A DNA stretch of 64,000 nt, taken from positions 2,604,001 through 2,668,000 of the forward strand of contig NZ_VFOO01000001.1 of the NCBI RefSeq assembly GCF_006716115.1, given 5' to 3'. This stretch comes from Subtercola boreus. GTDB lineage: Bacteria; Actinomycetota; Actinomycetes; Actinomycetales; Microbacteriaceae. Made by a program: the position numbers and the translations under genes. Positions 1 through 64,000 of this stretch are shown piece after piece (the stretch's first letter is position 1; each line of letters begins with the position of its first letter). The notes beneath the pieces are model-generated. The model was not told the origin of the DNA. It saw only the letters and a list, made by a program, of their open reading frames with translations, and searched no databases.

Positions 1-257
1 TTCTGCTCTTCTCGCTGGTGGCGACCTGGAACAACTACTTCCTGCCGCTCATCATGCTGAACACCTCCGACCTGCTGCCGCTCACGGTCGGCCTCGCCCA
101 ATGGCAGTCGGCGGCCTCGCGGGGCAACGGCGGCGAGGCCCTGTTCTCGGCGGTCATCTCGGGTTCGCTCGTCTCGACGATCCCGCTTGTCATCGCGTTC
201 CTCTTCCTGCAGAAGTACTGGCAGTCGGGCCTGACCGCCGGAGGGGTCAAGGGATGA
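1..257 (+). CDS. Carbohydrate ABC transporter permease, C-terminal part (cut by window start)
   Basis: Only the last 85 or so residues are inside the window. They hold a hydrophobic segment around WNNYFLPLIMLN, the polar QWQSAASRG stretch and a final transmembrane helix before the stop, which is the usual end of MalG/LacG-type inner-membrane permeases of sugar ABC importers. The stop codon overlaps the start of the beta-galactosidase gene (ATGA), so the two are translated together. The permease would import the oligosaccharide that the next two enzymes break down. The family call is good; the sugar is inferred from the neighbours. Confidence 0.8.
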   Translation, partial: LLFSLVATWNNYFLPLIMLNTSDLLPLTVGLAQWQSAASRGNGGEALFSAVISGSLVSTIPLVIAFLFLQKYWQSGLTAGGVKG

Positions 258-2317
258 CCCTGCGATACGGCGGCGACTACAACCCGGAACAGTGGCCCGA
301 GGAGATCTGGGCCGAAGACGTACGACTCATGCAGGAGGCCGGCGTCAACTTCGTCACGGTCGGAGTGTTCTCCTGGTCGCTGCTCGAACCCTCCGACGGG
401 GTGTTCGAGTTCGGCTGGCTCGACCGGGTGCTCGACCTGCTGCACTCCGCGGGCATCCGCGTCGACCTCGCGACCGCCACGGCCTCGCCTCCCCCCTGGC
501 TGACCACCGCCCATCCGGAGATGCTGCCGCAGGATGAACGCGGAATCGTTCACTGGCCGGGCTCCCGCCAGCAGTACTCCCCCACCTCACCCGCCTACCG
601 CAGGTACGCCGCGCGGCTGGTGCGCCGCATGGCGGAGCGCTACGGTTCCCACCCCGCCCTCTCGATGTGGCACATCAACAACGAGTACGGCTGCCACACC
701 AACCTCGACTACTCCGACGACGCCGCCATCGCGTTCCGCGGCTGGCTGCGCGACCGCTACGGCGACGTCGAGACCCTCAACCGGGCCTGGGGCACGACCT
801 TCTGGTCGCAGCGCTACAGCTCGTTCGACGAGATCCTGCCACCGCGCATCGCGCCGAACTTCCGGAACCCCTCGCAGTTGCTCGATTTCCAGCGCTTCAG
901 CTCGGATGCCCTGCTCGAGTGCTTCCTGATGGAGAAGGCCATCCTGCGGGAGTTCACCCCCGACATCCCGATCACGACGAACTTCATCGGGGCCTTCAAG
1001 CCCGTCGACTACTGGAGCTGGGCGCCGCACATCGACGTCATCTCCGACGACAACTACTACGACCCGCTCGACCCGCGCTCGCCCATGAAGGCCGCCCTGA
1101 CCCGCGACCTCATGCGCTCCCTCGGGGGTGGCCGGCCGTGGCTGCTCATGGAGCAGGCGACCAGCCACGTGCAGTGGAGAACCACGAACGCCCGCAAACC
1201 CACCGGGCAGATGCAGGCCCTGTCGCTGCAGGCTGTGGCGCGGGGCGCCGACGGCATCAACTTCTTCCAGTGGCGGCAGTCCGCGGCCGGCGCCGAGAAG
1301 TTCCACACCGCGATGCTTCCCCACGCCGGAACTGACAGCCGGATCTGGCGGAGTGTCGTCGAACTGGGCAGGCAGCTCGCTGCTCTCGCCCCGGTCGAGG
1401 GCAGCGGCGAAAAGGCCCAGGTGGCGATCGTGCTCGACTGGCCGAGCTGGTGGGCGAGCGAGGCCGGTGCCCTGCCGCAGACCCTCTCCTACATCGATGC
1501 CGTCGAGAGCTGGTACGAGGCGCTGTACGACGCGAACGTGCCTGTCGACTTCGTGCATGCTGCAGCCGACCTCACCGGCTACAGCGTCGTGTTCGCGCCC
1601 CAGCTCTACCTCCTGCCCGACACCGCAGCCCAGTCGCTCGACTCCTTCGTGCGGCAGGGCGGTGCCCTCGTGCTGACCTACTTCTCGGCGATCGCCGACG
1701 AGAACGACCATGCTCACCTGGGCGGCTATCTCGGCGGTCTCCGCACGGCCCTCGGGCTCCGGATCGAGGAGTTCGCACCGCTCGCGCTCGACCCGTCCTC
1801 ACTCGGCTCGGTCGTCGCGGTCACCAGCGAGCGGCTCGGCGACTTCAGCGGCACCCTCTGGTCGGAGCTGGTGACGGCCGACACCGCAGAGGTCGTGGCA
1901 CGGTTCGCGGGCGGCGACCTCGACCGGCTGCCGGCGGTGACGACGAACCATCACGGGCGGGGAACCGCCTGGTATGTCGGCACCCAGCCCGACCGGGCCG
2001 CCGTGGCACGGATCGTCGGCACGATCCTCGGCGACGCAGGCGTTGCCCTGCCCTTCCCCGATGCGGGCGCCGGCATCGAGGCGGTGCGACGCGGCGGGAT
2101 CCTCTTCGTCATCAATCACGGGCCCGAGGCCGCGCTGCTCGACCGGTCCGGCCTCGACCTGCTGACGGGCGAAAGGTCGGAGGGCTTCACCCTGCCGCAG
2201 TACGGTGTCGTCGCTCTTCGAGAGACGCCCTCGCACGAGCATCCGGAACCCCACGCCCCGGGCGTCGGCAAACCTTCCCACTTCGAGACACGAAAGGCTG
2301 AGAGTGAAGTTCACTGA
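254..2317 (+). CDS. Beta-galactosidase, glycoside hydrolase family 42
   Basis: A 687-residue protein of normal GH42 length. It starts MTLRYGGDYNPEQW, the typical start of the catalytic TIM barrel. The acid/base glutamate is in HINNEYG (E144) and the nucleophile in LLMEQATS (E300), which matches the family spacing. A trimerisation-like domain and a small beta domain follow. The start is the ATG overlapping the permease stop; a longer open frame upstream lies inside the permease gene and is not used. No signal peptide, so it works in the cytoplasm on imported galactosides. With the alpha-xylosidase directly downstream it suits galactosylated xyloglucan side chains; this substrate is an inference. 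Confidence 0.93.
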   Translation: MTLRYGGDYNPEQWPEEIWAEDVRLMQEAGVNFVTVGVFSWSLLEPSDGVFEFGWLDRVLDLLHSAGIRVDLATATASPPPWLTTAHPEMLPQDERGIVHWPGSRQQYSPTSPAYRRYAARLVRRMAERYGSHPALSMWHINNEYGCHTNLDYSDDAAIAFRGWLRDRYGDVETLNRAWGTTFWSQRYSSFDEILPPRIAPNFRNPSQLLDFQRFSSDALLECFLMEKAILREFTPDIPITTNFIGAFKPVDYWSWAPHIDVISDDNYYDPLDPRSPMKAALTRDLMRSLGGGRPWLLMEQATSHVQWRTTNARKPTGQMQALSLQAVARGADGINFFQWRQSAAGAEKFHTAMLPHAGTDSRIWRSVVELGRQLAALAPVEGSGEKAQVAIVLDWPSWWASEAGALPQTLSYIDAVESWYEALYDANVPVDFVHAAADLTGYSVVFAPQLYLLPDTAAQSLDSFVRQGGALVLTYFSAIADENDHAHLGGYLGGLRTALGLRIEEFAPLALDPSSLGSVVAVTSERLGDFSGTLWSELVTADTAEVVARFAGGDLDRLPAVTTNHHGRGTAWYVGTQPDRAAVARIVGTILGDAGVALPFPDAGAGIEAVRRGGILFVINHGPEAALLDRSGLDLLTGERSEGFTLPQYGVVALRETPSHEHPEPHAPGVGKPSHFETRKAESEVH

Positions 2318-4610
2318 CGGCTTCTGGCAGCTCCGACCCGGCGTCACCGCCCTCTACGCTCGCGAGGCATACGACATCGAGAGCACGCCGAACGGTCTCG
2401 TCGTCACGGCGCCGACCGCGGTCATCCGGTCGCGGGGAGACACCCTCAACCGAGCCGTGCTGACGGTCGAGCTGAGTTCACCGCTCGACGGGGTGATCGG
2501 GGTTCGGGTGACCCATCACGCGGGCGCCCACCGGCACCCCGGATTCGAGCTGCCGGGAGCCGAGGCGGGCCACGGAATCCCGCGGGTCACCACCGCGGCT
2601 GACGGCGGCCTCTCCGCCGAACTCACCAGCGGCAGCCTGACGGCCAGAGTCACCGGGGGCTCGCCCTGGAACCTCACCTTCGAGGCAGACGGCAGGGTTC
2701 TGACCCGGAGCGGCGACAAGTCCGTCGGCTACATCTCTCTCAGCGACACGGCGTCGGTGGATCGCGGCCCTGCCGGGAACGCCCGCGCCGGCACCCCCGG
2801 CCCGAGCGCCACCGTCTTCACCCACGAGCAGCTCTCGCTTGGCGTGGGCGAACTCGTCTACGGCCTCGGCGAGCGCTTCGGTCCGCTGGTGAAGAACGGC
2901 CAGGTCGTCGACATCTGGAACGCCGACGGCGGAACGTCGAGCGAACAGGCCTACAAGAACATCCCGTTCTACCTCACCAACCGCGGCTACGGCGTCTTCG
3001 TCAACGACACCGGGCACGTCTCGTACGAGGTCGGTTCCGAGACGGTCGAGCGCGTGCAGTTCAGCGTGCCCGGCGAGAGCCTCGAGTACTTCGTCATCCA
3101 CGGCCCGACCCCGAAGCAGATCCTGGAGCGGTACACGGCACTCACCGGTCGACCCGCCCACGTGCCGGCCTGGTCGTGCGGCCTCTGGCTGTCGACCTCG
3201 TTCACGACCGACTACGACGAACAGACCGTCACCGGCTTCATCGACGCGATGGCCGAGCGCGACCTGCCGCTCAGTGTCTTCCACTTCGACTGCTTCTGGA
3301 TGCGCGAGTTCGCCTGGTGCGACTTCGAATGGGATGCCCGGGTCTTCCCCGACCCCGAAGGGATGCTCTCCCGCCTGCACGACCGCGACCTGCGGGTCTG
3401 CGTCTGGATCAACCCCTACATCGGCCAACGCTCCAAGCTCTTCGCCGAGGGCAGGGATCTCGGCTACTTCGTGAAACGGCCCGACGGCAGCGTCTGGCAG
3501 TGGGACCTCTGGCAGGCCGGCATGGCGCTCGTCGACTTCACCAACCCCGCGGCAACCGCCTGGTACCAGTCGAAGCTCCGCGCCCTGCTCGACCAGGGGG
3601 TCGACTGCTTCAAGACCGACTTCGGCGAGCGCATCCCCCTCGAGGTCGACTACTTCGACGGCTCCAGCCCAGACCGTATGCACAACCTCTACACCCAGCT
3701 CTACAACGCGGCCGTGTTCGAGGTGCTGCGGGATGCCCGGGGCGAGGGTGACGCGGTGCTGTTCGCCCGCTCCGCCACCGCCGGCGGGCAGCAGCTGCCC
3801 GTGCACTGGGGTGGGGACTCCACCAGCACCTACGAGTCGATGGCGGAGACCCTCCGCGGCGGCCTCTCGCTGGCGCTCAGCGGTTTCGGCTTCTGGAGCC
3901 ACGACATCGGTGGGTTCGAGGGCACACCCGACGCCGGTGTGTTCAAACGCTGGACAGCGTTCGGGCTGCTTTCGTCGCACAGCCGCTTCCACGGCTCCGA
4001 CTCCTATCGTGTGCCGTGGGCCTTCGATGAGGAAGCGGTCGAGGTGACCCGGTTCTTCACGAAACTGAAGCTCTCGCTGATGCCCTACCTCTACGCGGCC
4101 GGCCTCGAGGCAAGCGCCTCGGGCACCCCGGTGCTGCGGCCCCTTCAACTCGAGTTCCCCGACGACCCCGCCACCGCTCACCTCGACCGGCAGTACATGC
4201 TGGGTGCAGACGTCCTCGTGGCGCCCGTCTTCACGGCCGACGGAACGGTCGAGTTCTACCTGCCCGAGGGGGTCTGGACGAACCTCCTCACGGGTCACCC
4301 GGTGACCGGGGGCCGGTGGCTCCGGGAGCAGCACGGCTTCCTCAGTCTGCCGCTCTATGTGCGGCCCGGGGCCGTGCTGCCGCGCGGCGCGCGCGACGAC
4401 CGGCCCGACTACGACTACCTCGACGGGCTCACACTCGAGGTGTATCCCGGAGCCGGCGACCGCACCATCACGGTGACCGAGCCGTCGGGCAGGAGCGCCG
4501 AGTTCACGGTCAGCCACGACGCCGGTAGTGACATCCACGTCACGTCGACGTCACCGGCCGGCTTCGAGGTGCGCCAGGTCAGCGCGGCCACCGAGCCACC
4601 CGTGCGCTGA
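2304..4610 (+). CDS. yicI: Alpha-xylosidase, glycoside hydrolase family 31 (YicI type)
   Basis: A 768-residue protein close to the 772 residues of E. coli YicI. The nucleophile is D439 in the motif KTDFGERIP and the acid/base is D505 in HWGGDS; the 66-residue spacing equals that of YicI (416/482). It removes terminal alpha-linked xylose from isoprimeverose and xyloglucan oligosaccharides. I chose the GTG start at 2304, which has GAAAGG six bases upstream and overlaps the end of the GH42 gene by 14 bases; the open frame goes further up but only through GH42 sequence. Cytoplasmic, third gene of the sugar operon. The next gene is convergent. Confidence 0.93.
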   Translation: MKFTDGFWQLRPGVTALYAREAYDIESTPNGLVVTAPTAVIRSRGDTLNRAVLTVELSSPLDGVIGVRVTHHAGAHRHPGFELPGAEAGHGIPRVTTAADGGLSAELTSGSLTARVTGGSPWNLTFEADGRVLTRSGDKSVGYISLSDTASVDRGPAGNARAGTPGPSATVFTHEQLSLGVGELVYGLGERFGPLVKNGQVVDIWNADGGTSSEQAYKNIPFYLTNRGYGVFVNDTGHVSYEVGSETVERVQFSVPGESLEYFVIHGPTPKQILERYTALTGRPAHVPAWSCGLWLSTSFTTDYDEQTVTGFIDAMAERDLPLSVFHFDCFWMREFAWCDFEWDARVFPDPEGMLSRLHDRDLRVCVWINPYIGQRSKLFAEGRDLGYFVKRPDGSVWQWDLWQAGMALVDFTNPAATAWYQSKLRALLDQGVDCFKTDFGERIPLEVDYFDGSSPDRMHNLYTQLYNAAVFEVLRDARGEGDAVLFARSATAGGQQLPVHWGGDSTSTYESMAETLRGGLSLALSGFGFWSHDIGGFEGTPDAGVFKRWTAFGLLSSHSRFHGSDSYRVPWAFDEEAVEVTRFFTKLKLSLMPYLYAAGLEASASGTPVLRPLQLEFPDDPATAHLDRQYMLGADVLVAPVFTADGTVEFYLPEGVWTNLLTGHPVTGGRWLREQHGFLSLPLYVRPGAVLPRGARDDRPDYDYLDGLTLEVYPGAGDRTITVTEPSGRSAEFTVSHDAGSDIHVTSTSPAGFEVRQVSAATEPPVR

Positions 4611-4663
4611 CGCGCGCCGGGGGGCCGGGCAGCCGGTCCAAACCGTCTGGCAGGCTCCCGCGC

Positions 4664-5971
4664 CTACTTCACGCCCCGGATCGGCAGCACGAGCACCGCA
4701 CCGATCACGGCGGCGATCGCACCGGCGATGAAGAGGGCGGCGTAGTTCTCGGTGAGCGCCGCCGTGGCTCCGATGGCGAGGATGGCCGGGGCGATCGCCG
4801 GCACGATCGACGAGGGCAGCGTGTTCGCGAGCGCGATCACACCCATGTCCTTCGCAGGGTTGTCGGGGTCGGGCAGCACCTGGGTGACGAGGGCGAGGTC
4901 GACAGCGAAGTAGATGCCCTGGCCGACGCCCACGATCCCGATCGCGAGCAGGAAGCCCGGGAATGAGTTCGCGTTCGCGGCGATCAGCAGCCCGATCGCG
5001 AAGAGGATGGACGAAGCCATCACGAAGGGCTTCCGCCGGCCGATCCGGTCGGAGACCTTTCCGGCGATGGCGGCGAAGATGAGCGCGGCGATCGTGAGCA
5101 CGAGGGTCGACAGGAACACCGCACCCGCCACATCCTGCGGGCTGAAGTGCAGCACGAAGATCAGGTAGAGGGCCTGGTACGCCTGCACGGCGGCGACCCC
5201 GAAGAACAGCAGGCACCGGCTCCACCACGCCCAGGCGAAGGCTGGGCTCTTCGCGGGATTGACCCAGAACGTGCTGAAGAACGACACCGCGGTGAAGGCG
5301 GGGCGGCGGTCGCGCGGGAACGGCTGGTCGTGCAGAACGACCGCGAACAACAGGATGCCCACCACACCGACCGCCGCGGGAACGAGGATCATCAGCGAGA
5401 GCGTGGGTGAGAACAGCTGCGCGATGAACAGTCCGATGACCGCTCCGACCGGTAGCGAGACGCCGACGATCGACGAGGCCGGGCCGCGCTTCGCCGGCTC
5501 GAACTGGTCGGGGATGACCGAGGTGACCGCCACGGTCGCCGCAGCGAAACCGACCTGCGTGAAGACACTGCCCACCGTCAGTACGGCAGTGGTGCTCGAG
5601 GCGAAGGTGATGACAGCGCCGATCGCGATGAGTACGGCACCGAGCACCAGGAGGGGCCGGCGGCGGCCCGAACGCGACGTGATGCGGTCGCTGATGCGGC
5701 CGAACAGCGGCAGGGCCACGAGCGAGAAGAGCGCTCCGACCGCGACGGCGATGGAGACGATCGTTCCGGCGTTGGCGGGATCGATGATGGTCGCTTTCAG
5801 TGAGATCGTCAGCACCGCGGGCACGAGCAGGGCCATCGCCGTTCCGATGGCGGCGAAACCGAGGAAGAACAGAAACCCTCCGCGAGGGTTGGCCCAGCCC
5901 CCGACGGGGACGCTCTGGGTGTACAGGCCGGGCGAGGCCGCGGCTGTGTCACGGGACACGGGGTTGGTCAT
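4664..5971 (-). CDS. MFS transporter, sugar/glycoside type
   Basis: A 435-residue protein with twelve predicted membrane helices. The motif GRISDRITSRSGRRRP after helix 2 is the signature loop of GPH/SLC45-like major facilitator carriers, and a second copy, GKVSDRIGRRKP, sits in the C-terminal half. The start MTNPVSRD has AAAGG eight bases upstream; the extra 20 residues of the longer frame run into the control region. It is divergent from a FadR-type regulator, with a 124 bp control region that holds a palindrome also found in front of the catabolic operon at 6926. It probably imports the glycoside or aromatic compound handled by that operon; the substrate is not visible from sequence. Confidence 0.85.
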   Translation of the reverse strand: MTNPVSRDTAAASPGLYTQSVPVGGWANPRGGFLFFLGFAAIGTAMALLVPAVLTISLKATIIDPANAGTIVSIAVAVGALFSLVALPLFGRISDRITSRSGRRRPLLVLGAVLIAIGAVITFASSTTAVLTVGSVFTQVGFAAATVAVTSVIPDQFEPAKRGPASSIVGVSLPVGAVIGLFIAQLFSPTLSLMILVPAAVGVVGILLFAVVLHDQPFPRDRRPAFTAVSFFSTFWVNPAKSPAFAWAWWSRCLLFFGVAAVQAYQALYLIFVLHFSPQDVAGAVFLSTLVLTIAALIFAAIAGKVSDRIGRRKPFVMASSILFAIGLLIAANANSFPGFLLAIGIVGVGQGIYFAVDLALVTQVLPDPDNPAKDMGVIALANTLPSSIVPAIAPAILAIGATAALTENYAALFIAGAIAAVIGAVLVLPIRGVK

Positions 5972-6030
5972 GGCGGGCACCTTTGCATCGCGACCGATCT
6001 CGGTGATCGGTTCTGGCACAAGTTCTAGCA

Positions 6031-6049
6031 CAATTAGTTATAACTGTTT
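6031..6049 (+). promoter_or_regulatory. Operator 1, probable FadR/GntR binding site
   Basis: The sequence CAATTAGTTATAACTGTTT lies between the divergent MFS and GntR genes. It contains a perfect 10-base palindrome, AGTTATAACT. A second site on the other strand at 6835-6853 is identical at 16 of 19 positions. The most likely ligand is the GntR protein encoded between the two sites. Inferred from repetition and position only. Confidence 0.65.
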
Positions 6050-6095
6050 AGTCTTTCGGTAGAAAAGTTTTCGACTCGACGGGGAGAATGAAGCC

Positions 6096-6779
6096 ATGAC
6101 CACCCGAACATCGCTCACCCGTGCCGAGGTTCTCGTCGAGCAGGTCGAGGCCGACATCCGACAGCGCGGACTGAAGCCCGACGATTGGATCACCAACAAG
6201 GAAGAGCTGCGGATCGGGTCGGGAATGGCCCGGGCCACAGTCAACGAGGCTGTGCGATTGTTGCAGGACAGAGGGATGGTCGTACCGAAGCCGGGCCCCG
6301 GCGGCGGCCTGTTCGTCGCCTCCCAGCATCCGATCGTGCGCCTCGGCCGCACCCTCCTCAGGGTCGAGGATTCACCCTCATCGATCGCAGACGCCATCGA
6401 GATGCGCGAAGAGCTGGAGGGCCTGGTGATGGCGCAGGCGGCTGCGAACCGAACCGAGACCGACATCGACGATCTGCGGGAGCACGGCCGGTCGATCGTC
6501 GACGCGACGGGAGACGCCGAGCTGTTCATCCATCGCAACTGGGCCCTGCACCGCCGCATCGCTGCCATCGGCCAGAACCAGGTGCTGAGAAGCACCTACC
6601 TCGGCTTGCTCGAGTACGTCGACTCCCGGTCGGTCGCGGCCAGCCGCGAAGACACCCACGACGATGCGTCGTACTTCGCCCACCGCATCCGGCTGCACCT
6701 CGACCTCATCGACGCAGTCGCCTCGGGCGACGAGGCCACCGCGCGCGAGGCGGCCGCGCGGCACTCGCACCGCGGCTGA
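6096..6779 (+). CDS. GntR family regulator, FadR subfamily (FCD domain)
   Basis: A 227-residue regulator. Residues 1-75 form a winged helix-turn-helix whose recognition part is near GSGMARATVNEAVRLL, and the wing reads KPGPGGGLFV. Residues from about 100 onward form an all-helical FCD ligand domain with the histidines expected for its metal site (HRNWALHRR, and a late HLDLIDAV). Start ATG has the ribosome site GGGGAGAATGAAGCC. It is divergent from the MFS gene and precedes the FAH/monooxygenase operon; matching palindromes at 6031 and 6835 suggest it represses both and itself until an aromatic or sugar-acid ligand binds. Ligand unknown. Confidence 0.9.
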   Translation: MTTRTSLTRAEVLVEQVEADIRQRGLKPDDWITNKEELRIGSGMARATVNEAVRLLQDRGMVVPKPGPGGGLFVASQHPIVRLGRTLLRVEDSPSSIADAIEMREELEGLVMAQAAANRTETDIDDLREHGRSIVDATGDAELFIHRNWALHRRIAAIGQNQVLRSTYLGLLEYVDSRSVAASREDTHDDASYFAHRIRLHLDLIDAVASGDEATAREAAARHSHRG

Positions 6780-6802
6780 CGCACGGCTCGGGGTGCCCTC
6801 GG

Positions 6803-6831
6803 TTGACATCCGTCGCGAGTCGGCCTATCGT
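6803..6831 (+). promoter_or_regulatory. Sigma-70-type promoter of the FAH/quercetinase operon
   Basis: A perfect -35 box TTGACA (6803-6808) and a -10 box TATCGT (6826-6831) are 17 bases apart. Operator 2 starts four bases after the -10 box, so a bound repressor would cover the transcription start. The first gene starts at 6926, giving a leader of about 90 bases. Confidence 0.7.
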
Positions 6832-6834
6832 TCC

Positions 6835-6853
6835 AAATGGTTATACCTAATTG
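6835..6853 (-). promoter_or_regulatory. Operator 2, probable FadR/GntR binding site
   Basis: Read on the minus strand the site is CAATTAGGTATAACCATTT, matching operator 1 (6031-6049) at 16 of 19 positions. Its core GGTATAACC is nearly palindromic. It sits directly downstream of the -10 box at 6826, where repressor binding blocks transcription. This ties the operon starting at 6926 to the regulator at 6096. Confidence 0.65.
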
Positions 6854-6925
6854 GCACACACCCTCAGCACGACGCCCACACCGCGCAGCGCACAACCCGG
6901 CAGAGCAGCCGGAGATCGGATCCCC

Positions 6926-7765
6926 ATGAGATTCATCGGCCTCGACATCGACGGCTCCCCGTGGGTGGCCCGACTCGGTGACGACGGCGTGCTGCCGATC
7001 ACGACCGTCGACGAGTTCTGGGCCGACGCCGCAGGCTGGATGAAGCGGGCCGAGGCCGCGACCGGCGACCTGCTCCCGCGCGGCGAGCGCCGGGAGATCC
7101 CGTTCGTGCCGCCGGCAGCGCGGGTCTTCTGCATCGGGCTCAACTACCGGGCCCATGCCGCAGAGGGTGGATTCACCCCGCCGGAATACCCCACCATCTT
7201 CGGTCGCTGGACCGCCTCGCTGTCGGTGAGCGGCGTCGCCGTTCCCCTGCCGCTCGGCGAACAGGGCCTCGACTGGGAGGCCGAGGTCGCCGCCTACATC
7301 GGCACCCCGGTGTGGAACGCCGACGAGACCGAGAGTGCGGCATCCGTCTTCGGCTATTCGACCTTCAACGACCTCACCGCCCGTCGCGCCCAGAAGCTCA
7401 CCGCCCAGTGGACCCTCGGCAAGAACGCCGACAAGAGCGGCCCCGCGGGCCCCCTGGTGACGGCCGACGAAGTGGGCAGCCTCGAAGACGGCCTTCAGGT
7501 GCGCACCCGGGTCAATGGCACCGAGGTGCAGAACGGCAACACGCGTGACCTGATCTTCTCGATCCCGAGCATCATCTCGTTGATCAGCAGAACCCTCACC
7601 CTGCACCCGGGGGATGTCATCGTGAGCGGCACACCCGAGGGCGTCGGTTACGTGCGCACCCCGCCGTGGTACCTCGGCGACGGAGACGTCGTGGAGGTCG
7701 AGATCGAACGCCTCGGCACTCTGGTCACCCCGATCGGCGGGCCGAGTGCCCGGGAGGGCGCGTGA
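6926..7765 (+). CDS. Fumarylacetoacetate hydrolase (FAH) family protein
   Basis: A 279-residue protein of the FAH superfamily, which hydrolyses or decarboxylates C-C bonds in ring-cleavage products. The metal-binding glutamates lie in GLDWEAEVAAYIG, and the typical SGTPEGVGYV loop is near the C-terminus. The start MRFIGLDIDG has GGAG eleven bases upstream; a longer frame runs back into the operator. First gene of a six-gene operon with stop-start overlaps. Its substrate is probably a dicarbonyl product made by the FAD monooxygenase or from the A ring of the flavonoid; this is inferred. Related proteins are encoded at 46379 and 50634. Confidence 0.88.
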   Translation: MRFIGLDIDGSPWVARLGDDGVLPITTVDEFWADAAGWMKRAEAATGDLLPRGERREIPFVPPAARVFCIGLNYRAHAAEGGFTPPEYPTIFGRWTASLSVSGVAVPLPLGEQGLDWEAEVAAYIGTPVWNADETESAASVFGYSTFNDLTARRAQKLTAQWTLGKNADKSGPAGPLVTADEVGSLEDGLQVRTRVNGTEVQNGNTRDLIFSIPSIISLISRTLTLHPGDVIVSGTPEGVGYVRTPPWYLGDGDVVEVEIERLGTLVTPIGGPSAREGA

Positions 7766-9462
7766 TGACCACGCCACCCGCCACGCCGCAGCCGACGCCG
7801 CTCGCCGCGCTCCCCGACCACGTGCCCGTGCTCATCGCCGGCGGCGGGCCGAGCGGGCTGTTCCTGGCGCTCGAACTCGCGCACCGCGGCATCCGTTCGC
7901 TCGTCGTCGAACCGCGAGTGGATGTCGACCCCCACCGCCCACGCGCCAAGACCACGAACTCCCGCACCATGACCCATCTGCGCCGACTCGGGCTCGCACA
8001 GGCCCTCCGCGCCGCGGCCGCGCTCGACGCCGACTACTCCGAAGATGTGATCTTCTGCTCGAGCCTGACCGGTTTCGAGGTGAAGCGGTTCCGGCACGCC
8101 TTCCAGCTGCACCGCGAGAGGTTCGAACTGCAGCCGGAGGCCGGCCAGCAGATCGCGCAGCCGGTCGTCGAGACGGTGCTGCGGGAGGCGGCCCGCCGCT
8201 CCGACCTCGTGACGCTCTGCACAGGGCTCCGCGTGACGGGCGTCGATGGCCACACCGTGACCGTCTCCACTGCCACACCGATCTCCACCACCGCAGCGGC
8301 CTCCTCCACCGCAACGACTCCCGCCGTCACAGACGCCGGCAGCCGACAGGTGCACGCCGATTTCCTCGTGGGAGCGGATGGCGGAACCTCCGTCGTTCGC
8401 AAGAGCCTCGGCATCGCGATGCAGGGCGGCTCGGCGAACCGGTCGAACCTGAACGTGCTGTTCCGGTCGACCCGCCTCGCCGACGTCGTGACCCTCGACC
8501 CCGCGGTGCAGTACTGGGTGATGGCTCCGGAGGCCTCGGGCATCATCGGCCGCGCAGACCTCACCGACACGTGGTGGGCGATCGTGCAGGGCGTGGACAT
8601 CGAGCGGAGTGACCTCGACCCCGCGGCACTCATCCGCGCCATGGCCGGTTCAGACATCGACGTCGATGTCATCGCCACCGACCCCTGGACCGCCCGCATG
8701 CTGCTCGCCGACAGTTACGGCCGCGACGGCGTGTACCTCATCGGCGACGCTGCCCACCTCAACCCTCCGTGGGGCGGCCACGGCTTCAACACCTGCATCG
8801 GCGACGCCGCGAACCTCGGCTGGAAGATCGCCGCCACCCTCGACGGGTGGGGCGGTGACGCGCTGCTGGCAAGCTACGAGCCCGAACGCCGGCCGGTCGC
8901 GGCCCGCACGATCCGCGAGGCGGCCGCGAACGGCCACGCCCTCGCGAACGACTTCGCCGACGCCCTGCTCGGCAGCGACAGCCCCGAGGGCGAAGCACTG
9001 CGTGCCTGGGCATCCGACGCCCTCGACGTTAAAAGGAGTGAGTTCAGCTCTCTCGGCCTGGTGCTCGGGTACTCCTACGCCGACTCCCCGCTCGTCGCCC
9101 CCGACCCCGAACCGGCACCCGCCGAGAGTCCCATCGACTATGTGGCCTCGGCTCGGCCCGGGATGCTGCTGCCCCACGTCTGGCTCGCCGACGGCACTTC
9201 GGTCTACGACCTGCTCGACGACCGGGGTTTCACCCTGTTCGTCGCCGCCGGCGCGGACTTCGACCTCGACAGCAGGCACGGCATCCCCGTTCACACCGTC
9301 GTGCTCGCCGACACCGCCCTCTTCGCCCGCTGGGGTGCGCCGGCCGTTCTGGTGCGACCCGACCAGCACGTCGCCTGGCGCGGGTCGACCGCTTCGCATG
9401 CCGCGGCCGCACTCGACCGCGCCGCAGGCTGGGCGCGCACCCTCCAGGAGGCAGCCCCGTGA
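7765..9462 (+). CDS. FAD-dependent aromatic monooxygenase (PheA/TfdB family)
   Basis: A 565-residue flavoprotein hydroxylase. The Rossmann motif is VLIAGGGPSGLFLALE near residue 20, and the second FAD motif is GVYLIGDAAHLNPPWGGHG around residue 320. A C-terminal thioredoxin-like domain, typical of phenol hydroxylases, follows from about residue 440. An alanine- and threonine-rich insertion near residue 170 is unusual. The ATG overlaps the stop of the FAH gene by one base; a GTG one codon earlier is possible. It would hydroxylate a phenolic ring with NAD(P)H and oxygen, here probably a phloroglucinol- or protocatechuate-like product of flavonol cleavage. Confidence 0.88.
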   Translation: MTTPPATPQPTPLAALPDHVPVLIAGGGPSGLFLALELAHRGIRSLVVEPRVDVDPHRPRAKTTNSRTMTHLRRLGLAQALRAAAALDADYSEDVIFCSSLTGFEVKRFRHAFQLHRERFELQPEAGQQIAQPVVETVLREAARRSDLVTLCTGLRVTGVDGHTVTVSTATPISTTAAASSTATTPAVTDAGSRQVHADFLVGADGGTSVVRKSLGIAMQGGSANRSNLNVLFRSTRLADVVTLDPAVQYWVMAPEASGIIGRADLTDTWWAIVQGVDIERSDLDPAALIRAMAGSDIDVDVIATDPWTARMLLADSYGRDGVYLIGDAAHLNPPWGGHGFNTCIGDAANLGWKIAATLDGWGGDALLASYEPERRPVAARTIREAAANGHALANDFADALLGSDSPEGEALRAWASDALDVKRSEFSSLGLVLGYSYADSPLVAPDPEPAPAESPIDYVASARPGMLLPHVWLADGTSVYDLLDDRGFTLFVAAGADFDLDSRHGIPVHTVVLADTALFARWGAPAVLVRPDQHVAWRGSTASHAAAALDRAAGWARTLQEAAP

Positions 9463-10697
9463 CCAGCTCGAACTTTCGCGACTACGTCTATCCGCCCGAG
9501 CATCCGAGAGTAGCCTCGCTCCGCGGCCTCGACGCACGCGCCTACGCCGAGACCGCCACGACCGACAGCTTCGCCGGCCCGATGATCGAGGGCTGGGCGA
9601 AGCTCTACCCCGTGGCCTATGTCGGGCTCACCACCGACGGGCACGTGCAGCCTGGTCTCTTCGACCTCCGCGACGAGAACGCACCCGTGCGGGAGATGAC
9701 GGCCGCGGCATCCACTCTGCTCGACTCCCTCGAGACCGCGGAGGCCGCACGGCTCCGCTACCCGCTCGACGCGCACGAGTGGCGCAGCTGGGCGAACCCC
9801 GAATTCATGCAGCACGACACCGGTCTGCGGCTCGACGAGCTCTCCGACGAGACCGTCGCCGCCATCCTCGCCGTCGTCGAAGCGAGCCTCAGTCCGGAAG
9901 GATTCCGGCTCGTGCGCGACCTGATGTACATCAACGGCTACCTCGGCGCGGTCGTCGAACTGCCCGCGCTGATGAACGAGCGGAGCTACAACTTCGCCCT
10001 CTACGGCGACCCCTCGCCCGATGCACCCTGGGGCTGGCAGCTGTTCGGTCACCACGTCGCGCTGAACTGCCTGGTGGTCGGCGGCCAGCAGGTGGTGTCA
10101 CCCGTCTTCCTCGGCGCAGAACCGAGCTCGGTCGACAGCGGCCCGCGCGCCGGGCTGCGGGTCTTCGACGACCGCATCGCGACCGCCCGCGCCCTCATGG
10201 CCGCCCTCGAACCGTCGGTGCGGCATCGGGTCGTCAGCTACGCACAGCTGGTGGATCCCGCCATGCCGCCCGGACGCATCCACCCCGGCGACGAACGTCA
10301 TCTCGGCGGATGCTTCCGCGACAACGCGGTCGTGCCCTATGAGGGCGTGCGGGTCACCGAGTTCGACGCGCGCGGGCAGCAGCTCGTGCTGGAGCTGGCG
10401 CGGCAGTTCTTCGCCATCCTCCCGGCGGGACCAGCCGCGGCGAAACTCGCCGACGTCGAAGCGCACCTCGACGAGACGTGGTTCTCCTGGATCGGCGGCT
10501 TCGAGGGTGCTGCTCCCTTCTACTTCCGCATCCAGAGTCCGGTGACCATGCTCGAGCTCGACCACCACACGGGTGTGTTCCTCTCGAACGACGAGCCGGG
10601 CGACTTCCACATCCACACGGTCATCCGCACCCCGAACGCGAACGACTACGGCCGCGTGCTCGTCGAACTCGCGACCGGCCGGAAGCTCATCGCGTGA
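9459..10697 (+). CDS. DUF3500 family protein
   Basis: A 412-residue protein that I recognise as DUF3500: the conserved parts include DLMYINGYLGAV, YGDPSPDAPWGWQLFGHH and the late HIHTVIRTPNANDYG. Histidines in FGHHVAL and HHTGVF could bind a metal. No signal peptide. The GTG start overlaps the previous stop (GTGA), with a strong AGGAGG site seven bases upstream. The biochemical role of the family is not settled; members often lie in catabolic clusters, and its place between the monooxygenase and the esterase suggests it acts on a pathway intermediate. Confidence 0.8.
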   Translation: MTSSNFRDYVYPPEHPRVASLRGLDARAYAETATTDSFAGPMIEGWAKLYPVAYVGLTTDGHVQPGLFDLRDENAPVREMTAAASTLLDSLETAEAARLRYPLDAHEWRSWANPEFMQHDTGLRLDELSDETVAAILAVVEASLSPEGFRLVRDLMYINGYLGAVVELPALMNERSYNFALYGDPSPDAPWGWQLFGHHVALNCLVVGGQQVVSPVFLGAEPSSVDSGPRAGLRVFDDRIATARALMAALEPSVRHRVVSYAQLVDPAMPPGRIHPGDERHLGGCFRDNAVVPYEGVRVTEFDARGQQLVLELARQFFAILPAGPAAAKLADVEAHLDETWFSWIGGFEGAAPFYFRIQSPVTMLELDHHTGVFLSNDEPGDFHIHTVIRTPNANDYGRVLVELATGRKLIA

Positions 10698-10740
10698 GCG
10701 CCGTGGGTGTGCAGGATCACAACCGAACGAGGGGATGGCA

Positions 10741-11628
10741 ATGAGAACGGTGGAATTCGCGGCCGGCCTGAAGGCCGACATCTACGTGCCTGCCAGTGAT
10801 GCCCGGGGTGCCGGCGAGGCTGGCGACGCCGGCGTCGCGCGCGAAGCCCTGCCGGTCATCCTCTGGCTGCACGGCGGAGCCTGGCGGGTCGGCGACCGCA
10901 CCCTCGCCCCCGACCTGCAGCGCTACTTCGCCGACCGCGGATTCGCGATGGTGAGTATCGACTACCGGCTCAGCGGCGACGCCGTGTTCCCCGCGCAGCT
11001 CGATGACGTGCGCACGGCGATCCGCTGGGTGAAGGAGCACGCCGCCGACTACAGCTTCGACCCCGACGCGATCGGCCTCTGGGGCTCGTCGGCGGGCGGG
11101 CACCTCGCGGCCCTCGCAGCGGTGACCGCCGATGCGGCGGATATCGCCACCGCCGTGCACGCGGTCGTCGACGGTTACGGCGCGGCAGACCTGCTCGCCC
11201 CCGACCAGGACGTTCCGCCGACCGTGGGCCTCCTCGGCGGCCCCGTGCAGGAGCGCCGCGACCTCGCCATCGCGGCAAGCCCGGCCCGCCACGTGACATC
11301 CTCAGCACCGCCGTTCCTCATCCTGCACGGCGGCGCCGACCCGCTCGTGCCCGCCAGCCAGAGCGTCACCCTCTTCGAGGCGCTGGCGGCCGCCGACGTG
11401 CCTGCCACCCTCTACGTGATCGACGGCTTCGGCCACGGCTTCTTCAACCCGGTCGGGGGCGAGGAACTGGCCGGCCCGCCGATCGACGCGGGGCACCTCG
11501 AAGCCGACCCGCACGCGAACGCGACTGTGCGCGTGCACCCCGCGGCTCCCGGCGACGCCATCAGCCCGCCCGCGGCATCCTTCGACCTCATCGAATCCTT
11601 CTTCCGCACCCACCTCACCCGCCCCTGA
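10741..11628 (+). CDS. Alpha/beta hydrolase, carboxylesterase/HSL type
   Basis: A 295-residue hydrolase. It has the oxyanion motif LHGGAWRVGD, the nucleophile elbow GSSAGG, the acid in GGADPLVP and the histidine in GFGHGFFNP, so the catalytic triad is complete. Two in-frame ATGs occur; the second (10741) has GAGGGG at the right distance, while the first would leave no spacing. Next to a quercetinase, such an enzyme is a good candidate for hydrolysing the depside ester left after C-ring cleavage; that assignment is an inference. Cytoplasmic. Confidence 0.85.
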   Translation: MRTVEFAAGLKADIYVPASDARGAGEAGDAGVAREALPVILWLHGGAWRVGDRTLAPDLQRYFADRGFAMVSIDYRLSGDAVFPAQLDDVRTAIRWVKEHAADYSFDPDAIGLWGSSAGGHLAALAAVTADAADIATAVHAVVDGYGAADLLAPDQDVPPTVGLLGGPVQERRDLAIAASPARHVTSSAPPFLILHGGADPLVPASQSVTLFEALAAADVPATLYVIDGFGHGFFNPVGGEELAGPPIDAGHLEADPHANATVRVHPAAPGDAISPPAASFDLIESFFRTHLTRP

Positions 11629-11685
11629 CGCCCATCCCCACCAGGCGATCCCACCCGACGACCGCCCCACCTGAAAGCGACGACG

Positions 11686-12738
11686 ATGCCCGACACCCCA
11701 CCCACCCCCGTGGTCAACCAGCTGCCCGGTGAGACCCTCCCCTACGTCATGAGTGCCGGCGAAGGTGCCCGCTACGAGATCGACGGACGCCTGTTCACTC
11801 TCATCGCCCGCCCCGAAGACACCGGATCCCTGTTCGGCGCCCACTACGTCTCCGGCGGGCGCGGCGCCGAAGCCCCGTTCGCCGTGCACGCCACCGAGCA
11901 CCAGACCGTCGTCGTCTTCGACGGACTCGTGCACTTCTGGCTCGGCGACCGGGCCCGCATCCTCGCCCCCGGCGACACCGTCTCGATCCCGGCCGGCACG
12001 CCGTTCGCCTACCGCTTCGCCAGCAACTACACGCGCATCCTCCTCTACTCCGCGGGCGGCGCCTCCCTCGGGCTCGTGCCCCGCGTCGGCCTGCCGGTCG
12101 ATGCCCACGTGCATCCGGCCCGCCCCGAGCATCCGGTGACCGTCGACGAACTGCGCGACGTCGGCGCCGAATTCGGTATCGGCTACCCCGACCTGCAGAA
12201 GACGGATGCCGCCCTGCAGCACGACGAGACCCGGCCGGCCGGCACGGTGCCCTACTTCCTGAGCTCGGGCGAAGGCGAGCGCACGCGCACCTTCAACCAG
12301 CTCAACACCTTCCTCTCGCGCGGCGAGAACACCGGCTCCGACTACTTCGCGATGCACACCACGGGGGCGAAGGCGGGATACATTCCCCTGCACTTCCACC
12401 AGCGGCACACCGAGAACTTCCTCTGCCTGGAGGGGCGCATCTGGCTGCACGTCAACGGACGCGAGGTGCTGCTCACCAAGGGCGATTTCGTGCACGCGCC
12501 AGCGGGCACCATCCATTCCTTCTCACTCGACTCGAACCACACCCAGATGATCGGATTCCTCGCACCCTCCATCTTCGAGAAGTTCTTCGACTACATGAAC
12601 GAACCGACGACGGATGCGGTCTACCCCGAAGGCGGCGAGTTCTTCTTCCCGGGCGAGGGTTTCGCCCGGGCCCAGGCCGAACTCGACCTCGTCGTCGTCG
12701 GCGCTCCCCCCGCCCGGACGGTGGCGCTCGATGTCTGA
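11686..12738 (+). CDS. Quercetin 2,3-dioxygenase-type bicupin
   Basis: A 350-residue double cupin resembling B. subtilis QdoI, which cleaves the flavonol C ring with oxygen and releases carbon monoxide. The C-terminal cupin keeps the metal site: HFHQRHTE supplies two histidines and the glutamate, and GTIHSFSL supplies the third histidine. In the N-terminal cupin the equivalent stretch is AVHATEHQ with phenylalanine in place of the last histidine, so that site looks unable to bind metal, unlike QdoI where both are filled. It overlaps the GH1 gene by eight bases. The exact flavonol cannot be read from sequence. Confidence 0.85.
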   Translation: MPDTPPTPVVNQLPGETLPYVMSAGEGARYEIDGRLFTLIARPEDTGSLFGAHYVSGGRGAEAPFAVHATEHQTVVVFDGLVHFWLGDRARILAPGDTVSIPAGTPFAYRFASNYTRILLYSAGGASLGLVPRVGLPVDAHVHPARPEHPVTVDELRDVGAEFGIGYPDLQKTDAALQHDETRPAGTVPYFLSSGEGERTRTFNQLNTFLSRGENTGSDYFAMHTTGAKAGYIPLHFHQRHTENFLCLEGRIWLHVNGREVLLTKGDFVHAPAGTIHSFSLDSNHTQMIGFLAPSIFEKFFDYMNEPTTDAVYPEGGEFFFPGEGFARAQAELDLVVVGAPPARTVALDV

Positions 12739-14005
12739 AACCTTCGCGCCCGACTTCCTCTGGGGCGTCGCCACCGCCGGCCACCAGGTCGAGGGTGACA
12801 ACAACACCAGCGACACCTGGTTCCTCGAGCACGTCACGCCCACCATCTTCCGCGACCCGTCGGGCCGCGCCTGCAACAGCTGGGAGCTCTGGCAGACCGA
12901 CCTCGACCTCGCCGCCGGCATGGGCCTGAACGCCTTCCGCTTCTCTGTCGAGTGGGCGCGCATCGAGCCCTCCCCCGGCGAGTTCTCGGAGGAGGCCCTC
13001 GCGCACTACGAGGCGTTGATCGATGGATGTCTCGCCCGAGGCCTCGCGCCCGTTGTCACCTTCAGCCACTTCACCTCGCCCCACTGGTTCGCCGCGCGTG
13101 GCGGCTTCCTCGACCCGGAATCGGCCGATCTCTTCGCCCGCTACTGCGGCATCGTCATGGACCGGTTCGGTGACCGCATCGCCCTGGCCGTGACCTTCAA
13201 CGAGCCCAATCTCTGCCAGATGCTGAGCTGGGCGAACCTGCCCCCGTTCATCGCCGACCTCGAACGAGCCACCCTCGAAGCCGCCGCTCGCGCAGCCGGC
13301 GTCTCGTGCTACCGCGTCGGCAACGTCATGCTCCCCGAGGACTTCGCCGCCATGACCGAGGGCATGACCCGAGCGCACCTCGCAGCGAAGGCCGCCATCA
13401 AGGCCCGGCGCCCCTCACTCCCCGTGGGTCTCTCGATTGCCATCGTCGACGACGTCGCCCTCCCCGGCGGCGAGGAGTTGCGCGACCGCAAGCGCGCCGA
13501 GGTCTACGACCACTGGCTCGACCTCGCCCGGGCCGATGACTTCATCGGCGTGCAGAACTACGAACGCCTGACCTACGACGCCTCGGGCGAGGTCTCGCTG
13601 CCGACCGGCACCCCCGTCAACGAACAGGGCACCGCCGTCGAACCCGACTCCCTGCGGGGCGCCGTCGCCTACGCCTTCGCACGAAGCGGCGTGCCGGTCT
13701 TCGTCACCGAGCACGGCATCAGTGCCGCAGACGACACCCTGCGCGCCGGCTTCATCGAGCCGTCGCTCGCTGGCCTCGGCCAGGCCATGGCTGCGGGCAT
13801 CCCGGTGCTCGGCTACTGCCACTGGTCGCTGATGGACAACTTCGAGTGGATCTTCGGCTACTCCCGCCACCTCGGCCTGCACTCCGTCGACTTCACCACC
13901 TTCGAGCGCACCCCCAAGCCGAGCGCCGCCGCCTACGCGGCGGCCGTCGCCGCCCGCCGCACACCGACCGCCAAGTTCCGAGAAGGTTTGATCGCCAGCA
14001 GCTAG
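12731..14005 (+). CDS. Beta-glucosidase, glycoside hydrolase family 1, with altered C-terminal tail
   Basis: A 424-residue GH1 enzyme. The barrel starts FLWGVATAGHQVEGD; the acid/base glutamate is in TFNEPN and the nucleophile in FVTEHGIS; the aglycone/sugar site WSLMDNFEW is present. It probably releases glucose from flavonoid glucosides before the quercetinase acts. The last 274 bases of homology (13684-13957) are repeated at 17165. There the frame ends VAARI and stop, whereas here it runs on for about 15 residues (RTPTAKFREGLIASS) into foreign DNA. The tail lies outside the barrel, so activity may be kept, but the gene end was clearly rebuilt by an insertion. Confidence 0.9.
   Translation: MSETFAPDFLWGVATAGHQVEGDNNTSDTWFLEHVTPTIFRDPSGRACNSWELWQTDLDLAAGMGLNAFRFSVEWARIEPSPGEFSEEALAHYEALIDGCLARGLAPVVTFSHFTSPHWFAARGGFLDPESADLFARYCGIVMDRFGDRIALAVTFNEPNLCQMLSWANLPPFIADLERATLEAAARAAGVSCYRVGNVMLPEDFAAMTEGMTRAHLAAKAAIKARRPSLPVGLSIAIVDDVALPGGEELRDRKRAEVYDHWLDLARADDFIGVQNYERLTYDASGEVSLPTGTPVNEQGTAVEPDSLRGAVAYAFARSGVPVFVTEHGISAADDTLRAGFIEPSLAGLGQAMAAGIPVLGYCHWSLMDNFEWIFGYSRHLGLHSVDFTTFERTPKPSAAAYAAAVAARRTPTAKFREGLIASS
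13684..13957 (+). repeat. 274 bp direct repeat, left copy
   Basis: This 3' part of the GH1 gene matches 17165-17438 at 272 of 274 positions. The two differences are both silent third-position changes (Ala GCT/GCC and Ser TCG/TCA). The repeats bracket the low-GC SIR2-STAND segment. They are much longer than typical recombinase att sites and no integrase gene lies between them, so homologous recombination or a duplication is more likely than site-specific integration. Confidence 0.95.
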
Positions 14006-14304
14006 ATTCGGTCGAACTGAAGGCCGAAGTTGAACAATGCCCTCAAAACTCCACTCTCGATCAACCTGCCCTAACCGAGATTCTTCTATCAATGCAGAAG
14101 ACCCGTTGAGTGCGACGCATGTATTCAAGGATGCTGTGCCCGAACACACATTGGGTGCTTGGTGGGACTGTTGGCTAGGACCCGGCTATTACCCCCAAAG
14201 GCTGTCCGATCTGAGTAGACCGTTTTGAAACGACGTCATGCTGCCATTGGAATAGCCTGCTACCAGAGCACATTGTCAGTCCGGGTGGGTCGGGGGATTT
14301 AGTA
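14006..14304 (+). other. Low-GC spacer upstream of the defence gene
   Basis: About 300 bases with no convincing gene. Composition is clearly lower in GC than the flanking operon and belongs to the inserted segment. The open frame at 14037-14228 (63 codons) shows no family features I recognise and has no clear ribosome site. The region should hold the promoter of the SIR2-STAND gene, whose start is preceded by GGGGGA, but I see no strong -35/-10 pair. Confidence 0.5.
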
Positions 14305-17106
14305 ATGGTGAATTTTGGGTCAGAAAGCGATCTAGTCGCAAGACTTTCTTATGCGATAAGCGACAATAATCCGCGACCGATTGCCTTCCTTACGGGGTCG
14401 GGTCTAAGTGTGCCGTCAGTTCCGGGAGTCACTGCGACATTGCAGATACTCCGGAAAGCGTTCCCGGTCGAGGAGCAGGTTGAACTGGATGCACTGCTGG
14501 CGAAACATAGAGAGGCGGGAGAAAAGTATCGACAAGCTTTCCAGTTTCTCGGTATTCGTCGCCCTCCGGCATTGTCCGAGCGCGTCCTAAAAATTGCCAC
14601 ACTTAGGGCATACGACCGAACCGGGATCGATGAGAATGACCTATTGTCCATGGCTCCGGAACTGGAAGCGAACCAGAGCGGATGGAAGCTTCCGCCGGGA
14701 CAGGCCGCACTCGGCCGAATTCTCTCGGGTCTTCCACCTCGTTTGCGTGGCCCTGTCTTCACGACCAACTTCGATCCCTTAACCGAGATTGCGGTACGAC
14801 GAGCGGGCGGGGTTGCAACACCCTACATACATGCAGACGACAGTTCATTTATTGCTAATTTACGAGTACAGACGGGCGCGAGCGTCATCCATCTGCACGG
14901 CTATTGGCGAGACTCGCAGGTGCGCAACACCTCAGATCAGTTAGAACAAGATCGGCCCAACCTAGCGGCTTCCCTTCGAGTGACTTTGGAGAGACATACT
15001 CTCTTGGTGATCGGTTATGGCGGATGGTCCGACGTGATTTCTCGATCGCTCCTTAGCGCGATAAGGCAGCAGCAGAGCGGCGAGCTTGACGTTTTGTGGT
15101 GCTTGCATGAAAGTGAACGTGAACTCACGACGGGATCATCAAGCGAAGAAACCCTGAGCGGTTTCTCAAGTGCCCCGGGAAATGTGCAGTTCTACGCGGG
15201 AATCGACGCGAACGTGGTGCTGCCAATGCTCGAAAAAAGAATTGCTAGCGTCCTCAGTTACGACGACGGGCGCCGCCTAAGCGGTGCCAGTCTCCTCGGC
15301 TGGACGACCATCACCCGCTCGGAGCTCGATGAGGTGAAGCCAAACGCTACCGTCGCTGCGGCTTTGACCTTTTTTGACGGCCGAATTCCGTCTTGGCACG
15401 ACGCCGTGAGTTCTCATATACCAAGACGTGACTCGACGATACAGATCTTCAACGAAATTTCAGCTTCAGATGCCGCGAAATTGTCTACTTTGACCGTGCT
15501 AACGGGGCCTAGTGGCGAAGGAAAGTCTACGGTTTCGCGTCAGGTGGCTGCGATGCTAGCAAGCGATGAATCTCAAAACTTTCGCGTCTTCGTTCTGGAG
15601 GGTGATCACTTTGGAACGCTTGCTTCCATTCTTCGGTTACCGACGGATGCCTCTTACCTTCTGCTGATAGATGAGGCCCATAGGTTTGTAAATCGAATCC
15701 AAGATTTGGTAAAGGATCTTCAAGCCTCTGGCCGCTACGGAATCCACCTTCTTGTTGTTAGCGGCGATACTGATTGGGCTTCGGTTGGAGGCTCGAATTT
15801 TGCGTGGAACCGATTCGTCTCAACGAACGTCCACCAACTAAACGGCTTGACTCATATCGACGCTACGGCGATGGTCGGTGCGTGGGAAGCGATTGGCGCC
15901 AAGGCGCTGGGTGAACTTCAGTGGTACGACTCACAGGAACAACGTGTAGATGCGCTCTTGGATTTCTCATTTGGCGAGGCGATTGCCGGACCGGGAACAC
16001 TCTTGGGTGCGCTGCTCACCACGCGGTACGACCGCAAAGGACTGCGAGAACACATCAAACAACTTTTGGAGCGTTTGCGCACCCGACTCATTCCCCCAGC
16101 TAACAATTCGTCGTTGCTGGACGCGTTGGTAGCTATCTCGGTCCCGCACGCCTACGGTGTTTTCGCGCTAAACTCCTCTGTCCTGGCTGACGCGTTCGAC
16201 ATGAGTCCTGTCGAACTCAACGCCTACATCCTGATTCCGCTTGGCGAAGAAGCGGCAATCACTTTTGCGTCTGGCCACATAGTTGTGCGTCATGAGCTGA
16301 TCGCTTCGGCAATCATCGACCTCTGCCTGGAAACAGGCTACGACCTTGAGTCGGCAACCAAACGCATTGTCGCTGCAGCGGCCCGCCACATACTTCATGG
16401 CGGCTACAGCCCTGGGATGGCGCAGATTACATACCTTGCGTCCCGCATTACGGACATGCCAAAGCTCGCTTTAGTTGCTGCCGATGCCGCGGTTGAGGCT
16501 GCACCGGACAGACTCTCCTACCGGACTTCGAGGAGTAAAGTGCTCCGCACCGCGAGAAGAGCGATTGACGCAGCAACCGAAAACGAATCTTCGTTACCGT
16601 TAATCCTTCACCCTGACAATGTGAATCAGGCTCGAGGTTACTTTGTGGAATGGGGGGTAGTTGAGGGGTTGCTTGAGAACTTCGCACGCAATGCGATGTT
16701 GGCGGGAGTAGCGCTTCAAGATGGAGTATCCCTCGGCGGGCTAGACACGGAACAATCCGAAAGAGGACTATCTTGCCTCGTATTAGCCCTCCGCCGGCTG
16801 CAGGAAAACAATCCACAACCCGAGATCCTGCAGGCGCTTGCTGCTGCCACTGTCCTTGCTAGAGCTTGTGGGCAGAAGTCGGCAACTGGGCGGGAATGGC
16901 TTCGAGTGGCGGAGCGAATGGTCGACAAAAATGGAGCGAGTTATCCGAAGCTCGATGGCAGTGACTCTGCGACCAAGGCGCTCAGAATCGGGCTAAATGC
17001 ATGCCGGGCCCGACTTGAGAGGCCATTCCCGACTGCATTTCCACGAACCGACTTCCAATTCTTATCATTGCAAAGGCTTCTCGCAAATCCCAGACAGTGG
17101 TACTAA
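14305..17106 (+). CDS. SIR2-STAND NTPase, probable anti-phage defence protein (Avs-like)
   Basis: A 933-residue protein. Residues 25-280 are a SIR2-like NADase domain: TGSGLSVPS, then TTNFD (asparagine near 154), HLHGYWRD (histidine near 197) and LLVIGYGGWSD, so the catalytic asparagine and histidine are kept. From about 380 comes a P-loop ATPase with Walker A GPSGEGKST (near 400) and Walker B LLLIDEAHR (near 453). Residues 600-933 are helical and repeat-like, probably the sensor. This layout is that of STAND defence proteins, which deplete NAD when a phage protein is sensed. Codon use and GC are unlike the neighbours, showing recent transfer. Single-gene system; the trigger is unknown. Confidence 0.85.
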   Translation: MVNFGSESDLVARLSYAISDNNPRPIAFLTGSGLSVPSVPGVTATLQILRKAFPVEEQVELDALLAKHREAGEKYRQAFQFLGIRRPPALSERVLKIATLRAYDRTGIDENDLLSMAPELEANQSGWKLPPGQAALGRILSGLPPRLRGPVFTTNFDPLTEIAVRRAGGVATPYIHADDSSFIANLRVQTGASVIHLHGYWRDSQVRNTSDQLEQDRPNLAASLRVTLERHTLLVIGYGGWSDVISRSLLSAIRQQQSGELDVLWCLHESERELTTGSSSEETLSGFSSAPGNVQFYAGIDANVVLPMLEKRIASVLSYDDGRRLSGASLLGWTTITRSELDEVKPNATVAAALTFFDGRIPSWHDAVSSHIPRRDSTIQIFNEISASDAAKLSTLTVLTGPSGEGKSTVSRQVAAMLASDESQNFRVFVLEGDHFGTLASILRLPTDASYLLLIDEAHRFVNRIQDLVKDLQASGRYGIHLLVVSGDTDWASVGGSNFAWNRFVSTNVHQLNGLTHIDATAMVGAWEAIGAKALGELQWYDSQEQRVDALLDFSFGEAIAGPGTLLGALLTTRYDRKGLREHIKQLLERLRTRLIPPANNSSLLDALVAISVPHAYGVFALNSSVLADAFDMSPVELNAYILIPLGEEAAITFASGHIVVRHELIASAIIDLCLETGYDLESATKRIVAAAARHILHGGYSPGMAQITYLASRITDMPKLALVAADAAVEAAPDRLSYRTSRSKVLRTARRAIDAATENESSLPLILHPDNVNQARGYFVEWGVVEGLLENFARNAMLAGVALQDGVSLGGLDTEQSERGLSCLVLALRRLQENNPQPEILQALAAATVLARACGQKSATGREWLRVAERMVDKNGASYPKLDGSDSATKALRIGLNACRARLERPFPTAFPRTDFQFLSLQRLLANPRQWY

Positions 17107-17164
17107 TTTAACCTGACGTTTAGCTTGGTGCGCTTTGTGAGGCATGCGCGACCAACCTGAGGCA

Positions 17165-17438
17165 AAGCGGCGTGCCGGTCTTCGTCACCGAGCACGGCAT
17201 CAGTGCCGCAGACGACACCCTGCGCGCCGGCTTCATCGAGCCGTCGCTCGCTGGCCTCGGCCAGGCCATGGCCGCGGGCATCCCGGTGCTCGGCTACTGC
17301 CACTGGTCACTGATGGACAACTTCGAGTGGATCTTCGGCTACTCCCGCCACCTCGGCCTGCACTCCGTCGACTTCACCACCTTCGAGCGCACCCCCAAGC
17401 CGAGCGCCGCCGCCTACGCGGCGGCCGTCGCCGCCCGC
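17165..17438 (+). repeat. 274 bp direct repeat, right copy
   Basis: Second copy of the GH1 3' end, 272/274 identical to 13684-13957. The match starts abruptly after low-GC sequence and stops at the codon before ATC TGA, exactly where the upstream copy diverges into the new tail. Chromosomal high-GC sequence with the DUF2461 gene continues downstream. Confidence 0.95.
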
Positions 17439-17444
17439 ATCTGA
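17165..17444 (+). pseudogene. GH1 beta-glucosidase 3' fragment, probable original gene end
   Basis: The fragment encodes the last 92 residues of the GH1 enzyme, from VPVFVTEHGIS to AAVAARI and a TGA stop. It has no start region of its own and lacks most of the barrel, so it cannot be a working enzyme. Because it joins directly to normal high-GC chromosome, it is most simply the native end of the GH1 gene, displaced downstream by the SIR2-STAND insertion. Confidence 0.85.
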
Positions 17445-17482
17445 GAATGCCCGGCCGGCAGGATAGCGGGCAGAGTGGTGTC

Positions 17483-18109
17483 ATGACGTTCACCGGATTC
17501 GGCTCAGATGCGAGTAACTTCTTTCAGGCTCTCGCGAAGGACAATTCACGAGAGTTCTTCCAAGCGCACCGGCAGCAGTACGACGATGCCGTTCGGCAGC
17601 CTCTCGAAGATCTGCTCGGTGAAGCGGAGAAGATCTACGGACCCGGTCGCGTGATGCGACCCAACCGGGATGTCCGGTTCAGTAGGGACAAATCGCCCTA
17701 CAAGACCAACGCCAGCATGTGGGCCGGCTCGGTCGGGGGCGTCTATCTCAGCCTGAACGCCCGGCACCTCGAAGTTGGCGGGGGTATCTACGAGCCGAGC
17801 CGGGATCAGTTGGCGCGCGCTCGGACTGCCATCGACTCTGTTCCCACAGCTGCATCGCGGCTGACGGAGATCATCGACGCCCTCGTCTCCTCAGGCTTCG
17901 AGATGGCCGGCCCGTCTCTGAAGACCGCACCCCGAGGCTACGACCGCGACCATCCCAACATCGAACTCCTCCGCTTGAAGCACTACGCGGCACTCACAAC
18001 GCTCCCGGTCAGCGCTCTACCGAAGAGGATCCTGGGCGCCTGGGAGGCCGTTGAAGCGCTCATCGAATGGGGAGACACCCACGTGGGCGCGGCCCAGTCC
18101 TGGCCGTGA
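17483..18109 (+). CDS. DUF2461 family protein
   Basis: A 208-residue protein of the DUF2461 (TIGR02453) family, with the typical opening FFQALAKDNSREFFQAHR and the motif NRDVRFSRDKSPYKTN. Function is unknown in all members. The start ATG at 17483 begins the family's conserved N-terminus; the longer frame runs back into the GH1 fragment. It marks the right flank of the insertion, so the ancestral order was probably GH1 followed by this gene. The DUF1622 gene downstream is convergent. Confidence 0.85.
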   Translation: MTFTGFGSDASNFFQALAKDNSREFFQAHRQQYDDAVRQPLEDLLGEAEKIYGPGRVMRPNRDVRFSRDKSPYKTNASMWAGSVGGVYLSLNARHLEVGGGIYEPSRDQLARARTAIDSVPTAASRLTEIIDALVSSGFEMAGPSLKTAPRGYDRDHPNIELLRLKHYAALTTLPVSALPKRILGAWEAVEALIEWGDTHVGAAQSWP

Positions 18110-18116
18110 GGGCCGA

Positions 18117-18497
18117 CTACCCGTCCGTGCCGAGGGCGGGGTCGGTTTCGGCGGAGGGTGCCTTCTTGGTCTGCCAGGGCCAACGACCCGTGATCTCGAG
18201 CTCGAGCGAGAAACTCAGGAAGGTGCGGATCAGGATGATCGCGGCAAGCACCGCGACGCTGTCGAGAGTGGGTGTCACGGCGACCGTGCGGATGATGTCG
18301 GCCGCGACCAGGAACTCGAGGCCGAGCAGGATCGACCGCCCGAGGTACTGCCGGTAGGCGCGATACACCGGGCGCAGCCCCCTGATCATCCTGAGCAGAA
18401 CGAGCGCCGTGGAGATGACCGCGCCGCCGAGGATGATGAGCACCCCGGCGCCGTCGATGAGCGTTCCGGCGAATTCGACGATGTTCTGAAAGTCCAT
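18117..18497 (-). CDS. DUF1622 family membrane protein
   Basis: A 126-residue membrane protein with three hydrophobic helices (near 15-35, 55-70 and 80-100). The central RQYLGRSILLGLEFLVAADIIRT is the conserved DUF1622 core. The family is widespread and uncharacterised. It stands alone on the minus strand, convergent with the DUF2461 gene eight bases away. Confidence 0.85.
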   Translation of the reverse strand: MDFQNIVEFAGTLIDGAGVLIILGGAVISTALVLLRMIRGLRPVYRAYRQYLGRSILLGLEFLVAADIIRTVAVTPTLDSVAVLAAIILIRTFLSFSLELEITGRWPWQTKKAPSAETDPALGTDG

Positions 18498-18581
18498 GAG
18501 CTAAGACAGCCAGAAGGGTGACGCTGCCGCAAGGCCTGTTCGAACCCGACGGCATCAGTTCGGACAACCGTGGATCGTGAC

Positions 18582-19340
18582 CTACCAGGGCGCGCGGTTG
18601 CCGTCCCACGACCAGAGGGCTCCCGTCGGGCCGTCGTCGGGCAGGAGCGCCAGACGTACGACTCCCGTGGCGGCCTCGGTCGGGTCGCCGCCGACCGACA
18701 TGCCGGCGATGAGGTTGGTGCGGCGGAGCCCCGGTGCAATCGCATTCACCTTGAACCTGTCGCCGAGGGCCTGGGCCGTGAGCATCGTGACGGCGTTCAC
18801 GGCCGTCTTCGAGCTTCGGTAGGCCAGGCCGCCGCCCTTCGCGCGTTCCCAGTCGAACTGCGGATTCGGGCTGCTGCTCCACGTGAGCGATCCGGTGCCG
18901 CTCGACACAGTGACGATGCGCGGATGAAGCGACCTCCGCAGTGCCGGGAGGAACGCCTGCGTGACGGAGACGACGCCGAACACGTTGGTCTCGTAGGCGG
19001 TGCGCAACTGCTGCAGGGTGGTGCCGTCGATGTCTTCGCCGCCGGGGTTCACTCCTGCGTTGTTGACAAGGATGTCCAGTTCGCCGACACGGTTCGCCGC
19101 TGCGGCGATCGAGGCCGTATCCATGACGTCGAGCTGCACCGCGTGTGCAGCAGGACCGAGATCCGCGGCGACCTGCTCTCCCTTCTCGAGGTCGCGAGCT
19201 CCGATCCACACGGTCAGGCCATGCCCCAGCAGCTGTCGCGCTGTCTCCAGACCGATGCCGCTGTTCGCCCCCGTCACCAGCGCGACCGAGCCCGGCTCGG
19301 GTGAACGGATTTCGGCGGGAAGCCGGTCGATGTCTGTCAT
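18582..19340 (-). CDS. Short-chain dehydrogenase/reductase (SDR)
   Basis: A 252-residue classical SDR. The cofactor motif is TGANSGIG near residue 20, NNAG follows near 85, and the catalytic YRSSK is near 158. Start ATG has AGAGGA upstream. It is divergent from a TetR regulator, and the short region between them holds two CCAAC-N6-GTTGG operators, so it is very likely repressed by that regulator. Substrate unknown. Confidence 0.88.
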   Translation of the reverse strand: MTDIDRLPAEIRSPEPGSVALVTGANSGIGLETARQLLGHGLTVWIGARDLEKGEQVAADLGPAAHAVQLDVMDTASIAAAANRVGELDILVNNAGVNPGGEDIDGTTLQQLRTAYETNVFGVVSVTQAFLPALRRSLHPRIVTVSSGTGSLTWSSSPNPQFDWERAKGGGLAYRSSKTAVNAVTMLTAQALGDRFKVNAIAPGLRRTNLIAGMSVGGDPTEAATGVVRLALLPDDGPTGALWSWDGNRAPW

Positions 19341-19356
19341 GGTGTTCCTCTCCAAC

Positions 19357-19374
19357 TCCAACGATGTGGTTGGA
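19357..19374 (+). promoter_or_regulatory. TetR operator, site 1
   Basis: TCCAAC and GTTGGA form a perfect inverted repeat separated by six bases. The site lies in the ribosome/leader region of the SDR gene. The same pattern returns at 19400-19415. The TetR protein encoded at 19428 is the probable binder. Confidence 0.6.
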
Positions 19375-19399
19375 ATGCTACTCCGGGCTGAGCTGATCT

Positions 19400-19415
19400 C
19401 CAACTCAGGTGTTGG
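19400..19415 (+). promoter_or_regulatory. TetR operator, site 2
   Basis: CCAAC-N6-GTTGG, same half-sites and spacing as the site at 19357. It is followed at once by TATTCT (19416-19421), a possible -10 box for the TetR gene. The distance to the ATG at 19428 is so short that the TetR mRNA may be leaderless. Confidence 0.6.
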
Positions 19416-19427
19416 TATTCTGGGGCG

Positions 19428-20048
19428 ATGGCCTGGGACACCGACGGAACGCAGCGTCGACTTCGTGACGCCGCACTCGTGGAGTTCGCTGCCCACGGTT
19501 TCGAAGGCACGACGGTCTCCTCCATTGCAACCCGGTCGGGCGTGAACAAGGAGAGGCTCTACAGCTACTTCGGCGACAAGAAGTCTCTCTGGGATCTCGT
19601 GCTGACGACCGAGCTCGAGCGCCTCGCCACCGCGGTCGAACTCGCCGGGGCCGGCTTGAACGACATCGGCGAGTTCGCCGGAGCGACCTACGACTACCAC
19701 GCGGCCCATCCTGAACTCGGCCGCCTGTTGCAGTGGGAGGGCCTACAGTCCGGCCCACCAGCTCACGCCGAAGTTCGAACAACGCACTACCGGGAGAAGG
19801 TGGCGCGCTTCGCCAGCGCCCAGCGCGACGGCTTCGTCGACCCGGAGATCGATCCCGCACATCTCGTCTTCACCCTGATCGCCCTCGCCGCCTGGTGGCA
19901 GACCGTGCCCCAGCTGGCAGAGATGATCACGGGCGCACAGCCGGACGACCAGCAGGAACGGGCAGCCCGCCGCCGGTTCGTCGTCGAGGCAGCACGGCGT
20001 ATCGCATCGCCGTCCTCCTCGAGCGAATCCGCCCGCACGTCTCCGTAG
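19428..20048 (+). CDS. TetR/AcrR family regulator
   Basis: A 206-residue repressor. The N-terminal helix-turn-helix includes ALVEFAAHGFEGTTVSSIA and ends in YSYFGDKKSLWDLV, the classic TetR signature. The rest is a helical ligand domain. No clear ribosome site precedes the ATG and a -10-like TATTCT ends seven bases upstream, which fits a leaderless start. It should regulate itself and the divergent SDR gene through the two operators at 19357 and 19400. Confidence 0.9.
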   Translation: MAWDTDGTQRRLRDAALVEFAAHGFEGTTVSSIATRSGVNKERLYSYFGDKKSLWDLVLTTELERLATAVELAGAGLNDIGEFAGATYDYHAAHPELGRLLQWEGLQSGPPAHAEVRTTHYREKVARFASAQRDGFVDPEIDPAHLVFTLIALAAWWQTVPQLAEMITGAQPDDQQERAARRRFVVEAARRIASPSSSSESARTSP

Positions 20049-20092
20049 CCGAGCCGCTGCCGCTCGACGGCGCCCCGATCATCCTGTCGCTC

Positions 20093-20371
20093 GTGGAGAT
20101 CACTGCTGAGTTCACGATTGTGAGAACACGCTCGAGCGCCTACCGAGACCCACTCGTGTCGCCGATTGCGATAGGCCTTCGCGACGACACCGGCGACACC
20201 TACCAGTGGATGCAAGCCATCTCCGGCGGAGGCTTGATGGCGGATGTTCGAAGCGACGTCTTCGCCGGCGCGCCCCCTTCCACGGCGAAACTTCTCCTCG
20301 TGACCATCCAGAACGAGAGCCACCCTGACTTCACCGAGACGGTGATTGATCTGGCCGCACCGTTCGCCTGA
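20093..20371 (+). CDS. Small protein of unknown function, possibly 5'-truncated
   Basis: The open frame continues upstream of any usable start into the TetR gene end. The part from the GTG at 20093 (92 residues) has protein-like composition, with phrases such as GLRDDTGDTYQW and STAKLLLVTIQNES that look like a small beta-rich domain. I do not recognise a family. There is no clear ribosome site, so this may be a gene fragment whose start was lost, or a short protein starting at a rare codon. Confidence 0.4.
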   Translation: MEITAEFTIVRTRSSAYRDPLVSPIAIGLRDDTGDTYQWMQAISGGGLMADVRSDVFAGAPPSTAKLLLVTIQNESHPDFTETVIDLAAPFA

Positions 20372-20645
20372 CACGCGCTCAGAACGGCATGACACAAAGC
20401 GAGATAACAGATTCGCGACGTCTTGCCCGAATGGACTTAGCCGACGAAGCATCCTCCCCGGGAGTAGCGCGGCTGGCGGAACCACCGCCCGCGGGGCGAG
20501 AAGACACGTGTTGTCGGGGGTGCGGGGTGGCGCAACGAGCCGTTCTCCCTCGGGAAACGGGCACGCAACGGCGGTCGGTGAAGCTGGGCGGGCTCCTGCA
20601 CCTCTTTCCGCACCATTCGATGCTCTTTCGACAGTTGGAGAACCC
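20372..20645 (+). other. Structured leader upstream of the substrate-binding lipoprotein
   Basis: A 274-base region without a gene. It contains several short GC-rich hairpins, for example GGCGG-AACCA-CCGCC near 20475 and CTCCC/GGGAG near 20455, and a longer imperfect stem around 20540-20560. I could not match it to any riboswitch class I know. It ends in TTGGAG, the ribosome site of the gene at 20646. Confidence 0.35.
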
Positions 20646-21824
20646 ATGCCCACCCACCATCGGCGGCTCGCCGCCTCGGCCGGCGCCCTCGCCGCGACCG
20701 CCCTGCTGCTCAGCGCCTGTTCGACCGGCTCCTCGCCTTCCGCCCCGACCTCGGCGGCATCCCTCACCGTCGGAAGCGTCGACCTCGCGGCCGCAGGCTG
20801 CCCGGCGAACGTGGTCATCCAGACGGGCTGGAACCCCGAGGCCGAGCATGGGCACCTGTACGAGCTCCTCGGCGACGACTACACGGTCGACGCAGGCAAG
20901 AAGGTCGTCTCCGGCCCGTTGATGGCGAAGGGCTCGTACACCGGCGTGAACGTCGAGATTCGTGCGGGCGGCCCTGCCACCGGGTACCAGACGGTCACGA
21001 GCCTGCTCTACTCCGACCCGTCCATCACGCTCGGCTACGTCTCGACAGACGAGTCGATCTCGCAGTCCGCCACCATGCCGACGACCGCCGTGTTCGCCTC
21101 GCACGACATCAGCCCGCTGATGATCATGTGGGACCCCTCAGCCCACCCCGATGTCACCGACATCGCCGGTCTGGTGAAGTCGGGCGCGATCATCCGCTAC
21201 TTCGGCGGAACGGCTTACATGTCGTACCTCACAGCGGCGGGGATCATCCCGGTCGACCAGACCGACGGCTCCTACGACGGCACGCCGGCCGCCTACGTGG
21301 CGTCTGGCGGCAAGGATGCCCAGCAGGGATATGCCTCGGCAGAGCCCTACGTGTACGAGAACGAGGTCGCGGCCTGGATGAAGCCGGTGAAGTACCAGCT
21401 CGTCGATGACCTCGGATTCCGGCCCTACCAGGATCCGGTGGTCGTTCGAACCGCCGACGTCGAGACGCAGTCGTCGTGCCTCAAGGCGCTCGTGCCTGTG
21501 CTGCAGCAGGCCGAGGTCGACTACTTCGCTGCTCCGGATGCCGCCAATGCGCTCATCCTGGATCTGGTCGACCAGTACGACACCGGCTGGGTCTACACGA
21601 AGGGCGTGGCCGACTATTCGGTGAAGACGATGCTCGACGAAAAGATCTCGGGCAACGGCGACAACGAGACCATCGGCGACTTCGACGAAGCGCGCGTGCA
21701 GGATCTGATCGACAAGGTCACGCCCGTCTTCCAGTCGCAGGGCATCACGCCGGCCGAAGGCCTCGCACCCGGTGATCTGGTGACGAACCAGTTCCTCGAC
21801 ACCTCGATCGGCATGGCCGGCTGA
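20646..21824 (+). CDS. ABC transporter substrate-binding lipoprotein (SsuA/NMT1-like)
   Basis: A 392-residue secreted lipoprotein. The signal peptide runs from MPTHHRRLA to the lipobox LLSAC, with the cysteine near residue 24. The mature part is a periplasmic-binding-type fold with the ITLGYVSTDES and DVTDIAGLVKSG pieces of nitrate/sulfonate/thiamine-precursor binding proteins. Start ATG has TTGGAG nearby. Unusually, no permease or ATPase gene follows; an MFS gene does. Two flavin monooxygenases in the region suggest an organosulfur or N-heterocycle substrate, but this is inference. Confidence 0.75.
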   Translation: MPTHHRRLAASAGALAATALLLSACSTGSSPSAPTSAASLTVGSVDLAAAGCPANVVIQTGWNPEAEHGHLYELLGDDYTVDAGKKVVSGPLMAKGSYTGVNVEIRAGGPATGYQTVTSLLYSDPSITLGYVSTDESISQSATMPTTAVFASHDISPLMIMWDPSAHPDVTDIAGLVKSGAIIRYFGGTAYMSYLTAAGIIPVDQTDGSYDGTPAAYVASGGKDAQQGYASAEPYVYENEVAAWMKPVKYQLVDDLGFRPYQDPVVVRTADVETQSSCLKALVPVLQQAEVDYFAAPDAANALILDLVDQYDTGWVYTKGVADYSVKTMLDEKISGNGDNETIGDFDEARVQDLIDKVTPVFQSQGITPAEGLAPGDLVTNQFLDTSIGMAG

Positions 21825-21868
21825 TCGACCTCACGTCTGGCAGAGCCCCCACTGGGCGGCCTCTCGGA

Positions 21869-23110
21869 ATGAACGCGCAGGCGATCCTCGTCTGCGCGTT
21901 CATCGCGTCGGCCCAGATGACCTGGGGCGTGATCGTGCCCGCACTCCCCCTCCTGGTCAAACGGTTCGACATCGGCACGGGCAGCATCGGTCTGCTGATC
22001 GCGGCTTTCGCGATCGGCCGCGTGATCGCGAATGTGCCGGCCGGGCTCGCACTGCGGCGCATCCCGCCGCGGCGTTTTCTGCAGACGGTGTCGGTGCTGC
22101 TCGCCGTGGTCACCGCACTCACGGGGCTGCTGCCGAGCGAGCCCCTGCTGCTCACCGCCCGACTCGTGGCGGGCATTCTGGGGGGCGCCGCAGTCACGAT
22201 CGGCTTCTCGGTTCTCGTGGCGGGCTCCCCACCCGAACGGCGTGGCCGGATCATGTCGACCGCCACGGTCGTCATGATGAGCGGCTCGGCGGTCGGCGCC
22301 CTGCTCGGCGGTGCGTCGGTCTCGGTGCTCGGGGTTGCCGGGGCGTTCGCGGTCGCGGTGCTGCCGCTGCTCCTCTGCGTGCTGGTGGATCTTGCGCGGC
22401 CCGCCGCGCACTACTGGGCGGCGTTCGCCTCGAAGACGGATGCCCGATCCAGCGACTCGAAGACGGACGCTTCTTCCACCGCACCGCAGCGAGCGCTCCC
22501 GCCGGCCGGCGCGCTCGTCGCAGGTCTCGTGGCGGTCTCGTTCGCCACCTTCCTGGCTCGCTTCGCCGGCGAGCAGGGGCTCATCCCGGTGCTGGCGTAC
22601 GAGTCCGGCGGGCTCACCCCCCTGACCCTGGGCGTTGCGATGGCGGCGGGAACGGTGATCAGCATTGCGGCGCTGCCCGTGGTGGGCCGGGTCGTCGACC
22701 GGGGAGCCCGCCTCAGCGTGCTGATTCCCTCTGCTCTTCTCGGAGCCGTGGCGCTGCTGTTCTTCCCGGTGGTCGACGAGCCGCTGGCCTTCGGCGCCGT
22801 GATCGTCGTCTACTACGTTTCGACCAGCGTGGCAGGCGTGGTGCCGAATGTCGTCACGGGCGAGCGGTTCGAGCCGGCCGCGGCCGGTGCGGTGGTGGGA
22901 CTGACCCGCACGGCCGGCGACATCGGGGCAGCGGTCGGCCCGCTGGCGGTCTTCGCGCTGGCCGACGGGGTGGGTGCCCAGGCGGCGGTCGCCACGATCG
23001 CCGCGGTGCTCGTCGCCGCACTCGCGGTCCTCGCGCCCGCGGTCGCCGGGCGCCGTCGGCCGGAGCCGGTGGCTGGTACCGCTGTGCCGTCGGGACCCCG
23101 CCCGCTCTAG
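21869..23110 (+). CDS. MFS transporter
   Basis: A 413-residue carrier with twelve predicted helices. The N-terminal half has the small-residue pattern RVIANVPAGLALRRIPPR at loop 2-3, and helix 5 has the GSAVGALLGGA pattern of drug/solute antiporters. Start MNAQAILV is 44 bases after the lipoprotein gene, with only a weak ribosome site. Its stop TAG shares the palindrome CTAG with the stop of the convergent GntR gene. It may serve as an exporter or importer for the monooxygenase cluster next door. Confidence 0.82.
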   Translation: MNAQAILVCAFIASAQMTWGVIVPALPLLVKRFDIGTGSIGLLIAAFAIGRVIANVPAGLALRRIPPRRFLQTVSVLLAVVTALTGLLPSEPLLLTARLVAGILGGAAVTIGFSVLVAGSPPERRGRIMSTATVVMMSGSAVGALLGGASVSVLGVAGAFAVAVLPLLLCVLVDLARPAAHYWAAFASKTDARSSDSKTDASSTAPQRALPPAGALVAGLVAVSFATFLARFAGEQGLIPVLAYESGGLTPLTLGVAMAAGTVISIAALPVVGRVVDRGARLSVLIPSALLGAVALLFFPVVDEPLAFGAVIVVYYVSTSVAGVVPNVVTGERFEPAAAGAVVGLTRTAGDIGAAVGPLAVFALADGVGAQAAVATIAAVLVAALAVLAPAVAGRRRPEPVAGTAVPSGPRPL

Positions 23111-23907
23111 AGGTCGCCCCGCGACGGTTCGAGCGCCACCCGCACCAAGTCCGAGCGCTGCCGGCCGTGGTAGATCATGACCACCGTTCCCCCCGGCTCG
23201 CGAACGGTGGTCTCGATGAAGAGCAGCGGTGTGCCGACCTCGGTCGAGAGCAACTCCGCGGCAGAGAGATCGGCCGAGATGGCCGTGATCTGCCGATCGG
23301 CGGTCAGCCGCTCATGACCGAACCGGCCCTCGAGAATGTCGAACACATCGTCGTTCGCGTCAGCCCGGTCGAACACGTCTGCCGGGCGAAGCGGCAGGTA
23401 GTAGGTGCGCAACGAACCGGGCAGCCCCTTGTGCAGGATGACGCGCTCGAACACGGCCATCCGGTCGACACTCTCGTCGAAGTGAACCGCCATCGGCACC
23501 GGAACATCGCTGGTCTCGCGCCAACCGATCAACACGTAGTCGTGGTCGAGCGGTGGCGGGTCGATCTTCAGCTGATCGAGCAGCCGATCCGTGCGCCAGG
23601 TGAGCGGCCGGGCGTTGGCGTAGGTGCCCTGGCCGGCCGTGCGACCGATCGTGTTCTCCTGGACGAGCATCTGCATGGCGATGCGGGCGGTGTTGCGGGT
23701 GCAGGAGAACTCCCGGGCGATCTCCTCGTCGCTCGGAAGCCGCTCCCCGCTGGCGGCCGATGACAGCAGAAAGGCCGAGACGAGGTCACGCAGGCGCCGT
23801 GCTTCGTCCTGGCGGCGGTGCTGGCCGAGGTCGAGCATCTTGGCATCGGTGAAGCTGCGCCGGCGTGGTGGGCCAGCGCGGTCGGCACTCGGGTTCTCAC
23901 TGCTCAC
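23107..23907 (-). CDS. GntR family regulator, UTRA (HutC) type
   Basis: A 266-residue regulator. A winged helix at about 30-95 includes LPSDEEIAREFSCTRNTARIAM, and the wing ends in GRTAGQGTY. A UTRA ligand domain follows from about 110 to the end (SLRTYYLPLRPADVF, TPLLFIETTVREPGG). It lies 12 bases after the LLM oxidoreductase gene and reads in the same direction, so it is probably the last gene of that operon and its regulator. It shares four bases with the convergent MFS gene at the stop. Confidence 0.87.
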   Translation of the reverse strand: MSSENPSADRAGPPRRRSFTDAKMLDLGQHRRQDEARRLRDLVSAFLLSSAASGERLPSDEEIAREFSCTRNTARIAMQMLVQENTIGRTAGQGTYANARPLTWRTDRLLDQLKIDPPPLDHDYVLIGWRETSDVPVPMAVHFDESVDRMAVFERVILHKGLPGSLRTYYLPLRPADVFDRADANDDVFDILEGRFGHERLTADRQITAISADLSAAELLSTEVGTPLLFIETTVREPGGTVVMIYHGRQRSDLVRVALEPSRGDL

Positions 23908-23919
23908 GGTCTCAGGCTC

Positions 23920-25266
23920 TCATGCGAACGCGGGCACTCCGAGGGTGTCGCGCAGGGTCGTGCCGTCGTACCGCGTGCGGAACCGGCCGCGTCGCTGCAG
24001 CTCGGGCACGAGCAGCCCCACCACGTCGATCAGGTCGCGCGGCGTGACCTGCGGGTGCGCGATCATGAACCCACCCCTGCTGCCCGTGGACTCGTACGAC
24101 TCCTCCAGATAGTCGGCCACTTCGGCGGCGCTGCCGGCGACGGTGTGCTCGTACCCCGTCGCCACCTTCCACAGCGAGTCGAAGAACTCCTCGCGGCTCA
24201 GTTCGGTGTCAGCGCCGTGTTCGTTGACCAGGTCGCGGAAACCCATCGGGCTGGCCTGCTTGGCGATGACTTCGGCCTGCAGTTCGGCCAGGGTGAACCG
24301 CGCGGGGAGTTGCGCGAAGTCGTAACCGGTGTTGTGCGCGAACTGCGCGGCCGACGCCTCGGGTGGCAGCAGGTCGGCGAGCTGCTCCTTGCGCCGCCGG
24401 GCGTCGCCCGGAGTGTCGCCCACGATGAGGTGCAGGTCCCACAGAATGCCGACCCTGGCAGGATCGCGACCCGCAGCAAGCAGTTCTTCATCGAGCAGGG
24501 TGCGGTGGCGCACGCGGTCGGCCTCGGCGAAGGCGCCGCCGAAGACGACGTCGGCGAACCCGGCTGAGGCGCGGATGCCGCGGGGCGATCCGCCGGCCTG
24601 GATGAGCACGGGCGCCTGCTGGGGGCTCGGCACCGAGTTCAGAGGCCCGGCCACGGTGAAGAACTCACCCTTGTGGTCGATCGCACGGATGCTGCCGGGC
24701 TCGGCCACCATCCCCGTCTCCCTGTCCCACACGAAGGCGTCGCGGTCGACGCTCCGCCAGAGCTCCTGGCACACCTCGACGAACTCCTCCATGCGGCGGT
24801 AGCGGGCGTCGTGGTCCATCAGCTCTTCGAAACCGTAGTTCGCGGCATCCGCCCCGCGGCTCGACGTCACGACGTTGAAGGCCATCCGCCCCGCGGTGAC
24901 GATGTCGAGCGAGTTGAGCAACCGGGACACATAGAACGGATGCATGAAGGTCGACGAGTAGGTCAGCCCGAACCCGATGTGCTGCGTCTCTTGCGCGAGG
25001 GCAGCGATGAACGGGCTCATGTCCTGCCGGGGAAACCCGATCCCCCACTCCACGGCCGGGTCGATCGACGCGCCGTAGGTCGAGGGGATTCCGGTGCCGT
25101 CACCGAAGAACACCATGTCGAGGCAGCCGCGCTCGGCCGCGAGCAGCAGCTCGCGGTACATGCGCAGGTCGGGAAAATCCCGGCCCGCCCACGATCCGGG
25201 CAGCCGCCAGCGCCCCTGGTGGTGCGAGAACGAAAGGTCGAGCGCAAGACTCATCTGGTAGGGCAC
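23920..25266 (-). CDS. LLM-class flavin-dependent monooxygenase (NtaA/SnaA/DszA family)
   Basis: A 448-residue FMNH2-dependent oxygenase. The start of the TIM barrel (LALDLSFSHHQGRWRLPG) and the block NVVTSSRGADAANYGFEEL are typical of the NtaA/DszA/DmoA branch, which acts on chelators, thioethers or sulfones. QAGGSPRGIRASAGFADVVF is the conserved substrate and phosphate loop. I use the GTG start with GAAAGG six bases upstream; an ATG four codons later is less well placed. It follows the RutA-like gene with two bases between. A flavin reductase gene is not seen nearby. Confidence 0.87.
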   Translation of the reverse strand: MPYQMSLALDLSFSHHQGRWRLPGSWAGRDFPDLRMYRELLLAAERGCLDMVFFGDGTGIPSTYGASIDPAVEWGIGFPRQDMSPFIAALAQETQHIGFGLTYSSTFMHPFYVSRLLNSLDIVTAGRMAFNVVTSSRGADAANYGFEELMDHDARYRRMEEFVEVCQELWRSVDRDAFVWDRETGMVAEPGSIRAIDHKGEFFTVAGPLNSVPSPQQAPVLIQAGGSPRGIRASAGFADVVFGGAFAEADRVRHRTLLDEELLAAGRDPARVGILWDLHLIVGDTPGDARRRKEQLADLLPPEASAAQFAHNTGYDFAQLPARFTLAELQAEVIAKQASPMGFRDLVNEHGADTELSREEFFDSLWKVATGYEHTVAGSAAEVADYLEESYESTGSRGGFMIAHPQVTPRDLIDVVGLLVPELQRRGRFRTRYDGTTLRDTLGVPAFA

Positions 25267-25268
25267 GG

Positions 25269-26342
25269 TCAGCCTTTCGGGGCAGCGGTCAGGTGGTCGA
25301 GTAGGGGCATGACCTCGGTGCCGAAGCGTTCGAGACCCTCGGTGAAGTCGTCGAACGTCAGCATGACCCCGGCGGTGCCGTCGACGGCCGCGATGGCATT
25401 GAGGTGGTCGGCGATGGTCTGCGGCGACCCGATCAGAGCACTCCCGCCGTAGAACGGCGACACGTCGGCGCGGTGGCTCTCGGCGACTGCCGCGCTCGAT
25501 CCGTCTTTCGTCGTGTCGTTCGAGTACTCGCCCACCATGTTGGCGACCGCCTGCAGATCTGTACCCTGCTGGTAGAACTCGGCCTTACGCGCCGCGTCAG
25601 CATCCGTGTCGCCGATGACCAGCAGCGACGTCGCGAACGAGCCGGGTACCCGCCCGAGGTGTTCGCTCTCCGTGCGCAGCGCGGCATTCGAGCGGGCAAC
25701 GGATGCTGCGTCGCCACCGGCACCGAAGTGATAGTCGGCGAACTCGGCCACGAAGCGGCGGCCACGGGGCGAAGATCCCGCGGAGATCAGGTCGATGTGA
25801 CCGACCGGCTTCGGCAGCACCTCGCAGTCCTCGATGTCGAAGTGTTCGCCGTGGAAGGTCACCCGGCCCATCTCCCACGCCGTCAGCAGGATCTGCGTGA
25901 ACTCGGTGAGGTAGTCGTAGCGATAGCCGTAGTAGTCGTCGCCGGGCCAGGCATCCATCTGTGCGTACTCGCTGCGGTTCCAGCCCGCGATGAGATTCAG
26001 ACCGAAACGCCCGCCCGACATCTCGTCGATCAGCTGCGCCATCTTGGCGACCACGATCGGGTTGTAGCTGAGTGGCGACACCGTGGCGTACAGCTTGATG
26101 CGGGAGGTGAGCGGCGCGAGCCCCGCCATCAGGGTCAGCGGGTCGATGGTGCTGTTCCAGTGCTGGGTCTCGCCGCCGAAACCGCGGTACTTGAGCATCG
26201 CGAGCGCGAAGTCGAGGCCGTAGTGCTCTGCCCGCTCGACGATGCTCCGGTTCAGGGCGAAGGTGGGCTCGTACTGCGGCGATGTCGTCGAGAGGATCCA
26301 GCCGTTGTTGCCGACCGGCAGAAAGACTCCGTAGCTGACCAT
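25269..26342 (-). CDS. RutA-like LLM flavin monooxygenase
   Basis: A 357-residue protein that follows RutA (pyrimidine monooxygenase) closely: the opening GVFLPVGNNGWILST, FALAMLKYRGFGGETQ, LNLIAGWNRSEYAQM, WPGDDYYGYRYDYLTE and GVMLTFDDF all have RutA counterparts. RutA opens the uracil ring using FMNH2 and oxygen. No other rut genes are here, so the true substrate may be another cyclic amide or heterocycle. Start ATG 26342 is the start of this homology; the longer frame is inside the asparaginase-like gene. Second gene of a three-enzyme operon. Confidence 0.85.
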   Translation of the reverse strand: MVSYGVFLPVGNNGWILSTTSPQYEPTFALNRSIVERAEHYGLDFALAMLKYRGFGGETQHWNSTIDPLTLMAGLAPLTSRIKLYATVSPLSYNPIVVAKMAQLIDEMSGGRFGLNLIAGWNRSEYAQMDAWPGDDYYGYRYDYLTEFTQILLTAWEMGRVTFHGEHFDIEDCEVLPKPVGHIDLISAGSSPRGRRFVAEFADYHFGAGGDAASVARSNAALRTESEHLGRVPGSFATSLLVIGDTDADAARKAEFYQQGTDLQAVANMVGEYSNDTTKDGSSAAVAESHRADVSPFYGGSALIGSPQTIADHLNAIAAVDGTAGVMLTFDDFTEGLERFGTEVMPLLDHLTAAPKG

Positions 26343-26395
26343 GTGATTTTCCGATCGAGGGTGGGGCGGGAGCGGCGGGAGGTGTGGCCCGGCGC

Positions 26396-28075
26396 CTAGT
26401 GGGTGTCGAAGATGTGCTGGTACTCGGCGACCTTCGCGCGGATGGCGTCGAGCTCGGCCGGGGTGGGGGCATCCGCATCGGCCGGGAGCGGCAGCGTGCC
26501 GAACTTCAGAAGGCTCGCCATCAGCAGGATGCGCGCCTTCGGCGCTGAGAGGTTGCTGCCGCGGATGAGCAGGCCTCCCATGGTCGACTGGCCGAACGCG
26601 TAACCGCCGCCTCCCCGGCCCACCGCGACGACCGGCATGCCCCGGAACACCCCGCGGAGCAGAGCCGCGCCCATCGATTCGTAGACCCCGCCGTAGGGCG
26701 CCGAGCCCTCGGCGATCATGCCGGCCAGTGGATGATCGCGCAGGTTCTTCTCGATGCGGGCGAGAATCTCCACCTCGCTGTCGGCGCTGTCGCTGAAGTC
26801 GTCCTGGCCGTAGTTCACGTACCGCGCGATGGTGACCTTGGGCATCGCCTCCGGCCTCAGGTGCCCCGTCTCGGTGAGGGTGTGTACCGCTTCGCCGCCG
26901 AGACCCGGCACCGAGGAGGGCAGAGCATCCAATGTCAGCTCGGAAGTGTGCGTGTGCAGGGCGACCGGCAGAAACGAGAGCACAGGCTGCTCGACGGTGT
27001 TTCCGACAATGCCGCCGTGACCACCGTGGGCGACGTACCCGCCCGGGCGAGCGTCGGCCTTCTGCACCTCGCGGGCCGTGAAGACCTGGCCGTTCTGGAT
27101 CATCACCGCGCCCACGCGATCGTGCCCCCGGGCATCCGCCCACACCTTCGAGGCGATGTACGTCGCCGACTGCACGAGATTGTGGTCGCCGTCGTTGCCG
27201 AAGACGCCGTGGCCGTACTGCGAACAGTTGCCGATCAGCGGCTTGGTCGTGCCGATCACCAGGTTCAGCCAGTAGACCGTCTCCTCGGTGGTCGGGCTGC
27301 CCTCGAGCCAGATCGCCCCGTCGTAGTCGCCAGCAGCGAGGGTGTCCGCGACGATGTTCGTGAGGGCCGCGAGAGTCGGCAGCGCCGGCTCCTGCCGCAT
27401 CGGCATGTATGGGAAGAAGTCCTCGCCGAGAACCTCGGGCGCCAGATCGCCGGGCTCACCACGGTGGCCTGCAGCCGTCGGGGTGTCGGTGCGATCGCCC
27501 GCTGACTGGCCCTTGGTGTAGCCACCGGATGGCGCGGCCCTCACGAAATCGAAGTCGGCCAGGCTCGACATCAGGTTGTTGCCGCCGTAGCCGTCGAGCC
27601 CGAAGTGGTCGATCTCCTCGACGATGCGCGAGGCGTCGGGGTAGAACAGCTGCCGGGCGTTGCCGGCGTCGTCGAACGGTCCGTTCCACGGCTCGCCGTT
27701 GGCCTGGGTTGCCGCGTACGGCAGCGGGTAGGGGCCGTCGGCCGGGTCGAGCGTCACCTCATAGACGGCGGTGCCGCCGGGCATCTCCTCAGCGCTGAAC
27801 ACCCCGGTCTCTGGATGCAGCCAGCCATCGACAGGGCCGTACAGCTCGCTGGCATCCTGTTCGAGGGGATGCGCGGAGTACGCCTCGACGTACGCCGTGA
27901 CCGGCGCGGCCAGCCGCTGCGCACGCAGCGCCTCGGGCAGCGCCGCGTCGGCGCCCGGGAGGTTACGCGCCCGCCGCACCGACTGACTCGTGCGGAGCGC
28001 CGGACTGTTCTGGATCGTGGCGCGAGGACCGGAGAAGATGACGATGCGGGCACGCGCTGCGGGAAGGGAGGCCAT
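26396..28075 (-). CDS. Asparaginase-like amidohydrolase with altered active-site motifs
   Basis: A 559-residue protein whose second half resembles type I/II asparaginases: SPTTEETVYWLNLVI matches the HGTDTxEET block, NGQVFTAREVQKADA matches the lysine block, and MPKVTIARYVNYGQDD matches the domain link. Yet the catalytic TDT is replaced (EGSPTTEET), and the N-terminal TGGT block reads SGPRATI. It is also longer than usual asparaginases (about 330). It is the first gene of the operon with the two flavin monooxygenases, so a specialised amide or ureide hydrolase is plausible. The function is not established. Confidence 0.65.
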   Translation of the reverse strand: MASLPAARARIVIFSGPRATIQNSPALRTSQSVRRARNLPGADAALPEALRAQRLAAPVTAYVEAYSAHPLEQDASELYGPVDGWLHPETGVFSAEEMPGGTAVYEVTLDPADGPYPLPYAATQANGEPWNGPFDDAGNARQLFYPDASRIVEEIDHFGLDGYGGNNLMSSLADFDFVRAAPSGGYTKGQSAGDRTDTPTAAGHRGEPGDLAPEVLGEDFFPYMPMRQEPALPTLAALTNIVADTLAAGDYDGAIWLEGSPTTEETVYWLNLVIGTTKPLIGNCSQYGHGVFGNDGDHNLVQSATYIASKVWADARGHDRVGAVMIQNGQVFTAREVQKADARPGGYVAHGGHGGIVGNTVEQPVLSFLPVALHTHTSELTLDALPSSVPGLGGEAVHTLTETGHLRPEAMPKVTIARYVNYGQDDFSDSADSEVEILARIEKNLRDHPLAGMIAEGSAPYGGVYESMGAALLRGVFRGMPVVAVGRGGGGYAFGQSTMGGLLIRGSNLSAPKARILLMASLLKFGTLPLPADADAPTPAELDAIRAKVAEYQHIFDTH

Positions 28076-28555
28076 GCCCAGAGCGTAGGCGGCGCCTGTT
28101 TCCCCCTCGTTGCGGCAATGTGATCACCGCGCTTCGCCACCGCGGGCGGTCTCGGAACCGCATGGGCGCGGGGCCGCGGCCGCGCCCGCGCCGGTTCGGC
28201 GGCCGCTGCCCGGCGCCTTCGACTCAGAGTCTTGGGTGTCGGCTTCGGTGGAAGGCGTGCTGGGGCGACGTTGTCCCTTTGGGCCGACGGCGAGCACAGC
28301 CTGCGCCGGTCATCCAGAGGCGCAGCGCTGTAGCCCTGGGCCAGCCGCGGGCGCCCCCGATCCCCTTTCTCGACGGGTTGAGAGAGCAAGAGGCACCCCC
28401 GGGTCTCCGAAGGGAGGCTGGGGACCTGTGGGTCTTCGACCCGCAGCAGGCTGCCAGCCGCCTTCAACGCGACGTTCTGGTGGGGGCTCGCGTTCAGAGC
28501 GGTGCCGCTGGCGCTGGCGTTCTTCCTGCCGCGAGAGCAGAAGCGGCCGGATCGC
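28076..28555. other. Gene-free, decayed intergenic region
   Basis: A 480-base stretch with very GC-rich sequence and only shadow open frames. The one recognisable piece is a transporter C-terminus remnant near 28459-28560. The rest, between the start of the asparaginase-like gene and the end of the hydrolase gene, should hold the promoter of the minus-strand operon, but I see no clear boxes. Confidence 0.5.
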
Positions 28556-28560
28556 CTATG
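28459..28560 (+). pseudogene. Remnant of a DHA2-type MFS transporter C-terminus
   Basis: The plus-strand translation reads AFNATFWWGLAFRAV followed by PLALAFFLPREQKR. This is the pattern of the last helix and tail of EmrB/QacA-type exporters (a FWxxxxF motif, then a hydrophobic run and FLPR). No start or upstream homology survives. It seems to be a decayed gene end; the match is short, so confidence is limited. Confidence 0.4.
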
Positions 28561-29389
28561 GCGTCGCGGTCCCCGCGGGGTCTGGAGCCGTGGGGGTCTG
28601 CCCCTGAACGGCCAGCCACGCCAGCACGTCGTCCGCGACATCCCGCCATCCAGCATCGAGGGTGAGGGAATGGCCTTTGCCCTCGTACTCGTGGTACTCC
28701 GTGACTGACGATGTGTTGTCGGCATAGAGCTTCGAGACGGCCACGGTCACAGACTTGGGTACGGTGTGATCTTCTGTGCCTGAAGTGAGCAGAAGCGGAC
28801 CACGAACCGCGGTGTGGGTGTTGACAGCGGCTGGGGAATTCCGCACGAAATTGGCCGTCGCGTCTTCGAACAGCGGGCGACCCGGGCCGGGGATCGTCCA
28901 GGCTGCGTGCAGCGCATCCGACTCCTCCTCTGTGAGCACATTCCCGAAGGCGTACTTGAACTGCTTCTCGTTCAGGGCGACCGTGCGGGACTTGTTCGCC
29001 GGGTTGCCGAGCACCGGCAGACCCGACTTCAGTTGGGCGAACGGCAGAACCTTCACGCCCTTGATCGGAGCGGGATCGATCGCGACAGCGGCCGCCACCA
29101 GGTCGTTCGCAAGCAGCTCCTGAGCGATGAGGCCTCCGAACGAGTGACCGACGACGATCGGTTTCTGGTCGAATTCGGCGATGATGTCGGCGTAGTGGTG
29201 GCAGATCTCAGCGATGCCCTGATTGTTGAGACCATCTGGGTTCGCTCTGGTCGCTTCGACCGTCTCGAGGTCCCCCGGCCAGCCGGGTGCCGAGGTCGTG
29301 TAGCCCTTCTCTTCGAAGAGATCCTGCCAGGGCCTCCACGCGGACGAGTGAATCCAGAGTCCGTGGATGAAGACAACGTGCTTGATCAT
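28556..29389 (-). CDS. Alpha/beta hydrolase
   Basis: A 277-residue hydrolase. HGLWIHSSAW supplies the oxyanion region, GHSFGG the serine nucleophile, SGTEDHTVP the acid and EGKGHSL the histidine. It resembles the esterases and hydrolases often annotated as AB hydrolase-1 with unknown substrate. ATG start at 29389. It is 47 bases downstream of an SDR gene on the same strand and may be co-transcribed with it. Confidence 0.85.
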   Translation of the reverse strand: MIKHVVFIHGLWIHSSAWRPWQDLFEEKGYTTSAPGWPGDLETVEATRANPDGLNNQGIAEICHHYADIIAEFDQKPIVVGHSFGGLIAQELLANDLVAAAVAIDPAPIKGVKVLPFAQLKSGLPVLGNPANKSRTVALNEKQFKYAFGNVLTEEESDALHAAWTIPGPGRPLFEDATANFVRNSPAAVNTHTAVRGPLLLTSGTEDHTVPKSVTVAVSKLYADNTSSVTEYHEYEGKGHSLTLDAGWRDVADDVLAWLAVQGQTPTAPDPAGTATP

Positions 29390-29436
29390 GTGTGCTCCTT
29401 GGTCTTGGTCGTGGTCGTGTCCGTGGTCGTGCTCGG

Positions 29437-30231
29437 TCAGAGGGTCTTGATGAGGCCACCGTCGATGAGGAAATCAGCTCCGGTGACATTTCCGGCGCGG
29501 CTGCTCGCGAGGATGAGCGCAAGATCCGCCACCTCGGACGGCTGCGTGAACCGTCCCGTCGAGAAGCCACCTTGGCTGGACACGACGCGGTCGCGCGCGG
29601 TGTCGAAATCGACGCCCATTGCCCGGGCGGCCGTCGCCGCGACGCCGTTCTCACCGAGCCAGAGTTGAGTCGCGACAGGCCCGGGGCTGATGGTGTTGAA
29701 GCGGATGTTCTGGGCCCCGAATTCCTTGGAGAGGGACTTCGAGAGGTTCCAGACCGCGGCTTTCGAAGCGGAGTAGTCGACCACCGGCGGGTCGGGCAGG
29801 AACGCGTTGACCGATCCGATCGTCACGACGTTGCCGCCGCCTCGCTCGATGAGGAGGGGTATCGCGGCCCGGGTCGTGCGCACAGCCGCCATGAAGCTGA
29901 GGTTGAGGGTGTCGAGCCACTGCTCGTCGGTGACGGCCAGAAAGCCTTCGAAGCGGAAGGCGACCGCTCCGACGTTGTTCACGAGGATGTCGAGCCCGCC
30001 CAGCTCGGCCGATCGCGCGACGAGCCGGGCTGGCGCATCCGGGCGTGAGAGGTCGACACTCTCGAACAGCACCCCGCCCGTGGCGACGAGCTCGTCGAGC
30101 TCGGGTGTCGACGACCTCGCCCCGGCGATGACGCGTGCCCCTTCGGCGACCAGCGCCTGAGCGATAGCGAGCCCGATGCCCTTGCTTGCGCCCGTCACGA
30201 CGGCGATCTTTCCTGCGAGTCCCAGATCCAT
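29437..30231 (-). CDS. Short-chain dehydrogenase/reductase (SDR)
   Basis: A 264-residue SDR with TGASKGIG near residue 12, NNVGAV near 90 (the usual alanine of NNAG replaced by valine), and the catalytic YSASK near 155. The ending GADFLIDGG is typical of the FabG-like group. The start MDLGLAGK is the family start; 57 further codons upstream are open but lie in the region before the regulator's end. Substrate unknown. Confidence 0.87.
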   Translation of the reverse strand: MDLGLAGKIAVVTGASKGIGLAIAQALVAEGARVIAGARSSTPELDELVATGGVLFESVDLSRPDAPARLVARSAELGGLDILVNNVGAVAFRFEGFLAVTDEQWLDTLNLSFMAAVRTTRAAIPLLIERGGGNVVTIGSVNAFLPDPPVVDYSASKAAVWNLSKSLSKEFGAQNIRFNTISPGPVATQLWLGENGVAATAARAMGVDFDTARDRVVSSQGGFSTGRFTQPSEVADLALILASSRAGNVTGADFLIDGGLIKTL

Positions 30232-30292
30232 GCGCCTCACAATAAAGTCACCCACGGCTGACAGCGTGCCCCGGCTGTGGCTGGTAGTGCGG

Positions 30293-31105
30293 CTACCTCC
30301 CAGGCGCCAACCCCGCGAGAGCTCTCTCGGTGGGCGTGCCCGGCTCGGCGAAGTAGAGAAAGATGGAGTGGTCATCGGCGCCGACGAGCGGCAGGTGGGC
30401 ATAGTGTAACGAAAGGGCTCCCACCGTGGGGTGCATGATCGGATGTGTACCCTCGGTCATCCCCTCGATGTCGTACCGGTGCCAGAGCTCTCGGAACCGA
30501 TCGCTGTCGCGCATCAACTGCGTGATGATCTCCTGGCTTCGAGCATCATCGGGATGCAGGCCCGCCCGCGAGCGGAAGAGGGCGATCGAGCGCATGCTCA
30601 GGCCCTCCCAGTCCCTCTGAGTGTCGCGCACTTCGGGATCGAGCAGCAGCACGGCTACGGAGTTGCGCCCCGTACGATAACCGGGGATGAGGGCGCGCAT
30701 GAGCGGGTTGGTCGCCAGTATGTCGAAGTGTCCATCGAGGATCATCGCCGCCGTCGTCGGCCAGGAGTCGATGAGCCATCGGGCGCGCTCGACGGCCGGC
30801 GGTGAGATCGGCGCGGCCGGTTTCGGGATGATGCGAGCCAATGCATGAAGGTAGGAGTTCGCTGTCACGTCGAGCCTCAGAGCTCGCGACAGCGAATCGA
30901 GTACCTGGCTGGTGGGATGGGCCTCCTGGCCCTGCTCGAGCTTGATGTAGTACTCGGTGCTGATCCCCGCGATGGCCGCCACTTCAGAGCGCCTGAGCCC
31001 CGGCACTCGGCGAGGTCCTGCGCCATCGGGGAGCGCGACGTCGGCAGGTCGCAGTAATTCCCGGCGGGCTCGGAGATATTCGCCGAGCGGATGAGGACTG
31101 GGCAT
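30293..31105 (-). CDS. XRE-type regulator with MmyB-like ligand domain
   Basis: A 270-residue regulator. Residues 1-80 form a helix-turn-helix with the motif GLRRSEVAAIAGISTEYY and KLEQGQ; residues 105-260 form the MmyB-like ligand-binding domain (DGHFDILATNPLMRAL, LHYAHLPLVG). Such regulators commonly control a neighbouring SDR or aldo/keto reductase gene; both types are adjacent here, on the same strand. ATG start at 31105. Confidence 0.9.
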   Translation of the reverse strand: MPSPHPLGEYLRARRELLRPADVALPDGAGPRRVPGLRRSEVAAIAGISTEYYIKLEQGQEAHPTSQVLDSLSRALRLDVTANSYLHALARIIPKPAAPISPPAVERARWLIDSWPTTAAMILDGHFDILATNPLMRALIPGYRTGRNSVAVLLLDPEVRDTQRDWEGLSMRSIALFRSRAGLHPDDARSQEIITQLMRDSDRFRELWHRYDIEGMTEGTHPIMHPTVGALSLHYAHLPLVGADDHSIFLYFAEPGTPTERALAGLAPGR

Positions 31106-31214
31106 GCCGAATTTTATCGGCGCCTCCGCGGCGACGGAAGAGCGCCCACGAATTGCGCTCCTGGGATCTCAGCGGATGAACGGCGCCGGGTACGGGCCCG
31201 CCAGGCTGGCGGCC

Positions 31215-32027
31215 TCAGAGCATTTCGAGCGGCACTGCACGGGTGGGCGGCGGGAAGGCGCGGTCCAGACGCTCGAGGTCGGCGTCACTGAGCCGAAGGT
31301 CGCGGGCGGCGGCGTTCTCGCGCACGTGCGAAGCCGTCGATGCCTTCGGGATCGCCAGCACCGAGCCGCTCCGCAGGGTCCAGGCCAGCGCGACCTGCGC
31401 GGGCGTCGCATCCAACGACCGAGCAATGTCGGCCAGCGCGGAGTCACCGATCAGCCGCCCCTGCTCCACCGGCGAGTACGCCATCACGGGCATCCGCACC
31501 GACGCCGCCCACGGCAGCAGGTCGAACTCAGGGCCGCGGCGGGTCAGGTTGTAGAGCACCTGGTCGGTCTGGCATCCGGGCGGCAGCTGCGCGAGCTCGT
31601 CGGTGTCGAGGTTGCTCACACCCCACGCCGCGATCGACCCGTCGGCGACGAGGGTCTCGAACGCCGCCACGGTCTCGTCGAGCGGATAGCGGCCGCGCCA
31701 ATGCAGTAGGTACAGGTCGAGACGGTCAGTTTTCAGGCGGCGGAGGCTCGCGTGGCACGCCTCGACGGTTCCCTTCTTCGAGGCGTTCGAAGGCAGCACC
31801 TTGCTGACGAGAAAGACGTCGTCGCGCAGGCCGCCGATGGCCTCGCCGACGAGTTCTTCGCTGCGGCCGTTGCCGTACATCTCGGCAGTGTCGATGACGG
31901 TCAGGCCGAGGTCGATGCCGGTGCGGATCGCGTCGAGCTCGGCGTCGCGGGCGGCCGGCGAGTCGCCCATGTTCCACGTGCCCTGGCCGAAAGACGGGAC
32001 CTGGATGCCCGTGGGGAAGGTGATCAT
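31215..32027 (-). CDS. Aldo/keto reductase
   Basis: A 270-residue NADPH-dependent reductase. The tetrad is visible: aspartate in DTAEMYG, tyrosine in EMYGNG, lysine in LVSKVLP and histidine in LLHWRG. AIPKASTASHVRENAAA near the end is the NADP phosphate-binding segment. ATG start at 32027. It ends 109 bases upstream of the XRE-type regulator's start. Substrate not visible. Confidence 0.88.
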   Translation of the reverse strand: MITFPTGIQVPSFGQGTWNMGDSPAARDAELDAIRTGIDLGLTVIDTAEMYGNGRSEELVGEAIGGLRDDVFLVSKVLPSNASKKGTVEACHASLRRLKTDRLDLYLLHWRGRYPLDETVAAFETLVADGSIAAWGVSNLDTDELAQLPPGCQTDQVLYNLTRRGPEFDLLPWAASVRMPVMAYSPVEQGRLIGDSALADIARSLDATPAQVALAWTLRSGSVLAIPKASTASHVRENAAARDLRLSDADLERLDRAFPPPTRAVPLEML

Positions 32028-32079
32028 GCTGTCAACGCTACGCGTGGTTCGGGCCGATCAAGCGACTGGCGGCACCGCG

Positions 32080-32445
32080 CTAAGCAGCGTTCTGGATCAG
32101 ATGGAGCTGCGTCCCGTCAGGGTCGATGAGGAATCCCGCCCGTTGCCCCCAGGGCTGCAGCCGCACCGGATGCAGCCGAGGCCGTCCGGTGGACTTCTCG
32201 ACGACGCCTGAGTCCCTGATCTGCCGATACAGGTCATCGACGTCATCGACGCGGACACTGCACATGAACGAACTCTCTTCAGGCACGAGGTCGGGGAACG
32301 GAAAGAATTCCAACTGAAGCTCGCGCCGACGGAGAATCAACCAGTCCTCAGCCCGATACGCCAGGTCGAATCCGAATCCGCCGTAGAAGGCGATCGTGTC
32401 ATCGAAATCGCGAGACGGCAGGTTCGGCACCGCGTGATCGGTCAT
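32080..32445 (-). CDS. VOC family protein, bleomycin-resistance type
   Basis: A 121-residue single VOC domain. NLPSRDFDDTIAFYGGFGF is the usual opening, and RAGFLIDPDGTQLHLIQ the usual end of the bleomycin-binding group. These small dimers bind drugs or act as metal-free VOC proteins. Lies next to a beta-lactamase gene on the same strand, but whether it gives resistance is not shown by sequence. Confidence 0.8.
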   Translation of the reverse strand: MTDHAVPNLPSRDFDDTIAFYGGFGFDLAYRAEDWLILRRRELQLEFFPFPDLVPEESSFMCSVRVDDVDDLYRQIRDSGVVEKSTGRPRLHPVRLQPWGQRAGFLIDPDGTQLHLIQNAA

Positions 32446-32482
32446 GCCGAAAGCCTAACGACGCTCTGCGTGGCGCGGGCCG

Positions 32483-33427
32483 TTATTGCAGACGTGGGAG
32501 CACTGCGCGTGCCACGCCGACTACAAGGGCGTCGTCGTACGCCGCCTCGGGGTCGAGGGTGTTCGTGAAGATCGTCACGACGATCAGATGCCCGCCGGGA
32601 GGGGTGACGACGGCGATGTCGTTGCGGATGCCGCCTGCCCCGCCCGACTTGTCGGCCACGCTCCAGCCCGAGGGAGCTCCGGCGCGGATGAGGGTGTCGC
32701 CGGTGGTGTTGCCGGTCATCCAGTCGAGGAGGATCGTGCGGTCATCCGGAGCAAGGTACGACCCGTCGATGAGTCGGGAGAGGTCGGCGGTGAACGCGGC
32801 GGGGGTGCTGGTGTCTTCGGTACTGCCGGGCTCGATCGCGTTGAGGGCCGGCTCCGAGTTCACCACTTCGGACGTGTCGTCGCCGAGGCTGCTCAGTGTC
32901 GCGTCGAGCGCTGCGGGTCCGCCGAGCCGTTCGAGAATGAGGTTCAGGGCAGTGTTGTCGCTGCGACGCACTGCCGCCTCTGCGAGCTGGGACAGGGTGA
33001 GGCCCGTCTCGATGTTCTCAGCCGTCACCGGCGAGTATCCCGCCGCTTCGACGTCGTCGGCGGTGAAGGTGACGACCGTTTGGCGCTCAGAGGCGGGCAC
33101 GTCGTGCAGGAACGCTGCCGCGGCGAACACCTTCAGGGTGGAGGCGTAGCCGAATCGCTCGTCGGCGCGGTAGGAGAGCTGCTCCCCCGTGCCCGTGTCG
33201 ACGGCGCTCACGCCGACGCGGGCGCCGAACTGCTGCTCGAGGTCCTGGAGGGCCGCTGTCTGGTCTGAGGCGGTCGGAGTCGGCCGGGGAGCTTCGCTGC
33301 TCGCCGTGGCCGCGGGTGAGATCGTGGTGCCACATCCGGTCATGCCCAGCAAGAGAATGACGGCAGCTCCAAGGGATGCGAGAGCTCTCGCCCGTCTTAG
33401 AGGGTCAGTGGTGCCGGCGAAATCCAT
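32483..33427 (-). CDS. bla: Class A beta-lactamase, lipoprotein
   Basis: A 314-residue protein. The N-terminus has two arginines, a hydrophobic run and a lipobox-like LLGMTGC, so it is exported and lipid-anchored. Active-site motifs are complete: STLK (serine and lysine), SDN (RRSDNTA), the omega-loop EPALN, and KSG in place of KTG, an accepted variant. It hydrolyses beta-lactam rings. The predicted start has no obvious ribosome site. Intrinsic chromosomal lactamases of this kind are common in soil actinobacteria. No regulator adjacent. Confidence 0.9.
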   Translation of the reverse strand: MDFAGTTDPLRRARALASLGAAVILLLGMTGCGTTISPAATASSEAPRPTPTASDQTAALQDLEQQFGARVGVSAVDTGTGEQLSYRADERFGYASTLKVFAAAAFLHDVPASERQTVVTFTADDVEAAGYSPVTAENIETGLTLSQLAEAAVRRSDNTALNLILERLGGPAALDATLSSLGDDTSEVVNSEPALNAIEPGSTEDTSTPAAFTADLSRLIDGSYLAPDDRTILLDWMTGNTTGDTLIRAGAPSGWSVADKSGGAGGIRNDIAVVTPPGGHLIVVTIFTNTLDPEAAYDDALVVGVARAVLPRLQ

Positions 33428-33758
33428 TCAACAAGGGTTGCATGAAGGAAGTGCTGAACAAGGGGCTACTGATCAGCGCGGCCAATCCTCGAAGCGGCTG
33501 CACCGGCACGTCCTGATGGCTCATAACGCGAATCTTGAGGCGTCCGGTGTATGAGTAAAATTCACATAATGTCGGATCGACAACTCCACCAGCAGTTCGG
33601 GAGAACTCGGGGGGTTTCCGTCAGGAATGAAACAAAAAACCCCGGCCGTCACACCTGAGTGCGCTGCGCCGGGGGCTATGCAACAACTGTAGACCGAAAT
33701 TCGGCTCGGAGCAATCAGCCCCTGAGCCCGTAGATCTCCATCACCAGGGAGAGTGCCC
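33428..33758. other. Intergenic region with an orphan terminator
   Basis: About 330 bases between the divergent beta-lactamase and Abi genes. It should hold both promoters; there are AT-richer patches near 33550-33575 (TAAAAT, CATAAT) but no -35/-10 pair I would trust. It also contains a strong minus-strand terminator at 33640-33674 with no matching gene. No tRNA is seen. Confidence 0.5.
33634..33674 (-). terminator. Rho-independent terminator on the minus strand
   Basis: CCCCGGC (33640-33646) pairs with GCCGGGG (33668-33674) and, read on the minus strand, is followed by TTTTTTG. The stem is perfect. No minus-strand gene ends here: the genes on both sides point away. It may be left from a lost gene or end an unannotated small transcript. 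Confidence 0.65.
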
Positions 33759-34517
33759 GTGCACCGACTTCGCGCCACCGTTCCTCAAATCCGTATGCAG
33801 CGATACGACCTTGCCTGCCGTCACAATCCGGAGGTCGACGGGGTCGAGCTCTATGTGTGGGCACGCTCAGTTGCTCTTGCCCTGTTCGACGACATCGGTC
33901 ACGTGGAGATCGCGATGCGGTCGGCTATGGCAAAGGAAATGGCGAGAACCTATGGCCTTACGTGGTACGAGCAGGATGCCATCCTCGACGATGGCACCCT
34001 CGAGTTGATTGATGAAGCGAAGAGGCGCAGCCGCGTACGGGATCTACCGAATGATTCAGCCCTGATCCACGGCAAGGTGGTAGCGAGCCTGATGCTCGGT
34101 TTCTGGGTGAAACTGCTTGGCCGGGGCATGTATCGCGAGCACGGCGACCAGAGGAACAGACGTATTCACGACACGCTCATCTGGAAAGCAGCCGCACACC
34201 GCGCTTTTCCGAACGTTGACGAATTAGCGAGGCAGCGGGTCGAGGGAGTCGCTCGGTATGTTCAAACCCTGCGCAACCGCATCGCCCATCACGAGCACGT
34301 GGTCTGGGGTGTCCCTATCGCCGGCGAGAAGGATGTTCGGGGCAACTCAGTCAGACTTTCCTTGGGCGCCGCCCACGAAAATGTCTTCGTACTAGCGAGT
34401 TTCATAGATCGAGGCTTTGCGTCGTGGCTTCGTGAGAACAGCGCAGTCCAATCGCGCATAGACGCCTGCCCCATTTACGCGGGCGAGTTGATGCTCATCG
34501 ACGAGATGAGGGCGTGA
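33759..34517 (+). CDS. Abi-like (abortive infection) HEPN protein
   Basis: A 252-residue protein of the AbiD/F-like family. The opening RYDLACRHNPEVDGVELYVWAR and GHVEIAMRSAM follow the family pattern, and near residue 172 it has RNRIAHHEH, the Rx4H motif of HEPN RNases. Such proteins can block phage growth by cleaving RNA. I chose the GTG at 33759, which has AGGGAG seven bases upstream; an earlier GTG (33753) would leave one base. GC is lower than neighbours, suggesting transfer. Stands alone, no partner antitoxin visible. Confidence 0.8.
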   Translation: MHRLRATVPQIRMQRYDLACRHNPEVDGVELYVWARSVALALFDDIGHVEIAMRSAMAKEMARTYGLTWYEQDAILDDGTLELIDEAKRRSRVRDLPNDSALIHGKVVASLMLGFWVKLLGRGMYREHGDQRNRRIHDTLIWKAAAHRAFPNVDELARQRVEGVARYVQTLRNRIAHHEHVVWGVPIAGEKDVRGNSVRLSLGAAHENVFVLASFIDRGFASWLRENSAVQSRIDACPIYAGELMLIDEMRA

Positions 34518-34577
34518 ATTTCTGGAACTCAGCTTCGGCCGCACCAGACGACAAGACAACTCTTCGCTGGCTGGTGC

Positions 34578-34739
34578 CTAGTCGCGGGTGACGCGGTAGA
34601 TGCCGTAGATCACGCCGGGAACGTGACCGACGAGCTGCAGCAGGAAGGCCCAGAGAACCTTCAGGCCGAGGCCGTCGTGGATGAGAACGGCGACGAACGG
34701 GAAGAAGAAGCACAGGATGATGAGCAGTACTTTGCGCAT
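34578..34739 (-). CDS. Pmp3/YqaE family small membrane protein
   Basis: A 53-residue protein with two hydrophobic helices: MRKVLLIILCFFFPFVAV, a short polar turn, then WAFLLQLVGHVPGVIYGIY and a charged end. This is the UPF0057/Pmp3 pattern, proteins linked to membrane potential and salt or cold stress. It is the last gene of a stress operon that also carries Asp23, CsbD and aquaporin genes. Confidence 0.85.
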   Translation of the reverse strand: MRKVLLIILCFFFPFVAVLIHDGLGLKVLWAFLLQLVGHVPGVIYGIYRVTRD

Positions 34740-34780
34740 GATGGATCCGATCTGATGGGAAGGGGAGTGCGGGGAAGAGC

Positions 34781-34983
34781 TTACTTTTTGAGGTCGTTCA
34801 TCGTGCCGGCGATCTTCTTGCCCAGCTTCTTGCGGGCTTTCTCGTTCTTGGGGTCGCGCCAGAGTCGCTCGGCCTGGTGACGCAGCGTCTCGGACTGCTT
34901 ACCCTTCACCGGTCGGTGCGAACGGGCGCCTTGAGGTAGATGGCCGCGGCGATGATGCCGACGATGATGATCTTGTTGCGCAT
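34781..34983 (-). pseudogene. Small YtxH-like stress protein, split by a -1 frameshift
   Basis: The first frame gives MRNKIIIVGIIAAAIYL, a short membrane segment, then KAPVRTDR and a stop at 34906. The next frame, from 34933 on, continues with GARSHRPVKG and then HQAERLWRDPKNEKARKK up to a stop at 34781. Together they make one protein of about 67 residues in the pattern of YtxH-like proteins (membrane segment, LGAR-like turn, charged helix). One base appears missing after TACCTC. It could be a real mutation, a sequencing error, or two overlapping genes (GTGA at 34906-34909). AAGGA precedes the ATG. Confidence 0.55.
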
Positions 34984-35060
34984 GAGGTTTCCTTCGTGTT
35001 GTGGAGCAGTCGTGTTGTGACGCAGTCGTGTTGTGTAGCGGGGCCTGCGGTCGGGCAGGA

Positions 35061-35468
35061 TCAGCGGTTCGTCACCTGGGTGATCAGTTGTTGGATGAAC
35101 GGGATGACGTTCTCGATCTGGCTGACGCTCGAGAGCGCGGTGGCGACGAGCGGCCAGACCGAACCGACGAGGGTGGCGATGACTGCCGCGGTGGCGGCGA
35201 TCCAGGCGAGGGCGCCGATCCGGGAGACGAACGTGAGCGCGAGGAAGCCGAGGGCGACGAGGTAGCTGATCACGATCGAGGCGATGATCGCACCGACGGG
35301 CACGTTCAGGGCGCCGATGGTGGTGGCGTCGGCCGCCCCGATCAGGCCGAGTACCGGTAGCAGTACACCTGCCACGATGAGGATGCAGAGGACGACGCCG
35401 GTGATGAGCGCGGCCCAGACCGCCCGGCTGCGGCGGCGACGGGCGGTGCCGATGGAGCGCGATCTCAT
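35061..35468 (-). CDS. Membrane protein of unknown function in stress operon
   Basis: A 135-residue protein with a basic N-terminus (RRRRSR) and three or four hydrophobic helices over residues 17-120. No family recognised. The ATG overlaps the stop of the upstream Asp23-type gene (ATGA), so it is translationally coupled to it. Its place suggests a membrane partner of the Asp23 protein. Confidence 0.7.
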   Translation of the reverse strand: MRSRSIGTARRRRSRAVWAALITGVVLCILIVAGVLLPVLGLIGAADATTIGALNVPVGAIIASIVISYLVALGFLALTFVSRIGALAWIAATAAVIATLVGSVWPLVATALSSVSQIENVIPFIQQLITQVTNR

Positions 35469-36313
35469 GAGCGGTGTTCGGTGGGGTCGGGGTCCGCGTC
35501 GGGGCCGGACTCTGCGGCATCCGCGTCGACGATCACCGGCACGACCACGACGACGGGGCTCTCCTGGTGTGCGGGTTCCACGTCGACGGGCTCAGCGTCG
35601 ACGACGCTCGTGTTCGCAGTGGATGCATCGGCCACGGGTACCGCGTCGGCCTCCTCTGCCACCGTGTCGGCGGCATCCGAGACGACGTCCGCCGCAGCGG
35701 CGACAGTGTCGGCGGCACTCACCTTCACGGTGTCGGTCGCCGACGAGACGGCATCGGCCGCGGCATCCTTCGCCGAGGAGACCGCGCCGGCGGCGGTCGA
35801 TGCCGCCTCGGAGGCCTTCGACTTGACGGTGTCGGCTGCCGCGGAGGCGCGTGCAGCCAGCGACTCCGAGGGGTCGATCTCCTCGTTCGCGGGCCTGACC
35901 TTGTCGAAGGGGCCGTGCACGTCGGTGACGTTGACGTTCACTTCGACGGGCTCGCTCACGAGCTGCGCCGCCGCACGGGTGACCTGCCGTCTGACCGTCT
36001 CGAGAACCTCGGCGATCGAGTGCGGGTACTCCACGACAAGATCGAGATCGATGATGGTGCTGCCGTCGGTCCGGCTCACGGTGACTCCGGGAACGGTCGA
36101 GGTGCCCCGGATGCGACGGCTCGCCCGGTCGAGGGCACGCGAGGCGAGACCACCGAGGTGGTGCACGCCGGTGACAGCGGCCGCGGTCTCGGCGACGGTG
36201 GTGCTCAGCAGGTGCTCGGGGGTTTCGGGATCGGGGTGGGTGGTCTCGATGGCTCCGAGGTCGACGGGAACGGGCTGGGCGTGCAGCGCGTCACCGGTCA
36301 GGGCGTCAGTCAT
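35465..36313 (-). CDS. Asp23/Gls24 family protein with long alanine-rich tail
   Basis: A 282-residue protein. Residues 35-140 form an Asp23 domain (GVHHLGG, DGSTIIDLDLVVEY, TDVHGPFD). Residues 155-225 are an alanine-rich, amphipathic run of repeated units such as AADTVKSKASEAAS and AVSSATDTV, like LEA-type or apolipoprotein helices. An acidic, disordered end follows. AAGGAG lies eight bases before the ATG. Asp23 proteins sit at the cell envelope and help against alkaline and osmotic stress; the tail may coat membrane. A shorter paralogue lies at 39288. Confidence 0.8.
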   Translation of the reverse strand: MTDALTGDALHAQPVPVDLGAIETTHPDPETPEHLLSTTVAETAAAVTGVHHLGGLASRALDRASRRIRGTSTVPGVTVSRTDGSTIIDLDLVVEYPHSIAEVLETVRRQVTRAAAQLVSEPVEVNVNVTDVHGPFDKVRPANEEIDPSESLAARASAAADTVKSKASEAASTAAGAVSSAKDAAADAVSSATDTVKVSAADTVAAAADVVSDAADTVAEEADAVPVADASTANTSVVDAEPVDVEPAHQESPVVVVVPVIVDADAAESGPDADPDPTEHRS

Positions 36314-36363
36314 GTGGGGGTCTCCTTGGTCGAAGTGGGGTGTGGTAAGAAGTCGGATGCGGT

Positions 36364-37164
36364 TCAGTCGTGGGGTGACAGCGAACGGGCGCGGGTGAAT
36401 TGGCGGTGCAACAGGCCGGCGATCGCGGCCCCCACCAGCGGAGCGATGATGAACACCCACAGCTGAGCCAGGGCCGTCGGTCCGCCGCAGAGGGCGGTCG
36501 CGATCGATCGCGCCGGGTTCACGGAGGTGTTGCTGATGGGGATGCTGATCAGGTGGATCAGGGTGAGGGTCAGTCCGATGCCGATCGGCGCCACTCCCCT
36601 GTACTCGGGCTTGGAGGTGATCGAGAGAATGACGGTGACGAAGACGGCGGTGAGGATGATCTCCGCCACGATCACGGCAGTGATTCCGAAACCACCGGGC
36701 GAAGCCTCGCCGAAGCCGTTGGAGGCGAAACCGCTGTCCTGGGCGTTCGCAAGGTAGCCGGCGGGGCCGTTGGCGGCGATGAGGGCGAGCGCGCTCGAGG
36801 CGATGGCGCCGCCAATGATCTGGGCGAGAACGTAGCCGGGCACGTGACGCCATTCGGTACGACCTGCGATGGCGAGGCCGACCGTCACGGCGGGGTTGAA
36901 GTGCCCGCCGGAGATGTGGCCGACGGCGTAGATTCCGGCCATGACGGTGAGGCCGAAGGCCAGCGCCACACCGAGGAAGCCGACGCCCGTGGCGTTGGCG
37001 CTGTCAGGGAAGGCCGAGGCGAAAAGGGCGGTGCCGACACCGCCGAAGACGAGGAGGAAGGTACCGAAGGCCTCGGCGATGAGGCGGGAGGTGGTGGGGT
37101 AGGTCTGAGCCTGCTGGGTGCGTTGCTCTGCGGTGGACCGGCTGACCGGGCGTGTGGTGCTCAT
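36364..37164 (-). CDS. aqpZ: Aquaporin (MIP family, AqpZ type)
   Basis: A 266-residue channel with six helices and both half-helix motifs: SGGHFNPAVT and NTSVNPARS. The residues around the second motif (arginine after NPA) match water-specific aquaporins rather than glycerol facilitators. The first 25 residues are polar and cytoplasmic. It lies between stress genes on the same strand and may equalise water flow during osmotic stress. Confidence 0.93.
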   Translation of the reverse strand: MSTTRPVSRSTAEQRTQQAQTYPTTSRLIAEAFGTFLLVFGGVGTALFASAFPDSANATGVGFLGVALAFGLTVMAGIYAVGHISGGHFNPAVTVGLAIAGRTEWRHVPGYVLAQIIGGAIASSALALIAANGPAGYLANAQDSGFASNGFGEASPGGFGITAVIVAEIILTAVFVTVILSITSKPEYRGVAPIGIGLTLTLIHLISIPISNTSVNPARSIATALCGGPTALAQLWVFIIAPLVGAAIAGLLHRQFTRARSLSPHD

Positions 37165-37254
37165 AGGAGGGGGGCTTTCGCTGGGGGCGAGGATGTCTCG
37201 GGGCAGGGCTGCTGGCGGAGTCGGCGACGGCCGGCCGCCAACTGCGGGGAGGAA

Positions 37255-37290
37255 GTCCGGCCCTCGCTGTGGGGGAAGCGGGGGCCGGAC
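37255..37290 (-). terminator. Strong hairpin downstream of csbD
   Basis: GTCCGGCCC (37255-37263) pairs with GGGCCGGAC (37282-37290), and an inner stem CGCT/AGCG extends it. It lies 17 bases after the CsbD stop on the minus strand. There is no run of T after it, so it may act as an attenuator or an RNA-stabilising structure within the operon, not a full terminator. Confidence 0.5.
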
Positions 37291-37307
37291 GGTTCTGGGG
37301 GTGGGTG

Positions 37308-37481
37308 TTACTTCTTGAAGACGTCTTTGATGTCTTCGACCTTGTCGCGGGTCTGGCCCTTGGCCTGGTCGGCTTTGCCTTCGGCGACGAGTTTGTCGTT
37401 GTCGGTGACGTTGCCGACGGCCTCTTTGGCCTTGCCGGCGACGTTCTCGGCGGCGGCTTTGATCTTGTCTGCTGCACTCAT
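37308..37481 (-). CDS. csbD: CsbD family stress protein
   Basis: A 57-residue, highly charged protein: MSAADKIKAAAENVAGKAKE followed by GNVTDNDKLVAEGKADQAKG, the defining CsbD pattern. The family is induced by general stress in many bacteria, though its action is unknown. Start ATG has GGAGCAACTCAG upstream. Codes within the envelope-stress operon. Confidence 0.92.
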   Translation of the reverse strand: MSAADKIKAAAENVAGKAKEAVGNVTDNDKLVAEGKADQAKGQTRDKVEDIKDVFKK

Positions 37482-37530
37482 CTGAGTTGCTCCTTCTGTA
37501 GAGGTGACGACTGTCACCGGGTGTGGTGGG

Positions 37531-38136
37531 TCAGGCGACCCGGGTACTGCTGCTCGCCACCGAGGCGCGAAGCCCGCTGACGATCTGGATGACGACAGGT
37601 GTCGTCTGGCCGAGCACGTCATCCCATTCCGTGACCGCACTGTCGATGACGGTGCGGATCCGGACGGGCGAGGCGCCCTTCCGGGCATGGGCTGTGATCC
37701 GGAGCACGTTCTGCTTCCGGACTTCGAACGCGACGACATCGACCGCGGCGATCTCGGGCTGCCGGGTGAGGGCATCCTCGAGAACCTGCGCTGCGACCTT
37801 CACGTCGACAAGCAGGTCACCACCGATGGGGGTGTTCGCCGTGGAGTTCTGCCGCAGGGTGAGGAGGTTCTGGGTGCGACCCCGGCCCTGCCGGAACACG
37901 AACCACAACAACACCACAATGAGCACGAGGGCAGTAGCCGCGGTGACCCAGAGGATCCACGGGTTCGCAGAGAACGTGCCCTGGACGTTGTTGTTCGCGG
38001 TCTGCGCACCCTCGCTGATCGGCTGCTGAAGGTCAGGAAGCAGAGCCCCGACAGCGAGCACGGCGCCGGCGGCGAGGACCACGAGGCCGATGATGAAGAG
38101 GAAGAACCGGTTGAGGAAACGGTTGGTGGAGTTCAT
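37531..38136 (-). CDS. amaP: AmaP-like alkaline-shock membrane anchor protein
   Basis: A 201-residue protein with two N-terminal membrane helices (about 10-32 and 60-82) and a soluble C-terminal domain of about 110 residues that includes DLLVDVKVAAQVLEDAL. This is the AmaP layout; AmaP anchors Asp23 proteins at the membrane. Its start overlaps the stop of the upstream gene (TGATG). Operon context with two Asp23 genes supports the call. Confidence 0.75.
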   Translation of the reverse strand: MNSTNRFLNRFFLFIIGLVVLAAGAVLAVGALLPDLQQPISEGAQTANNNVQGTFSANPWILWVTAATALVLIVVLLWFVFRQGRGRTQNLLTLRQNSTANTPIGGDLLVDVKVAAQVLEDALTRQPEIAAVDVVAFEVRKQNVLRITAHARKGASPVRIRTVIDSAVTEWDDVLGQTTPVVIQIVSGLRASVASSSTRVA

Positions 38137-38711
38137 CAGGCGACCTTCCCCTTCTTCGACACATGCACGTTTGAACGAAGTGCCGGCCGGTAGTCATAGG
38201 AGCTGACATCCTGGGCGACGGCGTCCTGGATCGCCTGCCGGTCGACAGCCCGCCCGGAGGTGGGTGTCACATCGACTCGCACCGTGCGGGCCCCGACGCT
38301 CACGGACACGTTGTCGGGGTTCACATCGCCGGCGTAGCTGACGGTCCGGGCGATGGACTGCGCGATGACCCGGTCATCGACCACCGCCGCGGTACGTTCC
38401 GTGATGCTGCCCCGGCGACCCCGACGCCCGGGAGCCACCGAGATCACAATGATGATCAGGCCGATGATCGCGGCCACCGCGCCGATCGCTGCAAGCAGCG
38501 GTACCGGTGCTGCCGCCGCAGACAGCGTCGATGACACAAGGGCTTCAGGGGTGACGAGTAATGGGGGCTGCCCGATCGCGGAGAGGACCGCTTCCACACC
38601 GAGATACGCCAAGCCGATCATCAGGATGGCGGCGATGGTGATCGCGGCCCCGGAGCGGGGGGAATGCGACTCGCGGCGCACGATCCGCCGGTAGAGAGCA
38701 GGGGTGCTCAT
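38136..38711 (-). CDS. DUF6286-like membrane protein of the Asp23 operon
   Basis: A 191-residue protein with two hydrophobic helices (about 20-42 and 70-92) and a C-terminal soluble domain ending in YDYRPALRSNVHV. It has the general build of the DUF6286 proteins found beside Asp23 genes in actinobacteria. A good ribosome site (GGAAGAGAG) precedes the ATG, which overlaps the previous stop. Likely part of the same envelope complex as AmaP. Confidence 0.7.
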   Translation of the reverse strand: MSTPALYRRIVRRESHSPRSGAAITIAAILMIGLAYLGVEAVLSAIGQPPLLVTPEALVSSTLSAAAAPVPLLAAIGAVAAIIGLIIIVISVAPGRRGRRGSITERTAAVVDDRVIAQSIARTVSYAGDVNPDNVSVSVGARTVRVDVTPTSGRAVDRQAIQDAVAQDVSSYDYRPALRSNVHVSKKGKVA

Positions 38712-39106
38712 TTCACTCTCTTCCTTTCGTTCAGTCGCACACCCGTAATGTGCAGGTCGATCTCCGTGATCGACGTACCGGTCAGGGTCAGGCTCTGCTC
38801 CCGGATCGTGGACTGGGCTCTCGTGAGGCGCTCGACGATCGTGCCGGCCCGGCGGGCGCCGGTACCGAGGGGCGCGACGTGGATCGGCGCACTCGCCGTC
38901 ATAGTGAGGTCGCCCCCATGGTCGGAGAGGCTGACGGAGACGTCTTTCTCGTCGACGCCGAGCTGCTCCGCGGTGACGGCCGACACAACGCGCCGCACGG
39001 CCCGAGGAGCGATCACGTTCCGGCCGCCCAGCGATTCTCCGGCCTGCACGTTCCGGGACTGCACGTTCCGGGCCTGCGTGCGGTCGGCCGTCACCGCCGT
39101 GCTCAC
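38708..39106 (-). CDS. Asp23-associated small protein
   Basis: A 132-residue soluble protein. The centre (AVRRVVSAVTAEQLGVDEKD and DHGGDLTMTASAPIHV) resembles an Asp23-like fold, with predicted alternating strands and helices, but I cannot place it firmly. The GTG start overlaps the DUF2273 stop (GTGA), and its own stop overlaps the next start (ATGA). Tight coupling suggests fixed stoichiometry with its neighbours. Confidence 0.65.
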   Translation of the reverse strand: MSTAVTADRTQARNVQSRNVQAGESLGGRNVIAPRAVRRVVSAVTAEQLGVDEKDVSVSLSDHGGDLTMTASAPIHVAPLGTGARRAGTIVERLTRAQSTIREQSLTLTGTSITEIDLHITGVRLNERKRVK

Positions 39107-39291
39107 GACGACCGCCGCCCGCGCAGAGCGTCGGTGACGCCCCGGACATCGAGCTTGCCCTCGAGCACCCGGCCCACCGCGTAACCCACCGCGACGAACA
39201 GGGCCACGAGGATCATCGCCCAGAAACCGAACGCCACAGCCGTCACCGCGAGCACCGCGCCGACGAGCATCCCGCGAGTCGTCGGGGTCAC
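39103..39291 (-). CDS. DUF2273-type small membrane protein
   Basis: A 62-residue protein with one long hydrophobic region (residues 8-40) and a short charged end. The pattern TRGMLVGAVLAVTAVAFGFW followed by YAVGRVLEGKLD is that of small DUF2273 proteins next to Asp23 genes. GTG start overlaps the Asp23 stop by four bases. Confidence 0.75.
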   Translation of the reverse strand: MTPTTRGMLVGAVLAVTAVAFGFWAMILVALFVAVGYAVGRVLEGKLDVRGVTDALRGRRSS

Positions 39292-39722
39292 TGGACGCGG
39301 CTTTCAGCAACGTCGTCATCGTTGTCGTCCGACGGGATGAAGACGTCGGAGATGGTCACGTTGACCTCGGTGACCTCCATGCCCACAACCGTCGAGATGG
39401 CGTCGGTGACGCTGGCGCGAACCTCATCAGCGAGCTTCTGCAGCTCGACGGGGTACTCCGCGACGAGGATGATGTCGGCAGCGACCTGCGTCTCGCCGAC
39501 CTCGACCTTGACGCCCTGGCCACGGTCCTGCTGGTTGATCGCGTTACGGATCGCACCGATCGCGCGCGCCGCACCATTGCCGAGGTCGTGCACCCCGGCG
39601 ACCTCGCGGGCCGCGATGCCGGCGACCTTTTCCACGACGCCATCGGCGATCGTGTTCTTACCCGTCGACGACGAGCTGTGCGCCGGGGTCTTGGGGGCAG
39701 AAGTGGGGGTGATGTTCGTCAT
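39288..39722 (-). CDS. Asp23/Gls24 family envelope stress protein
   Basis: A 144-residue single-domain Asp23 protein: KVAGIAAREVAGVHDLG, VAADIILVAEYPVELQKLAD and VTEVNVTISDVFIP are the conserved blocks. First gene of the minus-strand stress operon that runs to 34578. The family attaches to the membrane through AmaP-like partners; one is encoded at 37531. The promoter should lie in 39723-39914. Confidence 0.88.
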   Translation of the reverse strand: MTNITPTSAPKTPAHSSSSTGKNTIADGVVEKVAGIAAREVAGVHDLGNGAARAIGAIRNAINQQDRGQGVKVEVGETQVAADIILVAEYPVELQKLADEVRASVTDAISTVVGMEVTEVNVTISDVFIPSDDNDDDVAESRVQ

Positions 39723-39914
39723 GGTGCTACTCCAGGGTTCTTCAGGTGCACCGGCCGGGCGGCCGGATTTTCGGGTGCCGCATCAACCCCGGCAAGGGTT
39801 GTGATCGGCTACACAATTGAGACGATCCCCACAGGGGAAACGTCACAAATCAATTTCACGAGCTGTGAGAACGTGCGTTCTCCGCCTGGCGCCGTCGAGA
39901 AGGAGAGCGTTCCC

Positions 39915-40262
39915 GTGGACCGCCTGCTGGCGATCTACGACTACCTCGCAGAATGGTTCGACACCGACTCGTTCCGGGGCTGTGGATTCATCAACTCCTT
40001 CGGGGAACTCGGTGCCGTCTCGCCCCAGGTCGCCGAGACCGCTCGCGTCCACAAGCAGCAGTTCCAGGACTACGTCGGGCACCTCGTCGACGAGGTCGGC
40101 GGCACCCCTGACCTCGCCGCGCAACTCGCCATCCTCGCAGAAGGCGCCCAGACCACGGCCGCCATCAGTGGCCAGAACTCAGCAGCCGGGCAGGCCAGGC
40201 GCGCGGCCAAAACGCTCATCGCCGTGAACACCGCACCAGGAGCGGACGCCGCCGCGCTCTGA
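39915..40262 (+). CDS. TetR C-terminal domain protein lacking the DNA-binding part
   Basis: A 115-residue protein from the GTG at 39915, with AAGGAG nine bases upstream. It matches the ligand-binding half of TetR regulators: LAEWFDTDSFRGCGFINSFGELG, then HKQQFQDYVGHLVDE, and LAILAEGAQTTAAI. No helix-turn-helix is encoded upstream; the open frame goes back only through unrelated sequence. Either a truncated gene, or a stand-alone ligand domain. The start has a proper ribosome site, so expression is possible. Confidence 0.55.
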   Translation: MDRLLAIYDYLAEWFDTDSFRGCGFINSFGELGAVSPQVAETARVHKQQFQDYVGHLVDEVGGTPDLAAQLAILAEGAQTTAAISGQNSAAGQARRAAKTLIAVNTAPGADAAAL

Positions 40263-40296
40263 AGCCGGGATACGAGCCGCTCGCGGGGGCCGGTGT

Positions 40297-40866
40297 TCAG
40301 AGGCTGCTGGCCCGGTCGGTGATGGCGCGGGCAGCGGCGACGAGGGTGCGACGATGGGCGCTCATCCGGATGTCGGTCGCGGGGTCCCGGCCATCCGACT
40401 CTTTGAGTCCTGTCGGTGTGAAGAACCACGCCTGGGCCATTCCGTAGAGCAGCACGAGCAGGTCGACCGCCGCGTCGGGAGTACCGATCGTTCCCGCCAT
40501 TGCGGCGACTTTCTGCTCGTACAACGGTGAGTGGTCGGGTCCGGATTCGGGTCGTTCGAGTTCGCGCCAGAGACTGATCCGCACGCCGGCAGGATGCGCC
40601 CGGTGATAGTCGAAGAGACGCCCCACCCACCCCGGCAGATCATCGACATCCACGGGCACAGCCTCGGCCAACGCCGTCAGCTCGTGATGCAGAACCGCGC
40701 TGAACAGGTCTTCCTTGCTGCCGAAGTGCGCGTAGATGAGGCGCACGTTGGATGCCGCGCCCGCTGCGATGCGGTCGATGCGGGCGCCGGCCAGTCCCCG
40801 TGCGGCGAACTCGTCCGCCGCCGCTGCCAGAATCCGATCCCGTGTCGCCTCTGCGTCTCGTGCCAT
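40297..40866 (-). CDS. TetR/AcrR family regulator
   Basis: A 189-residue repressor with a normal N-terminal helix-turn-helix (ILAAAADEFAARGLAGARID, then YAHFGSKEDLF) and a helical ligand domain. It is divergent from the deazaflavin-type enzyme and aldo/keto reductase genes. The 73-base region between contains a perfect inverted repeat (40891-40916), its probable operator. Confidence 0.9.
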   Translation of the reverse strand: MARDAEATRDRILAAAADEFAARGLAGARIDRIAAGAASNVRLIYAHFGSKEDLFSAVLHHELTALAEAVPVDVDDLPGWVGRLFDYHRAHPAGVRISLWRELERPESGPDHSPLYEQKVAAMAGTIGTPDAAVDLLVLLYGMAQAWFFTPTGLKESDGRDPATDIRMSAHRRTLVAAARAITDRASSL

Positions 40867-40890
40867 CCGCCCATCGTAGTGAAACGTTCA

Positions 40891-40916
40891 CTTACTTGCG
40901 TTAGAGTGCAAGTAAG
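40891..40916 (+). promoter_or_regulatory. TetR operator, perfect inverted repeat
   Basis: CTTACTTGC and GCAAGTAAG are perfect inverted copies separated by eight bases. A further half-site, CTTACTTG, is at 40923-40930 just before the enzyme gene, and a smaller palindrome GTGAA-ACG-TTCAC lies at 40879-40891. The TetR encoded at 40297 is the expected binder. Confidence 0.7.
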
Positions 40917-40939
40917 CAACTACTTACTTGAGGAGCACA

Positions 40940-42336
<1,397 letters not shown>

Positions 42337-42344
42337 CCGACCGG

Positions 42345-43940
42345 TTACGGGTTCACACTCTCCAGCCGGGACGCGGCGAGCTGCGAAGCGGCTGCCCGCG
42401 CCCCGCGCACCGCGATGGCGACACTCATCAGGGTCGGGTTCATCGCCGTGGCCGTCGGAATGAGCGCGTTCCCACCGACGACCAGGTTGTCGAAGCCCCA
42501 GACGCGCGACCACGGGTCGGCGACGGAGGCGCCGTCGTCGGCGAGCCCCATACGCATGGTGCCCATGTAGTGCAGGCTCGACCCGGCCGGCAGCAGGCGC
42601 GGTTCGGCGACGAAGTGCCCGAGGGCCCCGCCTGCACGACGCAGCAGAGCCGTGCCCTGCGCGATCTCCGCATCCTCCGACGGGGTCAGCGCGTGCTGCA
42701 CGGTCATGTTCGGGAAGCCGCGGTAGTCGAGTTCGCCGTCGTCGAAGGTGACGCCGTCTTCATAGCGGGGCTGCTTGCGCATGCCGTAGCCCATGTTCAC
42801 GTACCCCCACCGGTTGTCGGCGTACGGAGCATCCGGAGCCATCGGGAAGGGCGTGGTCTCCGAGTACATGACCTGCAGCGAGAAGGGGTGGTCGGGCTCC
42901 GAGAACGGGATCCGGTTGACCGCAGCGACCGGGTCGACGGGGTTGGTCGCGCGGCGGGCGAGCTCCTCGTCGAGCTGTTCCTCGGTGGCGAGGCGGGCCA
43001 TCCGTTCGGCGTCGAGAGCGACGGTCGAGATGACGACGGGATGCTCGGTGAGGTAGTGGCCGAGAGCCCGGGGGCGGATTCCGGATGCCCAGAGGAGCTG
43101 GGGCGAACGGAAGGCATCCGCGGCGACGACCACCAGGTCGGCCTCGAAGGTGGAGGTCTGCCCGGTTCGGAGATCTTCGACGGTGACACCGGTGACCCGC
43201 GTCCCGTCATGCTCGATGCGGCGCACGAGCGAGAGGTCGCGAAGGGTGAAACGCTGGGCGAGTGGCGACTCCGGGTCGATCAGTTCGCCGAGCACGACGT
43301 CAGAACCCGCCCAGCGCATCGAGCCGTCGGGCTGGGGGTCACCCGCGACGGGGAGGGTACTGGGGCCGTATCCGTCGGGCAGTTCTGCGGCGAACTCCCC
43401 TTCGAGCAGGGTGCGGATCGCCCCTCCCACGGCAGAATCGGCGAAGGCTGCACTCTGTACATGCAGGAGTTTCTCGGCGACCCCGATCAGTTCGTTCCAC
43501 TCAGGCTCGCCGATGAACGGGATCTTCTCGCTGAAGGCCGGCCGCGGAGTCGCGCAGGTCCAGTGCGCCGCCATGCCGCCGACGTTGGTGGAGGCGGCTC
43601 CGGCCGGGAACGTCTCCGCGTGTGCCGAGCCGGCACCGCCGAAGTCGAGCAGGTGGGTGCCTTCGCGGGCGGTGAACATGCCCTCGACCACCGGCGCCAG
43701 CGAGAGGCCGAGCTCCTCCCGGAGGCTGCCGGCCTGCGGGCCCTGCGACAGGTCCCGGGCTCGCTTCTTCTCGTCGGGGTCGGCGATGTTCCGCACGCTC
43801 TCCCCCGGCGTCGACGTCAGCTGCGGGCCGGCTTCGAACATGGTCACGCGCGCATCGGGCAGGCTCTCGAGGAGCAGCCGGGCGTAGGCGGCACCGATCG
43901 GGCCGCTGCCGACGACGGCGATGGTGGGCTGGTGCGTCAT
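42345..43940 (-). CDS. GMC flavoenzyme, pyranose oxidase/C-glycoside 3-oxidase type
   Basis: A 531-residue FAD enzyme. The Rossmann motif is VVGSGPIGAAYARLL, as in pyranose oxidases, and GGMAAHWTCATP corresponds to their STHWTC motif, whose histidine binds FAD covalently in pyranose 2-oxidase. Near the end are the catalytic histidine region SSLHYMGTMRMG and asparagine region TAMNPTLMSVAIA. Bacterial relatives (CarA-type) oxidise the sugar of C-glycosides at C3. Start ATG has AAGGAG seven bases upstream; eight more codons are open into the MFS gene end. Follows a transporter gene. The C-deglycosidase genes downstream make a 3-oxidase role plausible. Confidence 0.8.
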   Translation of the reverse strand: MTHQPTIAVVGSGPIGAAYARLLLESLPDARVTMFEAGPQLTSTPGESVRNIADPDEKKRARDLSQGPQAGSLREELGLSLAPVVEGMFTAREGTHLLDFGGAGSAHAETFPAGAASTNVGGMAAHWTCATPRPAFSEKIPFIGEPEWNELIGVAEKLLHVQSAAFADSAVGGAIRTLLEGEFAAELPDGYGPSTLPVAGDPQPDGSMRWAGSDVVLGELIDPESPLAQRFTLRDLSLVRRIEHDGTRVTGVTVEDLRTGQTSTFEADLVVVAADAFRSPQLLWASGIRPRALGHYLTEHPVVISTVALDAERMARLATEEQLDEELARRATNPVDPVAAVNRIPFSEPDHPFSLQVMYSETTPFPMAPDAPYADNRWGYVNMGYGMRKQPRYEDGVTFDDGELDYRGFPNMTVQHALTPSEDAEIAQGTALLRRAGGALGHFVAEPRLLPAGSSLHYMGTMRMGLADDGASVADPWSRVWGFDNLVVGGNALIPTATAMNPTLMSVAIAVRGARAAASQLAASRLESVNP

Positions 43941-43969
43941 GAGTGCTCCTTCGTTTTCGGACATGTGGT

Positions 43970-45451
43970 TCAGACAGCGAGTGGTTCCGGTTCGGCGACG
44001 CGCTCGGCCGAGAGCCGGCCCGCGGGCAGGAGCACGCTGGCGACGATACCGACCCCGTAGGTGATGGCGAGCGCGAGGAACACCGGCGAGAAGACATCGT
44101 GGTAGATCGCGGCGACCTCGGCCTGCACGGCACCGCCGGAACCCTGCACGAGCTGCGGCGTCAACGTCGAGGCATCGAGCCCGGCGGGCAGCAGGGCGGC
44201 CACGCCGAAACCGACGACCCCGCCGATGACCGCCGTCGCGACGGTGGATCCGACCTGGCGCACCAGATTGACGGTCGAGGTGATGGTGCCCGTCTCGCGG
44301 TCGGAGACCGCGCTCTGCACCACCGCGACGATGAGGCTCATGAAGGCTCCCGTGCCCACCCCGACGACAGCCATGACGACCATCGGCACCCAGAGCGGCA
44401 GTCCGGCCGGCAGCACCGACATCACGAAGAGGCCGCCGGCGCCCAGAGCTGTTCCGATCAGGGGGAAGGGCCGGTAGTGGCCCGTGCGGCTGGCGAGCCA
44501 GCCGGTGAGCAGGTTGCTGACGAGCATCCCGAAGACCGTCGCGATCGGCACGAGCCCCGACGCTGTCGCGCTCAGTCCGTACGTCATCTGGAAGTAGGTC
44601 GGCAGGTAGGAGGTGATCGAGAACAGCCCGACGCCGATGATCGCGGAGATGGCCACGCCGGCCGCCACGGTGCGGTTCGCGAAGACGCGGAGCGGCACCA
44701 GCGGGTCGGCGACGCGGAACTCCACGACGAAGAAGACGATGAAGGCCAGGGCCGAGACCGCGAACGCCAGAACCGACGGAGAGCCGAGGGCGGGGTCGCC
44801 GATCCAGGTCACGGCGAGAACGAGGGCGGTCAGGGCGACCGTCAGGGACGCCGCGCCGGCGAAGTCGAACCGGGCTTTCACCCCGGGAGCGACGTGCGGC
44901 ACCGCGAAGAGCGCGAGAGCGAAGGCGGCGAAGCCGATCGGGATGTTGATCCAGAAGATCCACGGCCAGCCCCAGGTGTCGGCGATGAGCCCGCCGAGAA
45001 CCGGTCCGACGAGGATCGCGATGGGGAAGGCCGCCCCGATGATGGCCATCAGGCGCGGCCGCTCGCGGGGCGACGTGACGCGCGCGACGATCGTCTGCGA
45101 CATCAGCTGCAACCCGGCGGAACTCATGCCCTGCACGACCCGGGCCACGATGAGCCAGGCCATGCTGGACGCGAGTCCGCAGGCGAACGACGCCGCCACG
45201 AAGACGACCAGCGATGCCAGGAACACTGCGCGCGGCCCGAAGAGGTCGCCGAGCTTGCCGATGATGGGGAGCGTGACGGTGCTCGCGAGGGTGTAGCCGA
45301 CGATCACCCAGCCCAGGTGCTGCAGCGCACCGAGGTCGCCGGCGATCGTCGCGAGCGAGGTGGAGACGACCGTGTTGTCGAGGGCGCCGATGAAGGAGAC
45401 GGTGAGCAGGGAGACGACGAGGAGACGAAGTCGGAGCGGGGAGAGTGCCAT
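43970..45451 (-). CDS. MFS transporter, DHA2 (EmrB/QacA) type
   Basis: A 493-residue carrier with fourteen predicted helices. It starts with the typical FIGALDNTVVSTSLATIAGDL and has GKLGDLFGPRAVFLAS in loop 2-3 and VGPVLGGLIAD in helix 5. Usually drug/proton antiporters; in catabolic clusters this group can also move aromatic acids. I use the ATG at 45451 with GGTGAT ten bases upstream; in-frame starts at 45463 and 45466 are possible. Promoter at 45555-45583. Located directly upstream of the GMC oxidase gene on the same strand. Confidence 0.87.
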   Translation of the reverse strand: MALSPLRLRLLVVSLLTVSFIGALDNTVVSTSLATIAGDLGALQHLGWVIVGYTLASTVTLPIIGKLGDLFGPRAVFLASLVVFVAASFACGLASSMAWLIVARVVQGMSSAGLQLMSQTIVARVTSPRERPRLMAIIGAAFPIAILVGPVLGGLIADTWGWPWIFWINIPIGFAAFALALFAVPHVAPGVKARFDFAGAASLTVALTALVLAVTWIGDPALGSPSVLAFAVSALAFIVFFVVEFRVADPLVPLRVFANRTVAAGVAISAIIGVGLFSITSYLPTYFQMTYGLSATASGLVPIATVFGMLVSNLLTGWLASRTGHYRPFPLIGTALGAGGLFVMSVLPAGLPLWVPMVVMAVVGVGTGAFMSLIVAVVQSAVSDRETGTITSTVNLVRQVGSTVATAVIGGVVGFGVAALLPAGLDASTLTPQLVQGSGGAVQAEVAAIYHDVFSPVFLALAITYGVGIVASVLLPAGRLSAERVAEPEPLAV

Positions 45452-45554
45452 AGGTGTTCGCATCACCCGAGAGATCGGGCCGTCGACGAGACCTTCTGTG
45501 CCCCCGGAGCATCGTCACTCCGAGGAACGGGCGGGAAGCCCCTGCGTCCAGTCC

Positions 45555-45583
45555 AGCTTAGACCGGCTTATGTCGAATTGCAA
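45555..45583 (-). promoter_or_regulatory. Probable promoter of the MFS/GMC oxidase operon
   Basis: Read on the minus strand, TTGCAA (45578-45583) and TAAGCT (45555-45560) are 17 bases apart, a fair -35/-10 pair for actinobacteria (TANNNT at -10). The spacer contains the motif shared with the C-deglycosidase promoter region. The MFS start is about 100 bases downstream. Confidence 0.45.
45566..45579 (-). promoter_or_regulatory. Shared motif AATTCGACATAAGC (ROK regulon candidate)
   Basis: This 14-base sequence matches 55963-55976 (AATTAGACATAAGC) at 13 of 14 positions and in the same orientation relative to the gene. It lies between the -35 and -10 boxes of the MFS/GMC promoter, an ideal place for a repressor. 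The ROK protein encoded at 54683 is the natural candidate, because its own upstream region has a weaker match at 54601. Confidence 0.55.
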
Positions 45584-45593
45584 CTGAAGTCGG

Positions 45594-46382
45594 TCACAAT
45601 GCGGCGCTTGCGGCAGAGTGACGGATGCTGTCGCTCATGTACTTCGAGCCGCCGGCCGAGGTGAACCCTCCGTCGACCGGGATCTCGGCGCCGGAGATGT
45701 ACGACGCGGCATCCGAGCAGAGGAACACGGCCAGTTCGGCCACCTCCTGCGCCGCGCCGAGCCGTTCGAGCGGGGTCAGCGCGAGCTGCGCGTCCCGCAT
45801 CGCCGAGGGGGCACCCCGGGTCATGTCGGTCTCGATGAAGCCGGGGTGCACGGCGTTGACCCGGATGCCCCGCGGCCCGTACTCGGCCGCCGCGACGTGA
45901 GTGAGACCGCGGAGGCCCCACTTCGACGCGGTGTAGGCGGCCGTGTAGTGGGCCGTGAGCGCCGCCGACGATCCGACGTTCAGGATCGACGAACCGGCAC
46001 CCATCAGCGGAGCGAGCGCCTGGATGCCGAGCATCGGACCGGTCAGGTTCACGGCGAGCACCCGCTCCCAGTCGCTGAGGAGAGTCTCGCCGAGCCGCGC
46101 GCGGTGCGTGATGCCGGCGTTGTTGATGAGTGCGCGGAGGGTGTCGCCTTTCAGCTCGGCGGCGAGGAGCGCGGCAAGCTGCTGCCAGCCGTGCTCGCTG
46201 GTCACGTCGAGGTGCCGGTAGGTGACGTCGGTGCCCGCGAACACCTCGGGCGTCTCCGTCGGCAGGTCCACCGCGATCACCCGGGCACCGGATGTCGCGA
46301 GCAGCAGCGCCTCGGCCGCGCCCTGTCCCCCGCCGGCACCCGTCACCACGACCATCCGCCCCGCAAGGCCCGGGTACGTCAT
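45594..46382 (-). CDS. Short-chain dehydrogenase/reductase (SDR)
   Basis: A 262-residue SDR with TGAGGGQG near residue 15, NNAG near 88 and the catalytic YTASK near 152. The ending SGAEIPVDGGFTSAGG is typical. Last gene of the seven-gene aromatic operon; its start overlaps the FAH stop (ATGA). It may dehydrogenate a dihydrodiol or hydroxy-acid intermediate; the substrate is inferred from context only. Confidence 0.88.
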   Translation of the reverse strand: MTYPGLAGRMVVVTGAGGGQGAAEALLLATSGARVIAVDLPTETPEVFAGTDVTYRHLDVTSEHGWQQLAALLAAELKGDTLRALINNAGITHRARLGETLLSDWERVLAVNLTGPMLGIQALAPLMGAGSSILNVGSSAALTAHYTAAYTASKWGLRGLTHVAAAEYGPRGIRVNAVHPGFIETDMTRGAPSAMRDAQLALTPLERLGAAQEVAELAVFLCSDAASYISGAEIPVDGGFTSAGGSKYMSDSIRHSAASAAL

Positions 46383-47404
46383 CGGTTCGCGCCGCGGGTG
46401 CGGGCGCGGCTGCGCACCCGGGCTGGCGGGATGATCGGGGCGGGCGACGCAGCCCCGACAATCGACACCAGCTCGCCCACGCCCTCGACCGTCATGCGAA
46501 CCACGTCACCCTCGCGAAGCGGCGCGGGTGTCAGATCGCCGCGGCGCCCCCAGAGCTCTGAGAGACATCCACCGTTGCCGGTCGTGCCCGAACCGAGCAC
46601 GTCGCCTGCGACCACCCGCGAGTTGCGGCTGGCGTAGGCCACGAGGTCGCCGAACGGCCAGCCCATGTTCGACACGAGGTCTTCGCCGACCAGCTCGTCG
46701 TTGACGCGAACCTCGGCGCGAACCGCGAGGAAGCCGTCGGCGTCGAGATACGGCTCGAGTTCGTCGGCCGTGACGATCCACGGGCCGAGGCTCGTGCCGA
46801 AGTCCTTGCCCTTCGCAGGACCCAGGCGCACCTTCATCTCCCGCGACTGCAGGTCGCGCGCCGACCAGTCGTTCATCACCGTGTAGCCGAAGATGGCGCC
46901 CCCGGCCTCGGCGGGCGTGAGGTTCGTGCCGCCGTCACCGCCGATCACCGCCGCGACCTCGAGCTCGAAGTCGAGCCGCTCCGTGACGGGAGGACACACG
47001 GGTTCGTCAGGACCGAGCACGGTGTGCGGGTTCGTGAAGTAGAAGGTGGGTGCTTCATACCACTCGGGAACGACCTCGCTCTTGCCGTCGACGGAGGCGC
47101 TCACCCCTTCGACGTGCTCCTCGAACGCCACGAAGTCGCGGATGCTCGACGGCACCAGCGGCGCGAGAAGCTGCACCTCGGCCAGGGATCGACCGGCCTC
47201 GGCGAGCGACCTGCCCGGAGCCGCCTCGCGCTCCACTTCCGCGTGGAGCTCGGCCGCGAGCGCCAGCCCGCCGTGAAGCACCGCGCCCACGGTCAGCCCG
47301 CGCGGGAACTCCACCACGCGCGATCCGATCACGAAGCCCTCGCCGGCGACATCCTCCCCCACGGCGCCCGGCTGCCCGGACACCGTCCAGCGGGCGATCC
47401 TCAC
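46379..47404 (-). CDS. Fumarylacetoacetate hydrolase (FAH) family protein
   Basis: A 341-residue protein of the fumarylacetoacetase-like branch. The metal site glutamates are in RLDFELEVAAVIGG, and LGSGTTGNGG replaces the SGTP loop of smaller members, as in true fumarylacetoacetases. WSARDLQSREMK is also conserved. GTG start overlaps the amidohydrolase stop (GTGA). It would split a diketo acid from ring cleavage. One of three FAH proteins in the window. Confidence 0.88.
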   Translation of the reverse strand: MRIARWTVSGQPGAVGEDVAGEGFVIGSRVVEFPRGLTVGAVLHGGLALAAELHAEVEREAAPGRSLAEAGRSLAEVQLLAPLVPSSIRDFVAFEEHVEGVSASVDGKSEVVPEWYEAPTFYFTNPHTVLGPDEPVCPPVTERLDFELEVAAVIGGDGGTNLTPAEAGGAIFGYTVMNDWSARDLQSREMKVRLGPAKGKDFGTSLGPWIVTADELEPYLDADGFLAVRAEVRVNDELVGEDLVSNMGWPFGDLVAYASRNSRVVAGDVLGSGTTGNGGCLSELWGRRGDLTPAPLREGDVVRMTVEGVGELVSIVGAASPAPIIPPARVRSRARTRGANR

Positions 47405-48417
47405 GGCGTCACCCGCGCGCCGAGCAGCGCGTCGGCGTTGCCGCCCAGGATCTGCTGCACCGCGTCGTCGTCGAGCGCGGCCGACCGCACGAACGCCACC
47501 GGATCCTCCGGCCCCATGTCGAACGGGAAGTCGCTGCCGAGCAGCACCTGCGACGCACCGACGATCTCGACGAGATGCCGGAGCCCCCGCGGGTCGTGCA
47601 CCACCGTGTCGAACCAGATGCGCGACAGGTAGCTCGACGGCTCGTGCGAGCAGCCGTGCGCCTCGGGACGAACCCGCCAGGCGTGGTCGGAGCGGCCGAT
47701 CGCGGTCGGCAGGTACCCGCCGCCGTGGGCCGCCACGATCCGGAGTCCCGGGTGCCTGTCGAGCACCCCCGAGAAGATCAGGTGCGAGAGGGCCACCGCG
47801 TTCTCGGTCGGCTGTCCGACGGTGTTCGAGAGGTAGAACCGGTCGAGCCGTTCGTCGAGGCTGCAGCCGAACGGGTGCAGGAAGACGATCGCCCCGAGCT
47901 CCTCGGCCCGCGCCCAGAACGGCTCCAGCCGTTCATCCGACAGCTCGACGTCTCCCGCGAACGACGAGATCTCGACACCCGCGAGCCCGCGGCCGAGCAC
48001 GGCGTCGTCGAGGCACTCCACCAGGCGGGACGGATGCTGCAGCGGCACGACCCCGAGCCCCGTGAGCCTGTCGGGGGCGCCGGCGACGTGTTCCGCGACG
48101 AGCCGGTTCGTCTCGAGCGCGATCCAGACCGCGAGGCCCTCCTCTGCCCAGGGGTAGAAGTGGCTGGGCGAGGCACTCACCCACTGCCGATCGACCTGCT
48201 GGGCATCCATCGCCGCGAGCCGCGCGCCGAGGTCGGTGAGGCGGCCGAAACGCTCGCGGATCATGGCCCCGGATGCTGCGAGACTCTCCGGCCCGTTCCG
48301 TCGGGCTTCGAGCTGCTGCGCGTCGGCGAACCCCTCGGGTGCGCGGCCCTGAACCGCCGCCTGGAGAGCGGGAAGCAGCACGTGGGCGTGCACGTCGGTG
48401 GTCACGTGCGCGCTCAT
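47401..48417 (-). CDS. Amidohydrolase-family decarboxylase/hydrolase (ACMSD-like)
   Basis: A 338-residue TIM-barrel protein. Metal ligands are visible: DVHAHVL (HxH near residue 10), FLHPFG, VAAHGGGYLP and the aspartate in LGSDFPFD. This layout belongs to the ACMSD group, whose members decarboxylate aromatic or muconate-semialdehyde acids without oxygen. ATG start overlaps the stop of the FAD monooxygenase gene. In this operon it could decarboxylate a benzoate-type acid or a ring-cleavage product. Confidence 0.82.
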   Translation of the reverse strand: MSAHVTTDVHAHVLLPALQAAVQGRAPEGFADAQQLEARRNGPESLAASGAMIRERFGRLTDLGARLAAMDAQQVDRQWVSASPSHFYPWAEEGLAVWIALETNRLVAEHVAGAPDRLTGLGVVPLQHPSRLVECLDDAVLGRGLAGVEISSFAGDVELSDERLEPFWARAEELGAIVFLHPFGCSLDERLDRFYLSNTVGQPTENAVALSHLIFSGVLDRHPGLRIVAAHGGGYLPTAIGRSDHAWRVRPEAHGCSHEPSSYLSRIWFDTVVHDPRGLRHLVEIVGASQVLLGSDFPFDMGPEDPVAFVRSAALDDDAVQQILGGNADALLGARVTP

Positions 48418-49553
48418 GCCGGCTGCGCCATCTTCTGGGCGATGCCGAAGATCAGCCCGGGGGCGTCAGCGTCCCTGTTGTGTTCGAGCTGCCATTGGCC
48501 GAGCTGCACGGATGCCTCCACCACCGCCTGCGCACGCGGCAGCCGACGCTCGTGAAAGGTCTGCCACAGCGACTCGTCGAGCGCCGGGGACTCGACGAGG
48601 AGCTCGCTCAGCACGAATGCGTCTTCGAGCGCCTGCGCGGCACCCTGCGCGATCGTCGGCGGGCAGCTGTGCGCCGCGTCGCCGATGATGACGATGCGGC
48701 CGCGGTTCCATGGGGCAGGCACGATGTGCGAGGTGAACCAGGTGTAGTTGACCCGCGCATCGGTTCCCGCGAGGTCGCGGCGGATCGACTCCCACGGCCC
48801 CTGGTAGGCCAGCGACTGCTCGCTCATCAGTCGGGCCGCGTCTTCTGACGTGATTCCGGCGCGATCGTGCGACGCCTCGACGAGGAACGCGTACATCGAG
48901 TTCTCGCCGGTGGGCGTGTAGCCGGCGATGTAGGCGGGGCCGCCGTAGTACAGCTCGCTGTGCTCGACCTCGGCCGGGCGCGACACCTGGGCGCGCCAGA
49001 TCCCCATGCCCGTTCGAACAGGCACCGTGTCGATGCCGATCAGGTCGCGAACGCCCGAGTGCACACCGTCTGCCCCGACAAGCAGGTCGTACGTGCCGAC
49101 CGACTCCCCGTTCACCCACACCTCGACCGCGTCGTCGCCCACCTGTTCCGCACCGGTCACGGCCGATGCGAAGTGGATGCCCACCCCGACCTCCTCGGCC
49201 CGTTCGAGCAGCACACGGTTGAGGTCGGGCCGGTACATCCCCATAGCGGCCGGGTAGTCGGGGCCACCGGTCTGCACCTCGGGAAGGTCGGCGATCACGG
49301 GCGCCCCGGGGCCGGGAGCCCTGATGCTCAGACCCTCGAACGGGTAACCGAGCTCCCGGATGCGCGGCCAGACGCCGAGCGCATCGAACACCCGGAGCGC
49401 ATTGCCCTGCAGCGTGATTCCCGAGCCGACGGTGCTGAGTTCGGGCTTCAGCTCGAAGACGTCGACCTCCACGCCGGCTTTCGCGAGCTGGATGGCGGTC
49501 GCGAGCGCGGCCGCCCCGCTTCCGGCGATGGCCACTTTCTGCACTGCTGTCAT
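48414..49553 (-). CDS. FAD-dependent monooxygenase (salicylate/hydroxybenzoate hydroxylase-like)
   Basis: A 379-residue hydroxylase. The N-terminal dinucleotide motif is VAIAGSGAAALATAIQLA, which departs from the usual GGGxAG pattern. The GADGVHSGVR motif and IVIIGDAAHSCPPTIAQG are well kept. It would hydroxylate an aromatic acid with NAD(P)H. A 9-base tandem repeat (49584-49628) lies just upstream of its start, in the spacer to the cyclase gene, the only long gap within the operon. Confidence 0.87.
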   Translation of the reverse strand: MTAVQKVAIAGSGAAALATAIQLAKAGVEVDVFELKPELSTVGSGITLQGNALRVFDALGVWPRIRELGYPFEGLSIRAPGPGAPVIADLPEVQTGGPDYPAAMGMYRPDLNRVLLERAEEVGVGIHFASAVTGAEQVGDDAVEVWVNGESVGTYDLLVGADGVHSGVRDLIGIDTVPVRTGMGIWRAQVSRPAEVEHSELYYGGPAYIAGYTPTGENSMYAFLVEASHDRAGITSEDAARLMSEQSLAYQGPWESIRRDLAGTDARVNYTWFTSHIVPAPWNRGRIVIIGDAAHSCPPTIAQGAAQALEDAFVLSELLVESPALDESLWQTFHERRLPRAQAVVEASVQLGQWQLEHNRDADAPGLIFGIAQKMAQPA

Positions 49554-49583
49554 GTCAGAACCTCTCTGTCCTGTGGTCTTGCG

Positions 49584-49628
49584 TTCGGGTGATTCGGGTC
49601 GTTCGGGTCGTTCGGGTCGTTCGGGTCG
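49584..49628. repeat. Tandem repeat, five units of 9 bases
   Basis: TTCGGGTGA is followed by four perfect copies of TTCGGGTCG, and a degenerate sixth unit follows. It fills most of the 85-base spacer between the cyclase stop and the monooxygenase start in an operon where other neighbours overlap or lie within two bases. Copy number changes would alter the distance to the ribosome site. Confidence 0.9.
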
Positions 49629-49638
49629 AGCGGGTGCG

Positions 49639-50637
49639 TCAGAAGATGGCGACCGGGTTGATCGGCGAGCCGACAGCCCCCGTGATGGCGAGCGGCGAGG
49701 CCACGAGCAGGAACTCGTACCGGCCCCGCGCCAGGCACGACTCGGCGAGCGCGTCGAGATCCCACAGCTCCCCGATCGTGAGCCCGATGTTCGGGATCGC
49801 CACCTGGTGCAGCGGCTGGAACGCCGCCACGTCGAACTCGTTGGGCCGCACTTCGAAGCCCCACGTGTCGGTTGCGATCGCGGCGACCTCGGTACGGTGG
49901 ATCCAGCCCGCCGTGGTGAGCGAGAGCCCGGGCGCGGGCCCGCCGGCGTAGTCGCCCCAGCCGTCGCGCTTCGCCCGCGCCAACTGGCCGGTGCGCACTA
50001 CGACCATGTCCCCCCTGCCCACGGCGCTCGTGGCACCCTGGGCGGCGATGCAGGCGTCGAGGTCGGCAGCCGTGATCGCGTAGCCGTCGGGCAGCTCACC
50101 GGTCTCGGGGTACAGGTGCCGGCCGAGGTCGAGCAGTACCCCGCGCGAGACGCCCGCGGCCGCTGCATGCTCGATGCCCGTCACGAGGTCACCGTCGCTC
50201 GTCACGACGTCACCCGCCCGCCGGCCGTTCCAGGCGAAGCCGTGGTCGAAGATGTGGCCGAGGCCGTCCCACTGGGTCGAGCACTGCAGGGGCATCGCGA
50301 CGATGTCGTCGGCTCCCCCGATGCCGTGCGGGAATCCCTGGTTGCCCCGTTCGGCATCCGTCCCCGTGTCGAGCATGGTGTGCACCGGGTTGGTGCGGCG
50401 ACGCCAGCCCTTCTGCGGTCCGTTCATGTCGAACGGCTGCGTCAGCGAGACGACGGTGCCATCGGTGACGAGGGCCGCCGCCTGCCGGCGCTTGGCGGCG
50501 TCGACGAAGTTGAGAGTGCCGAGAACGTCGTCTTCGCCCCAGCGACCCCAGTTGCGGTAGGCCTCGGCCCGCGCGTTGATCTCCGCCTCGGGGTCGCTCC
50601 GGTCGAGGCCCTCCGGATGCTCGGCAGGGGCCGTCAC
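49639..50637 (-). CDS. Cyclase family protein (metal-dependent hydrolase)
   Basis: A 332-residue protein of the cyclase/kynurenine-formamidase-like superfamily. STQWDGLGHIFDHGFAWNG is the metal-binding block (family form HxGTHxDxxxH, here partly changed), and GDMVVVRTG is the typical later block. The GTG start overlaps the FAH stop. In aromatic clusters these enzymes hydrolyse cyclic esters or amides. Function here is inferred. Confidence 0.82.
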   Translation of the reverse strand: MTAPAEHPEGLDRSDPEAEINARAEAYRNWGRWGEDDVLGTLNFVDAAKRRQAAALVTDGTVVSLTQPFDMNGPQKGWRRRTNPVHTMLDTGTDAERGNQGFPHGIGGADDIVAMPLQCSTQWDGLGHIFDHGFAWNGRRAGDVVTSDGDLVTGIEHAAAAGVSRGVLLDLGRHLYPETGELPDGYAITAADLDACIAAQGATSAVGRGDMVVVRTGQLARAKRDGWGDYAGGPAPGLSLTTAGWIHRTEVAAIATDTWGFEVRPNEFDVAAFQPLHQVAIPNIGLTIGELWDLDALAESCLARGRYEFLLVASPLAITGAVGSPINPVAIF

Positions 50638-51614
50638 GATGCACCCTGTTCGGCGACGCAGGCCACGGTCTGCGTCCCGAGGCCGGTGATCGAGCCCGTC
50701 ATCACGTCGCCGTTCTGCAGGAACCGTTTCCAGTGCTGGCCGTTGCCCGCCGGGCTCCCGGTCAGCAGCAGGTCGCCCGGCAGGAGCGGCATCGTCTCGG
50801 ATGCTCCCGAGATGAGGGCCGCGATGCCGAAGAGCAGGTCGCTGGTCGAACCGTTCTGCTTGGTCTCGCCGTTGAGTTTCAGCTCGACGGTCGCCGAGTC
50901 GACGTCGACGAACGGTGCCGGCACGAGGAACGGACCGGTCGGCAGAAACCCCGGCGCGTTCTTCGAGCGGTACCAGTCGGTGCCGATCTCCTTCATGTCC
51001 TTACGGAACACCAGATCGCGCGTCGTGATGTCGTTGACGATCGTGTAGCCGGCCACGTGGCCGAGAGCATCCTCCCGGCTCACCCGGAAGGCGGGCGCGC
51101 CGATCACGATGGCGAGCTCCAGCTCCCAGTCGTGCACCGCGCTGTAGGCCGGCAGCGCGAGATCGACGTCGTCGCCGACGACGCAGGCGGGCAGGCCGAT
51201 GAAGAAGTAGGGGTCGCCGTGGGCGGCCCGCTTGTCCATCATGTCGGCCGCGAAGGCGCGGGCCTCGTCGGGGGTGCGCGAACCGTCCTGCGTGAGGCCC
51301 GCCGCGACCAGTTGGATGACGTGCTCGCGGTAGTTGGCTCCGGCCTGCAGCACCTGGCGGGGCTCGACGGGGGCGGTGAGCACGACGTCGGCCAGCGACA
51401 TCCACCCGCCTGCGGCGTCTGCGGCGTCTGCCGCCAGACGTTCGAGCCGCGCCCAGTCGGCGGCCGCGAGGAAGGCGTTCAGGTCGGGTGCGCCGAGATC
51501 GTCGGCACCGAGCGGCCGGATCCGGTCACCCGCCACCAGGCCGAGGCGAACCTCGTCGCCGTCGCGGTAGCGCGCCAGGGCGTAGGGGGCGGTGAGCCCG
51601 TCGGTGTGCGCCAC
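50634..51614 (-). CDS. Fumarylacetoacetate hydrolase (FAH) family protein
   Basis: A 326-residue FAH protein. Its motifs are VHDWELELAIVIGAP (metal glutamates), NDITTRDLVFRKDM and LLTGSPAGNGQHW. It groups with hydrolases acting on 2-hydroxymuconate or catechol-derived acids. The start is GTG 51614, two bases after the dioxygenase stop; an in-frame TTG at 51620 overlapping that stop is also possible. Directly follows the ring-cleaving dioxygenase gene, so it is a good candidate for the next step. Confidence 0.85.
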   Translation of the reverse strand: MAHTDGLTAPYALARYRDGDEVRLGLVAGDRIRPLGADDLGAPDLNAFLAAADWARLERLAADAADAAGGWMSLADVVLTAPVEPRQVLQAGANYREHVIQLVAAGLTQDGSRTPDEARAFAADMMDKRAAHGDPYFFIGLPACVVGDDVDLALPAYSAVHDWELELAIVIGAPAFRVSREDALGHVAGYTIVNDITTRDLVFRKDMKEIGTDWYRSKNAPGFLPTGPFLVPAPFVDVDSATVELKLNGETKQNGSTSDLLFGIAALISGASETMPLLPGDLLLTGSPAGNGQHWKRFLQNGDVMTGSITGLGTQTVACVAEQGAS

Positions 51615-51616
51615 GG

Positions 51617-52633
51617 TCAACCCCGACCCTGCTCGGCGTACGGGTTCAGCAGAGCGTGCTTGATCTCGTCGGGAACACCCTCCTCCGTGGCGCTCGGGCC
51701 GTCGGCGGGCGGGAACGACTCGGTCATCGACATCGGCATCGCGCCGTTGCGGTAGAAGTTGTTCGAACCGAGCGACGGCTTCCAGGTGTTGGGCTCCCAG
51801 TCGGGCACGTAGTTGCGGTAACCGCCGGTGTTCAGCTCGATGCGGAGGCCCGAGGGCTCGCGGTAGTAGAGGAAGACCTGCTCGCCGATGCCGTGGATCG
51901 AGGGGCCGTACTCGATCGGGTAGCCCTGCTCCATCAGCACGTCGGCCGCGATCAGCACCTCTTCGCGGGTGTCCGACCAGAAGGCGTAGTGGTTGACCCG
52001 GCCGGCGCGGCTCGACCCGTCGAGCACGACACCGAGGTCGTGGCTCTTCTCGTTGGTCGTGAGCACGGAGAACACCGAGATCGGGGCCTCGTCGAGCACC
52101 GTGCGGGCCATGATGCGAAAGCCGAGCACGTCGTTGTACCACTTCGCGAAACCGTCGACGTCGCTCGCAGCGACCGTCACGTGGTCGAGCTGGCGGGGGG
52201 CGCCGGCGACGGTGCTGCGGCGGGAAGGACGGTCGGGGTAGATCGAGGCGGCCCCGGTGGTGTCGTGGTGCCGGGTGACGTCCCAGTGCAGGGTCATGCT
52301 GTGGCCGTAGGGGCCGGTGAAGCGGTAGGCGCGACCGATCTGCGGAACCTCGACCCATTCGCCCTCCACACCGGCGGCCTCGATGCGCTTGGCCGCCTCG
52401 TCGAGGGCCTCCGCGCTCGAGGTGCGCCACGCCATCGTCTCGAGCGACGCTTCGTCACCCGGCACGACGACGACGCTGTAGGCGTAGTAGTCACCCCAGC
52501 AGCGCAGGTACACGGCGCCGTCGATGCGGTCGACGACGGTCAGTCCGACCTTGTTGACGTAGAAATCGACGGATGCCTCGACATCGGGCGTCGTGATCGC
52601 CACGTAGGAGAGGTGGGAGAGGAGCTTGATCAT
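51617..52633 (-). CDS. Extradiol ring-cleavage dioxygenase (catechol 2,3-dioxygenase type, VOC)
   Basis: A 338-residue two-domain VOC enzyme. The N-domain starts LSHLSYVAITTPDVEASVDFY; the C-domain carries the iron ligands histidine in LDHVTVAA, histidine in VNHYAFW and glutamate in LRIELNTGG. It cleaves a catechol ring next to the hydroxyls. GAAAGG is upstream of the ATG. First gene of the seven-gene aromatic operon on the minus strand, so the promoter lies in 52634-52728. Confidence 0.9.
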   Translation of the reverse strand: MIKLLSHLSYVAITTPDVEASVDFYVNKVGLTVVDRIDGAVYLRCWGDYYAYSVVVVPGDEASLETMAWRTSSAEALDEAAKRIEAAGVEGEWVEVPQIGRAYRFTGPYGHSMTLHWDVTRHHDTTGAASIYPDRPSRRSTVAGAPRQLDHVTVAASDVDGFAKWYNDVLGFRIMARTVLDEAPISVFSVLTTNEKSHDLGVVLDGSSRAGRVNHYAFWSDTREEVLIAADVLMEQGYPIEYGPSIHGIGEQVFLYYREPSGLRIELNTGGYRNYVPDWEPNTWKPSLGSNNFYRNGAMPMSMTESFPPADGPSATEEGVPDEIKHALLNPYAEQGRG

Positions 52634-52728
52634 CTTTGATCCTTTCGGAGGGCGAAGCGCCCAGGGGCAGCCAGTGCATCCAGTCTCGAAGGCGAAGAGG
52701 TATCAGGGAACCACATATCGCCAATGCC

Positions 52729-53538
52729 TCAAATCACCACGGCTGATACCGCCTGGCGGTAAGGGGGCGACACCGCGTCGAGGAGGGCGGCCGCGAGCGC
52801 GCTGTCGTGCATCCACTCGCGGAGGTCGGCCACCGGCTCCCCCGACACGGCGGCCCCGAGGGCTCGGCGGAGCGCCAGCCGGGTGGATGACTCGTACCGC
52901 GGTGCTGCGCGGAAGGTTCCGGCCGCCGTGGCGGTGTCGACGTCTGCCACCCCGGCGACCGGGTCGATGGTCACGTCGCTCCGGGTCTCGCCGAGAAGAC
53001 CGACCCGCAGCAGTCCGGCCGCGCCCGGCGCCTGAAGCCTCGTGGAGAGCACCGTCACGGGCAGCATCCCCGGGCCGTCGAGGAGGGCGACGAGCCCGCC
53101 CGCCTGCCGGCCGACAGACCGGACGACGAGCTCACCGCCCGCGAACACCCGGGCCCAGCCGATGCCGTCACCGAGGAGCCCGGCCGTCTCCGCTTCGCCG
53201 CCCGCGCACTCCACCACAATGGCTCGCGGCGGAACGCCCGCCCTCGCCCGGACCGCCGCATCGCAGAGGTCGGGCCGCAGGTACCGCCGTTCGAGCACGA
53301 CGGGAAACGGCAACGACAGCAGCGCGGCCAGGGCCGGGCCCGGCACCGCGACCGGGTTGTCGACCACCGCCGAAGCGGCCCCGGCCCGTGCGGCCGCTTC
53401 GAGGAGTCCTGGCCAGCCCGCTCCCCCGGCGAGAGCCGTCACAGCTCCACGGGCCCCCGCCACGAGCCCCGCACTTCGCCCGAGCCCGCCGAGCGCCTGC
53501 CGGTACGGGGCATGGCTGCTGTGCACCCCGGTCGTCAT
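52729..53538 (-). CDS. Protein of unknown function coupled to a Gfo/Idh oxidoreductase
   Basis: A 269-residue protein I cannot assign. It is rich in alanine, leucine and arginine, has no signal peptide, and the central part (LPFPVVLERRYLRPDLCDAA) and the end (WMHDSALAAALLDAVSPPYRQ) look folded. The start overlaps the stop of the Gfo/Idh/MocA gene (ATGA), so the two are translated together. It may be a partner subunit or a divergent C-terminal domain of an oxidoreductase. Confidence 0.7.
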   Translation of the reverse strand: MTTGVHSSHAPYRQALGGLGRSAGLVAGARGAVTALAGGAGWPGLLEAAARAGAASAVVDNPVAVPGPALAALLSLPFPVVLERRYLRPDLCDAAVRARAGVPPRAIVVECAGGEAETAGLLGDGIGWARVFAGGELVVRSVGRQAGGLVALLDGPGMLPVTVLSTRLQAPGAAGLLRVGLLGETRSDVTIDPVAGVADVDTATAAGTFRAAPRYESSTRLALRRALGAAVSGEPVADLREWMHDSALAAALLDAVSPPYRQAVSAVVI

Positions 53539-54575
53539 CGGTCTCCCCCTCGGCTGATCCAGTCGGCCGCAGCATCCGCCAGCGCGATGCCGTAGAGGGC
53601 ATCCGCCCGGAGCTCGTCGTACTCGACGGGCTCCGATCCGGCCAGGAGGTCGGCCAGGGCGCGCCACTCCGACAGGTAGCCGTCCTCCGGCGAGCGGGAG
53701 TATGTGGTGCGCCGGCCGTCGACCCCGCGCACGCGCACCGTCGCGCTTCCCGAGTGCACGAACGCCGGCGGGAACTCGACCTCGATCCGGTCGTGGGCCG
53801 TCGCGATCGTCATCCGCCACAGCGCATCCGCGCCCTCCGGGTGCATCACGGCGGCGAGCTGCACCAGCACGCCGCTCGCCCGGTACGCGAGGAGGTACCC
53901 GACCGGAGCGGCCGCGCGCGCGAAGACCATGCCCTCGAACCGGGGCGCAAGATCCCGGAGGGCGGGCAGATCGTGCACCGCCAGGCCCGAGACCAGCTGA
54001 CGCACCATGCCGGCGACCACGTCGGGGTTGCCGAGGTCGGGACGGGCTCGGCGCGGCATCCGGATGTCGCCGAGCTCAGCCACGGCGTCGTGGTAACGGG
54101 TGTTCGGGGGCAGGGAGACAACGACGGAGACCGTCTGCACCGGTGATCGCGCCGCCAGGAGGTGGTGCTTGGCCCGCCCCCAGGAGAAGTCGTAGAGGTG
54201 GTTGGTGCCGACCACCAGCACGGTGCCGCTCGCTCGGCACGCCCCGATCACGGCCTCGACCTCGCCGGCATCCTGGGCGAGTGGTTTCTCGCAGAAGACC
54301 ACCCGTTTGCCCGCCGTGACCGCCGCGAGGATCTGGCGCGCGTGCTGCTCGGGCGGGCTGCAGACCAGCACGATGTCGACCTCGGGGTCCGCCAGGAGAG
54401 CGGCCTCACCCGACGACCACCGTGCGCCGAGGGGCGCCGCGAGCGCCTCGGCCCGGCCGCTTCCGGCGTCGGTCACGTGCACGACGCTGTACAGGTCGTC
54501 GAGCAGGGCCAGGGTGGGCAGGTGCAGGGCTCCGACGCCGGCACCCGCACCGATCACTCCGACTCCGTGGGTCAT
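53535..54575 (-). CDS. Gfo/Idh/MocA family oxidoreductase
   Basis: A 346-residue NAD-dependent sugar dehydrogenase. The cofactor motif is GVIGAGAGVGALHLPTL and the conserved lysine is in FCEKPLAQDAGE. The C-terminal domain has HDRIEVEFPPAFVH. I chose the ATG at 54575, nine codons inside the longest frame, where the domain starts. Relatives such as DgpA oxidise C3 of glycosides before deglycosylation. It is divergent from a ROK regulator and lies near a C-deglycosidase pair. Confidence 0.87.
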   Translation of the reverse strand: MTHGVGVIGAGAGVGALHLPTLALLDDLYSVVHVTDAGSGRAEALAAPLGARWSSGEAALLADPEVDIVLVCSPPEQHARQILAAVTAGKRVVFCEKPLAQDAGEVEAVIGACRASGTVLVVGTNHLYDFSWGRAKHHLLAARSPVQTVSVVVSLPPNTRYHDAVAELGDIRMPRRARPDLGNPDVVAGMVRQLVSGLAVHDLPALRDLAPRFEGMVFARAAAPVGYLLAYRASGVLVQLAAVMHPEGADALWRMTIATAHDRIEVEFPPAFVHSGSATVRVRGVDGRRTTYSRSPEDGYLSEWRALADLLAGSEPVEYDELRADALYGIALADAAADWISRGGDR

Positions 54576-54600
54576 GATGCGACTCGCTCTCTTCTGTCGC

Positions 54601-54615
54601 AATTATGCCTAAGTT
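54601..54615 (-). promoter_or_regulatory. Weaker copy of the shared ROK-type motif
   Basis: On the minus strand the sequence is AACTTAGGCATAATT, which shares TTAGRCATAA with the site at 55963. It lies between the divergent Gfo/Idh and ROK genes, where control of both is possible. The match is 10 of 14, so it is a suggestion only. Confidence 0.4.
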
Positions 54616-54682
54616 CTGTTGCAGGAGTCCATAGCGGGTGGGTTGGCGACACTTGTGCACTGAGCTTGTGTGAGAATCGATC

Positions 54683-55948
54683 ATGGCCCGCGAATCATCC
54701 CTGCGCTTCGGCGCACAGACTGACGAGATCACCAGTCTGCTCCGCATCATCAATCTGGTGCGCACAGAGGAAGCCGTCACCCGCCCCGAGATCGGCAGGC
54801 TCACCGGTCTCGGCCGCGGAGTCGTCACCCAGCGGGTCGACGCCGCCATCGAAGCCGGCTTTCTCGAAGACGGCGAATTCGGGCAGTCCTCCGGCGGCCG
54901 TGCGCCCCGAACACTGCGCTTCCGCTCCGACCAGGCCCACATCATCGTGTGCGCCCTCGGCGCCCTGCACATCCGGGTCGGCATCGCCAGCCTCGACGGA
55001 ACGGTGACCTCGCAGACCCACCGCGAGTGGGACATCGCCACAGGTCCCGCGGCCACCCTCGACACCGCGCTCGGCATGATCGACGAGCTCCTCGCCGACG
55101 AGCCGGAGCGCCCGGTCTGGGCCGTGTCGGTCGGAGTGCCCGGCCCCGTGGACTTCGAGAGCGGATCGCCGGTCGCGCCGCCCATCATGCCGGGCTGGAA
55201 CGGCTTCGACATCCGCCGCCGCTTCGAGCAGCGGTTCGACGCACCGGTCTGGGTCGACAACGACGTGAACCTCCTGACCCTCGCCGAACGGCAGCGTCGA
55301 CGCGACGAACCGATCGACCTCATCTACTGCAAAGTGGGCAGCGGAATCGGCGCGGGACTGTTGTCGCGCGGGCGCCTGCACCGCGGGGCGAACGGCGCCG
55401 CCGGCGACATCGGGCACGTGCGGGTGCGCGATTCGGCCGAGCCGTGCCGGTGCGGAAAGGTGGGCTGCCTGGAGGCAGAGGCGGGCGGCTGGGCGTTGGT
55501 GCGCCGGGCCAACCGGGCCATCGAAGACGGCGCGACCGGGATGCTCGCCACCCAGTTCGCCGGCGGGCTGGCCATCACCCCCGAAGCCATCGCCGTGGCC
55601 GCGATGGACGGGGACGCCCTCGCCATCTCGCTGGTGCACCACTCGGCCGGGCTGGTCGGCGAATCGATCGCCGCCCTCGTCAACATGTTCAACCCCAACG
55701 TCATCGTGATCGGCGGCTCCGTCTCGGCGGCGGGCGAGATCTTCCTCGCCGAGGTGCGACGACGCGTGTACGAGCTGTCACTGCCGCTCGCGACCCGCGA
55801 CCTCAGCCTGGTGCGGTCTGTTGGCGACGAGAAGGAACCGCTGCGCGGCGGCGCCCAGCTCGCGATCGAGCAGCTCTTCGATGCGACGTTCCCTCGTTGG
55901 TTCGCCGAGGGCCGGCCGACGATCGTCGGGGTACGCGCAGCAGCCTGA
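54683..55948 (+). CDS. ROK family transcriptional regulator
   Basis: A 421-residue NagC/XylR-type repressor. An N-terminal winged helix (EIGRLTGLGRGVVTQRVDAAI) is followed by a sugar-kinase-like domain with GVPGPVDF, the zinc motif CRCGKVGCLEAEAGG and the ATP/sugar block NPNVIVIGGSVS. It should sense a sugar or sugar derivative. It stands between a Gfo/Idh gene (divergent) and a C-deglycosidase pair (downstream). A shared motif near 54601, 55963 and 45566 gives it a plausible regulon. Confidence 0.9.
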   Translation: MARESSLRFGAQTDEITSLLRIINLVRTEEAVTRPEIGRLTGLGRGVVTQRVDAAIEAGFLEDGEFGQSSGGRAPRTLRFRSDQAHIIVCALGALHIRVGIASLDGTVTSQTHREWDIATGPAATLDTALGMIDELLADEPERPVWAVSVGVPGPVDFESGSPVAPPIMPGWNGFDIRRRFEQRFDAPVWVDNDVNLLTLAERQRRRDEPIDLIYCKVGSGIGAGLLSRGRLHRGANGAAGDIGHVRVRDSAEPCRCGKVGCLEAEAGGWALVRRANRAIEDGATGMLATQFAGGLAITPEAIAVAAMDGDALAISLVHHSAGLVGESIAALVNMFNPNVIVIGGSVSAAGEIFLAEVRRRVYELSLPLATRDLSLVRSVGDEKEPLRGGAQLAIEQLFDATFPRWFAEGRPTIVGVRAAA

Positions 55949-55962
55949 CCTACTTCTTCCGG

Positions 55963-55976
55963 AATTAGACATAAGC
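55963..55976 (+). promoter_or_regulatory. Shared motif AATTAGACATAAGC upstream of a C-deglycosidase operon
   Basis: A 14-base motif 17 bases before the start of the deglycosidase beta gene, matching 45566-45579 at 13 of 14 positions. CATAAG here and CTTATG at the start codon form a loose inverted pair. TATGTT (55979-55984) could be a -10 box, giving a very short or absent leader. Confidence 0.55.
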
Positions 55977-55993
55977 GTGTATGTTTTCGTCTT

Positions 55994-56404
55994 ATGACAC
56001 TCTCCGCACTCCGGTCTGACGCCCTGGCGGCCACGCCGAACGGGTTCGAGCTGCGGCTGGGGCTGCCGTGGATCCGGTCGATGCCCCTCTCGAGCGTCGG
56101 GGAGCTGGCCCTGACTCTCGATGACACTCCGGTGGCCGTCGACATCACCGTCGGCGACCGCTGCGTCGCCCCCGACCACCTCGCAGACGAGCCGGGGTGG
56201 TGGTTCATCCAGGATCGCCTCGTACTCGCCGGCCACGAGCATCCTTTGCCCGGCGAACACGACGTCGAGGTGCGGTTCACTCTGATGGTGCCGTACCTGC
56301 AGGGTGGACCCGGGGCGCCGTTGGCCCTGCCGTTCCGGATCGCGGGGACGCTCACGCCCGACGCCGCGGCAGGCGTTCCCACGGTGTCGCGCGATGTCGC
56401 CTGA
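55994..56404 (+). CDS. C-glycoside deglycosidase beta subunit (DUF6379/CGDB type)
   Basis: A 136-residue beta-rich protein of the family once called DUF6379, now known as the small subunit of CarBC/DgpBC-type enzymes that break the C-C bond of C-glycosides. Blocks LGLPWIRSMPL, GWWFIQDRLVLAG and VRFTLMVPYLQ align with the second copy at 62067 (LPWYRSLWL, LWFVADK, LVLTLRLLYMQ). It overlaps the alpha-type gene by 11 bases. The start has no clear ribosome site and a -10-like box nearby. Confidence 0.8.
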   Translation: MTLSALRSDALAATPNGFELRLGLPWIRSMPLSSVGELALTLDDTPVAVDITVGDRCVAPDHLADEPGWWFIQDRLVLAGHEHPLPGEHDVEVRFTLMVPYLQGGPGAPLALPFRIAGTLTPDAAAGVPTVSRDVA

Positions 56405-57386
56405 GCCGGAAGGCTGGACGTTCGCCGCCAGCACCTTCAACTGGACCCCCGACATCATCGCCGCCGAGCGCGAAGCGGCCGACATCGTCTGCTCGATCGT
56501 CGCTGACGGCGTGACCGAGACCGTCGAGCTCGAAGCGGGCTCCGTGTGGCGATCGTTCCCGTCGCCCGCCGACGCCGAGGTCGACGCGCTCCACGAGTCC
56601 CTCACCGCGGTGGGCGGCACGGTCAGCATGGTGGGCCTCAGCCTCGACGACTACACCGCCACCCTGAGGCCGCGGAGCCACGACGAACGGCTGGCCTTCC
56701 TCTCACCGCAGCTCCGGGCTGCGAACCGGGTCGGCGCACGCGGGGTGCGCCTGCCGATCGGCCAGGCCGGGCACCGGCTGCTGGATGACCTGCTGCCCCT
56801 GCTCGAACAGTACGACCTCACGCTCTACGAGGAGATCCAGGGCCAGCAGGCGCCCTCGTCGCCGCCTGTCACCGCCGCTCTCGAGACGATCGACTCGCTG
56901 GCGAGCGACCGCGTGCGGGTGCTGGTCGACGTCAGCCTGCTCATGCCCGCCCTCCCCGTCTCCTATCTGGAGCGACTGTCGGCCGCGGGCCTGCCCCCCG
57001 ACCTCCTCAGCCGGCTCGACTCGGAGTGGCGCGACCCGGCGACCGGGGACGCGGTGACCGCGTTCCTGCGGTCTGGTGGGGTGCCGGCATCCATCCACAC
57101 CCTCTACATGAACCTGCTGATCCGCTTCGGCCGATCCCCCGTCGACGACCTACGAGGCGTCCTGCCGCTCATCGGTGCGTTCCACCTCAAGTTCTGGGAC
57201 CTCGACGACACCGACGCGCGGGTCTCGGCCCCGCTCGCCGACCTCGCCCGGCTGCTGCGCTCCTCGGGCCGACCCTTCGCGGGCACCCTGACGAGCGAGT
57301 GGGGCGGCCACGAATGGCTCGACGGCGTGGATGCGACCGCCGTCACGCGCGCCCACCTCGCACTCGCCCGCACCGCCCTCGCCTGA
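56394..57386 (+). CDS. TIM-barrel sugar isomerase-like, C-glycoside deglycosidase alpha-type subunit
   Basis: A 330-residue protein of the sugar phosphate isomerase/epimerase (AP-endonuclease-2 fold) superfamily. Likely metal ligands are glutamate in LYEEIQG, aspartate in LVDVSLL, histidine in FHLKFWD and glutamate in TSEWGGHEW. Paired and overlapping with a CGDB protein, it fits the alpha subunit of a C-glycoside deglycosidase, acting on 3-oxo-glycosides. It is clearly divergent from the second pair's alpha at 62473, so the two may prefer different aglycones. Confidence 0.72.
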   Translation: MSPEPEGWTFAASTFNWTPDIIAAEREAADIVCSIVADGVTETVELEAGSVWRSFPSPADAEVDALHESLTAVGGTVSMVGLSLDDYTATLRPRSHDERLAFLSPQLRAANRVGARGVRLPIGQAGHRLLDDLLPLLEQYDLTLYEEIQGQQAPSSPPVTAALETIDSLASDRVRVLVDVSLLMPALPVSYLERLSAAGLPPDLLSRLDSEWRDPATGDAVTAFLRSGGVPASIHTLYMNLLIRFGRSPVDDLRGVLPLIGAFHLKFWDLDDTDARVSAPLADLARLLRSSGRPFAGTLTSEWGGHEWLDGVDATAVTRAHLALARTALA

Positions 57387-57424
57387 GCCCGGGCTGCGTC
57401 AAGAGCGCCGCGAGGAAGTCTTCA

Positions 57425-58093
57425 TCAGCCTGTCGTACTGAGACGCACCATGGCGTCGTAGAGCTGCCCGTCCGTCATCGGCGGCTCGGGAAGCGGATGC
57501 GCCCGATCGGCGCGGTAGGCGTCGAGCATGAGGTGGAGCTGCCGCCGCCACGCGTTCGGCGCCGAGGTGAGCGTGGTGTCGAGCATCCGGCCGTTCGACC
57601 AGATGAGGTTGACGATGTCGGCCAGGGCGATGTCGGGGCGCACGTGGCCGGTCTTCTGGGCACGGGTCAGAACGTCCTCGATCTGCTGGCACATCTGGTC
57701 GTGGATGCGCTCAGTGTCGGCGCTGCCCGGGAAACGCCGGGAGAGGAAGTCGTTGAACCCGCGGTCCCCCGCCTGCAGGCGGAAGAGGTTCTCGAGGTAG
57801 TTCACGAACGCGTCCCACGGGTCTTCGATCTTCAGAGCTTCGAGGGAACCCTCGGCGAACTCTCCGAGCCGAGGTTGCAGGGCCGCCAGAAGCAGGTCGA
57901 GTCGGGTCGGGAAGTGGCGGTACAGGGTGCCGATGGCAACGTCGGCTTCACGGGCGATCTGCTCCAGCGAGGCATCCACCCCCCGGGCTGCGAACTCGCG
58001 CCGCGCAGCGGCGATGAGCCGGTCGTGACGCTCCTGGGCGTCACGGCGCCAGGGTGCCCGCGGCTGCGTCCGCTCACTCTCGCTCGTGCCCAC
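57425..58093 (-). CDS. TetR/AcrR family regulator
   Basis: A 222-residue repressor. LIAAARREFAARGVDASLEQIA and LYRHFPTRLDLL form the DNA-binding part, with the C-domain typical of regulators near oxidoreductases. The likely start is GTG at 58093; longer frames overlap the divergent gene. Only 25 bases separate it from the divergent oxidoreductase start, so each promoter must overlap the other gene or the TetR mRNA must be nearly leaderless. Confidence 0.87.
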   Translation of the reverse strand: MGTSESERTQPRAPWRRDAQERHDRLIAAARREFAARGVDASLEQIAREADVAIGTLYRHFPTRLDLLLAALQPRLGEFAEGSLEALKIEDPWDAFVNYLENLFRLQAGDRGFNDFLSRRFPGSADTERIHDQMCQQIEDVLTRAQKTGHVRPDIALADIVNLIWSNGRMLDTTLTSAPNAWRRQLHLMLDAYRADRAHPLPEPPMTDGQLYDAMVRLSTTG

Positions 58094-58118
58094 CGAGCCA
58101 ATTACCAAGGAGCACATC

Positions 58119-58742
58119 ATGGGAAGCATCAGCATCATCGGCGCGGGGAACATGGCCAGCGCCATCGGCACCCTGGCTCTTCAGGGCGGCAACACCGTCG
58201 AGATCGTGAGCCGGGATGCGGCCAGGGGCGCCGCCCTGGCCCAGGCGCTCGGCAACGGTGCCACGGCGGGAACCTGGGGCGCTGCGCCGGCCGGAGACAT
58301 CGTGATCCTCGCCGTGCTGTTCGAAAGCGCCGTCGAGATCGTCACCGAGTACGGGGAGGCGCTGGCCGGCAGGATCCTCGTCGACATCACGAACCCCTTC
58401 AACGCCACGGGCACCGGGCTGGCCATTTCCCACGACACCTCTGTCGCAGAGCTGGTCGCCCAGGCCGCGCCCGCGAGCGCGCAAATCGTCAAGGCGTTCA
58501 ACACCCTCTTCCGCGACGTGCTCGCTGCCGGCGGCCGGGACGTGTTCCTGGCCGGCGACGACGAGGGGGCGAAAGCGACCGTGTCGACGTTCATCGCAAG
58601 CCTCGGACATCGACCACGGGATGTCGGCGACCTCAGCATGGCGCACTGGCTGGAGGGCGCGGGGCTGCTGGAGATGGGGCTCGCCAGGAACGGTCTGGGG
58701 TTCACGATCTCCCTCAGCGTCGATGTGAGTGGAGTGCAGTAG
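58119..58742 (+). CDS. NADPH-dependent F420 reductase-like oxidoreductase
   Basis: A 207-residue Rossmann protein. SIIGAGNMASAIGTLALQGG binds the nucleotide, with SRDAA after it; the blocks LVDITNPFN and KAFNTLFRDVLA are conserved in the F420:NADP reductase-like family. AAGGAG lies six bases before the ATG. Divergent from the TetR gene, which probably controls it. Substrate unknown. Confidence 0.85.
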   Translation: MGSISIIGAGNMASAIGTLALQGGNTVEIVSRDAARGAALAQALGNGATAGTWGAAPAGDIVILAVLFESAVEIVTEYGEALAGRILVDITNPFNATGTGLAISHDTSVAELVAQAAPASAQIVKAFNTLFRDVLAAGGRDVFLAGDDEGAKATVSTFIASLGHRPRDVGDLSMAHWLEGAGLLEMGLARNGLGFTISLSVDVSGVQ

Positions 58743-58851
58743 GGCGATAGCGAAATGGGGAGGGAGTGACTGCGCCGCGCACGACAGTTCGGCGCTGTCA
58801 AGGCGTCGGCCCGGTCGCACCGCCCCGCTCAGGGGTGCGTAAGGTCGAAGG

Positions 58852-59859
58852 ATGACCCCTCCGTGGACCGCCGCCGACATCCCCGACCAGTCCGGAAAGA
58901 CCTTCGTGATCACGGGGGCGAACAGCGGGCTGGGCAGAGCGGCGGCTGCGGCCGTCGCGGGCGCCGGTGGCCGCGTCATCCTGGCCTGTCGCAACACGGC
59001 GAAGGGTGACGCCGCCGCGAGAGAGATGACCGGCGACGTGATCGTTCGGCGCCTCGACGTCGCCGACCTCGCCTCGGTGCGCGAGTTCGCTGCCGAGACG
59101 GAGCAGGTCGACGTTCTCATCAACAATGCAGGAGTGATGGCGACCCCGGAGGGCCGCACCGCCGACGGTTTCGAGACGCAGTTCGGCACGAACTTCCTCG
59201 GCCACTTCGCCCTCACCGGCCTGCTGCTGCCGAAGATCACCGGGCGGGTGGTGTCGCTCTCGAGCCTCGCGCACCTGATGGGCCGGATCGATCTCGCCGA
59301 CCCGAACTGGCTGCAGCGACGCTACAGCCGCTGGCCCGCCTATGGACAGTCCAAACTCGCCGACCTCATGTTCGCCTACGAGTTGCACCGCCGGCTGAAG
59401 GCGTCAGGCTCCGAGGTCCGCTCGCTTGCCGCCCACCCCGGCCTTGCCCGAACCGAGTTGCACACCCACACCGATTCCGTGCAGAGTGCGCTCATCGCCG
59501 CATTCACCGGCGTGGGCCAGAGCGCGGCGATGGGCGCGCTGCCCGTTCTGTACGCTGCAACCGCCCCGGATGCGGCGAGCGGTGCGTACTTCGGCCCGGG
59601 TGGGCCGGGCGAGGTTCGCGGGTTCCCGCGACCCGCTTTCTCCACCCCCGCCGCCCGCAATCTGCAGATGGCCGCCGACCTGTGGGCGATGGCCGAGGAG
59701 CTGACGGGTGTGAGCTTCCTCTCCCCTGCGCCGGTGGGCAGTGCGGCGGTACCCGTCGCGGGTGCGCCGAGTTCGCGCTCGCTGGCCGTCGGCGGAGCGG
59801 TGGGCGCGGGTGCTCTCCTTGCGACGGCAGCCCTCGTCGCAGCCCGACGCCGCCGCTGA
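58852..59859 (+). CDS. SDR oxidoreductase (retinol-dehydrogenase-like) with C-terminal membrane tail
   Basis: A 335-residue SDR: TGANSGLG near residue 22, NNAGVM near 95, catalytic YGQSK near 164. After the enzyme domain, the last 30 residues form SLAVGGAVGAGALLATAALV and then ARRRR, a hydrophobic helix followed by arginines. With no signal peptide this looks like a tail anchor placing the enzyme on the inner face of the membrane. Such a tail is unusual in this family. No clear operon partners. Confidence 0.82.
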   Translation: MTPPWTAADIPDQSGKTFVITGANSGLGRAAAAAVAGAGGRVILACRNTAKGDAAAREMTGDVIVRRLDVADLASVREFAAETEQVDVLINNAGVMATPEGRTADGFETQFGTNFLGHFALTGLLLPKITGRVVSLSSLAHLMGRIDLADPNWLQRRYSRWPAYGQSKLADLMFAYELHRRLKASGSEVRSLAAHPGLARTELHTHTDSVQSALIAAFTGVGQSAAMGALPVLYAATAPDAASGAYFGPGGPGEVRGFPRPAFSTPAARNLQMAADLWAMAEELTGVSFLSPAPVGSAAVPVAGAPSSRSLAVGGAVGAGALLATAALVAARRRR

Positions 59860-59865
59860 CGCGAC

Positions 59866-60870
59866 CTACTTGGTGGAGAAGGCGGCGTCGAACGCGGCCG
59901 CCGACGGCTCGTACGTCGAGAGGCGGCGCACGAAGCCGAGCGCCTCGGGCGCGCCGACGAGGCGGTCCATGCCGGCATCCTCCCACTCGACGGAGAGCGG
60001 CCCGGCGTAGCCGATCGCATTCAGCATGCGGAAGGCGTCCTCCCACGGCACGTCGCCGTGCCCGGTCGAGATGAAGTCCCAGCCGCGCCGCGGATCCGCC
60101 CACGCCAGATGGGAGGAGAGGCGGCCGTTCCGTCCGTTGGCGAGGCGCTTCTTCGTGTCTTTGCAGTGCACGTGGTAGATCCGGTCCTTGAAGTCCCAGA
60201 GGAAGCCGACGGGGTCGATGTCCTGCCAGACCATGTGCGAGGGATCCCAGTTGAGACCGAATGCCTCGCGGTGGCCGATGGCCTCCAGAGCGCGCACGGT
60301 GGTCCAGTAGTCGTAGGCGATCTCCGAGGGGTGCACCTCGTGGGCGAACCGCACGCCGACCTCGTCGAAGACGTCGAGGATCGGGTTCCAGCGGTCGGCG
60401 AAGTCCTGGTAGCCGGCGTCGACCATCGCCTCGGTGACGGGCGGGAACATGGCGACGTATTTCCAGATCGACGAACCGGTGAAACCTGTCACGGTCTTCA
60501 CGCCGAGCGCGGCCGCGAGGCGCGCCGTGTTCTTCAGCTCCTCGGCCGCACGCTGGCGCACCCCCTCCGGGTCGCCGTCGCCCCAGACGCGGTCGGAGAG
60601 GATGTCGCGGTGCCGCTGGTCGATCGGATCGTCGCAGACCGCCTGGCCCTTGAGGTGGTTCGAGATCGTGAACACCTGCAGGCCGTTCCGTTCGAGGATG
60701 TCGAGCCTGCCCTGCACGTAGGCCGCGTCATCCCAGCGCCAGGGGTCGAGGTGGTCGCCCCAGCAGGCGATCTCGAGGCCGTCGTAGCCCCACTCGCCAG
60801 CGAGCCGGGCCACCTCCTCGAAGGGCAGGTCGGCCCACTGGCCGGTGAACAGGGTGATCGGTCGAGCCAT
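59866..60870 (-). CDS. Sugar phosphate isomerase/epimerase family protein
   Basis: A 334-residue TIM-barrel protein. Metal ligands are expected in [23 protein letters not shown] and [10 protein letters not shown]. These enzymes epimerise or isomerise keto sugars; in this setting the substrate may be the 3-keto sugar released from glycosides. Last gene of the five-gene minus-strand operon that starts beyond the window end, 12 bases after the Gfo/Idh gene. Confidence 0.87.
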
Positions 60871-60882
60871 AGTCAGATTCTC

Positions 60883-62070
60883 CTACGTCAGAAGGGCGGG
60901 TTCGGTGACGCTCACCCAGGCCGAGTCGCGCGCCGAGCTCTGCTCGACAGCGTCGAGCACACGCTGCACCCCGAGTCCGTCAGCAAAACTCGGCCGAGGG
61001 TCTTCACCGCGCACGATGGCTTCGACGAAATCCTTCGCCTGGTGCGAGAAGCCGTGTTCGTAGCCGAGCAGGTGGCCGGCAGGCCACCAGCCCGAGACAT
61101 ACGGATGCACGGGTTCGGTGACCAGGATGCGCGTGAAGCCCTGCCGGTCATCCGGTGCCGTACGGTCGTAGAGCTGCAGGCTGTTGAGGTCTTCGAGGTC
61201 GAACGCCAGCGCGCCGCGGTCGCCGGAGACTTCGATCGTGAGCTGGTTCTTCCGCCCGGTGGCGAAGCGGGTGGCCTCGAAGCTCGCGAGAGCACGGGAC
61301 GATAGCCTGCCGGTGAAGAGGGCGAGATCGTCGACGGTCACGTCGCCGAACCCGGCACCGGCGACGCCCGAGAGTCCCGACGACCCCGGCCCGGACTGCG
61401 GGAGCGGCCGCTGCTTGACGAGCGTCTCGACGACGCCCGTCACCGAGTCGACAGACTGCCCGGTGACGAACTGCGCCAGGTCGATGATGTGCGCCCCGAT
61501 GTCGCCGAGGGCCCCCGAGCCGGCGTGCTCCTTCTGCAGGCGCCAGGCGAGAGGTTCGTTCTCGTCGACGAGCCAGTCCTGCCGGTAGGCGGCACGCACC
61601 TGGCGCACCTCCCCGACCGCACCGGAGGCCACGAGGTCGCGCAGCAGGGTGACGGCAGGGACGCGCCGGTAGGTGAACCCGACCATCGAGCGGACGCCGC
61701 GCCCGGCCGCGAGCTGGGCCGCGACATCCATCGCGGAGGCCTCGGCCACCGAGTTCGCGAGCGGCTTCTCGCACAGCACGTGCTTGCCCGCCTCGAGCGC
61801 GGCGATCGCGATCTCGGCGTGCGAGTCACCGGGGGTGACGATGTCGACGATGTCGATGTCGTCGCGGGCGATGACCTCGCGCCAGTCCGTGGCCGACTCG
61901 GCCCAGCCCCACTTCGCTGCGGCCGCCGAGGCAGCTGCAGCGTTCCGGCCGACGAGCACCGCCATCTCGACGCTGTCCGGCAGGTCGAAGGCGGCGGGCG
62001 CCTGCCGCCAGCCGACCGAGTGCGCCGCCCCCATGAAACCGTGGCCGATCAGGGCCACCCGGAGGGTCAC
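60883..62070 (-). CDS. Gfo/Idh/MocA family oxidoreductase
   Basis: A 395-residue NAD(P)-dependent dehydrogenase. Motifs are ALIGHGFMGAAHSVGW for the cofactor, LCEKPLANSVAEA with the catalytic lysine, and GDIGAHIIDLAQFVTG with the histidine. GTG start overlaps the stop of the CGDB gene (GTGA). DgpA-type members oxidise the C3 hydroxyl of C- and O-glycosides, the step needed before C-C cleavage, so it is a good partner of the deglycosidase pair directly upstream. Confidence 0.88.
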   Translation of the reverse strand: MTLRVALIGHGFMGAAHSVGWRQAPAAFDLPDSVEMAVLVGRNAAAASAAAAKWGWAESATDWREVIARDDIDIVDIVTPGDSHAEIAIAALEAGKHVLCEKPLANSVAEASAMDVAAQLAAGRGVRSMVGFTYRRVPAVTLLRDLVASGAVGEVRQVRAAYRQDWLVDENEPLAWRLQKEHAGSGALGDIGAHIIDLAQFVTGQSVDSVTGVVETLVKQRPLPQSGPGSSGLSGVAGAGFGDVTVDDLALFTGRLSSRALASFEATRFATGRKNQLTIEVSGDRGALAFDLEDLNSLQLYDRTAPDDRQGFTRILVTEPVHPYVSGWWPAGHLLGYEHGFSHQAKDFVEAIVRGEDPRPSFADGLGVQRVLDAVEQSSARDSAWVSVTEPALLT

Positions 62071-62465
62071 GCCAGCACCACCTGGCGCTCGACTTCGACG
62101 CGGTTGCCGACGTAGCGCATCGGGGCGATCTGCATGTAGAGCAGGCGCAGGGTGAGCACGAGGTCGACGTCGATGCTCGCGCCCGCCTCCGGAACAACGG
62201 GCAGCGGGATGATCACCTGCGGTTTGTCGGCGACGAACCAGAGCGTCTCCCACTGATCAGGCAGTTCGGCGATCGAGTACGACGTACCCTGCAGCTCGAA
62301 GCGCAGCGACTCCCGCGGAATCTCGACACCGTCGACCGTCGCAGCGACGTCGTCGACACACGAGAGCCAGAGGCTCCGGTACCACGGCAGCTGGATGGAG
62401 ACGGCGATGCCCTCGGGATGACGCGCGACGTCAGCCTCGGAGAAGAGGGAGTTGTGGGTTGCCAT
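62067..62465 (-). CDS. C-glycoside deglycosidase beta subunit (DUF6379/CGDB type)
   Basis: A 132-residue beta-rich protein, paralogue of the one at 55994. It holds IQLPWYRSLWLSCVDDVA, LWFVADK and LLYMQIAPMR, the family blocks. A GAGG ribosome site precedes the ATG. It is seven bases after an alpha-type subunit gene and overlaps a Gfo/Idh gene, which is close to the known dgp/car arrangement: oxidoreductase plus the two deglycosidase subunits. The reaction is cleavage of the C-C bond of a 3-oxo-C-glycoside. Confidence 0.83.
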   Translation of the reverse strand: MATHNSLFSEADVARHPEGIAVSIQLPWYRSLWLSCVDDVAATVDGVEIPRESLRFELQGTSYSIAELPDQWETLWFVADKPQVIIPLPVVPEAGASIDVDLVLTLRLLYMQIAPMRYVGNRVEVERQVVLA

Positions 62466-62472
62466 GGGATCC

Positions 62473-63561
62473 TCACTCGGCGTTCTGTAGGGCGGCGGCG
62501 GCGGTTGCCGGTGCGGTGGATGTCGCGGCAGCCCCGCGAGCGACAGCATTCTCGATCGTGCGGCGCATCAGCGTGTGCTGCTTCTTCACCAGGTCGATCG
62601 GGTCGCTCTCGCCGAGGTCGCTGAACGCGTGCCCCTCCCACTCGCTCGAGAGGTAGCCCTGGTACCCGCCCGCGACGAACTGCTCCACGATGCGCGGGAT
62701 GTCCATGGCCGGCTCGTCGCCGTTCGCGTCGATGTCGTAGAACTTGGCGTGCACGTGGAAGATCTGCGGCATGATGTCGAGCCACTCCTCCGGCGGCACC
62801 AGCCCGTGCATGTTGAAGGCGAGCCGGGTGAAGGGTCCGAGCCGGGCGCCGTCGAAGTTCTCGCTCGCCAGGAAGTCCTCGAACTTCTGGTTGCGCACGT
62901 ACATCGGGGTCGGCTCGTGCCAGATCTCGTCCATCACGGGGAAGTACTTCTCGGGCATCCCCATCTGCGACAGCGTGCGGAGCAGCGTCGGCGACAGGCT
63001 GTGCATGGTGGAGGAGAAGTCGGCGGTGAAGCCGAGCCGCTCGCTCTGCAGTTCGTCGTACATCTCGCGCATCTGCAGCACCTGCGGGTCGTTCGGCCCC
63101 GACGGCGCGTGGATCTCGTAGCCGAGCTTCTGGTCGTACTTCTCGGCGAGCGGCAGGAGGCTCCGCAGCAGCTCCTTGCCGTGCGAGCGGATGACGACCT
63201 TCGTGAACCCGAGCTGGTGGGCGGTCTTCAACTGCCGGGCGAGGAAGTCGTGCTCCTCGTCAGGCGACATGTCGCGTTCCTTCCGGCGGCCCATGTCGAG
63301 GTTGGTGCCGATGGCGCTGGGCTCGAGGCCGTAGCGGTCCATGCTGTCCCGCCAGAGACGGATGAAGTCGTCGTCGACGTCCGGGTAGGTGCGGAGCATC
63401 TGGGCGATGTTGAACTCGACGCCCGGGCCGAGGCCCTCGTCGGCTGCCGCCTTGATGAGTGTCTCGGGGGTGTACAACCCAGCCGCGAACTCCGAGGTGA
63501 GCGAATAGAGGGTGATGCCGAGCTTGATGCCCGTTCCGGCGATACCGTTCTCTTCAGTCAT
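62473..63561 (-). CDS. C-glycoside deglycosidase alpha subunit (sugar isomerase fold)
   Basis: A 362-residue TIM-barrel protein. Metal ligand candidates: glutamate in GYEIHAPSG, aspartate in FTADFSST, histidines in FHVHAKFYDID and glutamate in LSSEWEGHAF. An alanine-rich tail of about 15 residues ends the protein. Start ATG 63561 matches the domain start; the longer frame is inside the previous gene. Followed by its CGDB partner, it is the stronger of the two deglycosidase alpha candidates in this window. Confidence 0.8.
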   Translation of the reverse strand: MTEENGIAGTGIKLGITLYSLTSEFAAGLYTPETLIKAAADEGLGPGVEFNIAQMLRTYPDVDDDFIRLWRDSMDRYGLEPSAIGTNLDMGRRKERDMSPDEEHDFLARQLKTAHQLGFTKVVIRSHGKELLRSLLPLAEKYDQKLGYEIHAPSGPNDPQVLQMREMYDELQSERLGFTADFSSTMHSLSPTLLRTLSQMGMPEKYFPVMDEIWHEPTPMYVRNQKFEDFLASENFDGARLGPFTRLAFNMHGLVPPEEWLDIMPQIFHVHAKFYDIDANGDEPAMDIPRIVEQFVAGGYQGYLSSEWEGHAFSDLGESDPIDLVKKQHTLMRRTIENAVARGAAATSTAPATAAAALQNAE

Positions 63562-63575
63562 GATGTGGGCGTCTC

Positions 63576-64000
63576 TCAGTTCAGGTGGGGAACGGGCCGC
63601 GCGAGGTGTGCCGCGAGAACGCTGGCAGCCTCCGCCCGGTCGGTGATCATCCTGCTGCCCGCGTTCGAGGCGGCCGAGCGCTGCACCGCCTGTTCGTCGC
63701 GGACGATATCGAAGGGGCTCTGCCAGTGGTTCCAGTGCCACCCCTCGTATTCGCTCGAGATCGCGCCCGAGTAGCCGTTCTCGACGAGCAGCGTCACCAG
63801 CTCGCGCACCGGCACCGACGGTTCCTCGTGGTTCTCGTCGATGCCGAAGAACTTGCCGTGCACGTGGCGCACCCAGGGCAGGATCTCGAGCCAGTCCTCG
63901 ACGCGCGCGGGCCCGAAGAGCCCGGTGCCGTTGATCGCAAAGTCGATGCCGAGCTCGGGCCGGCCGTTCTGGGCGGCGAGGCCGATGAACGATCCGAAGC
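63576..64000 (-). CDS. Sugar isomerase-like protein, C-terminal part (cut by window end)
   Basis: The visible 140 residues match the end of the deglycosidase alpha gene next door: VRHVHGKFFGIDENHEEP compares with its FHVHAKFYDIDANGDEP, and ISSEYEGWHW with LSSEWEGHAF. So it is a third TIM-barrel paralogue of this group, in the same operon, 14 bases upstream of its neighbour. The N-terminus and any further genes of the operon lie outside the window. Confidence 0.8.
   Translation of the reverse strand, partial: FGSFIGLAAQNGRPELGIDFAINGTGLFGPARVEDWLEILPWVRHVHGKFFGIDENHEEPSVPVRELVTLLVENGYSGAISSEYEGWHWNHWQSPFDIVRDEQAVQRSAASNAGSRMITDRAEAASVLAAHLARPVPHLN

Follow-up and report, generated by a model that had tools for sequence, protein, structure and literature searches.

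A conserved deglycosidase-like pair with a retained metal site and replaced catalytic residues in a C-glycoside catabolic cluster of Subtercola boreus

The C-glycoside catabolic cluster of Subtercola boreus encodes, beside ordinary C-glycoside deglycosidases (CGDs), a divergent pair of CGD-like subunits, g056/g057, in which the metal site is kept and the catalytic residues are replaced. Judging from these residues, ordinary elimination has probably been lost in this pair, and on balance we lean towards a metal-dependent, non-eliminating role for it in the C-glycoside pathway. C-glycosides are unusually stable plant sugar compounds that resist ordinary glycosidases. The published route for their breakdown leaks at the conversion of the 3-keto to the 2-keto form, and a conserved non-cutting complex encoded beside the cleaving enzymes is a candidate for an undescribed step.

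The cluster and its canonical deglycosidases

The window is the whole stretch of S. boreus DNA that was analysed (64,000 nucleotides), and the features discussed here are listed in Table 1. An earlier note had proposed a C-glycoside catabolic locus with both oxidation types, and Pfam and PDB matches confirmed the GMC oxidoreductase g044 and the Gfo/Idh proteins on which that claim was built. Both alpha/beta pairs it had listed were found in place, as were the two Gfo/Idh proteins (g054 and g062), the pyranose-oxidase-like GMC enzyme and the seven-gene aromatic operon. There is good support for an actinobacterial cluster for C-glycoside catabolism here, equipped with both GMC and Gfo/Idh oxidation. 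The PDB matches of g044 show its sequence kinship with pyranose oxidase, PsG3Ox and AgCarA.

Table 1 Features of the C-glycoside catabolic cluster (positions in the window)
Feature	Description	Position	Strand	Evidence
Putative flavonol operon	cupin protein, GH1, FAD hydroxylase, FAA hydrolase; outside 42345-64000	6926-14005		
g044	pyranose oxidase/glycoside 3-oxidase-type GMC oxidoreductase	42345..43940	-	Pfam GMC; PDB: 8qve pyranose oxidase first (373.8 bits), followed by 7dve and 7qf8
g045	MFS transporter	43970..45451	-	Pfam MFS_1
g046-g052	seven-gene aromatic operon: SDR, FAA hydrolase, amidohydrolase, FAD hydroxylase, cyclase-family protein, FAA hydrolase, extradiol-type dioxygenase	45594..52633	-	Pfam
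g053	Gfo/Idh-fold protein without sequence family, degenerate	52729..53538	-	no Pfam/NCBIfam match; model pLDDT 94; Foldseek GnnA TM 0.71
g054	Gfo/Idh oxidoreductase with EKP, same-strand neighbour of g053	53535..54575	-	Pfam
g055	ROK-family regulator, first of the set g055-g056-g057	54683..55948	+	Pfam ROK
g056	divergent CGD beta, Ile27 replacing Tyr	55994..56404	+	CGDB 22.1 bits, below cut-off
g057	divergent CGD alpha	56394..57386	+	no Pfam/NCBIfam match; 7dnm_A match E 2.4e-29
g061	sugar-isomerase-like TIM barrel	59866..60870	-	Pfam AP_endonuc_2; weak IolE match
g062	Gfo/Idh dehydrogenase, full-length levoglucosan-dehydrogenase-like	60883..62070	-	360.7 bits (curated cut-off 650)
g063	canonical CGD beta, AgCGD2 type, Tyr kept	62067..62465	-	Pfam CGDB 56.7 bits (cut-off 27.6); 239.5 bits to 7dnm_B
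g064	canonical CGD alpha, AgCGD2 type, catalytic residues all kept	62473..63561	-	gapless alignment to AgCGD2 alpha 7dnm_A, 656.9 bits
g065	second canonical CGD alpha; beta g066 follows outside the window	63576..64000, continues to 64685	-	

The cluster is real and extends further than the earlier account of it. The genome has five places with a CGDB domain, all within 19 kb (genome positions 2660033-2679109), and three of them fall to the right of the window edge, including two in which CGDB is fused to the TIM-barrel subunit. A protocatechuate-type operon and the GMC gene g067 also lie beyond the window. Among the closest known systems are the PsG3Ox, CarA and PurA clusters of soil actinobacteria: the g067 protein is a close relative of PsG3Ox (755.8 bits to 7qf8), and a cluster of this type, with g056/g057 orthologues, is present in P. 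siccitolerans 4J27 (L136). In the vicinity of psg3ox, the available portion of PMC10646112 names CGD_B and CGD_C genes, two of each, and no His-less pair.

The combination of both oxidation types with two deglycosidases had been thought unusual; it turned out to be recurrent among relatives, and this idea was dropped. At least three CGDB places were found in 15 of the 19 CGDB-positive genomes of the same family, and GMC and Gfo/Idh genes were both present in 15 of 16 family clusters (by best-hit labels, one of them weak at 29%).

The cluster holds four canonical CGDs, two heterodimers (g063/g064 and g065/g066) and two fusions (g074 and g075, both beyond the window), three of which lie wholly or partly outside the window. 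By sequence, g063/g064 is an ordinary CGD close to the solved AgCGD2, with the metal ligands, the catalytic His149, Glu307 and the beta Tyr all present. The fused g075 matches the single-chain CGD of Microbacterium testaceum over its whole length (779.5 bits); the structure of the latter has already been solved (8qrz, 8un2), and fused CGDs are thus not new. Canonical alphas had both His and Glu in 58 of 58 cases in a 71-row alignment, and in 133 of 133 readable cases in the loci that also hold the 80 named g057 relatives described below. That alignment omitted G073, which proved to be of the His type on a later check, and G171, which had no g057 match. The beta Tyr was present in 58 of 58 canonical betas, a count preferred to that from a loose regular expression applied to the other betas of the 80 loci (96/139). 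A canonical-like alpha in a genome of the same genus (G1036, L178) retains the His and has Thr in place of Glu307, so His-type alphas do not invariably have this Glu.

Residues and fold of the divergent pair

The earlier description of two diverged deglycosidases holds for g063/g064 and fails for g056/g057, in which the metal site remains but the catalytic His, the Glu that supports it and the beta Tyr specific to C-C cleavage are all missing. All five metal ligands, which had been suggested as a check, are present in both alphas, at E147/D179/H264/K266/E302 in g057 (E147, D179, H269, K271 and E305 in AgCGD2). The catalytic His149 is replaced by Gln149 and the supporting Glu307 by Gly304. In g056, Ile27 stands at the position of Tyr39 of PuCGE (taken as chain position 39 of 7bvr_B), the Tyr that is required for C-C cleavage according to the available text of PMC10628242. 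As for the expected membership of the small proteins in the CGDB family, g063 passes the curated Pfam cut-off and g056 falls short of it. The reading of both pairs as ordinary deglycosidases was rejected for g056/g057 on these residues.

The replacements are conserved. Every intact g057-type alpha of the family (13/13) has kept the metal ligands and replaced both His149 and Glu307, versus 58 of 58 canonical alphas with His and Glu. A pattern scan found 97 relatives, of which 80 were kept and named; in their readable rows Gln occupies the His149 position in 79 of 79 and Gly the Glu307 position in 80 of 80, the latter count being partly circular because one of the two scan patterns contains that Gly. 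Gln149 is in neither pattern, the second pattern is absent from 24 of the 80 rows, and a pattern-free search gave the same residues. The metal ligands were present in every readable named relative. The betas of these relatives have Ile for Tyr in 79 of 79 readable rows, as do the core family betas of the g056 type (11/11), and three deep relatives of g056 retain the Tyr. Sequences with no residue to read at a given position were excluded: one alpha, one beta and three truncated canonical alphas. Misalignment at His149 was dismissed, as phmmer and MAFFT agreed; a His does occur somewhere between the proteins' own positions 143 and 157 in 23 of 79 rows, at non-conserved places. The g057 type has its own invariant polar residues, R119, E146, Q149 and R244, and a conserved H306/E307.

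The beta gene lies within 600 bases of the alpha in all 80 named relatives, and in 27 of them both form a single open frame; M. trichothecenolyticum DSM 8608 has a natural fusion of this kind (L111:9551-10987). The model of one such fused orthologue (L082), used as a stand-in for g056/g057, had a pLDDT of 88 and a pTM of 0.72 and showed the CGD fold, a TIM barrel with a beta-sandwich. In the fold search its top 16 matches were CGDs, with a TM of 0.82 to 7dnm_A for the alpha and 0.53 to 8un2 over both domains. Keto-sugar epimerases were among the matches ranking after the CGDs: the D-tagatose and D-psicose 3-epimerases, which are metal-dependent TIM barrels without a beta subunit, followed the CGDs and one xylose-isomerase domain with far weaker, target-normalised TM scores of 0.58-0.65 (4pfh, 2hk0, 4pgl). 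In these epimerases the proton is moved by two metal-bound Glu.

Compared with the known CGD/CGE systems (AgCGD2, CarBC = MiCGD, DgpBC = PuCGD, DfgAB = EuCGD and PurBC), of which g063/g064 is an ordinary member, g057 and g056 are related to the alpha and beta subunits, co-encoded and equipped with the same five metal ligands, but differ in the Gln, Gly and Ile described above. The single-chain CGD of M. testaceum resembles the fused g056/g057 relatives in architecture and retains the elimination His that they lack. AtOGE, the Agrobacterium O-glycoside beta-eliminase, is likewise a metal-dependent TIM barrel acting on 3-keto-glycosides, but it works without a beta subunit and depends on its catalytic His (PMC10628242, in the text available), whereas g057 has a beta partner and lacks the His.

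Selection, distribution and gene neighbourhood

The dN/dS of the g057 type is 0.22-0.30, indicating purifying selection, but exceeds the values of canonical alphas by a factor of about 1.1 to 5, so the constraint is weaker than on the canonical copies. Two copies are broken (G226, L129); decay of the pair was nevertheless rejected, given a dN/dS well below 1 and the invariant metal ligands.

Within the sampled family, the g057 type is confined to CGD-bearing genomes, with no match in 280 CGDB-negative genomes. It is absent from 5 of the 19 CGDB-positive ones and is therefore not needed for C-glycoside use. Of 70 full-length g057-type loci, 66 have a canonical alpha no more than 10 kb away. In a survey of 394 genomes of the class, six had a match, and the Gln type was found only in genomes of the same family (G000, G258, G674); in other families, G576 and G586 had His motifs and the weak match in G602 had no motif. 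A survey of 396 genomes of the order gave 15 with a match, with the Gln type in G674, G964 and G955 of the same family, full-length His-type alphas in eight genomes of other families, and a weak partial match (31% over 103 residues) reading Gln and Gly in a further one (G982, L176). Micrococcaceae loci also carry the Gln type, which therefore extends beyond a single family. Viral carriage was discarded, as the viral contigs scanned held no relative.

The ROK gene and the g057 type are on the same strand and at most two genes apart in 74 of the 76 loci having both. No g055-type ROK match was found in the stretches fetched for the deep relatives G232 and G143, and no operator was found that the ROK promoter shares with other promoters of the cluster. 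Of the two Gfo/Idh proteins that, like the ROK regulator, accompany the g057 type in the sampled family, g054 has the EKP motif in 69 of 69 orthologues, and g053 has Arg at the expected EKP lysine in 36 of 36 aligned rows, an equivalence taken from the motif and not from structural alignment. The glycine-loop motif GxGxx[GAS] occurs in 7 of 36 g053 rows, but in only 36 of 69 g054 rows, which makes it a noisy test.

A possible isomerase role and the alternatives

In the pathway we propose, the sugar would be oxidised at C3 by the GMC oxidases (g044, g067) and Gfo/Idh enzymes (g062, perhaps g054), the 3-keto-glycoside would be cleaved by elimination via the metal-dependent canonical CGDs, and the aglycone would pass on through the aromatic operon and the protocatechuate-type operon. 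According to the available parts of PMC10628242 and PMC13273386, 3-keto-C-glycosides convert spontaneously to 2-keto forms, and 2-keto-nothofagin resists cleavage. The g056/g057 complex would bind such a keto-glycoside at its metal without expelling the aglycone, and by an enediol-type keto isomerisation, with either the two Glu at the metal or a new residue transferring the proton, would turn the dead-end 2-keto-C-glycoside into the 3-keto form that the CGDs can cleave. Conversion from the 2-keto to the 3-keto form is the single step that we favour most, but this assignment as an isomerase is tentative. A wider repair module is more speculative again; in it the deglycosidase-derived isomerase would restore the 3-keto form, the paired, heteromeric oxidoreductase g053/g054 would adjust the redox state, and the ROK protein would belong to the same unit. 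Any such rescue would be relevant only for some substrates, because 2-keto-puerarin re-equilibrates quickly unaided (PMC10628242, available text). In open-licence PMC papers, taken without their supplements, we found no description of a His-less CGD homologue or of a 2-/3-keto-C-glycoside isomerase.

We consider it unlikely that the pair is still an eliminating deglycosidase that acts on another glycoside (an O-glycoside with an easy leaving group, or a different sugar) by means of another base. The retained metal site and beta subunit would suit such an enzyme, and H306, E307 or R244 of g057, all conserved, might serve as the alternative base. The available parts of two reports also describe most O-glycoside activity surviving the Tyr-to-Phe change in PuCGE beta (PMC10628242) and oxidised O-glycosides breaking down without an enzyme (PMC12724307). 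However, the catalytic His is essential in C- and O-glycoside eliminases alike (PMC8563793, PMC10628242, both as available), AtOGE H134A being inactive, and the counterpart of H306 in AgCGD2-type alphas is likewise a His (EWEGHAF), to which the accessible part of PMC8563793 assigns no catalytic role.

A pseudoenzyme, that is a keto-glycoside-binding or regulatory complex that perhaps serves the co-encoded ROK regulator, is somewhat less probable still. The close linkage to the ROK gene, the replacement of catalytic residues in both subunits and the faster evolution than that of canonical copies would all fit, yet the five metal ligands persist in every readable row, a mere binding protein need not retain the invariant R119, E146, Q149 and R244, and the stretches fetched for the deep relatives G232 and G143 show no g055-type ROK match. 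It is improbable that g056/g057 instead forms 3-keto-glucose by adding water to 2-hydroxy-3-keto-glucal, the product of elimination: an aglycone-binding beta subunit would be unneeded for a free sugar product, and g061, a possible hydratase, and g068 are likelier candidates, lying in the same operon as the CGDs. What favours hydration is that the pathway is thought to require this step, and that the preliminary candidate in A. tumefaciens is a sugar-isomerase-like protein (PMC10628242, available text).

If the isomerase and repair module proved correct, strains already used for C-glycoside cleavage work would contain an enzyme activity not yet described; in any case, not every CGD-like pair should be annotated as a deglycosidase. 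The role of g056/g057 can be tested with existing assays, since the pair is carried by Arthrobacter globiformis NBRC 12137, M. trichothecenolyticum DSM 8608 and P. siccitolerans 4J27, each of them a strain or species that features in published C-glycoside studies.

The C-glycoside cluster and its surroundings

Genes were called in the window and in the 32 kb on its right, and the g-numbers refer to this gene set. The genome is 4.2 Mb in two contigs, one of which contains the window at 2604001-2668000. Five places encoding the CGDB domain, found in the beta part of C-glycoside deglycosidases (CGDs), were detected in the genome, all within one stretch. Three lie beyond the window. One is g066; the other two are the N-terminal parts of g074 and g075, proteins that each combine CGDB and a TIM barrel in one chain. 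Both alpha/beta pairs claimed in the earlier note are present. The claim holds for g063/g064, a canonical CGD with a Pfam CGDB match in g063 (56.7 bits) and a gap-free alignment of g064 to AgCGD2 alpha (7dnm_A, 656.9 bits). In the family sample, 19 of 299 genomes were CGDB-positive, 15 of these with at least three places, and several genera share most of the cluster's gene content and order; the cluster is thus a recurring unit in the family.

Features of the region
Feature	Position	Content
Operon		FAA hydrolase, FAD hydroxylase, DUF3500 protein, esterase, cupin protein and GH1 glycosidase, all within 6926-14005
g053	52729-53538	Gfo/Idh fold
g054/g055 intergenic region	54576-54682	TTCTGTYGCA direct repeat, two copies
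g056/g057	55994-57386	divergent CGD-like beta/alpha pair
g058-g060	57425-59859	TetR regulator, F420-dependent-type oxidoreductase, SDR
g063/g064	62067-63561	canonical CGD beta/alpha pair
Five CGDB places	genome 2660033-2679109	
g075	L007:17811-19115, beyond window	fused CGD
Protocatechuate-branch-like set	beyond window	carboxymuconolactone decarboxylase-family protein, alpha/beta hydrolase, lyase, two dioxygenase subunits, IclR regulator, FAD hydroxylase
289-aa protein (G090)	L030 ~2221-3090	

The single-chain CGD of Microbacterium testaceum (8qrz/8un2) matched g075 over its whole length (779.5 bits), so the fusion itself is already known. In G103, G028 and G226 (loci L031, L038 and L046) the g075 orthologue consists of two genes, one for beta and one for alpha, but it is fused in several relatives, indicating repeated fusion or fission, likewise for g056/g057. 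At the position of metal ligand His269, the fused g075 type has Gln in 14/14 rows, a feature shared with the M. testaceum enzyme of known structure; five distant alphas from the order carry Gln there too.

Of the GMC oxidases, g044 is related to pyranose oxidases, and g067, encoded beyond the window, is closely related to 7qf8 and 7dve (PsG3Ox and AgCarA). The Gfo/Idh protein g062 is levoglucosan-dehydrogenase-like over its full length (360.7 bits, under the curated cut-off of 650). The aromatic operon of the earlier note was recovered as g046-g052, with an extradiol-type dioxygenase, and ABC transporter genes lie beyond the window. Between g057 and the sugar-isomerase-like g061, the SDR of g058-g060 is at the same place in S. 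boreus (L058) and absent there in Subtercola Z020 (L059). The FAA hydrolase to GH1 operon, far from the CGD cluster, might serve O-glycosyl flavonoids.

The divergent pair g056/g057

g057 had no match in Pfam or NCBIfam and g056 scored under the CGDB cut-off; the best PDB match of g057 was AgCGD2 alpha (E 2.4e-29). Of the 18 further CGDB-positive genomes in the family, 16 were used together with this genome for an alignment of 71 alpha-type proteins, with reference residues from Mori et al. (PMC8563793). His149 and Glu307 are present in 58/58 canonical alphas and replaced by Gln and Gly in all 13 intact g057-type alphas, which all keep E147, D179, H269, K271 and E305 (AgCGD2 numbering). In the beta subunit, changing PuCGE Tyr39 abolished C-C cleavage and retained O-glycoside cleavage (PMC10628242). 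This residue aligns with the Tyr of the PWYRS motif; the position is Tyr in 58/58 canonical betas and Ile in 11/11 core g056 orthologues (nine read in one alignment and two in another; one from the broken G226 copy). The second claimed deglycosidase pair is a CGD relative with its metal ligands kept, but with His149, Glu307 and the beta Tyr replaced; it lacks defining features of a CGD, and annotating it as a functional one would be wrong. Three deeper relatives (G232, G016 and G292) combine a Gln/Gly alpha with a Tyr beta, so the replacement in alpha is probably the older of the two.

Using the g057 alignment to scan GTDB genomes, we obtained 97 relatives and kept 80. Their contig titles name actinobacteria, chiefly Microbacterium, Arthrobacter, Agromyces and Leifsonia, except for one Planococcus and one Stenotrophomonas. 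Gln149, part of neither scan pattern, was found in 79/79 readable relatives and Gly at the Glu307 position in 80/80, a count that is partly circular as Gly sits in one pattern; His and Glu are kept in 133/133 readable canonical alphas of the same loci. In every one of the 80 loci a beta partner is encoded no more than 600 bases away, with Ile at the Tyr position in 79/79 readable betas, and the two parts form one open frame (27), separate frames on the same strand (37) or lie on opposite strands (16). Strains or species already employed in published C-glycoside work (PMC8563793 and PMC10646112) are among the relatives: Arthrobacter globiformis NBRC 12137, M. trichothecenolyticum DSM 8608 and P. 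siccitolerans 4J27. The loci titled Planococcus sp. and Stenotrophomonas maltophilia (L073 and L099) have 69% GC and actinobacterial gene order, and are probably contaminated or mislabelled assemblies. A weak partial relative in another family of the order (L176, G982; 31% over 103 residues), with Gln and Gly at both catalytic positions, is possibly a distant member.

An intact g057-type alpha occurs in 13 of the 19 CGDB-positive family genomes and a broken copy in one; the 280 genomes of that sample without CGDB gave no g057 match. Close orthologues were found in 3 of 12 genomes of the genus; among named relatives, those of Subtercola boreus (83%) and Subtercola sp. Z020 (80%) come closest, so the organism was treated as a Subtercola or a near relative. 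In 66/70 full-length loci (70/80 over all loci) there is a canonical CGD alpha no more than 10 kb away. In a tree of the 71 alphas, with long branches flagged, a branch supported at 100/100 separates the Gln rows from the rest. g057 is under constraint, looser than that of the canonical g064 and g065, with dN/dS of 0.22-0.27 versus 0.05-0.10 against Subtercola relatives and 0.23-0.30 versus 0.16-0.21 against two Arthrobacter. At least 98% invariance was found at 70 of 330 positions, including the metal ligands, Q149, G304, R119, E146 and R244-R247. We infer that g056/g057 belongs to the C-glycoside pathway and is maintained by selection. For the model of a fused orthologue (L082, pLDDT 88), the top 16 fold matches were all CGDs; a xylose-isomerase domain and D-tagatose/D-psicose epimerases came next.

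Possible activity

Catalysis in known CGDs relies on the metal, which holds the 3-keto group, on His149, which abstracts the C2 proton and helps the leaving group depart, and on the beta Tyr for activation of the aglycone (PMC8563793, PMC10628242 and PMC13273386). The metal part is common to g056/g057, whereas the His149 and Tyr parts are absent, and the AtOGE H134A variant indicates that the catalytic His is essential for O-glycoside elimination too (PMC10628242). The simplest reading is that g056/g057 would still bind a keto-glycoside without expelling the aglycone. We found no description of a CGD-like complex without His and Tyr in the available text of the open-access literature searched; the cluster, canonical CGDs, fusion and oxidases are of known kinds.

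3-keto-C-glycosides spontaneously isomerise to 2-keto forms, effectively irreversibly for nothofagin under the published conditions, with the product left uncleaved, and with fast equilibration back for 2-keto-puerarin (PMC10628242 and PMC13273386). g056/g057 could reverse this isomerisation via a metal-bound enediol, which would require just the retained parts, and we regard it as a tentative, rather doubtful candidate for such an isomerase. The pair may instead be a pseudoenzyme, an eliminase using another base, or a hydratase.

The neighboring module g053-g055

The ROK regulator gene g055 is on the same strand as g057 and at most two genes away in 74/76 loci with both; g054 adjoins it on the opposite strand in 66/69, and g053 is the same-strand neighbor of g054 in 67/67 loci with both. 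Among 17 genomes compared, g053 or g054 occurred only where a core g057 was found. No sequence family was found for g053 in Pfam or NCBIfam searches; its model (pLDDT 94) is nearest in fold to the UDP-GlcNAc 3-dehydrogenase GnnA (TM 0.71). The expected EKP lysine is Arg in 36/36 aligned g053 rows, and EKP is present in 69/69 for g054, so a degenerate oxidoreductase and a normal one sit beside the deglycosidase look-alike.

The repeat between the divergent g054 and g055, with no copy in the other long intergenic gaps of the cluster, is a possible operator. The 289-aa protein, which had no match in the own region and presumably resembles ThuA, is encoded within 10 kb of g057 in 54/80 loci.
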